From a virus, in IMG/VR virus record IMGVR_UViG_3300047462_000772, positions 1 through 34,338 of that record: a stretch of DNA of 34,338 nucleotides; one strand, written 5' to 3'. This document shows, one piece after another, positions 1-34,338 of the stretch. Each line of letters begins with the position of its first letter. The first letter of the stretch is position 1. The notes beneath the pieces are model-generated. The model was not told the origin of the DNA. It ran no database searches and worked only from the letters and a program-made list of their open reading frames with translations. A program made the position numbers and the translations under genes.

Positions 1-1857
1 ATGACCGTTACCGAAGCCACCGCCCCCGAAACCCTTTCTTTTCAAGCCGAAGTCAGCCGGCTGCTCGAGATCGTCGCGCATTCGCTCTACAGCGAGAAGG
101 AGATTTTCCTCCGCGAGCTGATCTCGAACGCCTCGGATGCCTGCGACAAGCTGCGCTACGCCGCCCAGACGAATAGCAGCCTGATGGGCGATGAAGCGTT
201 GAAAATCACGCTCTCGGTCGACAAGGAAGCCAAAACCCTGACCGTCGCCGATAACGGCATCGGCATGAGCCGCGCCGAGCTGATCGAGAATCTCGGCACC
301 ATCGCCAAATCCGGCACCGCTGCCTTTACCGAGGCGCTGAAGGATAAGAAAGATGCGAACCTGATCGGCCAGTTCGGCGTCGGCTTTTATTCCGCCTTCA
401 TGGTAGCGGATAAGGTGACCGTCGCCAGCCGCAAGGCGGGTAGCGACGAGGGCTGGCAGTGGGAATCGGATGGCAAGGGCGCCTTCACCATCGAGCCTGG
501 TACAATGGAATCGCGCGGCACGACCATCGTGCTGCACCTGAAAGCCGATGCCGAAGAGTACCTGGAGCCGGCGCGCCTCAAGCTGGTGGTGCGCAAATAT
601 TCCGACCACATCGCCATCCCGGTGGAGCTGGTCGGCGAAAGCGATGCCCTGAACCAGGCCTCCGCCCTGTGGATGCGGCCGAAAAGCGAGATCACGCCGG
701 AACAGTACCGCGAGTTCTACCAGCATAGTGCGCACGCTTATGAAGAGCCGTGGGGGATTTTCCACTGGCGGGCCGAAGGCGTGATCGAATATACGGCGCT
801 GCTCTATGTGCCGGGCGCGAAACCCTTCGATCTCTACGATCCGCGCCGGGCGCACGACCTGAAGCTCTATGTGCGCCGCGTCTTTATCGCCGATGCCGCT
901 GAGGGGCTGCTGCCCGGCTGGCTGCGCTTCCTGAAGGGCGTGATCGATAGCGAGGATCTGCCGCTGAATGTCAGCCGCGAGATGCTGCAATCGAGCCCGG
1001 TCGTCACCAAAATCCGGCAGGGCGTGGTGAAGCGGGTGCTGAGCGAGCTTGCCAAGCGGGCGGACGATGCCGAAAGCTACGGTAAGTTCTGGACCGAGTT
1101 CGGCGCCGTGATGAAAGAAGGCCTCTATGAGGATTTCGAGCACCGCGAGGAGCTGCTGAAACTCGCCCGCTTCCGCTCGACGACGCAGGAGGGTTGGGTC
1201 AGCCTCGCCGACTACAAGAGCCGGATGAAGGAAGGGCAGGAGGCCATCTTCACCATCGCCGGCGAGGATATCGACAAGCTGCGCCAGAGCCCGCAGCTGG
1301 AGGGCTTCAAGGCGCGCGGCGTCGAAGTGCTGCTGCTGACCGATCCGATCGACGAGTTCTGGGTCGGCACGGTCAACGAATTCGAGGGGAAGGAGTTCAC
1401 CTCCGTCACCCGCGCCGGCGAAGCGCTGGACAAGATTGCCGGTGAGGAAAAGCCCGCCGTTTCGGAAGAAGAGAAAAAGTCCAGCGACACGCTGCTGGCG
1501 CTGATGAAGACCGTGCTGGGCGATGAGGTGAAGGACGTGAAGGCCTCCACCCGCCTGACCGACAGCCCGGTCTGCCTGGTGGCGGCGGAAGGCGACCTCG
1601 ACATCAACCTCGAGCGCCTGCTGAAGCAGCACAAGCAACTGAACCAGGTGATGAAGCGCGTGCTGGAAGTGAACCCGACCCACCCGCTGATCAAGGCGCT
1701 GGCAGCGAAGGCCGAAACCGGCGGCGCTTCCGAGACGCTATCCGAGATTACCTGGCTGCTGCTCGACCAGGCCCGCATCGCCGAGGGCGAAAAGGTGCTG
1801 GACATGCCGCTGTTCGTGAAGCGCATGAGCGAGGTGATGGGGAAAGTATTGGCCTAG
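1..1857 (+). CDS. htpG: Molecular chaperone HtpG (bacterial Hsp90)
   Basis: Cytosolic ATP-dependent Hsp90 chaperone that helps fold and remodel client proteins, usually with DnaK. The 618-residue length matches the family (E. coli about 624). The N-terminal GHKL ATPase domain is clear: ELISNASDACDKLR near residues 39-52, DNGIGM near 84-89, GTIAKSGT near 99-106 and IGQFGVGFYSAF near 122-133, followed by the middle-domain signature LPLNVSREMLQ near 320-330 and a C-terminal dimerisation region. It reads from the first base of the window to a TAG stop with no interruption. It is the only unambiguous host housekeeping gene here. The promoter lies outside the window. A GC-rich hairpin follows the stop codon. 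Confidence 0.98.
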   Translation: MTVTEATAPETLSFQAEVSRLLEIVAHSLYSEKEIFLRELISNASDACDKLRYAAQTNSSLMGDEALKITLSVDKEAKTLTVADNGIGMSRAELIENLGTIAKSGTAAFTEALKDKKDANLIGQFGVGFYSAFMVADKVTVASRKAGSDEGWQWESDGKGAFTIEPGTMESRGTTIVLHLKADAEEYLEPARLKLVVRKYSDHIAIPVELVGESDALNQASALWMRPKSEITPEQYREFYQHSAHAYEEPWGIFHWRAEGVIEYTALLYVPGAKPFDLYDPRRAHDLKLYVRRVFIADAAEGLLPGWLRFLKGVIDSEDLPLNVSREMLQSSPVVTKIRQGVVKRVLSELAKRADDAESYGKFWTEFGAVMKEGLYEDFEHREELLKLARFRSTTQEGWVSLADYKSRMKEGQEAIFTIAGEDIDKLRQSPQLEGFKARGVEVLLLTDPIDEFWVGTVNEFEGKEFTSVTRAGEALDKIAGEEKPAVSEEEKKSSDTLLALMKTVLGDEVKDVKASTRLTDSPVCLVAAEGDLDINLERLLKQHKQLNQVMKRVLEVNPTHPLIKALAAKAETGGASETLSEITWLLLDQARIAEGEKVLDMPLFVKRMSEVMGKVLA

Positions 1858-1863
1858 AAACGC

Positions 1864-1901
1864 AAAAAACCCGGCCCCGCCGTGGTGGCGAGGCCGGGTT
1901 C
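1864..1901. terminator. Hairpin downstream of htpG, copy 1 of an identical 38-bp repeat
   Basis: Arms 1868-1876 and 1892-1900 (AACCCGGCC / GGCCGGGTT) form a 9-bp stem, extended after one mismatch by CGCC/GGCG around the loop GTGGT. Six A residues (1864-1869) precede it, giving a T-run on the minus strand, so it is a classic terminator for leftward transcription. It probably also ends htpG transcription despite a weak T-run on the plus strand. An identical 38-base copy lies at 2426-2463. Confidence 0.75.
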
Positions 1902-1942
1902 GTGATCTTTACGATTATCTTTACGTCTGTTAGATTTCCCTA

Positions 1943-2425
1943 ATGGCATATCAACTGGTAAAAGTTTCCACTGAGGCTGAATGGCATGATTACCATACCA
2001 TTCGTCGGCAGGTTCTGTGGGAAGATCGCGGCAAAACCGGCTACAGCGATACTCAGCCAGATGAATATAATCCTGCCAACCATCCTCTACTCCTGAAGCT
2101 GGATGGACGCTCTATCGGCACCACCAGACTGGATAACTTCGGCAACGGTAACGGTGCTGTCCGCCTGGTCGCTATTGTTTCTGATGAACAAAATCGAGGT
2201 CATGGGCGAATACTGGGAGCGATGGTGGAAGATTATGCGCGGCAACTTGGCATAAAGACCCTGTTCGTCAATGCGGCTCCCGAAGCAATGGGGTATTACG
2301 AAAAAGTCGGCTGGACGCAATTTTCCTGGAATGAAGCAGAGCTGCGCGGAATTGCCGCCGAGTGCGTGCAGATGAGGAAGCAGATTGTTCCTTTTGCCCG
2401 AAAGCCAGCACCAAGCCCCAGATAG
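1943..2425 (+). CDS. GNAT-family N-acetyltransferase
   Basis: 160-residue Gcn5-related acetyltransferase that would move an acetyl group from acetyl-CoA to an amine; the substrate cannot be read from sequence. The acetyl-CoA-binding motif A is at about residues 72-95, with RLVAIVSDEQNRGHG followed by a helix, matching the Q/RxxGxG/A loop. A later YYEKVGW at about 118-124 is the usual GNAT C-terminal motif. The coding sequence is visibly less GC-rich than htpG. The TAG stop directly abuts the second copy of the 38-bp hairpin, so the gene is bracketed by identical hairpins. It could be a host gene, a remnant of an earlier insertion, or prophage cargo at the left junction. Confidence 0.85.
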   Translation: MAYQLVKVSTEAEWHDYHTIRRQVLWEDRGKTGYSDTQPDEYNPANHPLLLKLDGRSIGTTRLDNFGNGNGAVRLVAIVSDEQNRGHGRILGAMVEDYARQLGIKTLFVNAAPEAMGYYEKVGWTQFSWNEAELRGIAAECVQMRKQIVPFARKPAPSPR

Positions 2426-2463
2426 AAAAAACCCGGCCCCGCCGTGGTGGCGAGGCCGGGTTC
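2426..2463. terminator. Hairpin at the end of the prophage late operon, copy 2 of the 38-bp repeat
   Basis: Identical to 1864-1901, with arms 2430-2438 and 2454-2462. On the minus strand the stem is followed by six T residues. It therefore sits as an intrinsic terminator just after the last prophage late gene (the Rz1-like gene, which ends at 2485). On the plus strand it directly follows the GNAT stop codon. Confidence 0.8.
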
Positions 2464-2469
2464 CAAAGA

Positions 2470-2483
2470 TCAGATATCAGGTA
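2470..2483 (+). repeat. Two tandem heptamers of the TCAGRKR type
   Basis: TCAGATA followed by TCAGGTA, lying between the 38-bp hairpin and the first prophage gene. The same heptamer type recurs on the opposite strand six times at 12730-12771 and three times at 21016-21036. The function is unknown, and two units alone could be chance. Confidence 0.4.
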
Positions 2484-2484
2484 A

Positions 2485-2688
2485 TCACGGCACCCATCCG
2501 CATAGCGCCTGTCCGGTCTTGTCATGCGTCAGGATCTGCTGCACCAGGCTGTCGGACATCGCGGCCACATCCGTAGCACTCGGGCGGATCGGCTGAGCGA
2601 TCAAACAGTAGTCATTGCCCTGTCCAGCGCTGCAGCTCATCACGGCGAACATCAGCGGGAGCAGCAGCCACTTGTGTGCTCGTTTCAT
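2485..2688 (-). CDS. Rz1-like outer-membrane spanin lipoprotein
   Basis: 67-residue small lipoprotein. It starts MKRAHKWLLLPLMFAVMSC: two basic residues, a hydrophobic core and a lipobox-like VMSC with the lipidated Cys near residue 19. The mature part has a second Cys pair (YC... and LCGW). Its start lies inside the 3' part of the upstream Rz-like gene in another frame, the usual Rz/Rz1 nesting. In that system the inner- and outer-membrane spanins fuse the two membranes at the end of lysis. The family assignment rests on architecture and position rather than strong sequence identity. Confidence 0.7.
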   Translation of the reverse strand: MKRAHKWLLLPLMFAVMSCSAGQGNDYCLIAQPIRPSATDVAAMSDSLVQQILTHDKTGQALCGWVP

Positions 2689-2848
2689 GCGCGGTCTCCA
2701 CGTCCTGTAGTTTGGCGGTATCGTCGGCCGCCCGTTGCGATTTCACGCCGGCTTGGCGCGCTTCGAGGATGACGGTGCCGAGCGCGGCAGCGGCGGCGAA
2801 AATGCCGGCCGCCCAAGCGCCCAGTTTCGAGGTTAGCAAGGCCCACAT
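2612..2848 (-). CDS. Rz-like inner-membrane spanin
   Basis: 78 residues from the ATG at 2848 (MWALLTSKLG). An N-terminal transmembrane segment of about residues 6-24 (LGAWAAGIFAAAAALGTVI) is followed by a charged, probably coiled-coil periplasmic domain, as in i-spanins. A longer reading frame exists upstream, but this start lies two bases after the lysozyme stop and begins directly with the signal anchor. The 3' half overlaps the Rz1-like gene out of frame. It would connect to the Rz1 lipoprotein across the periplasm for the last step of host lysis. Confidence 0.7.
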   Translation of the reverse strand: MWALLTSKLGAWAAGIFAAAAALGTVILEARQAGVKSQRAADDTAKLQDVETAHETSTQVAAAPADVRRDELQRWTGQ

Positions 2849-2849
2849 C

Positions 2850-3650
2850 TCACACCCCGTGCTTGCGGATTGTGCCGGCGGTGGAGATGACGGCGGCAAG
2901 GCCGCCCAGTACCGTTGCCGCTTCCAGCGAGATCTTGAAGATGTGGCCATAATCGGTCATCGGCTGCAGCTGGGTCGCCGCCTGTTGCAGCGTGGTGGCC
3001 ACATTGGGTGCGTAGGTCACCACCGCGCCGCCGGCCACGCTGACTGCGGAGCCGACGGTGCCGACTGTCGCCGCGATACTGTATTTCGGCAGGGCGTCCG
3101 GCGTTAGCGAGGCTTCGGCGGCGGGCGTGAAGGAAGCAACGGCGTCCGGCGTCGACCACAGCAGATTTTCCTTGGCGCGTCGCCGTACCAGCCCCGCCTC
3201 CACCACACCCTTCGATTTGCGGTAGAGCGCGATTACCGCCGGCACTTCGTCATACCGGCCAGCTTTAACCAGCCGGACGATGCGCGACTGGCGGAACTGG
3301 GCGGCGCCGATATTGAAGGTGAAGTCGACCAGCGCGGAATACTTGTTATCCGGCAGGTCGGCAGGCACTTCCGCCGCCACGGCATCTTCGGCCCAGGCGA
3401 GATCGGCATCGAGTGCTGCCTCCGCCTGCGCCTCCGTCCACACCAGGCCGATTTTGACATCAGTCCCGGTATGGCCGTAGCCGATGGTGAGCGTACCCTG
3501 CACCTTATCGCCAGGCTGCAGCACTTTTTGCGGCTGCTTGTCGTCATAGGCGCGGTACTTCGTCGTACCGTCCGTATCGACGAACGCCTGGGCGCAGAGT
3601 TCTTCGGATTTTACCAGCTGCAGGCCGGCGGCATCGATGGGTCTGGTCAT
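2850..3650 (-). CDS. Endolysin: GH24 lysozyme with C-terminal membrane segments
   Basis: Phage muramidase. From the ATG at 3650 (MTRPIDAAG, with GGAG nine bases upstream) the protein has 266 residues. The GH24 triad fits E16, D25 and T55 (in TIGYGHT), though with about 20 extra residues between D25 and the TIGYGHT motif. After the lysozyme domain come two hydrophobic stretches (about residues 185-210 and 236-260) that look membrane-spanning, and no separate holin is seen nearby. A longer version starting at 3707 would add a hydrophobic N-terminus (LMAVFLILEILI) that could act as a signal-anchor, but has no good ribosome-binding site. It is the first gene of the lysozyme-Rz-Rz1 cassette. Confidence 0.88.
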   Translation of the reverse strand: MTRPIDAAGLQLVKSEELCAQAFVDTDGTTKYRAYDDKQPQKVLQPGDKVQGTLTIGYGHTGTDVKIGLVWTEAQAEAALDADLAWAEDAVAAEVPADLPDNKYSALVDFTFNIGAAQFRQSRIVRLVKAGRYDEVPAVIALYRKSKGVVEAGLVRRRAKENLLWSTPDAVASFTPAAEASLTPDALPKYSIAATVGTVGSAVSVAGGAVVTYAPNVATTLQQAATQLQPMTDYGHIFKISLEAATVLGGLAAVISTAGTIRKHGV

Positions 3651-3720
3651 GATGAGAATCTCCAGAATGAGAAAAACCGCCATGAGGCGGTTGGATAAGG
3701 GGCGCATGGCATGTGGGCCG

Positions 3721-5616
3721 TCAGTGCGTCCAGCGCCCGGGCGAGCCGGTCAGAATGCTGTGCAGGCAACTGGCCCACATGGTGGCAACATTGGTTGCCC
3801 CGCCCTGGCCGTTGGCATCGGCCGGCGTCGGATGCACCTGGTCGCCACCGAGATCGCCCTGGTTGTCGACGAAATAGGGAAATTCGTTGACGCCGGTGAA
3901 TATCTGCGAGGGGTTGGTCGCGGCCAGCGCCTGCAGTGCACCGAAGTACTGCGCCAGCAGCGCGACGCCGTTACTCGTATGATTCACATTGATCGGCCCG
4001 ATATAGGGCGGTCCATGGAAGACGATGCCCCTGGCACCCCAGGCGAGTGCTGCCGTGGTGATGCTCTGCATATAGGACTGATACTGGCTGGCGCTTTCGC
4101 CGCCGGACGGGTTGGAGTAGGTGACCGAACTGTCGTTGATGCCGAGATGGCAGACGATCAGCCAGTCGCCGGCGACGTTGTGCGCCGTGAGCAGGTTGGC
4201 GAGCGCTGTCGCGAGGTCGCCGCCGGTCGTCCAATCATGCCCATTTGTGCCGCCGACGCCCTGGTTATTGACGACGATTTTGGTGCCATCCGTGAACAGC
4301 GCCTGCAGTTTCGCCTGCAGGATATTACCGGCTGCCGCGGTACTGACCACACCGGAGCTGCCTGATGGCGCGGCGGTGGTATTCCAGCTGTCGCCGATCA
4401 GCCCCACATAAAGCGTTCTGGCCGGGATTACCGCGACCTGGTTGTAAATGGCACTCGTTGTCCCGTCCGTGGCCACCAGCGTGTAATAATAGGCCACACC
4501 GTTCGTCAGACCCGTATCGCTCAGCGTCATCGTGGTCGCGCCGCTGATGGCCGTGCCTTGCGCATTCGGGACGGTCGAGCGATACCATTGGTAGGTCAGC
4601 GTGCCGCTGCCGCCGCTGGCAGCGGTTGCTGATAATGAGGCCGTACCGTTGCCGATGACTGAAAGGCTGGCCATACCAGCCGCAACCGGTGTGTAGCCGG
4701 CGCTGGTGGTGACCGAGGATGCCGCGCCGGTTGCCGTATTGCTCGCGCTGTCGGTCACCACCACGCGGTAGAAATACTGGGTCGAGGCCGAGAGGCCGCT
4801 ATCGGTATCGCTGAGCGATGTGCCGGCGGTGCCGATATTGGCATAGGTGCCGGCTACCCCGCTGGCACTGGGGGCGCGCTGGAACTGATAGGCATAAGGT
4901 GCAGTACCGCCCGAGGCGGCTGTCGTCGTAACGGTCGTGCCGCTGGCGCTCGTGCCGGAAAAACCGACCCCGTTCGCGGCCAGGCTGCTGCCCGACAGCA
5001 GCGTACCGGTTACGCTGAAATCGTCGACATAACCACCACTGGCCGTATTATCGACGCGAATGCCGGGATAGCCGCTCGCCAGCGGCGAGCTGCTGTCCGT
5101 ACAGGAAATTTCATAACCGGCAGGTTCGCTGCCGCCGATCGGCCAGAGCTTAGCCTGCAACGTGACCGGATTCGTGCCGGTAACGCTGAATTTGACATTG
5201 TACCAGACCCTGTCGCTGCTGGGTGTCGTTGCGCTGGCCCCGGTCAGGGTGAAGTTGCTGCCATCCGTCCCCGCTGTGCGCCGGCGAATGTTTAAAAAGG
5301 GAGGACCACCGCCTGATGCGCCATAATAAAGCAGCTCATACCAGTTGGCAGAACCGTCGGAGCGGGCATGCAACCGGGCATGCGACCCCTGAACGACGGC
5401 TGTGATGACTGTGTCGGTAAGCTGGCCTAGGCCGTTATAAACTGCACTATCGCCGCTGCTTGAGGCATAAACGCTGTTCGATCCTGAATTACTGTAGGTG
5501 TTTGTGACCTGCAGCGTGCTGCCAAGTTCGTTTGCCCAGCCTGGAATTGTCGAAACCAGCGTGCCGCTGGAAAGGCCGTCCCAGTTCTGGCTGTAGGTAC
5601 CGGTCGTCATGTTCAA
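3721..5616 (-). CDS. Tail fibre/spike with Ig-like repeats and SGNH-hydrolase domain
   Basis: 631 residues. The N-terminal 205 or so look like a concanavalin/LamG-type beta-sandwich (YVDDFSVTG near its end). Two Ig/fibronectin-like modules follow (about 210-305 and 310-400). The C-terminal domain carries all SGNH/GDSL blocks: GDSW with Ser at 410, GVGG near 453-456, GIND with Asn at 494, and GDQVHP with Asp 592 and His 595. Such domains in phage fibres deacetylate or cleave surface polysaccharide during attachment, so this is a plausible receptor-binding depolymerase/esterase. The start overlaps the stop of the upstream gene by four bases (ATGA), indicating translational coupling. Confidence 0.8.
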   Translation of the reverse strand: MNMTTGTYSQNWDGLSSGTLVSTIPGWANELGSTLQVTNTYSNSGSNSVYASSSGDSAVYNGLGQLTDTVITAVVQGSHARLHARSDGSANWYELLYYGASGGGPPFLNIRRRTAGTDGSNFTLTGASATTPSSDRVWYNVKFSVTGTNPVTLQAKLWPIGGSEPAGYEISCTDSSSPLASGYPGIRVDNTASGGYVDDFSVTGTLLSGSSLAANGVGFSGTSASGTTVTTTAASGGTAPYAYQFQRAPSASGVAGTYANIGTAGTSLSDTDSGLSASTQYFYRVVVTDSASNTATGAASSVTTSAGYTPVAAGMASLSVIGNGTASLSATAASGGSGTLTYQWYRSTVPNAQGTAISGATTMTLSDTGLTNGVAYYYTLVATDGTTSAIYNQVAVIPARTLYVGLIGDSWNTTAAPSGSSGVVSTAAAGNILQAKLQALFTDGTKIVVNNQGVGGTNGHDWTTGGDLATALANLLTAHNVAGDWLIVCHLGINDSSVTYSNPSGGESASQYQSYMQSITTAALAWGARGIVFHGPPYIGPINVNHTSNGVALLAQYFGALQALAATNPSQIFTGVNEFPYFVDNQGDLGGDQVHPTPADANGQGGATNVATMWASCLHSILTGSPGRWTH

Positions 5617-5969
5617 TAACTCCCGAAAATGGTCGTGCCGCCATCGGACGTACTGAAGGTGAAGACGTCGATCTTGCCGGCGAGCGTGTTTGGCGTCGGG
5701 GCAACACCGCCGGGCCAGCGAATGCCGGCCGGCAGTGTCGGCAGGAAGCCACCGCCGCCGCTTTGCCGCAGGATCAGGGTGATCGCCTGCAACTGCCCCG
5801 CCGTGCCCCCGGAAAGTGTCAGAGCGCAGTTAGCGGTCAGCGTGATATCGAAGGCGGCGCTGCCGCTGGCGGGGAAGGCCATAACTTGCGCGATGCCGGA
5901 AGAGGCGATAGTGGTGACGGAAGTAATCGCATTGGCAGTTCCGCCGCTCTTGGCGGGAAAGCTGGGCAT
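5613..5969 (-). CDS. Small tail-fibre-associated structural protein
   Basis: 118 residues, rich in Gly, Ser, Thr and Ala with alternating hydrophobics typical of beta-structured virion proteins. No specific family is recognised. It ends in a four-base overlap with the SGNH fibre gene and starts three bases after the preceding gene, so it belongs to the same translational unit. A role in the tail fibre, as an adhesin head domain or chaperone, is inferred from position only. Confidence 0.6.
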   Translation of the reverse strand: MPSFPAKSGGTANAITSVTTIASSGIAQVMAFPASGSAAFDITLTANCALTLSGGTAGQLQAITLILRQSGGGGFLPTLPAGIRWPGGVAPTPNTLAGKIDVFTFSTSDGGTTIFGSY

Positions 5970-5972
5970 GGT

Positions 5973-6278
5973 TCAGCCCTCCCAGACGCTGAGCGCCGCC
6001 GTACCGGACAGGGTCCAGGCATAGAAGGCATTGCTCGGCACCCCGCCTGGCTGATCCCAATACTCAATGCCAGGTGCGACTGGAATGCCGCTGGTCGTGG
6101 TACTGAAACCGGCTGCCTCATATTCGATATCGGGCGAGAACATCACTGTGTTGGCGGCATCTTTGTTGAACAGCTTCAGGTAGGCGCGATTATCGCCCGC
6201 CTCCCGCGAGGCAAGGATCAACTGCGGAGTGGTGGTAATGGTGGCGACAAAAGACTGGCGAAGATTGATTTCCTGCAT
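5973..6278 (-). CDS. Hypothetical tail protein
   Basis: 101 residues (MQEINLRQSF...). No membrane segment or signal peptide. It resembles small beta-rich virion decoration or fibre-base proteins. GGAG-like Shine-Dalgarno bases lie just upstream of the start. Located in the fibre operon between a coiled-coil membrane protein and the 118-residue fibre-associated protein. I do not recognise the family. Confidence 0.6.
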   Translation of the reverse strand: MQEINLRQSFVATITTTPQLILASREAGDNRAYLKLFNKDAANTVMFSPDIEYEAAGFSTTTSGIPVAPGIEYWDQPGGVPSNAFYAWTLSGTAALSVWEG

Positions 6279-6309
6279 GAGTGATTCTCCTGAGTTGAAG
6301 AGGGGATGC

Positions 6310-6732
6310 TTATTTCAGCCGCTCGATAATCAGTTCGCGCAGCTCGTCCTGCCCCTTGTGCAAATTGCCGATCAGGGTCTTGATTTCGCGGATGTCTTCC
6401 TTCTGGTCGACTTCATGCCGGCTGAATTCGCGGATCGGCAGGTAGTGGTCGCGTAACAGCGAGGTGATTTGCGTGGTATTGCCGCGCTGCTCCTCCTCGA
6501 TCCGGCAGAAGCGCACATCGAATTCCCGCAGGGACTGGTTCAGGGTGGCGACGCCATCCTTGCGCAGTTCCTCAGCCTTGGCCGAAAAATCGTTTCGCAA
6601 CGTGGCAAGCGCCATTTCGGATTCACGCCGGGCTGCGCGGTTTTCCTTCAGCAGGTAGCCGAAGGCGCCGCTGGCGGCGATCAGCAGGGTGAGCGACAGG
6701 CCGACGACCGCGATCCAGTCGGCCGCCGTCAC
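6310..6732 (-). CDS. Membrane-anchored coiled-coil protein
   Basis: 140 residues. One N-terminal transmembrane segment (about 5-27, WIAVVGLSLTLLIAASGAFGYLL) is followed by about 110 charged residues with heptad-like spacing, predicted coiled coil. The start overlaps the preceding stop by four bases. Proteins of this layout occur near lysis or fibre genes in phages of alphaproteobacteria. A lysis-accessory or holin-associated role is possible but unproven, and the single membrane segment makes it a poor classical holin. Confidence 0.6.
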   Translation of the reverse strand: MTAADWIAVVGLSLTLLIAASGAFGYLLKENRAARRESEMALATLRNDFSAKAEELRKDGVATLNQSLREFDVRFCRIEEEQRGNTTQITSLLRDHYLPIREFSRHEVDQKEDIREIKTLIGNLHKGQDELRELIIERLK

Positions 6733-7055
6733 CCCGGCACATCCCGGTCAGGCGCTACCGGCCATTCGAATTCCGCCGGAGACTGGATCACCTCCGGCAG
6801 CATGCGCAGCAAGTGCCGGTAGTTGGCCCAGGCAGCGCGCGCCTCCTCAGCCAGAGGGGTATCCGCGAGCTGGGTCCAATCACAGGCTGCCAGCAGGCGG
6901 TTGCGCGCCGCCCGCAACTCCGCCCAGGCCGGTCCGCTGGCGGCGAGGCTCGGATGGCCTTCTTGCAATTCCTCTTCGGCAAAGCCCGGCTGGGGATTGG
7001 GATAAACCCCGACAATGGCGCCCGCGCCGTCGCGCTCAACGTAAACCACGCTCAT
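6729..7055 (-). CDS. Tail fibre assembly-type protein (Phage_tail_APC-like)
   Basis: 108 residues from the ATG at 7055; the same frame is open further upstream, but this start sits in a four-base ATGA overlap with the fibre gene before it. The C-terminal half has the signature RNRLLAACDWTQLADTPL...AWANYRHLLRML, recognisable from the Phage_tail_APC / tail-fibre assembly family (PF16778-like). Such proteins sit next to fibre genes and help fibre folding or form a fibre-base adaptor. The N-terminus starts MSVVYVERDGAGAIVGVY, also typical. Confidence 0.75.
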   Translation of the reverse strand: MSVVYVERDGAGAIVGVYPNPQPGFAEEELQEGHPSLAASGPAWAELRAARNRLLAACDWTQLADTPLAEEARAAWANYRHLLRMLPEVIQSPAEFEWPVAPDRDVPG

Positions 7056-8020
7056 GTGTATTGCCCCCGGAAATCGATCCAGCCCAGCGTATTGATGCTG
7101 AGCGTCGTGGAGGCAACGCTCGAGCGCGCCCGGATCTGCTGGCTGGTATTGGTCGGCGTGTGCAGGGAAAAGGTCGTGGCCTGCGCCGTACCCTGGTTGG
7201 CACCGCTGACGCCGCCGACTGTCGTGTATGAGGGCGGAATATCGACCGCGTTCGGATCGGTGATCAAGACTGCCGCAGCGCTGCTGCACTGGACGGAGCC
7301 CTTCAGCAGCGCGATCATCTTGAACCCCGGCGGCACGCTGAGCGCATACAGGGTCGAGGTCGTGCCGAGTGCCGTCGTCGTCACATCGAGCGGGGCGCTC
7401 GCCCAGTAGAAATAATCGCCCAGCTGCGTGATGGTCGACAGCACCCCGGCTGCGAAATAGATCGAGCCGATGCGGCGACGCATCGTCCAGCCGGTCGGCA
7501 TGGTCGGGGAGGTGGCGCTGAGGGAAATCAGAATATCGGCCGCATAGTAATCGGCCCGGCCGATCAGATGCACATGATACCAGGTGTTGCTGGCAATGCT
7601 GCCGGTATCGAGCGCCCCGGTGCCCGTGCCCAGCGTCCAGGTAACATTCACGTATTTGGTGAAGGCGGCAGTATTCCACATCAGGCCATACTGGCTGCTT
7701 TCCGAACTCGCCATGCCGATCGAGACAGCGATGGTATTCGTGGTCGGCTGGGTGATGGTGAGCCCGCCCAGAAACCCGCGCGGCGCATTGGCCGGTAGGC
7801 CGGTAACGCTGGACCAGACCGGCTGCCAGCTGGTGCCGCTATATTGCTTTACCAGATTGTTGGTGGTGTCCGTCCATAGCTGCGCCGCCTGCGCATTGCT
7901 GGGGGCGGCAGGGCCGGATTCAAGCGTGCTCAGCGTATCGAGCGCGGCGTTCATATTGGCGGTCTGCTGCAGGCCGGACACGGTGCCGGTCGTCGGCAGC
8001 ACCAGGGAGTTCTGCGACAT
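7052..8020 (-). CDS. Tail fibre protein
   Basis: 322 residues. The N-terminus (residues 1-80) contains the common fibre motif ...AQLWTDTTNNLVKQYSGTSW, seen in many phage fibres that begin by describing a bound polymer segment. The rest is Ser/Thr/Gly-rich beta structure. It is followed by its likely assembly protein with a four-base overlap. Probable role: host recognition. No enzymatic motif is seen. Separated by 26 bases from the upstream tail-tip gene. Confidence 0.7.
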   Translation of the reverse strand: MSQNSLVLPTTGTVSGLQQTANMNAALDTLSTLESGPAAPSNAQAAQLWTDTTNNLVKQYSGTSWQPVWSSVTGLPANAPRGFLGGLTITQPTTNTIAVSIGMASSESSQYGLMWNTAAFTKYVNVTWTLGTGTGALDTGSIASNTWYHVHLIGRADYYAADILISLSATSPTMPTGWTMRRRIGSIYFAAGVLSTITQLGDYFYWASAPLDVTTTALGTTSTLYALSVPPGFKMIALLKGSVQCSSAAAVLITDPNAVDIPPSYTTVGGVSGANQGTAQATTFSLHTPTNTSQQIRARSSVASTTLSINTLGWIDFRGQYT

Positions 8021-8046
8021 AGATTACCTCTTTTTAGAAATCGAAA

Positions 8047-9666
8047 TTAGAAACCGTAGGAATACCAATCGATTGATCGGGCAACCGGTGACCCACTACT
8101 GTTCGCGACCTGCGCCGTGAAGCCAGTCGCGCTCTGCGCCGAGACGATCACATTATCGCCCGGGCTGCCACCGATGATCGTGGTGTGCAGCGAGGGCGTG
8201 TTCACGTAAGGGTTGGGAAATGTCACCGTCGTGCCGGCGCTGGGGATCGCCACCGCCACGCCGCTTTGCGCCAGCGGCTGCACATCGATGGTAACGGTAA
8301 GGCCCGTCAGCTGCATCATCACCTGCGGATCGCTCGTCTGCAGTGAAAGCCGCACCTGAATATACTGCGCGCTCACCTGGCCCTGGGTGAAATTGGTCCA
8401 GCTGCCATAGACGGCGTTCGTGCCGGCGGTCAGCAGCTGCGGCTGGATCGTCGCGGCGATGCCGACATTGTTGCCGAGAAAATCGGTGACGGTCAGGAAA
8501 TTGCCGATGCCCAGCATGTTCGTATAGATCGAGGCGGCGTTGGCCTGCACGTTGATCGTCACCTGCGCCGTTGCCAGCGTGCCGAGGTTGATGGCGCTCG
8601 GCAGCGTATAGGTACCGCTGCCGACCCCGCCATCGTAGAGCGCATCGATGGTAAAGTAGTTCGCTTCTGCCAGCATATTGGCCGTGCCACCGAGCACCAG
8701 CGAATACTGGTGGCTGGCGTTGAACACTTTCACTAAGGCGCCCGCCGTCGTGCCCGGAAAACTCGCCGCGCCCTGATCGCTGTTGTAGAGGATGGTGCGG
8801 GTGAGCGAAGACTGCGCCACGGTCGCACTGATGGGTGTCGCCTGATAGACCGAAAATCCCGCCACCGGCTGCGCCCGCGCCGCCACCCAGTAGGTGCCGG
8901 TGCTGCTGACCGGGTATGAGGCCGCGCTCGAGCGGCCGATGAACAGCCCCTGCGCCCAGCTGGCGCCGCTGCGGATTTCGTAATCGAGCGGCCTGGTATC
9001 GGTGACACCCGTCCATTGCAGCACCGCGCCCTGCGGCCCGAGCGTCGAGGCAAGATTGGTGATCGCGGCGGGCGGTGTATTCAGCCCTTTTCCAGTCACG
9101 GTATAGGTCACCGGCTGCACCGTGCTGAGGCTCTGGGTGCCATAATTGCCGAAGACGTTGAAGGAGACGAATTTGATATAGAGCGTCTGCCCGATCATGG
9201 CCGGCGTGGTGGTATACTCGAAAATCGCGCTGTCGAGCCGCAGGAACGGCGCGCCGGCCGGATGGGCGGCAATCGCAGTGCCATACGCCCCCCGGACGAG
9301 ATAAGTCAGGTTATACTTGCTGACGCCGGTCAGGGTCGCCGTGCCATAGGCCAGCAGCTCCCCACCGACATAGGCGAGCGTCGTCAAGGCCTGCGCCCCG
9401 TTGGTGCCGGCGCTCGCGAGAGTGCCACTGCTCTGCGTCAGGTCGACCGCCAGCGTATCGGTCTGGTCGATGGCGCTGCCGGCCGGCAAGGCCGCCGACA
9501 ACTTCCCCCAGCGCGCAGCTTGCGTGACGCGGCCGATATTCTGGTAGGTCGCATTATCCTCGCTGACCCAGATATCCGCCCCGCCCCAGTTGGGCCCACC
9601 GGAAATCCCCAGCCAGATCGGCAAGCCGCTCCCACCCAACGATTGTGGGGGTTCGAAAATGATCAT
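8047..9666 (-). CDS. Tail-tip/baseplate protein, C-terminal part (GTA gp15-like)
   Basis: 539 residues. The first 170 (FEPPQSLGG, ISGGPNWGGADIWVS, LAVDLTQSSG, ELLAYGTATLTG, LVRGAYGT) match the conserved C-terminal half of the large phage tail/GTA baseplate proteins that carry the Phage-tail_3 and Rcc01698-type domains. A fibronectin-like module follows (PAAITNLASTLGPQGAVLQW), then fibre-like beta structure. In relatives I know, this region is continuous with the module encoded here by the gene ending at 10040. The ATG at 9666 has a good AGGAG eight bases upstream, so it is probably translated on its own. Confidence 0.78.
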   Translation of the reverse strand: MIIFEPPQSLGGSGLPIWLGISGGPNWGGADIWVSEDNATYQNIGRVTQAARWGKLSAALPAGSAIDQTDTLAVDLTQSSGTLASAGTNGAQALTTLAYVGGELLAYGTATLTGVSKYNLTYLVRGAYGTAIAAHPAGAPFLRLDSAIFEYTTTPAMIGQTLYIKFVSFNVFGNYGTQSLSTVQPVTYTVTGKGLNTPPAAITNLASTLGPQGAVLQWTGVTDTRPLDYEIRSGASWAQGLFIGRSSAASYPVSSTGTYWVAARAQPVAGFSVYQATPISATVAQSSLTRTILYNSDQGAASFPGTTAGALVKVFNASHQYSLVLGGTANMLAEANYFTIDALYDGGVGSGTYTLPSAINLGTLATAQVTINVQANAASIYTNMLGIGNFLTVTDFLGNNVGIAATIQPQLLTAGTNAVYGSWTNFTQGQVSAQYIQVRLSLQTSDPQVMMQLTGLTVTIDVQPLAQSGVAVAIPSAGTTVTFPNPYVNTPSLHTTIIGGSPGDNVIVSAQSATGFTAQVANSSGSPVARSIDWYSYGF

Positions 9667-9730
9667 GGAATGCTCCTAATGGCAGGATGCGGGTGGTTTC
9701 AATTCGTTATGAGGCGGGTAAAAATAAAAG

Positions 9731-9759
9731 TTGATTCCACAATAATTTTAAACTATATG
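9731..9759 (+). promoter_or_regulatory. Possible promoter for the small membrane peptide
   Basis: TTGATT (9731-9736) and TATATG (9754-9759) are separated by 17 bases, and the ATG of the plus-strand peptide follows 37 bases later. The match to sigma-70 consensus is moderate. A private promoter would make the peptide a typical moron, expressed independently of the late operon. Confidence 0.4.
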
Positions 9760-9796
9760 TTACTTCTAAGCTTAACAATCTGTTAATGGTCTTCAT

Positions 9797-9988
9797 ATGG
9801 ATATGCGACTACGCCCGTTATTACGTTTACTGGCTGTTTCAGGCGTTGGCCTTGTAGCGGCTAAAAGCGTTGCAGCCGTACTTCAACAGGTAGGTGTGCC
9901 GCAGACGGCTTGTATAACTGCTGGTCTGGCTACGGCTATAAGTTTTCCTTTCCTACTGAAAAAGGCATTCCCAAACTTCTGGACGTGA
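9797..9988 (+). CDS. Small hydrophobic peptide, opposite strand to the tail operon
   Basis: 63 residues: a basic N-terminus (MDMRLRPLLRLL), a hydrophobic stretch at about 10-30, a second at about 37-53, and a KKAFPNFW tail, so likely one or two membrane passes. No family recognised. It is the only plus-strand candidate gene between the GNAT gene and the repressor. A possible promoter lies just upstream, but no clear Shine-Dalgarno sequence, and the ATG six bases later is an alternative start. Candidate roles are superinfection exclusion, a small toxin or a membrane-acting moron; all are inference. Confidence 0.45.
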   Translation: MDMRLRPLLRLLAVSGVGLVAAKSVAAVLQQVGVPQTACITAGLATAISFPFLLKKAFPNFWT

Positions 9989-10039
9989 ACATTGAATTAT
10001 AATAACTATTATACATTATAATTTTCTTATTAAGTGATC

Positions 10040-11413
10040 TTACTCCGGATACATAACCGTCCCCGGATCGACATTCGCGCCAACCGTATCGGCCAAAACC
10101 ACCGCGCCCTGCTTCACGTAGAGGTTCGGCGCGGCGATGCCGGGGTTCAGATCCTCCGCCGTCATGGTCAGCGTGCCCTGCGCGTCTTCCTCCACCGACA
10201 GGATCCGCACCGGCGCCGCGTTCAGCCCCAGCGCCGTGTCGGTGATCGCGACGATATCCATCGGCTCCAGCGCGCAATAGCGCCAGCCGAGCCGAAACTG
10301 GTAGGTGTTGCGGCTGTAAACCTCCCGCTGCAGGATCAGCTGCGCCACCAGCGCCGCCACGTTGATATCGCAGATCGCATGCGCCTGGATCGGCGTCGCC
10401 GGCAGCAGCCCCACCTGGGCAATCGAGGCCTGATCCTTCACGTCGATCACCGCGACGTTATACTGGTTGGCGCGGTGCAGGAATTCCAGCTGCACGTGGT
10501 TCGAAAGATCGGCCGGCGCGCTACGCGATAAGGTCACCGGCCCATCCGGCTGCTCCAGGAAATCATCATCGGTCAGGTAGAAGACCGGCGTCAGGTTCGG
10601 CGTGAAGGTCACCCCATTGCCGGTGATCGGCGTATCGCCATAGGGCACGATCTTCAGCGTGCCGGCGGACCAGATCAGCGCCGCATTGGCCAGCTGCAGC
10701 AGGCTGGTGAGGTAGGTCTGCGCCGCCTGCTGCGCATCGAACACCGGCGAGAGCAGCAGCCCCGTCGCCACGCAGTAGTTGGAAAACTGGGTGAAATCTC
10801 CCAGCTGGGCCGTGGCCAGGCCGCAGCCATAGATGGGATTGGTCAGGAAATCGGCGATCACCAGCGCCGGGTTGGCATCGGGCGAACCCGCCACCGCGTT
10901 GCAGTAAATCCCCTGCACCTCGAAGCTGTGGGTCGGCAGGTCAGTCGTGCTACCGAGGTAATAATTCCCGGTCACTACATAGGCCGTGCCGGCATAGGCC
11001 AGCGCCTGGTCGGGATGATACGTCGTAATATAACCGAACGGCGTCTGGCCCGCCGCACCGGTATAGGTCGTGAAATTATAGCTGGCAGTGGTGCCGGTCG
11101 TCTTGCTGGCCCAGACCTGCCCGATACCGGCAATCGGCCCCTCGCAGAGGCCGAGCGCCACGGCGGTTGAATACGTCGTTGTATTCGCCGCCTTCACGCC
11201 ACTATTAAGGCCACCCTTGCCGGTAAACGCCCCGCCATCCGTGCTGCTGATGCCGCTGGTGCCGAGATCGTTATACCAGATGACATTACAATTGACCCGC
11301 GTCGTGCCATAGACGATGGGCACCGCCACCGCCTGGGTGGAGGTCTGCACGCGCAGCGGCCCCAGCATGGGCGAAGACGCGGCAATGGGTTTGGAGCCAA
11401 GCAGTCCGCTCAT
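10040..11413 (-). CDS. Tail-tip/baseplate protein, N-terminal part (GTA gp15-like)
   Basis: 457 residues. It begins with MSGLLGSKPIAASSPMLGPL, then QTSTQAVAVPIVYGTTRVNCNVIWYND near 23-49, the hallmark start of the large tail proteins of GTA-like phages; GLCEGPIAGIGQVW near 88-101 is also typical. Later come the module for a hub-type barrel (HAICDINVAALVAQLILQREVYSRNTYQFRLGWRY) and VRILSVEEDAQGTLTMTAEDLNPG, after which full-length homologues continue. Here it stops 16 residues or so later at 10040, and the continuation is encoded separately from 9666. The two products could assemble as a split protein. Confidence 0.8.
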   Translation of the reverse strand: MSGLLGSKPIAASSPMLGPLRVQTSTQAVAVPIVYGTTRVNCNVIWYNDLGTSGISSTDGGAFTGKGGLNSGVKAANTTTYSTAVALGLCEGPIAGIGQVWASKTTGTTASYNFTTYTGAAGQTPFGYITTYHPDQALAYAGTAYVVTGNYYLGSTTDLPTHSFEVQGIYCNAVAGSPDANPALVIADFLTNPIYGCGLATAQLGDFTQFSNYCVATGLLLSPVFDAQQAAQTYLTSLLQLANAALIWSAGTLKIVPYGDTPITGNGVTFTPNLTPVFYLTDDDFLEQPDGPVTLSRSAPADLSNHVQLEFLHRANQYNVAVIDVKDQASIAQVGLLPATPIQAHAICDINVAALVAQLILQREVYSRNTYQFRLGWRYCALEPMDIVAITDTALGLNAAPVRILSVEEDAQGTLTMTAEDLNPGIAAPNLYVKQGAVVLADTVGANVDPGTVMYPE

Positions 11414-11461
11414 GGGTGATCCTTTCAGATAGAATTATATCAGGAAGCGCCGACGGCTGTG

Positions 11462-11782
11462 CTATTCGCACCAGAATCGTTTATTTTCTAACCGGCATTT
11501 TTTGACATTCAGCGGAAGCTCAATATCGGTTTCTATTTTTGAATATTTATTTGGATAGCAATGAACTGTCACCGGAATATCCGTAGGTTTATTTGATAAA
11601 TAATTCCATTCCTGAGGATCGTTATCGATATCATCATCCACATCGGGAGGAATTAACACGGGGAATGGTTTTTCATGCCCTACTTCTACACTGACATGAG
11701 AAACGATAAATGGGCACTCTAAATTTTCTGCTTTAGATGATGAAGAAATAAACAATAAAAATATAAACAGAATCTTAACCAT
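11462..11782 (-). CDS. Periplasmic immunity protein for the amidase toxin (STY0301-like)
   Basis: 106 residues with a signal peptide (MVKILFIFLLFISSSSKA, likely cut before ENLECP), so exported. Paired cysteines (ECPF, HCYPNKY, KKCRL, WCE) suggest disulfides. The layout, with VTVHCYP followed by a C-terminal RFWCE, resembles the STY0301 family that accompanies cell-wall amidase effectors. It starts ten bases after the toxin stop, and a periplasmic location fits protection against a peptidoglycan-cutting enzyme. The gene is A+T-rich compared with the tail genes on both sides. The family name is a judgement from pattern, not a search. Confidence 0.7.
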   Translation of the reverse strand: MVKILFIFLLFISSSSKAENLECPFIVSHVSVEVGHEKPFPVLIPPDVDDDIDNDPQEWNYLSNKPTDIPVTVHCYPNKYSKIETDIELPLNVKKCRLENKRFWCE

Positions 11783-11792
11783 TTATTTTATC

Positions 11793-12719
11793 CTAAGGAT
11801 TAATAGTATAATATCGTGATCCACCTTCACTGGTATTATTTCCCCAGGCACTCCATGGAATACGAGAGATCGTTGGGCTTTGGCCACTCCACTGATTCAA
11901 AATTGTAATGCCCTCGTTGTCTTGTCCCAAATATATACCGGTATGGCTCATACCTGACAAGCCTCCCGGATTGTTGGCCGAACCATATCCGTTAGTGCCA
12001 GGTTGGCCATGATAATTGAACGTTGCAATTGCAGTGCCCACGGGGATGTCGGAATTACCCTGTACCAGCTCTCCCCTTTGCCATTGGCTGGCCGGCGGCA
12101 AATCTGGCGTCAGCGATCTGGTAAGCGACGCGCAGTTGCTATTTGGCCCGAGATATTGGCCATCCGAACTTTGAACAATTGCTTGCGCATCGGCGAGGCT
12201 ATTGATGCTTGGCGCTGTGTAATAAGTTGAAAACGATGATGGCATTTCAGACGACGGCAGGTTCGCCTGTCCATAATCCGGCCGGTAGCTGGCGAATTCT
12301 ACTCCCGGCATCAAACCATTAATGCGATGATTATTATCTTGATTATCTGAAGATAGCACCGGTGAAGCAGGTTCACGACCGCTTCCACCGTCACCACCCT
12401 CGCTCGTCCATCTACCCTGATCATCTCTTGGCTCGTTCGGGTCAAAACCAGCCTTCGCCAGCTCCGCCCGCACCTGCGCCTCGATCTTGATGTCCGGCTC
12501 GCCGAGATGGACCAGGGCGATCAGCGCCAGCGTCTGTTCGCCGCGATTCCAGGCTTTGATAGCTTTCTTGATGGTCGCCAGCTGCCCAGGATCGGCCAGG
12601 ATCGCCATCGCCGCTTCATTGGGTTGCAGCCGGTTGCCCTGCCGCTTGGCCAGCGGGCAAGCCCGCAGCATCAGGCCAGCCTCATCGATCGTCAAAGCCG
12701 CTTTACGAATGATCAGCAT
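11793..12719 (-). CDS. Polymorphic toxin 1: shared N-domain plus BPSL0067/NlpC-like amidase
   Basis: 308 residues. Residues 1-91 are the N-domain shared with three other genes here (MLIIRKAALTID, KAIKAWNRG near 52-60, ALVHLGEP); the linker GFDPNEPRDDQGRWTSEGG is near 91-109. After a low-complexity stretch (110-180) the C-terminal domain has a catalytic-type Cys in NSNCASLTR (C196) and His in GMSHTGIYLGQD (H259), plus ITILNQW and RIPWSAW, resembling BPSL0067/CHAP-type amidases that cleave peptidoglycan peptides. It overlaps the NlpC/P60 tail gene by seven bases and is followed by a secreted immunity-like gene. Inserted between GTA gp14- and gp15-like genes. Confidence 0.8.
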   Translation of the reverse strand: MLIIRKAALTIDEAGLMLRACPLAKRQGNRLQPNEAAMAILADPGQLATIKKAIKAWNRGEQTLALIALVHLGEPDIKIEAQVRAELAKAGFDPNEPRDDQGRWTSEGGDGGSGREPASPVLSSDNQDNNHRINGLMPGVEFASYRPDYGQANLPSSEMPSSFSTYYTAPSINSLADAQAIVQSSDGQYLGPNSNCASLTRSLTPDLPPASQWQRGELVQGNSDIPVGTAIATFNYHGQPGTNGYGSANNPGGLSGMSHTGIYLGQDNEGITILNQWSGQSPTISRIPWSAWGNNTSEGGSRYYTINP

Positions 12720-13186
12720 CGCAAATTCCTCTCTGATCCCTGACCTCTGACATCTGATATCTGACCTCTGAAATCGACCGCGCTAAAAAACCGGCACTTC
12801 CGCTCCGCCAGCGGATGCTGGTCGCCATTGGCCAGCACCACGCCTTCTCCGACATAGGCATGGATCAGCAGCGGCCAGCGCACCACGATGCCGGCATGGC
12901 TGAAACAGCGCCCGAACTGGAACACCGCCACATCGCCCGGCCCAGGGGCCAGCACCGGTGCGGCATAATCCTCCAGCCAGCCGAGATAGCGCTCCTCGCC
13001 GCGATGCAGGTGCCAGTCGGGCGGGTAAGGCCGCGGGTCGATGGGCGGAATCACGCCCGCCGCGTGATAAACCGCCACCAGCAGCATGGCGCAGTCGGTG
13101 CCGGCACCCTTCACCATGCCCTCGTGATGGTAGGGCGTGCCCAGCCAGCTTTGCGCTTCTGCCACGATGGTGTCGCGCAGACTCAC
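12713..13186 (-). CDS. NlpC/P60 peptidase of the tail tip (GTA gp14-like)
   Basis: 157 residues. Cys-peptidase motifs: GTPYHHEGMVKGAGTDCAML (catalytic Cys near residue 32), and CFSHAGIVV with the His near 96; further acidic or polar residues follow in LIHAYVGEGV. In GTAs and related phages this enzyme at the tail tip opens the cell wall during DNA entry. The start overlaps the hub gene by four bases. The last 15 or so residues (ISDVRGQGSERNLRC) are encoded by a run of six tandem heptamers at 12730-12771, which looks like a late addition to the coding end. Confidence 0.9.
   Translation of the reverse strand: MSLRDTIVAEAQSWLGTPYHHEGMVKGAGTDCAMLLVAVYHAAGVIPPIDPRPYPPDWHLHRGEERYLGWLEDYAAPVLAPGPGDVAVFQFGRCFSHAGIVVRWPLLIHAYVGEGVVLANGDQHPLAERKCRFFSAVDFRGQISDVRGQGSERNLRC
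12730..12771 (-). repeat. Six tandem heptamers, consensus TCAGRKR on the minus strand
   Basis: Reading the minus strand from 12771: TCAGAGG, TCAGATA, TCAGATG, TCAGAGG, TCAGGGA, TCAGAGA. The array overlaps the end of the NlpC/P60 gene and ends 11 bases before the start codon of toxin 1. Three similar units lie 30 bases upstream of toxin 3 (21016-21036) and two near the prophage left end (2470-2483). Confidence 0.75.
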
Positions 13187-14064
13187 AACGCTGTTTCCGC
13201 CGGCGGGATGTAGGGAAAGCCGCGGAACCGCGTCAGGTTGTTATACTTGAATTGGCAGGTATTCATCGTCTTGTCGCAGCCCGGCCAGACGGTGAAAGTA
13301 TCGCCCGCCGCCGGGGTGGTGCTGAGCGGCATGATCAGCGTCAAGATGCCGCCGGCCCAGCCGGCAATGCTGGCCTGCTGGCCGGTGGCGACACCGCTCG
13401 TCATCTTCAAATAACCCTGCGCGTAATATCCCGCTGGTTGCGACAGGGCGGTGACGATCTGCTGCGCCGTGCTGCCGGCCAGCACGCTGCTGGTCACTGC
13501 ATAATTTGCCGCGTTCAACCCACAACCTGTATCGAACAAAGTCCGAGAACAGCCCGGCTGATAGAGATTGCGCGGCATCTGAATATCCAGCAGTTCGAGG
13601 TCGGAGCGCACGGTCAGCACCGCGCTGGTGCGCGTCGCCGTCACCGATCCCACCCGCCCTTCGAACAGCGGCACCGAGCCCGCCGTGGTATCGCCCCAGT
13701 ACGGCACGCCATTTTGGTTGTAGAGTGGCATGAAAACGCGCTCCAGCCGCAGCCGCGCCCCATCCAGCATCCCCTGCTGCAGTCCCACCAGAAATTGCGT
13801 CGCGCCGATCAGGTCGGTCGCGGCGGGGTAGAGGGTGATCTCCAGCTCATCCACTTCCAGCCCGATCACCGTCTTGGTGCGGCCGCGCTCCAGCCGCAGG
13901 GTGGAGCCGAAATAGGTGTAGATATATTGGAAAATAATATCGGCCCCGGCATCGGTCAGCCGCAGCACCGTGCCGTTCGCCAGCGTGAACGTATAAAGAT
14001 CGGCCATCTGGTACTGGTTGGTCGTCGCCAGCAGCGTTGCCAGCGCGGTCGAGACCGTCTTCAT
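13183..14064 (-). CDS. DUF2163 tail hub protein (GTA gp13-like)
   Basis: 293 residues from the ATG at 14064, which overlaps the preceding stop by four bases (ATGA). The N-terminus KTVSTALATLLATTNQYQMADLYTFTLANG and ...LEVDELEITLYP are typical of DUF2163 proteins. The C-terminal PGCDKTMNTCQFKYNNLTRFRGFPYIP, with paired cysteines, is the diagnostic end (compare CxxRFxNxxNFRGFPxxP). In the GTA tail this forms the hub between distal tail protein and baseplate and may bind an iron-sulfur cluster through the conserved cysteines (known for the family). The order hub, then NlpC/P60, then large baseplate is the GTA order. Confidence 0.92.
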   Translation of the reverse strand: MKTVSTALATLLATTNQYQMADLYTFTLANGTVLRLTDAGADIIFQYIYTYFGSTLRLERGRTKTVIGLEVDELEITLYPAATDLIGATQFLVGLQQGMLDGARLRLERVFMPLYNQNGVPYWGDTTAGSVPLFEGRVGSVTATRTSAVLTVRSDLELLDIQMPRNLYQPGCSRTLFDTGCGLNAANYAVTSSVLAGSTAQQIVTALSQPAGYYAQGYLKMTSGVATGQQASIAGWAGGILTLIMPLSTTPAAGDTFTVWPGCDKTMNTCQFKYNNLTRFRGFPYIPPAETAL

Positions 14065-14678
14065 GGCGCGATGCCCATGAGGTCGACCTGGCCCCACGTC
14101 CATAGCTTGTTGGCAAAGTTCTCGAAATTCGCGGCATCGTCCTTGAAGCGCACCCGGAAATAATAGCTGAAGCTGGCATAGACATTGTAGCCATAGGGTG
14201 GTGCCGCCCCGAATTCGATGGCGTTCGCCCCGCTATAGCCGGCGACGCCGGTATAGGTGAAAGTCGAACCCGCCGACTGCGCGGTGGGGCCCGCCGTTAC
14301 CGTCCCCATCGCGTTCAGCGCCCCGACCGGCTCGGTGATAGTGGAGAGCACGGTGCGCTGCAGGCGGAAAATCTGGGTGAAGCCGTCGGCCGCGCCCAGA
14401 TACTGGTTGGTAACGCTGCAATCGGTCGGGTCGGTCAGCAGGAATTCGTCGAACGAGCCCTGCCGCGCCAGGAAGAACTCCAGCATGGTGCGGAATTCCT
14501 GGGTGGAATCATCGCGCAAAACCGGAAAAGTCAGCTGGAAATCGTAGACGGCGTTGCGGAAGGTCGCGGCGCGCAGTTCGCGCCCGCTGGCGGCGGTCTG
14601 CACGAGCGTATTGAAGCGCGGCTTTTTATAGACGCTCCAGCCCTGGCCGGGAAAGACCGGAAATGGCGTTGAGGACAT
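14061..14678 (-). CDS. DUF2460 distal tail protein (GTA gp12-like)
   Basis: 205 residues. The start MSSTPFPVFPGQGWSVYKKPRFNT matches the DUF2460 signature (FP.L.G.GWSV.K.P.F.T.). The middle FFLARQGSFDEFLLTDPTDCSVTNQYLGAADG and the final FRVRFKDDAANFENFANKLW also fit. These proteins form the ring joining tail tube to hub. The gene follows the tail chaperone end by 15 bases and is coupled to the DUF2163 gene by an ATGA overlap. In the usual order a tape measure gene would lie directly before it; here none does. Confidence 0.92.
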   Translation of the reverse strand: MSSTPFPVFPGQGWSVYKKPRFNTLVQTAASGRELRAATFRNAVYDFQLTFPVLRDDSTQEFRTMLEFFLARQGSFDEFLLTDPTDCSVTNQYLGAADGFTQIFRLQRTVLSTITEPVGALNAMGTVTAGPTAQSAGSTFTYTGVAGYSGANAIEFGAAPPYGYNVYASFSYYFRVRFKDDAANFENFANKLWTWGQVDLMGIAP

Positions 14679-14693
14679 GCGGTGTCTCCCTTA

Positions 14694-14957
14694 TTATTTT
14701 GATACCGTCCCGCCCAGCTGGCCGAACACACTCAGCAGATCTTCCAGCCGGCGCGAGGGACTAGCCGCTCTTTCAGGTGGCTTCAGCCCCATTTTTGCCG
14801 CCAGCAGCAGATGCACGGGCGGGTGGTCGCGCCAGTAGCGGGTCAACAGGCCGAACTCGCCGAAGGTCATTCCATCGATCGTCGGAAAATCCCAGCCACA
14901 CACAGTGGCCAGCAGGCCGTAAATTTCGTGCCATTCGATTTCCGGCTGGCTGGCTAC
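14694..14957 (-). CDS. Tail assembly chaperone, T-part reached by -1 frameshift
   Basis: Open frame with conserved-looking sequence EIEWHEIYGLLATVCGWDFP, then TFGEFGLLTRYWRDHPPVHLLLAAKMG. The homologous-looking part begins upstream of any in-frame ATG or the GTG at 14903, inside the end of the preceding chaperone gene. It is therefore best explained as the gpT-like extension of a gpG-gpGT pair made by a -1 shift at 14957-14963. The predicted joint is ...DDFAGG/VASQPEIEW. In siphophages the G and GT forms coat the tape measure during tail assembly at a fixed ratio. Confidence 0.7.
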   Translation of the reverse strand, partial: VASQPEIEWHEIYGLLATVCGWDFPTIDGMTFGEFGLLTRYWRDHPPVHLLLAAKMGLKPPERAASPSRRLEDLLSVFGQLGGTVSK

Positions 14958-15280
14958 TCCCCCGCGAAATCGTCCGCGCGAGCCTCCGCCGTCGGCCGCG
15001 CCAGGCCAGAGCCGGTCAGCACTGCGCTGATCAGGATGGGCACATCGGCAAAGGTCAGCCGGTCTTCGAGATCCTCCCGGGAAAGATCGGGATAGTTGCG
15101 GCCAAGCGCCGCATGCGCGATATCGACCACCGCATCCAGCTGCCCGGCATCGAAGCCGGCTGCCGGATCCTGCAGCCGGTCGAGCTTCGGCAGCAGCGTC
15201 CGCAATTGCCGGAAAGTCAGCGCCGGTACCACGAACTCGTCACCGCCCAGCCTCACCGTCAGTCCCTCATGCATGCTCAT
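14954..15280 (-). CDS. Tail assembly chaperone, G-part
   Basis: 108 residues: MSMHEGLTVRLGGDEFVVPALTFRQLRTLLPKL, then VVDIAHAALGRNYPDLSREDLEDRL. Small, acidic and helical, matching GTA- and lambda-type tail assembly chaperones (gpG). The start overlaps the major tail protein stop by four bases. The end contains GGGGGAG immediately before the TAG stop, suited to a -1 ribosomal frameshift into the T-part. Confidence 0.82.
   Translation of the reverse strand: MSMHEGLTVRLGGDEFVVPALTFRQLRTLLPKLDRLQDPAAGFDAGQLDAVVDIAHAALGRNYPDLSREDLEDRLTFADVPILISAVLTGSGLARPTAEARADDFAGE
14957..14963 (-). other. Probable programmed -1 frameshift site
   Basis: Minus strand reads GGGGGAG followed directly by TAG, with zero-frame codons GGG-GAG. 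After a -1 slip the P-site pairs perfectly with GGG and the A-site with GGA. The conserved T-part is open in exactly the -1 frame. The heptamer is not one of the strongest known slip sites, so the position is likely but not certain. Confidence 0.6.
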
Positions 15281-16017
15281 TCTCCAAAGCTGATTGTGCC
15301 GATGTTCTGGCTCGCGTCGCCATAGGCAGAGAAATCCAGTTCGGGGATGGTGAAGTTATCGTTCTTCGTCGCGAGGCTAAGCTTGCTGGCCACGCAGGCA
15401 TTCAGAGTCAAACTCAGCGGCTTGCCGTTGAAAGTCTCGGTGAAAACCGCCTGGAAAGTCGGCCCGCTACCCATCACCTGGTTGGCAATCGCGGTGCGAT
15501 TACCGCCGCTGGACGTATAGGTGTACGCGATAAGTACACTCGCCCCGGCATCACCGGCGGCAAAGGTGTAAATGCCCCCGGAAGTGCTGACCGCGTACTG
15601 TCCTGCCGCCGGAGCGGACGCGACCTTGGTCAGCGCCAGCCCCGTCGTAGCATAAGTCACGCCAAGGTCGGTAACGAATGTCGCGCCGTTGGTCGCCGTC
15701 ACCTGATAGGGGTTACTGGCCGGCACGGCCCACGGCTCGGACGGAATATTCACCACACCGCCGGTAGCAAGAGTCTGGCCGAAGAACAGGTTGTTGAACA
15801 GCGCACCGTTCACCTGTGCAAACTTCGCCTTGCCGGTGATCTTGCCCTGGCCGCGCGCGATGGTCAGCGGGAACTGGTTTTGCCCGTAGAGCTCGCGCGT
15901 CTGGAAGGTGAAATCGATCTGGATATCCTGCAGCGCGCCGAACTTTGCCGGCGTGGCATTGGCAAGATCGCTGCGCACGCCGTACAGCGTGCCGCTGCCA
16001 AAACTGAACTGGGTCAT
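15277..16017 (-). CDS. Major tail (tube) protein
   Basis: 246 residues. MTQFSFGSGTLYGVRSDLANATPAKFGALQDIQIDFTFQTRELYGQNQFPL is the usual start of tube proteins in this phage group (a reference to pre-set geometry followed by an ELYG motif); ITGKAKFAQVNGALFNNLFFG follows. A probable Ig-like insert around residues 100-175 precedes a C-terminal SLTLNACVASKLSLATKNDNFTIPELDFSAYGD, where the tube-domain continues. Located 35 bases after the tape measure gene and overlapping the chaperone start. Confidence 0.85.
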   Translation of the reverse strand: MTQFSFGSGTLYGVRSDLANATPAKFGALQDIQIDFTFQTRELYGQNQFPLTIARGQGKITGKAKFAQVNGALFNNLFFGQTLATGGVVNIPSEPWAVPASNPYQVTATNGATFVTDLGVTYATTGLALTKVASAPAAGQYAVSTSGGIYTFAAGDAGASVLIAYTYTSSGGNRTAIANQVMGSGPTFQAVFTETFNGKPLSLTLNACVASKLSLATKNDNFTIPELDFSAYGDASQNIGTISFGE

Positions 16018-16052
16018 CTTGGGTTCCTTTTTCTATGATGTCGTGGAAAAAC

Positions 16053-16856
16053 TCAGCCGCCGGGAAGGGCGAAATTTCTCTGTTGCTGCTTCAGTCCAGA
16101 AACGATCTGGCCCATATTGTTCTTGATGAAGGCTGCCGCCGACTGGGAGTCGATGGCGTTGATATGAAAATGGGTATCGCCACCGCCCGCACCGGCGCCG
16201 TTATTAGCGTTTTCGACCATCGTATCGAGGCCCTGGCTGTATTTTGCCGGCAGAATTTTCTCGTCCTTGTGCACATAGGCCAGCGTATCTTCCGGCACTT
16301 GCCAGCCGCCGGCCGCCGAGGCGATGGAACTCGCCGCCGCCGCCACGGTCGCCTGGGCAGAAGCCGCCGGCACTGCCGCGCCCGGCCCCAGTGTCGGCGA
16401 GAGATTGGCGAACACCCCGGCAAAGGAGGTGAGCGCGCTGTTGTTGATGCTGCTGATGGCACTTTGTGCCAGCGAGGCCAGCATCTGGGTCGAGGCATCC
16501 TGTGCGATCGCCGTCTGGCTGTTGGCCCCGGCGAGGCTCGCCGCCGTCAAAGCGCCCTGCGTCGCCGTCCAGCTCGCGGTCATCGTCTGCCCCAGCGAGG
16601 CGAAATCGCTGGCAATCGCCTGGTTGGCCAGTTGCAGTGCCGTCTGCGTCGCGACGCCCTGGGCATTGATGCCGGTGAAGGTCGTCTGGATGAACTCGTT
16701 CACCTGGGAAAACGAGGCCGTCATCTGGGTGGTGAGATTACCCCAGCTCTGCTGCATCTGCGCGGCACTACCGGCCACGGCATCGTTGGCGCTGGCGAGG
16801 CCATCGGTCAGCGGCCCGGTATCGGCGCCAATCTGAATAGAAACGCGGTCGACCAT
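16053..16856 (-). CDS. Short tape measure-like tail protein
   Basis: 267 residues, Ala/Ser/Gln-rich and helical, beginning MVDRVSIQIGADTGPLTDGLASANDAV, a tape-measure-type start. The C-terminus (DTHFHINAIDSQSAAAFIKNNMGQIVSGLKQQQRNF) is typical of tape measure ends in GTA-like phages, and VHKDEKILPAKYSQGLD is a common motif before it. The short length fits a short GTA-like tail. Unusually it lies upstream of the tube protein instead of after the chaperones. Its ribosome-binding site (GAGGT) is inside an element duplicated at 19482-19549. Confidence 0.75.
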   Translation of the reverse strand: MVDRVSIQIGADTGPLTDGLASANDAVAGSAAQMQQSWGNLTTQMTASFSQVNEFIQTTFTGINAQGVATQTALQLANQAIASDFASLGQTMTASWTATQGALTAASLAGANSQTAIAQDASTQMLASLAQSAISSINNSALTSFAGVFANLSPTLGPGAAVPAASAQATVAAAASSIASAAGGWQVPEDTLAYVHKDEKILPAKYSQGLDTMVENANNGAGAGGGDTHFHINAIDSQSAAAFIKNNMGQIVSGLKQQQRNFALPGG

Positions 16857-16916
16857 GGGGTACCTCGTGATGTAAATTGAAGATAGCCGTCAGCGGCAGC
16901 ATCGGGCGATGCGCCA
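16854..16916 (-). repeat. Cassette 3'-flank element, copy A
   Basis: Shares with 19482-19549 the start-codon region CATGGG, ACCTCGTGATGT and, further on, GTCAGCG and GCATCGGGCGATGCGCC (plus-strand notation). The latter contains an inverted repeat GCATC/GATGC at 16899-16912. It lies between the immunity gene of cassette 2 and the next structural gene and includes that gene's Shine-Dalgarno sequence. Confidence 0.7.
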
Positions 16917-16924
16917 GCCGGAGG

Positions 16925-17320
16925 TCAGTCGCGATAACTGGAGTCGGTTAGTACTGCCGCCGAGCGGGGGGGACGATGAATCAAATTACCTTCTGCGTCG
17001 TAGTCCGCTCGTTTGGCAAACCAGCAGTGATCGCTAGCGAGCGTCGGAATACCTACAGTAGGCCAACTAGCAGAAATTCTAGCGAGAAGTTCATCTGATG
17101 TGCCTTGCCAGAAATTGAAACCGAGATCAGCCTTCATATAACCTGGACACACGCCATTAGCGATCAAGCCACGGGCGACCTGCAGCGATTTTTTCTTCAC
17201 CTCTGCATCAGATGTTATTTTTTGATTGAAACTGAATCGCGAGGCAAGCTGGGCAAGAGCCACAATATCAATTTCTGCTTCACGCGTGTAATCCTGGATT
17301 ATCTCTTCTATAGTTTCCAT
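16925..17320 (-). CDS. Immunity-like protein of cassette 2
   Basis: 131 residues, no signal peptide, hence cytoplasmic. Clearly a paralogue of the protein at 19576-19956: shared blocks include KSLQVARGLI, VCPGYM, FNFW-GT-DEL, SWP, GIP-L and HCWFAKR--YDAEGN. It begins one base after the end of the toxin 2 remnant (17322), the same spacing as in cassette 3. The predicted job is to bind and neutralise the toxin domain. No named family recognised. The open frame is intact although its partner toxin is frameshifted. Confidence 0.75.
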   Translation of the reverse strand: METIEEIIQDYTREAEIDIVALAQLASRFSFNQKITSDAEVKKKSLQVARGLIANGVCPGYMKADLGFNFWQGTSDELLARISASWPTVGIPTLASDHCWFAKRADYDAEGNLIHRPPRSAAVLTDSSYRD

Positions 17321-17321
17321 T

Positions 17322-18324
17322 TTAATCTCCGAGATAATGGACCTTAAAGAATCCTGTAGTCGGCAGGTTTATATCAAGAGCCGGTGGACCGCTTTTGGTG
17401 CTGGTACGCAATCCTATAGTACCCATATATCCGGGCAAGGCCATCAGTTTTCCATTGAACCCTGGCGGTGTTACATCGCGGGCGCCTATTGTCAGGTAAT
17501 TAAACGCTGCTTGTGCTGCTTTGAAACCTCCCGGCATTTCTCTTGCATCTTTACTTCCACCTGCTTGCCCATGAGCTGACCATCAGGGCTCACGAAATCG
17601 GTTGCCCTTGCAACGAGATCGGACCAAGCTTCGCCTCCAGATCATCAGCGGCATCGCCACTTGCAAGATCTTCATCACTATATTTTGTTTTTAGAAACTC
17701 ACTATCCGGGTCAAGCTGGCGCAATGTGTTCTGTACGCCAATAAACCTGGCCATGCCCGGCGTCAGGCCAAAGATCCCCTCTTCGCTTTCCTCCTCGCCG
17801 GGCTCTTCCTCGGGTGGAAGTTCAGCCTGCACCGGTGTGGCGGAAGGCAGCACTGGCTTACCGTCAGCATCGAGCGTCGTGTGGTAAACGCCATCGTCGA
17901 TGGTGCCTACATCAGTATCGCTGGTCTCGGTATTGCCAGGCGACGTGATCGTAACGGGCTGCTTGGCAGCACTACCGCCCTCGCTCGTCCACATCCCCTG
18001 ATCGTCGCGCGGCTGGCTGAGGTCGAACCCCGCCTTCGCCATGCGCAACAGCTCGCAATGCCGCAACCAACCAGGGCTGGGCAATGCTGGCCCCAGCTCC
18101 GGTGCACCCAGATGCACCAGCTTGATCAGGGCAAATGTTTTCTCGCCCCGGTTCCAGGCGGCGATGGCCTTGCTCACCGCCGCCGCCTGCTCAGGCCGCA
18201 CCAGCCGGCTAACAGCCGCCGGTCGGGCTTTCAGCATCCCGCCGCAAACCTGCGCCAGCTTGAGCGTCCCATAGTGCAAGCCATCTCCATCGATGGTGAG
18301 CGCCGCTTTCTGACTGGTCAGCAT
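17322..18324 (-). pseudogene. Polymorphic toxin 2, frameshifted
   Basis: The intact N-terminal frame (18324 to 17590, 244 residues) carries the shared domain (MLTSQKAALTIDGDGL; KAIAAWNRG near 52-60; linker GFDLSQPRDDQGMWTSEGG near 99-117). Compared with toxin 3, colinear sequence then continues in other frames: DLVARATDFVSPDGQLMGKQ in the -1 frame, then GGSKDAREM...NYLTIGARDVTPPGFNGKLMALPG in a further -1 frame to a stop at 17322. Two one-base losses, near 17620-17630 and near 17561, explain this. Either the toxin has decayed while its immunity gene survives, or the assembly has two indel errors. Start ATG has a good GGAGG. Confidence 0.8.
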
Positions 18325-18332
18325 CTTACCTC

Positions 18333-18755
18333 CTACGGCACCAGAATGCGCACCGGCAAAATGACCACGGCTTGTTCACCCAACACACCCTCATCCGTCT
18401 CCACCCGCCCCTCGATCCAGGCATGCTGCACCAGCCCACCCAGCGTCTGCGTGCCGCTGGCGTCGGGCAGCAGCATGGTTTCGACCGCATCGAGCAGCGG
18501 GTTCAGGATGCTGGCCGGCGGGGTGAAGGGATCCTGGCTGCGGGCATAGAGGTACAATTCGGCGATGAAGACGCGTTTGGGCGGCAGGCCATCCACCCGC
18601 GTGAATGTCTCGCCCTTCTGCACCAGGAACAGCGCCGGCTGGTTCGGCTGCGGCACATCCTCCCAGTGGCGCAGCTTGCGCGAGGTGGTCTGGAAGCCGC
18701 TAATCGTCTGCAGGCGCATAAACAGCGCCTGGTATATCGCTTCCCGCGTCGTCAT
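18333..18755 (-). CDS. Tail completion/terminator-type protein
   Basis: 140 residues: MTTREAIYQALFMRLQTISGFQTTSRKLRHWEDVPQPNQPALFLVQKGE, then ELYLYARSQDPFTPPASILNPLLDAVETML. This is the typical start and middle of a conserved phage protein family found between connector and tail tube genes, probably the tail terminator or completion protein that caps the tube at the neck. The start overlaps the preceding small gene by four bases, and toxin 2 begins eight bases downstream. Confidence 0.72.
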   Translation of the reverse strand: MTTREAIYQALFMRLQTISGFQTTSRKLRHWEDVPQPNQPALFLVQKGETFTRVDGLPPKRVFIAELYLYARSQDPFTPPASILNPLLDAVETMLLPDASGTQTLGGLVQHAWIEGRVETDEGVLGEQAVVILPVRILVP

Positions 18756-18913
18756 TCGGAAAACCCCCGCAGTAAAAGATCGCGCAAACTGGCGATGATC
18801 GAGCGTTTCGAGACCGGCGGGGTGATCGCCAGCGGCAGTAATCCGCGCGCCGCCGGGCGCAGGTCGAACCGCGCCTTGGCATTCGCCAGCTCGCGCGTGA
18901 TATCCGGGCTCAC
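18752..18913 (-). CDS. Short neck-region protein with GTG start
   Basis: 53 residues starting GTG (first residues V/M-SPDITRELANAKARFDL). The GTGA overlaps the connector stop and the ATGA at the end overlaps the next start, so it is tightly coupled on both sides, which argues that it is real despite its size. Helical and basic, with SKRSIIASLRDLLLRGFSE at the end. It lies where HK97-type phages encode a head-closure or minor neck component. No family recognised. Confidence 0.65.
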   Translation of the reverse strand: MSPDITRELANAKARFDLRPAARGLLPLAITPPVSKRSIIASLRDLLLRGFSE

Positions 18914-19485
18914 CACATCACCACGCGGCGATAGGCCGAAAGCAGCGTCTTGATGTCCGGCGACATGTCGAGGATCGTGAAGCTCACCGTCTCCCCGCCG
19001 ACCGCCTTCGATTGGTGGCCGATCCGGTCGCGCTCGCGGTAGCGCAGCGCCACCAGCTCCGTCGCCGCCTGTTGCACATCGGGCGGCACGGTGGCGTAGC
19101 CCGCGGTGTACGTCACCTGTACGTTCCCGAAACCGCGCTCGAAATATAGATCGTTCAGCCGGATCTCGGTCGGGGTAAACAGGTATCCCGCATTGGGATA
19201 GGTGCCGCTCGCCGGGTTGCTCACCGGGTTCACCGTCAGCCTGCCGACGGTCAGCGAGGCGACGCTGGTAACGGGATAGTTCATGAACACCAGCCGCTGC
19301 CCGCCCGTGCCGTCGCGCACCTCGGTATACGTCGCCTGCAGCAATTGCCGGTTCAGCCAGGTCTGGATAAACTGGCTGGCTGCGGTAACCAGCCCGGTCA
19401 GCAGCGTATCGTCCTCGGTGCTAGTGCCGGGAATGCCCAGCCACGCCTTCACCGTCGGCAAATCGGTCAGATCGCCTGTCGCCAT
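18910..19485 (-). CDS. Head-tail connector (gp6-like)
   Basis: 191 residues. DLTDLPTVKAWLGIPGTSTEDDTLLTGLVTAASQFIQTWLNR matches the start of gp6-like head-tail connector proteins (D...VK.WL.I...DD..L..LI..A...I...). The later VQVTYTAGYATVPPDVQQAATELVALRYRERDRIG fits the C-terminal half of the same family. It forms the ring below the portal. Its Shine-Dalgarno sequence (GAGGT) lies in the repeated element at 19482-19549, directly after cassette 3. Confidence 0.85.
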   Translation of the reverse strand: MATGDLTDLPTVKAWLGIPGTSTEDDTLLTGLVTAASQFIQTWLNRQLLQATYTEVRDGTGGQRLVFMNYPVTSVASLTVGRLTVNPVSNPASGTYPNAGYLFTPTEIRLNDLYFERGFGNVQVTYTAGYATVPPDVQQAATELVALRYRERDRIGHQSKAVGGETVSFTILDMSPDIKTLLSAYRRVVMW

Positions 19486-19549
19486 GGGACACCTCGTGAT
19501 GTGGGGTTAAAAGACAGAAGTCAGCGCGGCGGCATCGGGCGATGCGCCG
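19482..19549 (-). repeat. Cassette 3'-flank element, copy B
   Basis: Second copy of the element described at 16854-16916, here between the immunity gene of cassette 3 and the connector gene. GCATCGGGCGATGC inverted repeat at 19532-19545. Similarity spans the start codon, Shine-Dalgarno region and the palindrome, with a diverged middle. Confidence 0.7.
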
Positions 19550-19575
19550 ACTCAAAGCGAAGGATAAGTCAGAAA

Positions 19576-19956
19576 CTAAGTACCGGTTTTGCCGCTTTGA
19601 GCGGCCAGACGACGTAAGCTATTGCCTTCTGCATCATAGTGCGAACGCTTAGCAAACCAGCAATGGTTAGTCCCGAGATTAGGGATCCCGTTCACTGGCC
19701 AGCTAGCGGCAATCTGAGCCACGAGTTCATCAGGAGTGCCATTCCAAAAATTAAAATCATTATTTTTTGTCATGTAACCGGGACAGACGTCATTGTCGAT
19801 CAAACCGCGCGCAACCTGAAGAGATTTTTCTTTTATCTCCTGGTCTGATTTTATTTGGTTATATATCTGGAAAAAACTAGCAATCTGCCAAAGGCCTACA
19901 AAATCGACCTTAGCTTCATTCAAATAGTTTTTGGTGATTTCATTTACTGAATACAT
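19576..19956 (-). CDS. Immunity-like protein of cassette 3
   Basis: 126 residues, no signal peptide. Paralogue of the cassette 2 immunity protein with about half the residues shared, mostly in the central and C-terminal blocks (EKSLQVARGLI, VCPGYM, FNFWNGTPDEL, HCWFAKR, YDAEGN). The N-terminal helices differ more. It starts one base after the toxin 3 stop. Noticeably A+T-rich in its first half. Likely binds the C-terminal domain of toxin 3 in the cytoplasm. Confidence 0.75.
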   Translation of the reverse strand: MYSVNEITKNYLNEAKVDFVGLWQIASFFQIYNQIKSDQEIKEKSLQVARGLIDNDVCPGYMTKNNDFNFWNGTPDELVAQIAASWPVNGIPNLGTNHCWFAKRSHYDAEGNSLRRLAAQSGKTGT

Positions 19957-19957
19957 T

Positions 19958-20986
19958 TTATTTCTCTATGTAGTGAATCCGAAAGAGCAAATACCCCGGA
20001 ATATTTGCGTCGATTGTAGGCGGCCCATTGTCTGATGACACAGGGCGATAACCAATTATACCGGCGTTACCCGGAAGTTTCATCAGCTTTCCATTATATG
20101 CTGGAGGTGTGATCTCGGTAGCGCCAACCGTCAGGTATTTGAACGCTGCTTGCGTTTCAGCATCAGGAGATGCGCTTACCATTTCTCGTACATCAGGACC
20201 GCCACCCTGTTGACCAATTGGCTGACCACCTGGCAGTAGAAATTCGAGAGCACGTTCTTTTGCAGCATCTCCAGCCGCCGTTTCCAGGTCATCCGCCGCT
20301 GCCCCGGATGATATATCCGCTGGCAGGTACTTTTGCTGTAACGCTGCATTGTCCGGATCGAGTTGTTTCAGAGTATTGTACGCACTTACAAAGCGCTCAC
20401 CCGCCGAAGTTAGTCCAAAAATGCCCTCTTCGCGCTCTTCCTCTTCACCATCTTCGCCAGTTGGTTCTTCCTCGCCAGGTACTTCCGCCTGTGCTGGTAT
20501 GGCTGAAGGCAGCACCGGCTTTCCGTCATCGCCAATCGTAGTATGATAAACGCCATCATCGATAGTACCGGCATCGGCATCGCTCGCCCCCGCATTGCCA
20601 AGCGGCGTAACGGTAACGGGCGGCTTAGTAAAACCACCGCCCTCGCTCGTCCACATGCCCTGGTCGTCACGTGGCTGGCTGGGGTCGAACCCGGCCTTCG
20701 CCAGCTTCACCAGCTCGCAGTGTCGCAGCCAGCCGGGGCTTGGACTTGCCGGCCCCAGCGCCGGCGCACCGAGATGCACCAGCCTGAGCAGGGCACTCGT
20801 CTTGTTGCCGCGATTCCAGGCCGCGATGGCTTTATCGATCGCTGCCGCCTGCTCCGGCTGCACCAGCCGGCGGAAGGCTTGCGGCCGGGCTTTCAACATC
20901 CCACCCCGAACCTGCGCCAGCTTGAGCGCCCCATAATGCAGCCCATCGCCATCGATGCTCAGCGCCGCTTTCTGAATGATAAGCAT
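19958..20986 (-). CDS. Polymorphic toxin 3: shared N-domain plus unnamed toxin C-terminus
   Basis: 342 residues. Shared N-domain 1-98 (MLIIQKAALSIDGDGL, KAIAAWNRGNKT, LVHLGAPALGP, GWLRHCEL); linker GFDPSQPRDDQGMWTSEGG at 99-117; an acidic, Pro/Glu-rich spacer to about 210; then the C-terminal domain. The final 63 residues (from 280), with TPPAYNGKLMKLPGNAGIIGYRP and NGPPTIDANIPG, match a C-terminal pattern I associate with contact-dependent and Rhs-type toxins, but I cannot name its activity. Followed by its own immunity-like gene. This is the intact counterpart of pseudogene toxin 2. Confidence 0.75.
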   Translation of the reverse strand: MLIIQKAALSIDGDGLHYGALKLAQVRGGMLKARPQAFRRLVQPEQAAAIDKAIAAWNRGNKTSALLRLVHLGAPALGPASPSPGWLRHCELVKLAKAGFDPSQPRDDQGMWTSEGGGFTKPPVTVTPLGNAGASDADAGTIDDGVYHTTIGDDGKPVLPSAIPAQAEVPGEEEPTGEDGEEEEREEGIFGLTSAGERFVSAYNTLKQLDPDNAALQQKYLPADISSGAAADDLETAAGDAAKERALEFLLPGGQPIGQQGGGPDVREMVSASPDAETQAAFKYLTVGATEITPPAYNGKLMKLPGNAGIIGYRPVSSDNGPPTIDANIPGYLLFRIHYIEK

Positions 20987-21015
20987 CGGCCCTCCCTACT
21001 GAGAAAGCAGAGGCC

Positions 21016-21036
21016 GTTCTGACCTCTGATCCCTGA
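21016..21036 (-). repeat. Three tandem heptamers upstream of toxin 3
   Basis: Minus strand: TCAGGGA, TCAGAGG, TCAGAAC, the same type as at 12730-12771, lying 30 bases before a toxin start codon. They share the 14-base string GTCAGGGATCAGAG with, or closely resemble, the array before toxin 1. Confidence 0.55.
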
Positions 21037-21089
21037 CTTGCACAAATCGATAATTCGTCAGGCCGAGTCAGATAGTGAGTCGTTTTCGA

Positions 21090-21132
21090 GCACCGGAGCG
21101 TAAGCGGACTAAAGTCCGTGCGCACCGGCGCG
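21090..21132. repeat. Inverted repeat flanked by short direct repeats, 3' of the capsid gene
   Basis: GCACCGGAGCG (21090-21100) and GCACCGGCGCG (21122-21132) are direct repeats with one mismatch. Between them is a perfect hairpin CGGACT-AA-AGTCCG at 21105-21118. No T-run follows, so it is not a standard terminator. It lies between the capsid stop and toxin 3 and may mark the insertion edge of the cassette or stabilise the capsid mRNA end. Confidence 0.45.
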
Positions 21133-21166
21133 CAGGAAACGGCCACTAGCTGGCCGGCATGGCGGA

Positions 21167-22633
21167 TTATCCGTTGGCGATATTGGTGATCATGCCAAAG
21201 GCCGGCGGGAAGTAGTTCTGCAATACCTCGTCCGTATACACGCCGTACTCGTAGCGGCGGGCGTGCAGCGGCCATTCCAGCTGGTAATAATCGCGCCGCG
21301 TCTTGATCTGCAGCACGTTCGAGACATTGGACAGCGCATAGGGGATCGAGCTCGAATAGAAAATGATCGTCCCAGTCGGCACGTTCGGGTGCAGCATCAC
21401 CTTCACCAGCGCCCCGCCATCCATCGTGTAGCGGTTCAGGTAGTTGCCGATCACCGCGCCGGCATTCACCACCACGCCACCGTTTTCGAGGTTGAAGCGG
21501 AAGAGCGGCGCGCCGCCATTGCCGATCACTTTTTTCGAGATGTTCAGCATTTCCTGGCTGGAAACCAGGATGTGGTCGGGCGAGAGGCGGTAATTGTCCC
21601 AGAAGCTTTTCAGCGCCGCATCGATTTCGACGATGCCGCCGGCGCCGTCCGCCGTCAGGGTCGAGCCGATGCCGGCCGTGCCGGTGGCCAGCGAGGCATA
21701 GTAGGCATTGCTGCTCGAATTCGCGATCTGGCTGATCAGCCCATCGAACACCAGCGCGTTCTGGCTGTTGTCTGTCGAACCCATGGTGCTCGCCGCTTGG
21801 GTGCCGACCGCCGTCGCCGTAATCGCCACCGAGTTGATGGTGGTGATGGCACCCAGCGTCACCGAGCCGGACACGCCCCAGTACCAGGCATAGGCCACGG
21901 CACCCTTCACCGGCGTGACCGTCGCCTGGATGGTGCCGTTCGCCGCCGGCGTAACCGTTGCCGCCGCTGAGATTTTCGCCGACCCACCGCCGAACGTATC
22001 GACCGTGCCATCCGCATTGGTGCGGCTGATCGCGGTCGGCACACCGGCCGCCACGCTGGAATTCACGAAGCCGTCGAAGGCCAGTGCCACGCACTGCACC
22101 GTGTAGGCGCTGTTGGCCAGCGTGCCGCCGCCCGCAATCGCCGTGACGGTCGGCGTCGGCGTGGTGCCAAGCGCCAGCGAGGTATTGCCGCCGATGATCA
22201 TCTTCTCCTCGCCGATCATCAGGGAGCGCAGCAGGCCCTGTACGGCGCGGTTTTTGGCATCGTCGAACCCCTGCGCCGCGAAATCAGCTTCGAAGGTCAC
22301 GTTGTCCTCCAGGCCCAGGCCCTTATACGTCATCGTGTAGGAGGTGACGGTCGTGCTCAACACCCCGCCGCGATTGCCTTCCGAAACGCCGACCGACAGG
22401 CCGCCGGTATTGATGCCGGTAATCGCGCGCCAGTTGGTGGCCGTGCCGCCATTGCCCGCGACGCGCGGGATCATGTTGCGCAGCGGCGTGATCACCGGGT
22501 AAAGCGTCAGCGCTGGCGCTTGCAAATCATAGGAGACGAGGCCGGTCGCCTGGGTGAAAGACTTCGCCAGCCCTTCGATAGGGTTATTGTGCGATTCCTT
22601 GATCAGATCGAGAGTCGTGTCGGTCATGGACAT
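21167..22633 (-). CDS. Major capsid protein (HK97 fold) with probable Ig-like insertion
   Basis: 488 residues. N-terminal TTLDLIKESHNNPIEGLAKSF is a delta-like arm; PLRNMIPRVAGNGGTATNWRAITGINTGG and later SVGVSEGNRGG, SYTMTYKGLGLEDNVTFEA are typical of the capsid family in GTA-like siphophages. C-terminal NVLQIKTRRDYYQLEWPLHARRYEYGVYTDEVLQNYFPPAFGMITNI completes the fold. Residues of about 155-270 (TPTVTAIAGGGTLANSAYTVQCVAL...AYAWYWG) read as an inserted Ig/fibronectin-like domain, probably exposed on the capsid. The gene has its own clear upstream space after a terminator at 22714-22741. Confidence 0.85.
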   Translation of the reverse strand: MSMTDTTLDLIKESHNNPIEGLAKSFTQATGLVSYDLQAPALTLYPVITPLRNMIPRVAGNGGTATNWRAITGINTGGLSVGVSEGNRGGVLSTTVTSYTMTYKGLGLEDNVTFEADFAAQGFDDAKNRAVQGLLRSLMIGEEKMIIGGNTSLALGTTPTPTVTAIAGGGTLANSAYTVQCVALAFDGFVNSSVAAGVPTAISRTNADGTVDTFGGGSAKISAAATVTPAANGTIQATVTPVKGAVAYAWYWGVSGSVTLGAITTINSVAITATAVGTQAASTMGSTDNSQNALVFDGLISQIANSSSNAYYASLATGTAGIGSTLTADGAGGIVEIDAALKSFWDNYRLSPDHILVSSQEMLNISKKVIGNGGAPLFRFNLENGGVVVNAGAVIGNYLNRYTMDGGALVKVMLHPNVPTGTIIFYSSSIPYALSNVSNVLQIKTRRDYYQLEWPLHARRYEYGVYTDEVLQNYFPPAFGMITNIANG

Positions 22634-22713
22634 GTGTGTTCCTTGTGTGAAGTTAAGATAAGCGGCGCCGGTATTGGCCCGGGAGTGCCGCGGAAAACGA
22701 AATTCTGGACATG

Positions 22714-22741
22714 AAAAAAGCCGCTTAAGGGCGGCTTTTTT
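22714..22741. terminator. Perfect bidirectional terminator between immunity 4 and the capsid gene
   Basis: Inverted repeat AAAAAAGCCGC (22714-22724) / GCGGCTTTTTT (22731-22741), loop TTAAGG. On the minus strand it follows the immunity 4 stop by about 23 bases and precedes the capsid start by about 80, so it would limit read-through from the cassette into the capsid gene. Confidence 0.85.
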
Positions 22742-22764
22742 CAGAGTTGAAACTGAGTGCGTGT

Positions 22765-23328
22765 TTAGAACGCCAGCAGCCAGCTTTCTGCGTCGTAGAC
22801 ATTCATGAAAGCCATGGAGATATTCTTGATAAGATTATCCATGTAGCTCTGATCGACGAATTTCTTTTCGACTTCGGCTTCGTCAACGGTGACTTTGCTC
22901 ACAAAGCCCTTTGAAAAGTAGTTTCCTAAATGCAGCTTGTCATCGATGGTTTCATACGTGAACTGGTTCTGGTTCAGGTATTCATAAACTGTTTCTCCAG
23001 AGAAAAAAAATCCCTGATGTTTATCAATATAGTTGTCGTCAGGACTATCGAGACAATCAATGACGATCAGACAATTCTTATCTTGCCCCTGCAAAACCTT
23101 CTGTAGATAGTCGATAAATGCGTCGTCGCCATTCCAATACTCTCCAGTTTTAAAGTTCATCGCACGCTCCAGCGACGTACCCTCTGGCACGAACGCCAGG
23201 CAGTGTGTGAAGTTCTCGAAGCAGGGCCCAACCTGCGGAGGAATTTTATTACGCCAGCCGTAGAATTCGCTGCGCATGTAGTCGAGGCCCGGCTGCTTGA
23301 GATCGAGCGCAATATACTTACTCATCAT
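22765..23328 (-). CDS. Immunity-like protein of cassette 4
   Basis: 187 residues (start at 23328 or the next ATG, 23325), no signal peptide, acidic and aromatic-rich (EFYGWRNKIPP, GEYWNGDDAFIDYLQ, LIVIDCLDSPDDNYIDKHQGFFFSG). Typical of cytoplasmic immunity proteins that mimic nucleic acid or cap a nuclease, but no family is recognised with confidence. It starts two bases after the toxin 4 stop and ends before a strong terminator. Its A+T content is clearly higher than that of the neighbouring capsid gene. Confidence 0.7.
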   Translation of the reverse strand: MMSKYIALDLKQPGLDYMRSEFYGWRNKIPPQVGPCFENFTHCLAFVPEGTSLERAMNFKTGEYWNGDDAFIDYLQKVLQGQDKNCLIVIDCLDSPDDNYIDKHQGFFFSGETVYEYLNQNQFTYETIDDKLHLGNYFSKGFVSKVTVDEAEVEKKFVDQSYMDNLIKNISMAFMNVYDAESWLLAF

Positions 23329-23330
23329 GA

Positions 23331-24149
23331 TCAGGCCTCCTCATTAAACACGAAGCTTCTTGGTTCCATGGTACCATCAGGAAACCAGCGATAACCATCT
23401 TTATTGGGGTAGTTCGGTGTGCGAAATTTTGGCACGTAGTCATAGTGCGGTTTAATGGGCGGTTGATGATCGAAGTCCGGATGCAAGCTACTTCCATCCT
23501 TGCGCTTAACCCAAGCGCCTCGATCATCACCCGGCTGACTTTCCCGGCCGCCGTGCCACTCATGATCCGGCGTCGGTGGTTTGGTGGGATCGTCTGGAAA
23601 TTTGTCTAAAGGTGGCTTAACCATGTTCGGCAAATCATCATCTGGGATCTCCTCTGGCGAAAGCCCGTCCTCGGGAAATTCCCCATTGGGCAGCTCCTCC
23701 GAACTCGTCCCCGGCAGGAACAGCTCCTGCGCTGGCATGTAGCCAGCCGGCTGGTAGCTTGCACCGTCAGCGTCATCGTCGGCGCTCTCGTGCCGGCTAT
23801 CGCCAGCCGCAGCATTCTCGCTCGTCCATCGCCCCTGCGCGTCGCGCGGCTCATTAGGATCAAACCCGGCTTTCGCCATGCGCACCAGGTACTGGTGCCG
23901 CAGCCAGCCCTTGCTTGGCGCTAATTCAGGCTGGCCGAGATGCAGCAGGTAGATCAGCGCCGTCGCCTTATCGCCCCGGTTCCACGCGGCAACGGCCTTT
24001 ACCACCGTTCCCTGCGCCGCCGCCGGCAACCGGTTGAGCGCCGCCGGATAGGGCTGCAACACGCCCTGCCGCGCCTTCGCCAGCTTCACCGACCCCAGCC
24101 GCAGCCCGGCATCGTCGATCGCGAAGGCGCTCTGGCGAATGATCAGCAT
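23331..24149 (-). CDS. Polymorphic toxin 4: shared N-domain plus Ntox37-like C-terminus
   Basis: 272 residues. Shared N-domain (MLIIRQSAFAIDDAGLRLG, KAVAAWNRGDKATALIYLLHLGQPEL, GWLRHQYL), linker GFDPNEPRDAQGRWTSEN at 95-112, then an acidic Pro-rich spacer (LPNGEFPEDGLSPEEIPDDDLP). The C-terminal 60 residues (RGAWVKRKDGSSLHPDFDHQPPIKPHYDY ... YRWFPDGTMEPR) resemble the polymorphic toxin type 37 (Ntox37) pattern, thought to be a ribonuclease; this identification is from memory of the pattern. Inserted six bases after the prohead protease gene, before the capsid gene, and followed by an immunity-like gene. Confidence 0.78.
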   Translation of the reverse strand: MLIIRQSAFAIDDAGLRLGSVKLAKARQGVLQPYPAALNRLPAAAQGTVVKAVAAWNRGDKATALIYLLHLGQPELAPSKGWLRHQYLVRMAKAGFDPNEPRDAQGRWTSENAAAGDSRHESADDDADGASYQPAGYMPAQELFLPGTSSEELPNGEFPEDGLSPEEIPDDDLPNMVKPPLDKFPDDPTKPPTPDHEWHGGRESQPGDDRGAWVKRKDGSSLHPDFDHQPPIKPHYDYVPKFRTPNYPNKDGYRWFPDGTMEPRSFVFNEEA

Positions 24150-24155
24150 GGTCGA

Positions 24156-25052
24156 TCAAAACAGTCTGATCGGATTGCGATGCGCCTCCCTGATCAAGCT
24201 CAGCGTATCCTGCGGCTCGGCGGCCTTCGCCAGTCCGTCCGCGCTCTTGTCGACCGCCAGCAGCACGCCCTTGCCCGGCAACGGCTGCCGGCTGAGCCGC
24301 TCCAGCTCGGCGGCAAGCTGCGTGCACTGGGCGCTCATCTTCGCGATGCTGGCCTCATACTTGCGGATGTCGCCCAGCGCCACGCTCATTGCCACCGTAT
24401 CGTCCTCGGTACTGGCCACCGTTCTCGGCTTGCGCGCTTTTGCCGGCGCCCTGGCTGGAGCCACGGCGACCGGCGCCGCCACCTCGCCACCGGCATCGAG
24501 ATACGCTTTCAGTGGCTTCAACAACGTAAGGATCGTCGCACCATTTTCCCCATCCGCCGCTGCCAGCGCCTCATTAACCGCATTCTGCAAATCGCTCCAC
24601 CAGTCCGGCTCGTCGTCCTGGCCCGCCACGCTCGTCACCTTGTAGATGTCGAATACCGCCTCGGGGTTGGCCGGCCGGTCGACCAGGCTGATCTCGTGCA
24701 GCTCGATCTGGGTGATCACATGGCGGTTGGCCGGATCGCGCTTCAGCGCCTTGCCGCCGATCGAAAACCCTTTGTAAACACCCTCTTTCACCTTGTGCCA
24801 GGCAAGCGGATCGACCACCTTCGCTGCCAGATAAAGCCCCTTGTGATCGATCGAGGCTTCTTTCGCCACGCCCACCGCCGAGGCGCCGTGCATTTCCCGG
24901 ATATTGGCGAATTTCAGGTAGCTCGGCAGCGCCGCCTCCAGCGCCTCGCGCTTGACGATTTCGTGCTGGCTGTCCAGCGCCTCGGTCGAGGCATAGCCGA
25001 AGACGAGCTGCTGCTCTTCGTCCAGCTTGGTGATGGTGGCGAATAGTTTCAT
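24156..25052 (-). CDS. Prohead protease with C-terminal scaffold-like region
   Basis: 298 residues. Residues 1-140 are a serine protease of the HK97 prohead type (S78/U35-like): QQLVFGYASTEALDSQHEIV, then REMHGASAVGVAKEA with the catalytic-type His near 54, and HEISLVDRPANPEAVF, with Ser near 121. The Ala/Pro/Lys-rich middle and the coiled-coil-like end (RKYEASIAKMSAQCTQLAAELERLSRQ) look like a fused scaffold. The last residues (DTLSLIREAHRNPIRLF) echo the capsid N-terminus. Located between portal-side genes and the capsid, as expected. A terminator hairpin lies upstream at 25092-25111. Confidence 0.85.
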   Translation of the reverse strand: MKLFATITKLDEEQQLVFGYASTEALDSQHEIVKREALEAALPSYLKFANIREMHGASAVGVAKEASIDHKGLYLAAKVVDPLAWHKVKEGVYKGFSIGGKALKRDPANRHVITQIELHEISLVDRPANPEAVFDIYKVTSVAGQDDEPDWWSDLQNAVNEALAAADGENGATILTLLKPLKAYLDAGGEVAAPVAVAPARAPAKARKPRTVASTEDDTVAMSVALGDIRKYEASIAKMSAQCTQLAAELERLSRQPLPGKGVLLAVDKSADGLAKAAEPQDTLSLIREAHRNPIRLF

Positions 25053-25085
25053 GGGTCCTCGTCCGGTTAGGGGGAAATGCGGGCA

Positions 25086-25111
25086 ATAAAAAAGGCGCCC
25101 GGAGGCGCCTT
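25086..25111 (-). terminator. Intrinsic terminator upstream of the prohead protease gene
   Basis: Stem AAGGCGCC (25092-25099) / GGCGCCTT (25104-25111) with a CGGA loop, followed on the minus strand by a run of T residues (to about 25087). It would end leftward transcripts from the gene at 25219-25434. It implies that the protease-capsid part has its own promoter or depends on antitermination. Confidence 0.75.
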
Positions 25112-25120
25112 GGTATTTAT

Positions 25121-25190
25121 TCCCTCTCCAGGGGGAGAGGGCTGGTAAGGCTTGGCCTGCAAGGCCTTAGACTTACCGGGTGAGGGGCGG
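25121..25190. repeat. Host-type extragenic palindromic sequence
   Basis: CCCTCTCC (25122-25129) pairs with GGAGAGGG (25134-25141). A second hairpin pairs GGTAAG (25144-25149) with CTTACC (25172-25177) around GGCCT/AGGCC, and GGGTGAGGGG follows. This arrangement looks like the dispersed intergenic palindromes of proteobacterial chromosomes. Its presence inside the head module is unusual for phage DNA. Confidence 0.55.
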
Positions 25191-25218
25191 CGGCAGGAAT
25201 AAGTCGCCGACCGTTGGA

Positions 25219-25434
25219 TTATCTAATATGAAATCCGAGCTTCACTTTCTCTTCCACCTTATACAAAGCCTCGCCGCTGGCATTCAACAGCCCGGAATAG
25301 ACCGGCGCGTTGTCCTGCTCGAAAATGGTCACGCTGTCCGGCATGTGAATATAATCGTCGACCGCGCTGTCGTAGTAACTGGCGCGCGGCGCGGCAGGTT
25401 TTAAGCCCGGTAGTGTCGTGTAGCGCGTGGTCAT
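25219..25434 (-). CDS. Small conserved phage-type protein
   Basis: 71 residues: MTTRYTTLPGLKPAAPRASYYDSAVDDYIHMPDSVTIFEQDNAPVYSGLL ... KVEEKVKLGFHIR. No signal peptide or membrane segment. The content SVTIFEQDNAPVYSGLLNASGEALY suggests a small conserved virion-related protein found near head genes of related phages; the function is unknown. GAGGG lies just before the start. It is isolated by a terminator downstream and by a gene-free 237-base stretch (25435-25671) upstream in which I see nothing. Confidence 0.6.
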   Translation of the reverse strand: MTTRYTTLPGLKPAAPRASYYDSAVDDYIHMPDSVTIFEQDNAPVYSGLLNASGEALYKVEEKVKLGFHIR

Positions 25435-25671
25435 TCCCTCATTCCCTGTCCTGGAGTTGGTATGGCCGGAGACCCTTTTCGCCCCTTCTATCCGGCTCTT
25501 ACTATGGCATAGGAATGGTTAATTTAAGCTTTATATGAAGCGCAAGTTAATTTTGTTCCATGTCAGCAAAAATTTTTCTGCGCCTGCACCAGCGAGTCGA
25601 GTAAGCGATCATTATATATTAAAAAAGATGCCACCTGACATTAGAGTGGATCAACCACTTTGTCTCCCAGA

Positions 25672-26409
25672 TTACTCTTCTATAATTATTCCCAAGTTTA
25701 TCTCAGCAGCGACCGTTACCATTAATTTGATGCGTAGCTCTGTGTTAAGATTTGGTGTAAAAGTTTTCCATCCAGCCTCATACTCAAAGTACGAATCTAG
25801 TGGATCTCTCTGATCGTATGGATCTGGTTTCGCCAAGCTAAGTATCGTTTGATCAGATGATAATTCAGAGTATATATCCCAATACGCTTTGGTCCAATAA
25901 GTTAAATATTCCTCATAGTCATCTGACTTTCTCCATGGCTTGTTTGGCGTGTCACAAAGTACGCTGTATCCTTCTTCGAAGAGCCACTCTGTAAGATTAG
26001 AAGTACTTGTATCTAATAGTGGATTGGGATAGTCGACACTACCCAAATCCAGCCTTTTTTCTGGAAATCCTGGTATGTGGCCATCGAGCCGTTGGTCAAC
26101 CATCCGACAAAGCTGCTTCACAAGATGTCCTCCTTGTGAAATAGTCCGAATGGCTTTTTTTTGACCTTTGAGCTGAGAGGAAACAGGTAGGCCAGCAGTG
26201 AACAAGTGCTGTTGAGTCGAAGGTAGGCATTGGTCCTTTAATGCATGTGCCAGATACACGATCGCCGCTGAGAGTGGTAGGCCCGCCCACATATATAAAG
26301 CTATTATCTTTTGAACAGCTGTAATGCCCCATAGTAAATTTAGAGTGTCAATGTTTAAAGAGCTTCTCCTAAGAAAATACTCATATAAGTCCATCTTGCG
26401 ATACTTCAT
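25672..26409 (-). CDS. Unpaired A+T-rich gene, probable orphan immunity protein
   Basis: 245 residues from the ATG at 26409 (MKYRKMDLYEYFLRR); the frame is open to 26529, but the extra 40 residues (basic, odd composition) overlap the portal fragment region and are unlikely. Strongly A+T-rich, with charged and aromatic C-terminal half (NKPWRKSDDYEEYLTYWTKAYWDIYSEL). The protein resembles cytoplasmic immunity proteins in composition, and it follows a displaced portal fragment exactly where the immunity gene follows the portal-fused toxin. No partner toxin is visible. No family recognised. Confidence 0.6.
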   Translation of the reverse strand: MKYRKMDLYEYFLRRSSLNIDTLNLLWGITAVQKIIALYMWAGLPLSAAIVYLAHALKDQCLPSTQQHLFTAGLPVSSQLKGQKKAIRTISQGGHLVKQLCRMVDQRLDGHIPGFPEKRLDLGSVDYPNPLLDTSTSNLTEWLFEEGYSVLCDTPNKPWRKSDDYEEYLTYWTKAYWDIYSELSSDQTILSLAKPDPYDQRDPLDSYFEYEAGWKTFTPNLNTELRIKLMVTVAAEINLGIIIEE

Positions 26410-26525
26410 TATCCTGTTTTTCCCTCTAATGCCTTTCCGAGAGCAACATATTCTAATCAAGATGGCTCTTAAATGTTTAATACGCGCTAAGATATAAATA
26501 CGCCTCACCGGGACACCCTTTCTTT

Positions 26526-26774
26526 CCACTGGAACTCGATCTCCGGCTCCCCGAAATAATCCGCCAGCAGCCGGTCCAGCAACTCCTTCACCCAGCGCTG
26601 CCCCGTTGGATCAGTGGGGGCACCAGACCCTCGGTCGTCGCCGTCTCCTGCTGCGTTTCGGCTGTCGCCCGGTTGGTTTGCTTCACGAAGGCCGTCGGCG
26701 GCAGGCTGAACGCAAAGCACACCACCCACGCCAGCCACTCGTCGAAATCGTCCTTCAGCACCGGCTCGCGCAAG
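26526..26774 (-). pseudogene. Duplicated fragment of the portal gene
   Basis: Close copy (roughly 90 percent by eye) of 28131-28364 in the portal gene, encoding REPVLKDDFDEWLA-VVCFAFSLPP and RWVKELLDRLLADYFGEPE with an extra short insertion near 26601-26619 that breaks the frame. One end abuts the stop of the immunity gene at 26778; the other ends at the codon for EFQW. It carries no usable start. This is the remnant of a second portal tip, probably left when a toxin-immunity cassette was exchanged by recombination within the portal gene. Confidence 0.85.
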
Positions 26775-26777
26775 TTG

Positions 26778-27275
26778 CTACGGTGTCTGTTCCCCTACAT
26801 AATCATCAGGCAAAGAAATTACGGCTATCGGAAGAAATTTTCCATTTTTGAAATTATAATAATACTCACCGTTTGGACGTTCTTCATCAGGCCGTCCGCG
26901 AAACATGATCAAACTACTATCAACTTTGAAATCGAGCGGATCGAAATAATCTGAGTTAGCCGATGCAATGTAATAAGGAAACCAAGTTACGTAACCAGTC
27001 TTTGCATCAAATATGAAACCACGAATACACTCTGTACCGCAACCAAATGTACTTACTATATAATGGCCTGCAAAATTTGGCTTTAAGCCTGAAGTACTCC
27101 ATATTATTGTACGATAATAATGATCATTATTTCTGAATTTTGGCTTATGAGTTAATCCTTTATAGTAATCACTAACCGGATATTGTTTAAAGTTTGGCCT
27201 TTGTTCATCCGCAAAAGCATTTGCAAAGAAAGTAGCGTAAAACAGGGATGCTGAAAAAACGAGAGCCTTGACCAT
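26778..27275 (-). CDS. Periplasmic immunity-like protein for the portal-fused toxin
   Basis: 165 residues with a signal peptide (MVKALVFSASLFYATFFANAFA, probable cut before DEQRP). Mature part has NFAGHYIVSTFGCGTECIRGFIFDAKTG, a pattern seen in small exported proteins next to cell-wall-directed toxins, with two cysteines likely forming a disulfide. The start codon overlaps the portal-toxin stop by one base (TAATG), so the two are translated together. Export fits protection against a lytic transglycosylase acting on peptidoglycan. A+T-rich compared with the portal. Confidence 0.72.
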   Translation of the reverse strand: MVKALVFSASLFYATFFANAFADEQRPNFKQYPVSDYYKGLTHKPKFRNNDHYYRTIIWSTSGLKPNFAGHYIVSTFGCGTECIRGFIFDAKTGYVTWFPYYIASANSDYFDPLDFKVDSSLIMFRGRPDEERPNGEYYYNFKNGKFLPIAVISLPDDYVGEQTP

Positions 27276-29281
27276 TAATACTTTCCCTTTTCATTCCATA
27301 CTGCACGTGCCCGAGCAACAGATTTATAGTGATTTAAAATATACCTAATCCCGCCTTGGGCCTCTTCAACTGCGTTGCCAAAAGATTTTTTACCACGGGG
27401 ATTAAAGTGATAGTTTTGTTGAGTCAGCTGAAAAAGCCCTCGCGCGGATGATGGTTTACTTCCTGGCTGAGGATGATTTCGTTCATCTACTTCTCCATTC
27501 GACTCCTGTGTCATAATCCAAGCTAGATCATCATATTGATCATCTGGGATACCTTCAAGTTGCATTGCTCTTCGCAAAGCATCCTTTGAAGATTGTGGAA
27601 TATTATCCGGATCTTTTTCTACCCACTTGTCCCCAAGTGGTGCCGGATGAATTCCAGAAAGATTAGCAAATTCCACCCCTGGCATCAGCCCGTCATTGAC
27701 GATTGTATCCTCACCATGAACAACCAGCGGAGTGGCTACAAGGCTCGTATCGGCGGAAGCCGCAGTGCCGCCGTCGCCGCTACCATCATTCGGCGCTTCC
27801 GGGTTAGGTGCCGGATCGGGCCGGATCGTGATGTGCGGCACGCCATTGCTGTCGACGTCCACGTCCGGCTCATCATCGCCGCTCAGGGTCGCCGGTGCAT
27901 CGCCGGAACTCCCGTCCTCGCTCGTCCACATACCGTGATCGTCGCGGGCCTGGTTTGGGTCGAAGTTGAACTTGCCGACTGGGGCCGGGCTGAGCGCCGG
28001 CCTTCCATCCAGCAAATTCTTCCCCAGCCCCAGCTCATCGCGCACCTCGGCCACGCTCTTCACCCCCGCCGCCAGGTAGATCTGGTTCACCTGTGCCTGT
28101 ACCAGCGGGTCGAGCGAAGGCGTCGTCGCCCACTGGAACTCGATCTCCGGCTCCCCGAAATAGTCAGCCAACAGCCGGTCCAGCAGCTCCTTTACCCAGC
28201 GCTGTAGCGGTACCAGCCCCTCGGTCGTTGCCGTTTCCTGCTGCGTCTCGGCCGTCGCGCGGTTCGTCTGCTTCACGAAGGCCGTCGGCGGCAGGCTGAA
28301 CGCAAAGCACACCACCCGCGCCAGCCATTCGTCGAAATCATCCTTCAGCACCGGCTCGCGCAAGGGCTGGTACTTCAAATCCCCCGGCACGAACTTCGTA
28401 TGCCGGCGGGCGGCGAGGTTGCCCTCCAGCAAGCTGTCCCAATAGGCCTGGAACTGGCTGATCTGATCCGGCGTCCAGTCGTTCGGCACGCCGATCAGCG
28501 CTTCCGGCGTGTTGCCCTCGGTATAATAGTTCAGCACGCTCACCTGCTTGCGGAGCGCGATGTTTACCGTCATTACGATCTGCTCGACCGGGCCCATCCC
28601 GTAGATCTTGTGCGGGCGCGGGTTGCGGGGCAGGTACAGCAGCTCGTCCGCCGCATAGTCCACCGCCGGCAGCCCCTTCAGCACCTGCTGGTAGGCGACC
28701 GAGGGCGGCAGCGGCGTCCGCCCCCGCTCGTCCAGCACCCGCTTGATCGTCGCGCCGTCGATCACTTCAAGGGCATAGGGCTGGCCGCCGACCGTTCGCC
28801 GCAGGTACAGGGTCGGCGCGTCCAGCACTAACAGGTCTTCCAACAGCAGGCGCAGCCACTGCGTCCAGCAATGCTCGCCATCCGGGCGGGCAAGGAACCG
28901 CTGCAGCGCCTGCAATTTGGCCGGATCGGGAGTCGCGGTCGAGCCCGGGCGCTGCTGCAGCGTCCAGTCCAGCTTTTCGATCTGGTCCTTGCGCGTTTCG
29001 ATGATCAGGCGCAGCAGATCGTAGCTGTCGGCGAGCGCCCGTAGCTGGTGGAAGCTGATCGGCTCTTCCGAGCGTGGCCGCGCCAGCACGTTATATCCCA
29101 CCGGGTAATCGAAGGCGCGGCCGGTTACGCTCGCCGGCGCCTGCGGGGCCAATGGCTGGGAAGGGCCGAACCAGTCGCTTGGCGTAATACCGGTTACGGC
29201 ATAGCGCAGCCCGGCCGCCACGCGCTGCACCACCCCGGCGGGCACGGGCGTCACTTGGGCAACGGTTTCGTCACGGGCCAT
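27275..29281 (-). CDS. Portal protein with C-terminal toxin extension (transglycosylase-like)
   Basis: 668 residues from the ATG at 29281 (GAGAGG upstream). Residues 1-415 are an HK97-type portal: PVGYNVLARPRSEEPISFHQLRALADSYDLLRLIIETRKDQI, EVIDGATIKRVLDERGR, LPRNPRPHKIYGMGPVEQI, DDFDEWLARVVCFAFSLPPTAFVKQTNRATAE. After the usual end comes the linker FDPNQARDDHGMWTSE (440-455), shared with the four toxins, an Asp/Pro-rich spacer, and a lysozyme-like domain: MTQESNGEV with Glu 593, then SARGLFQLTQQNY, the SLT transglycosylase pattern. The portal C-terminus normally faces the capsid interior, so the toxin may be packaged. An exported immunity gene follows immediately. Confidence 0.88.
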   Translation of the reverse strand: MARDETVAQVTPVPAGVVQRVAAGLRYAVTGITPSDWFGPSQPLAPQAPASVTGRAFDYPVGYNVLARPRSEEPISFHQLRALADSYDLLRLIIETRKDQIEKLDWTLQQRPGSTATPDPAKLQALQRFLARPDGEHCWTQWLRLLLEDLLVLDAPTLYLRRTVGGQPYALEVIDGATIKRVLDERGRTPLPPSVAYQQVLKGLPAVDYAADELLYLPRNPRPHKIYGMGPVEQIVMTVNIALRKQVSVLNYYTEGNTPEALIGVPNDWTPDQISQFQAYWDSLLEGNLAARRHTKFVPGDLKYQPLREPVLKDDFDEWLARVVCFAFSLPPTAFVKQTNRATAETQQETATTEGLVPLQRWVKELLDRLLADYFGEPEIEFQWATTPSLDPLVQAQVNQIYLAAGVKSVAEVRDELGLGKNLLDGRPALSPAPVGKFNFDPNQARDDHGMWTSEDGSSGDAPATLSGDDEPDVDVDSNGVPHITIRPDPAPNPEAPNDGSGDGGTAASADTSLVATPLVVHGEDTIVNDGLMPGVEFANLSGIHPAPLGDKWVEKDPDNIPQSSKDALRRAMQLEGIPDDQYDDLAWIMTQESNGEVDERNHPQPGSKPSSARGLFQLTQQNYHFNPRGKKSFGNAVEEAQGGIRYILNHYKSVARARAVWNEKGKY

Positions 29282-30635
29282 TTGGGTGGTTCCTCTCTGT
29301 TTGGGCAGCATAGAAGCCGAGCAGCCCCGGCGATGATGATGTCAGCAACAATTCACTCAAACCCCAGACCAGTGCATCGAGGCGGTCGGGCGATTTGGCG
29401 GTGTGGCCGGTCCACGAGACCATCTGGTCTTCCAGCGCCGGGAAAGCGCCGACATGATGGACACGGCCCTGTTCGTAAAACGCAGCGACCGGTTCGGCCC
29501 GCAACCGCTTGCCGCGCGTTGCCCGCACGGCGCGATAGGGTACCGCCGGATCGACCATTCGCACCATTTCAGCCACCAGATCGCCGCCCTGATTGGCTTC
29601 CGCCACGATGCGGTCGGCCTGATAATAATAGTAAGCCTCGATGGCGGTACGCGCCCAGCCATCCGGCGAAAGGCGGCCCGAGAGATCGGCCAGCACATAG
29701 GCACGGGGCCGTTGCAGCGGGCCGGCCAGTCCGGCCACGATAATGCCGGTCTCGTCCGACCCCGCATGCGCCGTCACCGCCGGATCGATGGCGACGACCA
29801 CCCGGCTGAACTCCGGCGCTTGTTTTACGCGGCCGCGCTCCAGCGTTTCGCGTTTCCACAGCGCGCCATCCGCCTCGTCCAGCAGCTCGGCGTCGAGTTC
29901 CTGCCGGCCGATGCTGGTGCCGCCATAGGTGCGCAGCAGCCGGCCGACATAGCTCGGCGCCAGGTTGATTTCATTGTCCAGGGTCTTCCCCCGCGTCACC
30001 AAGGTCGTCGGGTCGTCGACCAGGCGGCGCAGCAGGGCCCGCGGCTTGGGAGTTGTGGTGATCACCCGGCGCGGGTCATCACCGGCCCGCAGCGTCATCT
30101 CAAGATTGATCCAGGTTTCTTCCAGCCGGCTCCACGCCGCCAGCTCGTCCGCCCAGACCCCGTCATGGTTCGGGCCGCGCAGCCGCTCGGGCTCCTCCGC
30201 CGAATACAAATCGGCGGTGGCGCCATTCGGCCAGGTCAAAAGACGCTTCGAGGGCTCGAACACCGGGCGGAACCACGGCGGAGAGACAGCCAGGATGCCG
30301 CTTTCGCCCTCGACCATCGTGCGCCGCGTATCGTGCGCCGTGGCGCCGACCAGGGCCAGGCGCCGGCGGCTGCAGCTTTCCACCTCGAAGCGGATCCATT
30401 CGGCGCCGGTGCGGGTCTTGCCATAGCCGCGCCCGGCGAGGATCAGCCAGGTTTCCCAGTTCTCGGTCGGCGCCAGCTGCTCAGGCCGCGCCCAGAACGC
30501 CCATTCGTAAAGCAAGAGCGCCGCCTCTTCAGGGCTCAGCGCCGCCAGGATGGTTTTCAGCCGCGCTTTTGGCAGCGAGGCGAGCCAGCTTGCGTTGCAG
30601 CGTGGCGCGCGCGGTGCGGATGATCGGATCGGCAT
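29271..30635 (-). CDS. Terminase large subunit
   Basis: 454 residues from the ATG at 30635, preceded by GGGAG at good spacing; the frame is open further upstream with unlikely composition. Packaging motor and nuclease. Walker A AGRGYGKT at about residues 67-74 with the following TGAEWIR, Walker B-like DGVWADELAAW, and the nuclease-domain acidic motif AIDPAV plus a late Asp in RLDALVWGLSELL. The start LASLPKARLKTILAALSPEEAALLLYEWAFWARPEQLAP is typical of GTA-like terminases. It overlaps the small subunit gene by 107 bases and the portal start by 11. Confidence 0.92.
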   Translation of the reverse strand: MPIRSSAPRAPRCNASWLASLPKARLKTILAALSPEEAALLLYEWAFWARPEQLAPTENWETWLILAGRGYGKTRTGAEWIRFEVESCSRRRLALVGATAHDTRRTMVEGESGILAVSPPWFRPVFEPSKRLLTWPNGATADLYSAEEPERLRGPNHDGVWADELAAWSRLEETWINLEMTLRAGDDPRRVITTTPKPRALLRRLVDDPTTLVTRGKTLDNEINLAPSYVGRLLRTYGGTSIGRQELDAELLDEADGALWKRETLERGRVKQAPEFSRVVVAIDPAVTAHAGSDETGIIVAGLAGPLQRPRAYVLADLSGRLSPDGWARTAIEAYYYYQADRIVAEANQGGDLVAEMVRMVDPAVPYRAVRATRGKRLRAEPVAAFYEQGRVHHVGAFPALEDQMVSWTGHTAKSPDRLDALVWGLSELLLTSSSPGLLGFYAAQTERNHPNGP

Positions 30636-30912
30636 CGCGGCTCCCTGTGGTCTCGGTTTCGGTGGCAGCTGTCTTTTTGCGGCGCGTTTTGCCGGCCAGC
30701 TCGTCGCGCACCAGTTCCTTCGCCTTCGCGTGCAGGTAGGGTGCCGCCAGCTTCGCCATCTCATCCCGCCGCTCCGGGTCGGCAGCCTCATCGCGCAGCA
30801 CGGCCAGCATGTAATCGAGCGGTTTCGGGGGTTTTGCCGTGGCGGGTTTTGGTGGGGATTTTTTGGACGCGGGCTTTTTGGCAGCAGGTTTTTTCGGAGG
30901 AAGGGCCGCCAT
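30529..30912 (-). CDS. Terminase small subunit-like protein
   Basis: 127 residues from the ATG at 30912 (MAALPPKKPAAKKP), with GAGG upstream; a longer frame to 30999 runs through a terminator and is unlikely. The basic Lys/Pro/Ala-rich N-terminus could bind DNA. The core PLDYMLAVLRDEAADPERRDEMAKLAAPYLHAKAKELV is characteristic of small terminase-type proteins in alphaproteobacterial prophages. It directly precedes and overlaps the large subunit gene. A terminator lies 13 bases upstream of the start, so transcription probably begins between. Confidence 0.75.
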   Translation of the reverse strand: MAALPPKKPAAKKPASKKSPPKPATAKPPKPLDYMLAVLRDEAADPERRDEMAKLAAPYLHAKAKELVRDELAGKTRRKKTAATETETTGSRDADPIIRTARATLQRKLARLAAKSAAENHPGGAEP

Positions 30913-30924
30913 GCACACCTCAAT

Positions 30925-30951
30925 AAAAAACCGCCTGCCCGATAAAGGCGG
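30925..30951 (-). terminator. Terminator between the phosphatase pair and small terminase
   Basis: Minus strand stem CCGCC (30951-30947) / GGCGG (30935-30931), 11-base loop, then six T residues (30930-30925). It ends leftward transcripts of the phosphatase-like operon 150 bases after its last stop codon. Confidence 0.7.
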
Positions 30952-31100
30952 CGACTGGATAATTTCGGCTGGAGGCGCAGTGGCCCTGAACCAAGTCAAT
31001 AACGTAAAGGCGCGAAAAGGTCAAGAAAAATCGTTCCGGTTTTGTCCAGACGATATCTCTTTCGTTACAGTGAGGGTCTTCCTATGGTCTGGCGCGAGGC

Positions 31101-31757
31101 TTAGGCGGCTTGGTGTCCATCATCAAGTGGAAACCCCTCGAAAACACTTTCGACATTCTTTCCCAACGTAAACTCAAAGCCCTGGACGTTGTTAAGGGCC
31201 GGTATATTACCCTCAATATAGTCGAACCCTTGTCCTTCATGGATGGCTTGAAGAATACGGCAAGGCGTTACATGTGAAACGGAGAGGACAAGAGTCCCCG
31301 GATCGGATGCCACGGCAAGATAATCATGGTAGTAATCGCGCAGTCTCTCTTCCACGGATTGCACACTTTCGCCGATGATCTCGCGCTGGTCGGAAAAAAC
31401 CCGTTCAAAGCCTTCTTCCATTCCTCTTTTTTTGAATTTTATATCGCGGCTGCGCATATCGGGAATGTAACCGTCGATCGTGATATCGGGCAGAAACTGT
31501 TCGACGCGCGCCAGCATGATACCGGCCGTCTGCAACGTTCGCAGAAACGGCACAATCAAGCCATTGCTTTGCATACAGGCGCTGATAATCGGCTGAATAT
31601 GCGTGATCTTTTCGTTTTGGCAGTAATCTCGCAGCCAATAACCGGCAAGATCGGCCTGCCTTGCCCCCTCGAGATTAAGCGGGGTCAGCTGGTTATCGGA
31701 GTCTATTTTCCGTATATTCTTATCGGTCTGGCCGTGGCGGAAAAGAAGATTGGGCAT
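31101..31757 (-). CDS. Histidine-phosphatase-like protein A
   Basis: 218 residues from the ATG at 31757 (MPNLLFRHGQTDKN); an ATG 15 bases upstream is an alternative. Histidine phosphatase (phosphoglycerate mutase-like) superfamily. The RHG motif with nucleophile His 8 and Arg 7, GES with Glu 130, and the second His in VLSVSHVTP (His 162) are present. The second Arg expected in an S-P-x-x-R-A pattern is missing (ISACMQSNG near 59-65). LTPLNLEGARQADLAG fits the family region after the RHG loop. The likely substrate is a phosphate ester; none can be named. It follows protein B by 28 bases. Confidence 0.75.
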   Translation of the reverse strand: MPNLLFRHGQTDKNIRKIDSDNQLTPLNLEGARQADLAGYWLRDYCQNEKITHIQPIISACMQSNGLIVPFLRTLQTAGIMLARVEQFLPDITIDGYIPDMRSRDIKFKKRGMEEGFERVFSDQREIIGESVQSVEERLRDYYHDYLAVASDPGTLVLSVSHVTPCRILQAIHEGQGFDYIEGNIPALNNVQGFEFTLGKNVESVFEGFPLDDGHQAA

Positions 31758-31785
31758 GAGGCCCTTTAACAATCAAACTTAAACA

Positions 31786-32619
31786 TCAGGTTACATTACA
31801 CTCAATCCTCGTTGTGGAAGGTTGAGCGTCTAAAATATCCTGGAGATCAGGATCAGGCCCTTGATGCTCGGGTTGCGGTGGTTCGCCACGCCATAGAATT
31901 CTGAAGTTGCGAAGCGTCGATGGTTTGGAGGTATCGCACATCACACGGGCTAATGCGGCATAATCGAGTGCCAGTTCTTCCCGGAGAACCAATGCGTCTT
32001 CCGGCGGCCGATTGGTTAAGCATGTCAACAGATTATAAAATATCGTGCCTGTGTCGGCAATATACAGAACTATGCTAATTCCCTGCTCGATCGCTGCATC
32101 TTCGGCTTTTTGCACAACCTTACTGTTGCGCTTGAAAACATCATGTTTACTCTCTCCGAGAGAGGGCCGTCCCATCCATGGGCCGAGTTCGTCAAAACTG
32201 GCGCAGCTTTCTGGATATAGAAGATGATTTCGGCGGTCGATCCTGGAAATACCATGATATTCGCCATAATTTTGAGCTGCTAAATCATCATCGGGTTGAA
32301 ATGGCGTATTTGACAAAATTTCTGCGTTTCCAAATATTGCATTGACCATGCCTTGTGCGCGGTCGGAAGGACTCCGAACAACCATGACCTTGTTATCAGG
32401 CAAGTTAAGGCGAGCTAACAGCTCTGATATACTTACTAATATTATAGGGCGAACTTTTTGAGCATGCTTGTATCCAGCTTCGGTTAAGGGTACTCTGTAA
32501 TCGTCGGGATATTTATAAAAATACGATTTATCCAGAATACCGTTATTGGTATTTCTCGTCTGTGCGGCATCATCCTCGGTTTCGCCAACGCGGAGAATAT
32601 ATGATACAAGACGGCTCAT
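31786..32619 (-). CDS. Histidine-phosphatase-like protein B, catalytic histidines missing
   Basis: 277 residues from the ATG at 32619 (GGA six bases upstream); an upstream ATG at 32646 has no good site. The family pattern is visible but altered: ILRVGETEDD has Val 11 where the nucleophile His should be; VPLTEAGYKHAQKV and VVRSPSDRAQGMV keep the second Arg (R87); NYGEYHG and LGESKHD (E156) fit; and IVLYIADTGTIF has Asp 189 at the second His. It is probably inactive alone. First gene of a two-gene unit with protein A, bounded on both sides by terminators. Role unknown: a moron for defence, regulation or host physiology. Confidence 0.6.
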   Translation of the reverse strand: MSRLVSYILRVGETEDDAAQTRNTNNGILDKSYFYKYPDDYRVPLTEAGYKHAQKVRPIILVSISELLARLNLPDNKVMVVRSPSDRAQGMVNAIFGNAEILSNTPFQPDDDLAAQNYGEYHGISRIDRRNHLLYPESCASFDELGPWMGRPSLGESKHDVFKRNSKVVQKAEDAAIEQGISIVLYIADTGTIFYNLLTCLTNRPPEDALVLREELALDYAALARVMCDTSKPSTLRNFRILWRGEPPQPEHQGPDPDLQDILDAQPSTTRIECNVT

Positions 32620-32651
32620 CTCGGTTCCATCAGCAGTGCAGCCCAAAAGAC

Positions 32652-32690
32652 AAAAAACCCCGGCAGCGCGCCTTAGCGCTACCGGAGCTG
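32652..32690 (-). terminator. Terminator upstream of the phosphatase-like pair
   Basis: Minus strand stem CCGGTAGCGC (32685-32676) / GCGCTGCCGG (32669-32660), one mismatch, loop of six, followed by six T residues (32657-32652). It ends the transcript of the gene at 32808-33299. Only about 32 bases separate it from the protein B start, so either the pair's promoter overlaps it or the hairpin acts as an attenuator. Confidence 0.75.
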
Positions 32691-32807
32691 AATTCTACTT
32701 ATAACACGCTGCCTCGGTGAAGGTTCAGGCGTTAATGCCGCACCTCGTACTCTCTTTGTACAACAATGTGCAAGATAATATTTGCCGAGCCGGAAAAATA
32801 GAACTGT

Positions 32808-33299
32808 TTACAAGCCGCGATAATCGGCCAGCAGATCCAGCCCATCCTGCAGCGCGTTGATATCCACCACGCCGCGATCGTCGCAGCACACCGCCTCCAC
32901 CACCGCCCGCCAGCGGCCAAGCGCCCGGTAGGTATCAGCCAGGCACTTCAGGTTCCAGGCCATCCGGTCGGACATTTCGGCCTGGTCGCGGCCGCCGGTT
33001 TCCCAGCGCATCGTCGTCCGGGTCGGATGGGTCAATAGATAGAGGGTGCGCAGCCATTCCCCGGCCTTGTGCCGCCGGCTGGCTACTTCGCCATCGCCCA
33101 GTGCGCCACGCAGCAGCAGCGCATCCAGGGCACATTCGGCATAGGCGCGCATACCGGCGCGGGGCATTTGCCGCCCGTCGCTCTCGAAGGAGCGCGTATC
33201 CCGCACCAGCCCCGTGCCCTGCCGCGTCCGCTCCGGCGTTCCAAAATCGATCGCATCCCTGACCCGATCGGCTTTCCTGACGATATGGCGACGCCCCAT
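32808..33299 (-). CDS. Unknown early phage protein
   Basis: 163 residues. ...LRGALGDGEVASRRHKAGEWLRTLYLLTHPTRTTMRWETGG, then MSDRMAWNLKCLADTYRALGRWRAVVEAVCCDDRGVVDINALQDGLDLLADYRG. Highly helical and basic at the N-terminus. The C-terminal VCCDDR...LQDGLDLLADYRG recalls helical regulatory or DNA-binding domains of alphaproteobacterial phages (a DUF6456-like hint), too weak to name. It is the only gene between the Cro-like gene and the terminator before the morons, which suits an early or late-gene regulator. Confidence 0.55.
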   Translation of the reverse strand: MGRRHIVRKADRVRDAIDFGTPERTRQGTGLVRDTRSFESDGRQMPRAGMRAYAECALDALLLRGALGDGEVASRRHKAGEWLRTLYLLTHPTRTTMRWETGGRDQAEMSDRMAWNLKCLADTYRALGRWRAVVEAVCCDDRGVVDINALQDGLDLLADYRGL

Positions 33300-33354
33300 T
33301 GTCTACTCGCTTTCTGTGTGTTGCAATTATTGGTTGTAATGTCCCCTAGCGGTC

Positions 33355-33618
33355 CTATGCCCAGTAGGAGCTGCGCTCCAGCGTCCGCTCCGCCAGTTGC
33401 CGGGCCTGGCGGCTTTGCCACCACTCGCGGGACCGGAAGAAGTCGTCGGCGGTAACCGCGCCGCCGGTCAGATCGCGGATGCGCTCCATCGTGCGGGAGC
33501 AGGGAATGCGCTCGCCGCGAATATAACGATAGATAGTACTGAGGCTGGAAACACCGATTGCTGCCGCAAAATCATCGACGCGGATGTCATTGCGGGTTAG
33601 ATAAGCGTGCAGGCGCAT
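33355..33618 (-). CDS. Cro-like helix-turn-helix regulator
   Basis: 87 residues with GGAGGA just before the ATG. Residues 1-50 form a Cro/CI-type HTH: RNDIRVDDFAAAIGVSSLSTIYRYIRGERIP, followed by TMERIRDLTGGAVTADDFF, the usual C-terminal of Cro/YdaS-like phage regulators. Divergently arranged with the repressor gene, with operators at 33646-33660 and 33702-33716 in between. Expected to repress the repressor gene and allow the lytic programme. Confidence 0.8.
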   Translation of the reverse strand: MRLHAYLTRNDIRVDDFAAAIGVSSLSTIYRYIRGERIPCSRTMERIRDLTGGAVTADDFFRSREWWQSRQARQLAERTLERSSYWA

Positions 33619-33645
33619 TATACAGAGTTCCTCCGAGATGTTGAA

Positions 33646-33660
33646 TACCCATTTTGGGTA
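33646..33660. promoter_or_regulatory. Operator O1 (perfect palindrome)
   Basis: TACCCATTTTGGGTA: arms TACCCA and TGGGTA with a TTT spacer. It lies 28 bases from the Cro-like start codon, where it would overlap or lie near the leftward early promoter. It matches O2 in both half-sites. Confidence 0.75.
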
Positions 33661-33701
33661 ACAATTTTCCGGTCATATGTCCAGATTCTTCTTTCTTAAA
33701 T

Positions 33702-33716
33702 TGCCCAAATTGGGTA
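33702..33716. promoter_or_regulatory. Operator O2 (near-palindrome)
   Basis: TGCCCAAATTGGGTA: same half-sites and spacing as O1 with one mismatch, 13 bases before the repressor start codon. Centre-to-centre distance from O1 is 56 bases. No Shine-Dalgarno sequence is seen before the repressor ATG, so its message from this region may be leaderless. Confidence 0.75.
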
Positions 33717-33729
33717 AAAGTACGATTGT

Positions 33730-34338
33730 ATGCAAAACAGAGTATCAGAACTTCGCAAAGCCAAGGGTCTCTCGCAGCAAATGCTGGCGACCCTGGTGGG
33801 CACCGGCAAATCGCAGATCGTCAAGCTGGAGCGGGGCGAGCGGCGGCTGGATCTTGCCTGGATCGAGCGGCTGTCGCGCGCCCTCGAAGTGCCGCCGCAG
33901 GCCCTGATCGGCGAGCTAACGCCGGCTCGGATCGAGATTGTCGGCTATGTCGGCGCCGGTACGCGCATCTACCCGCTCGATAGCGGCGGGCTGGGCGGCG
34001 TCGTCTGCCCGCCAGGGTTGCATGCTGATGAGACCGGCGCTGCTCTCGTCAAAGGGGATAGCATGCCGCCGATGGGCGATGGCTGGGGCCTGTTCTGGCG
34101 CCTCGGGCCCGGCGGCGGCACGCCGACCGAAGCACCCGAAGATTGCCTCGGCCGCCTTTGCGTCGTCCAGGTTGCCGACGATGGCCCGATCTATGTCAAG
34201 AAGCTTCGCCCCGGCTATTCGCCGGGCCGCTTCAACCTGATCAGTACCGCTGCCGATCCGATCGAAGATGTGGCACTCGACTGGGTGGCGCGTGTCCGCC
34301 TCGCCATGCCACCGGACGAGCTGGAATTCGTGGAATAA
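33730..34338 (+). CDS. CI/LexA-like phage repressor (HTH plus S24 peptidase domain)
   Basis: 202 residues. N-terminal HTH_3: VSELRKAKGLSQQMLATLVGTGKSQIVKLERGERRLDLAWIERLSRALEV (5-54). The C-terminal domain resembles S24/LexA self-cleaving repressors: GYVGAGTRIYP near 73-83 at the cleavage-region position, GDSM with the probable catalytic Ser near 113, and IYVKKLRPG with the probable Lys near 156. Self-cleavage under SOS response would release the prophage. The final residues DELEFVE end exactly at the window end with a stop codon. It is the only large prophage gene on the plus strand. Confidence 0.9.
   Translation: MQNRVSELRKAKGLSQQMLATLVGTGKSQIVKLERGERRLDLAWIERLSRALEVPPQALIGELTPARIEIVGYVGAGTRIYPLDSGGLGGVVCPPGLHADETGAALVKGDSMPPMGDGWGLFWRLGPGGGTPTEAPEDCLGRLCVVQVADDGPIYVKKLRPGYSPGRFNLISTAADPIEDVALDWVARVRLAMPPDELEFVE

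Follow-up and report, generated by a model that had tools for sequence, protein, structure and literature searches.

Candidate polymorphic toxin-immunity modules interleaved with the virion genes of a probable prophage

Why would one virion operon encode several proteins that begin alike, end differently and are followed by small genes of their own? This question is raised by the virus record IMGVR_UViG_3300047462_000772 (IMG/VR), of which positions 1 to 34,338, all 34,338 nucleotides analysed here, are called the window. The initial annotation read the arrangement as five polymorphic toxin-immunity modules and assigned a common N-domain and linker to four genes. As shown by the translations and an all-against-all BLASTP comparison, T1, T2, T3 and T4 indeed have in common an N-domain of about 110 residues and a PRDxxGRWT-type linker, with 69% identity across 239 aa between T2 and T3 (E 5e-104), 51% across 117 aa between T1 and T3 (E 3e-25) and 42% across 166 aa between T1 and T4 (E 5e-34). 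In the alignment of N-domain and linker, 42 of 123 columns were invariant in all four carriers, and by sequence this similarity is far above chance. The fifth linker copy, claimed for the portal, was also recovered, the portal matching T3 across the linker region only (BLASTP E 2e-9). Among the C-terminal tips, only those of T2 and T3 resembled each other.

A gene-context check agreed with the annotated positions of the modules: between protease and capsid, between capsid and connector, between tail terminator and tape measure, between NlpC/P60 and baseplate genes, and on the portal (Table 1). The claim that a small immunity-like gene directly follows each of them stood for T1, T3, T4 and the portal; the T2 tip is broken out of frame, and the intact immunity-like gene of that module comes after the separate tip ORF, so that four modules look intact. 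The G+C content dropped along every module, from 62-67% in the carrier or portal core to 50-57% in the tip and 35-49% in the immunity gene, and the virion genes measured had 60-67%.

Table 1 Features of the candidate modules and their operon in the window
Feature	Coordinates	Strand	Basis
Late virion operon hosting the modules	8047..30923	-	TerL, portal, protease, capsid, connector, tail genes, baseplate hub, NlpC/P60, split megatron
I1, putative periplasmic immunity to T1	11462..11782	-	10 nt after T1 stop; predicted signal peptide
T1, carrier domain, linker, Tae2/BPSL0067-type amidase tip	11793..12719	-	NCBIfam BPSL0067; PDB 6win
I2, putative immunity of module 2, intact	16925..17320	-	59% identical to I3
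Out-of-frame T2 tip remnant, separate ORF	17322..17537	-	55% to T3 residues 279-340
T2, carrier domain and linker, tip disrupted	17590..18324	-	69% to T3 (see text), then stop
I3, putative immunity to T3	19576..19956	-	1 nt after T3 stop; 59% identical to I2
T3, carrier domain, linker, tip without known family	19958..20986	-	Tip has relatives elsewhere
I4, putative cytoplasmic immunity to T4	22765..23328	-	2 nt after T4 stop
T4, carrier domain, linker, Ntox37-like tip	23331..24149	-	Homology to tips on L209 and L210 portals
Orphan immunity-like ORF behind displaced portal copy	25672..26529	-	Position; G+C 41%
Partial displaced second copy of portal 3' core, without tip	26526..26774	-	Two stretches at 91% and 93% identity
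I5, putative periplasmic immunity to portal tip	26778..27275	-	1-nt overlap with portal stop (gap -1 nt); predicted signal peptide
Portal with C-terminal linker (FDPNQARDDHGMWTSE) and muramidase/SLT-like tip	27275..29311	-	Phage_portal 5e-25

Two of the tips resembled wall enzymes. The T1 tip matched NCBIfam BPSL0067 (8e-13; 48.7 bits, exceeding the curated cut-off of 27) and the Tae2 structure PDB 6win (1e-7), and judged by these matches it is a Tae2-type amidase. Its neighbour I1 matched the STY0301 family under the cut-off (0.018), and no profile link was found between I1 and the antidotes of other Tae2 modules. Portal residues 595-678 matched AggPromo_Cterm at 5.3e-7, under the curated cut-off, and this tip appears muramidase-like. 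A relative of I5 was found in L189 (4.5e-16, and 2.9e-13 in another comparison), where this antidote family recurs next to a Pfam SLT tip. The displaced portal copy behind I5 had 87% identity across 249 columns, gaps included. The orphan ORF behind that copy, whose likely start is internal, matched no family in family-profile searches.

The T4 tip was homologous to the portal tips of L209 (1.1e-13) and L210 (3e-12), which in turn matched Ntox37 at 6e-4 and 1e-3 (20.7 and 20.1 bits, under the curated cut-off of 27.8); T4 itself had no Pfam match. Through this weak link via the L209 and L210 portal tips, the T4 tip looks like a relative of Ntox37, which we take to be nuclease-type. I4 has a relative (5.5e-5) next to the Ntox37-like tip on the L209 portal, and no relatives of the T4 tip were found in viral contigs. 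The T2/T3 tip matched no known family. Relatives of the T3 tip were found in L229 and L230 (1e-13) and in L212 (1e-5), that of L230 being an orphan cassette behind a MuF protein; no profile link was found between I2/I3 and the gene that follows the T3-like tip in L229, and the L003 antidote reached only E 1.4 against the I2/I3 profile. Against solved structures, the T3 tip reached at best E 0.11 and the T4 tip E 1.8, weak matches that were taken as chance; plasmids gave none, and the T3 tip model had a pLDDT of 51.

A known structural protein with no toxin homology at any C-terminus, the outcome that the initial annotation had set against its own reading, was not what we observed: the N-domain of T1-T4 matched no family in Pfam, PHROGs or NCBIfam, and toxin homology was found. 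A MuF domain (PF04233 or PF06152) was not detected on T1-T4 by Pfam at E 0.05 or by PHROGs; very distant kinship to MuF is possible. Neither Rhs repeats nor a two-partner secretion N-domain was matched on T1-T4 in Pfam. The carrier fold was modelled with fair confidence (pLDDT 78, pTM 0.61), and Foldseek gave no match to PDB or BFVD at E 0.001. The best VIA row had a Z of 3.4, several weak rows were TPR proteins (FimV TPR3, Z 3.1), and one related carrier (L189) had a sub-threshold TPR_14 match (0.0012); these modelled and profile signals of TPR support nothing firm.

Among the relatives, the portal of L024 bears a Pesticin domain (1.5e-37), related carriers bear phage lysozyme, SLT, Tox-REase-5 and CDI_EC869-like tips, and the tip of L189 3661-4410 matches the Tae2 family. 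Imm52 follows three members of the Tox-REase-5 tip cluster, Pfam naming one of the three. In at least 11 relatives (L003, L006, L019, L024, L046, L207, L208, L209, L210, L212 and L213) the portal itself bears linker and tip. Tips of the window type recur on other virion anchors, with antidote relatives alongside in two cases, and modules occur between virion genes at many slots. At the gp13-NlpC slot, G730 and G731 have orthologous carriers (55%) with unrelated tips and different antidotes. An antidote family was shared in 33 of 52 locus pairs sharing a tip family, 21 of these 33 coming from one group of seven orthologous loci, as compared with a mean of 1.6 and a maximum of 11 in 2000 shuffles. 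Tips read by look as HNH (L175, L183, L187), deaminase (L046), Ntox44-like (L024, L005) or JAB-like (L029, L205) gave no such Pfam or NCBIfam match where scanned. A suspected repeat of the capsid start at the end of the protease gene, which would have been an insertion scar, was dropped, as relatives end alike.

Polymorphic toxins are expected to combine a conserved N-terminal part with a variable C-terminal toxin, which was found here, and an adjoining immunity gene matched to the tip, which was indicated by position and co-inheritance; tip exchange and displaced or orphan cassettes were also present. Because related carriers and portals bear known toxin domains, and because of Imm52 beside Tox-REase-5, co-inheritance and tip exchange at one slot, the polymorphic toxin-immunity architecture proposed in the initial annotation is strongly supported at the sequence level.

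Signal peptides were predicted for 7 of 7 antidotes of wall-degrading tips and 0 of 8 antidotes of nuclease-type tips (p 1.6e-4), under a rule that supplanted an earlier, looser measure and was written after the sequences had been viewed, and in sets that include related members. Tips without a family match were excluded from both sets; of their antidotes, those of L213, L029 and L205 passed the rule, and those of L208 and L190, together with I2 and I3, failed it. The L141 antidote, having no canonical start ahead of its hydrophobic stretch, was read from an in-frame codon, and antidote b of L189 from a position ahead of the first ATG. Tip clusters placed L136, L176 and L196 (with L134 and L174) and L181 and L191 (with L133) in the nuclease set, which T4 and L209 entered via the weak Ntox37 link; when both were left out, the count was 0 of 6. 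No signal peptide was predicted on T1-T4 or the portal. A secreted antidote whose toxin has no signal peptide would be of use mainly against a toxin coming from outside; the predictions point to such an attack.

The five modules are probably polymorphic toxin-immunity cassettes on virion proteins, with particles that deliver the toxins and antidotes that protect operon holders. A small carrier domain or the portal, followed by the PRDxxGRWT-type linker, would hold an exchangeable C-terminal toxin, and the next gene would be the antidote. The carrier, like the portal, would bring the toxin into or onto the particle as it assembles, and we infer that toxins are packaged in or released with particles. 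The particle would then deliver nuclease-type toxins to the cytoplasm and wall-degrading ones to the periplasm of other cells; operon-holding cells would survive by making antidotes, and recipients without them would be killed or arrested.

Virion-associated wall hydrolases are common, an NlpC/P60 peptidase gene lies in the same operon as the modules, and two window tips and several relatives resemble peptidoglycan enzymes, all of which would suit ordinary virion enzymes (wall-piercing lysins or DNA-ejection helpers) with small accessory genes and no antagonism. This reading is quite improbable in view of the nuclease-type toxin tips that carriers of this kind also bear, the Imm52 antidotes and the tip swapping at one slot. 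It is rather unlikely that the tips are true toxins freed by lysis or another route rather than borne by particles, the virion neighbourhood giving only late expression: many carriers of one bacterial family do lie among ordinary genes, but linker and tip sit on the portal itself in relatives, and the linker is common to carriers and portal. Intracellular toxin-antitoxin, abortive-infection or superinfection-exclusion modules working inside the lysogen would explain the pairing of genes and the antidotes that appear cytoplasmic; they are very improbable, however, given predicted secreted antidotes to toxins without signal peptides, the portal fusions and the tip families in common with secretion-system toxins.

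The N-domain had no match in named phage and plasmid records, nor had a related carrier with tip, and the first N-domain profile found nothing in viral contigs and picked up one genome contig; relatives were reached via portal and wider profiles. With a narrower profile (A3) the carrier was rare, being found in at least 2 of 297 genomes of one order and at least 4 of 385 of one class, both lower bounds with 11-14 candidates scored in most genomes and both including the seed genome G001. A wider profile (A6) detected it in 16 of 39 genomes of one bacterial family. Of the 30 carrier places tabulated in this family, 3 fell within a virion operon or on a fragment of the portal, 2 were just beyond an operon, and 25 had no virion gene in the examined flanks and did not adjoin an operon. 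The portal was undetected in 5 of the 16 carrier-bearing genomes. No conserved partner gene was found near lone carriers, the widest non-carrier cluster being ABC transporters (8 of 30 loci).

That the window belongs to one prophage, as first annotated, is still likely, but the window, in which no integrase was seen, breaks off inside the element at its right end, and three other genomes have a homologous operon that resembles a fixed chromosomal locus. The operon of relatives had the same host flank in 3 of 4 judgeable genomes; no tyrosine integrase was found on the G730 and G753 contigs, and the sole one on the G731 contig was about 1 Mb off. Judged from these comparisons, one bacterial family may have the related operon at a fixed locus. 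A possible, if doubtful, extension is that one alphaproteobacterial family or more has turned the virion operon into a GTA-like particle, fixed and owned by the host, whose portal and carriers bear exchangeable toxin tips, that carrier-toxin pairs scattered in the same chromosomes are loaded in trans, and that this capsid-bearing weapon plays the role of a T6SS, the window being a mobile or early form.

Literature searches on this arrangement found nothing among the records listed. Jamet 2017 (PMC5576092) and Zhang 2012 (PMC3482391) describe MuF polymorphic toxins of temperate phages with a virion-gene neighbourhood, a conserved N-domain and a variable toxin C-domain, all of which the window modules share. 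However, T1-T4 have no MuF profile match and lie elsewhere in the operon than directly downstream of the portal, several modules occur per operon, tips are also on the portal, and there are wall-degrading tips with predicted secreted antidotes. For the Bxa/Bacteroidales prophage toxins, PMC11699363 reports a shared N-domain, various tips and adjoining immunity genes, with antibacterial activity and neutralisation demonstrated; the window toxins are alike in these three features, as known from sequence, but the N-domain named there is MuF, which was not matched on T1-T4.

A further known system is the T6SS amidase effector Tae2 with its immunity: the T1 and L189 3661-4410 tips match this family, and their antidotes have predicted signal peptides. 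In the window, by contrast, the enzyme forms the end of a longer protein whose gene belongs to a virion operon. With CDI/Rhs toxins the modules share tip exchange, orphan cassettes and tip families (EC869-like, Tox-REase-5 and, by the weak link, Ntox37), but not a Rhs or two-partner secretion match on T1-T4. The gene order of the window presumably resembles that of RcGTA, on which, to our knowledge, no toxin tips occur. For comparison with RcGTA-type gene transfer agents (PMC9662315), GTA-associated families are matched by tail genes of the window (the baseplate hub by TIGR02218, the megatron partly, and NlpC). The possible fixation of the related operon is a further likeness, and the apparent repressor pair and lysozyme gene in the window are a difference.

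The concept of MuF toxins is already published, and the new variants are the carrier family, the portal-borne tips, the several modules per operon and possibly a fixed GTA-like operon. If particles carry these toxins, temperate phages or their domesticated relatives would serve to deliver protein weapons against both the cytoplasm and the periplasm, and lysogens would gain kin protection via antidotes as well as via the repressor. The questions left by MuF work, whether virion toxins are injected and for whose benefit, would then become directly testable in the four intact-looking modules of one operon, of which two combine a recognisable wall enzyme with an antidote predicted to be secreted, and in the portal fusion.

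The late operon of the window probably carries polymorphic toxin-immunity cassettes hung on virion proteins, as the initial annotation had proposed; the toxins may be packaged in particles and may kill other cells. As shown in the first table, four carrier genes (T1-T4) have an N-domain and a linker in common, while the portal has linker and tip (the exchangeable C-terminal toxin-type domain), and all are set within a minus-strand operon of TerL, portal, S78-type protease, capsid, connector, tail genes, gp12, gp13, NlpC/P60 and a split megatron. Gene names like gp6 and tail completion were assigned by us, modelled on what we take to be the RcGTA order. The gp13 matched TIGR02218 (phage/GTA baseplate hub, 1.4e-32), and the megatron ORFs gave partial profile matches (1.8e-36 and 3.5e-13), both below cut-off; in genome G731 (L248) the megatron is a single ORF of about 1,050 aa, versus two in the window. 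The window, which IMG/VR lists as a virus, has host-like genes (htpG-like and GNAT-like by look) at its left end. The window was taken as a prophage because of its repressor-like pair and lysozyme gene; no integrase was seen up to the contig end beside that pair.

Features with coordinates (window unless a related locus is named)
Feature	Position	Strand	Remark
T1	11793-12719	-	carrier
T2	17590-18324	-	carrier
T3	19958-20986	-	carrier
T4	23331-24149	-	carrier
Portal	27275-29311	-	linker and tip
Megatron part 1	10040-11413	-	separate ORF, within 8047-11413
Megatron later part	8047-9666	-	separate ORF
Tape-measure-like ORF	16053-16856		short, 267 aa; before tail-tube gene, after it in, for example, L026 and L248
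Histidine-phosphatase-like ORFs	31101-32646		two adjacent (phosphoglycerate-mutase-like by look), directly upstream of terminase region; unusual place
ORF at tail-fibre position	3721-5616		631 residues; Fn3-like repeats, SGNH-hydrolase-like end (by look)
Repressor-like pair	33355-34338		right contig end; divergent, resembling Cro-like and S24-type
Lysozyme gene (by look)	2850-3707
TPR-type antidote, L003	10359-10844
TPR-type antidote, L234	4901-5425

The T1 tip is a Tae2/BPSL0067 amidase (8e-13, above cut-off; PDB 6win, 1e-7), and the gene after it (I1) has a predicted signal peptide and a weak STY0301 likeness (0.018, below cut-off). The portal tip is muramidase-like (AggPromo_Cterm 5e-7, below cut-off). 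The T4 tip is homologous to the portal tips of L209 (G754; 1e-13) and L210 (G752; 3e-12), which gave weak Ntox37 matches below cut-off (6e-4 and 1e-3). No known family was matched by the T3 tip or by the tip remnant of T2, which is disrupted. Relatives of the T3 tip were found behind a portal (L212), behind a different N-part with a similar linker directly upstream of a terminase-like ORF (L229), and, in L230, as an orphan cassette following a MuF protein (Phage_Mu_F 2.7e-11, SPP1 gp7 5.6e-13). In all five modules G+C drops from carrier to tip to antidote. Beside the portal lie a partial second copy of the portal core and an orphan immunity-like ORF, the pattern expected when one tip is replaced by another.

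A portal query matched 195 viral-contig loci. Some of the best 80 have the N-domain or linker, as do 19 of the 44 whole records and genomes searched, with a wide variety of tips. A Pfam scan of 20 related carriers and portals showed a toxin-type or wall-hydrolase domain in six, namely Pesticin (portal L024), Phage_lysozyme (L141), SLT (L189), Tox-REase-5 (L133) and CDI_toxin_EC869_like (L134, L174), and nothing besides portal in the other 14; a later scan of ten proteins gave weak Ntox37 in two portals and identified one MuF protein. Among ten antidote candidates scanned, three were Imm52 (5e-21, 2e-27, 9e-27), following Tox-REase-5-cluster tips, a pair listed in PMC3482391; one DUF2019 and one TPR match were above cut-offs, one HEAT-like match was below, and four gave no family match or chance-level ones.

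A TPR-type antidote family recurs (L003, L182, L186, L194, L234), partnering short cysteine-rich tips in several loci, on the portal (L003) and on free carriers; it was seen alone in G730 where G731 holds a tip-antidote pair. L011, L026, L027, L037, L039, L090 and L199 form another carrier subfamily, which has a PPGPGGGQFTSG-type linker. Most of its members are near the tape measure, their tips resemble PD-(D/E)XK nucleases (FEVKSG/FELKTG), and they share one antidote family; the L026 tip, PD-(D/E)XK-like by look, had no Pfam match. One G692 contig (L138, L225, L227, L228) holds several partial portal 3' ends, like displaced cassettes, some bearing linkers and differing tips.

Carriers occupied many slots of the operon, in a survey biased towards virion operons because contexts were mostly found via the portal or in viral contigs.

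Slots of carriers relative to virion genes
Slot	Carriers
before TerL	L005
TerL-portal	L003
portal-protease	L200
protease-capsid	window T4, L201, L202
capsid-connector	window T3, L205
connector-tail completion	L011
after tail completion	window T2, L024, L093
after tube/gp10 genes	L026, L027, L029, L039, L090
gp13-NlpC	L189, L248
NlpC-gp15	window T1
after gp15	L175, L197-L199

Tip and antidote clusters were compared using 62 tips (74 carrier rows minus tips under 60 residues) and 53 antidotes (at each locus the longest ORF of 60 aa or more whose start is no further than 65 nt away, window orphan included), T2 being represented by its tip remnant and I2. At the 52 loci with both, locus pairs shared a tip cluster 52 times, an antidote cluster 39 times and both 33 times; 2000 shuffles averaged 1.55 and never exceeded 11. 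The observed 33 overstates independence because 21 of those co-inherited pairs stem from seven orthologous loci. Swaps between anchors matter more as evidence of pairing. In G730 a free carrier has an SLT tip beside a member of the family of I5, the putative antidote of the portal tip (4.5e-16), and in G754 an Ntox37-like tip sits on the portal with a relative of I4, the gene after T4 (5.5e-5). In the gp13-NlpC slot the G730 and G731 carriers are 55% identical (8e-46), with tips that do not match each other at E 1e-3. G730 has an SLT tip with a predicted secreted antidote there; the G731 tip and its antidote each have relatives at L175 and L183, in other genomes; no carrier was seen in this slot in G753. 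The portal tip of G730 is 47% identical to that of G753 and is unlike that of G731. In the G730 tail region, genes for two small proteins, each with a predicted signal peptide, come after a Tae2 tip (BPSL0067 1.7e-26) that is borne by a different short N-part; the corresponding slot of G731 has a module 50% identical to this one.

By one simple hydrophobicity rule, signal peptides were predicted on 7/7 antidotes of wall-degrading tips (six modules) and 0/8 of nuclease-type tips (p 1.6e-4, with rule and sets picked after the sequences had been read and members partly related). The same rule found none on T1-T4, the portal or 13 virion proteins. A periplasmic antidote to an unexported toxin made in the cytoplasm would suggest protection from toxin arriving from outside.

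Lone carriers count against a simple virion story. Within one family of Alphaproteobacteria, carriers occur in 16 of 39 genomes. Of 32 carrier rows, 30 were tabulated, excluding two second pieces of broken copies: three places are inside a virion operon or attached to a portal fragment, two just past the operon (27-29 kb from the portal), and 25 had no virion gene in flanks of up to about 10 kb per side, many contigs being shorter. The carrier profile is incomplete, since the G731 gp13-NlpC carrier is absent from its list. No recurrent partner gene was found near lone carriers. Portals of this type occur in 18/39 genomes (as fragments only in G615 and G725), and carrier and portal together in 11/39 (Fisher p 0.025, uncorrected for kinship or completeness).

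G730, G731 and G753 share the host block downstream of the operon: MFS genes and HrpB, plus PrkA and SpoVR in G730 and G731 (all names by look). The distance between HrpB and the portal in these three is 27-32 kb. In G692 HrpB lies far from the portals, in G754 the HrpB contig ends next to it, and in G734 HrpB is present with an MFS gene, the 20 kb examined there showing no operon. At E 1e-8 no tyrosine integrase was found on portal contigs of G730, G692, G753, G754 or G733 (14.5 kb); the G731 contig has a single one, at a distance of about 1 Mb. A tRNA search close to the downstream junction was negative. Virion protein identity (G730-G731 58-86%; G730-G753 38-79%) is of the same order as that of flanking host proteins (67-91%, except one antidote at 53%; 50-62%). 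Shared flank, integrase distance and identities fit vertical descent of a GTA-like locus, for which criteria are given in PMC9662315. Related prophages repeatedly integrated at one site would fit as well, and upstream flanks are mostly different.

HK97-type portal C-termini point into the capsid interior, and carrier and portal would most likely both set tips on or inside the particle, with the linker as a possible release point and the S78-type protease encoded nearby. SPP1 gp7 is a MuF protein binding the portal, and entry of MuF toxins into the host together with the DNA has been proposed (PMC5576092); MuF (PMC3482391, PMC5576092), Bxa (PMC11699363) and Apk2 (PMC12226406) are known virion-linked polymorphic toxins. 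No paper on polymorphic toxins carried by the portal, or on gene transfer agents that bear toxins, came up in the literature searched, which left most subscription journals outside. Within the reach of these searches, the new features are portal-borne tips, several modules within one operon, wall-degrading tips paired with predicted secreted antidotes, and a family of carriers in which the N-domain of the window members has no match in Pfam, PHROGs or NCBIfam; there is also a hint of a fixed armed operon.
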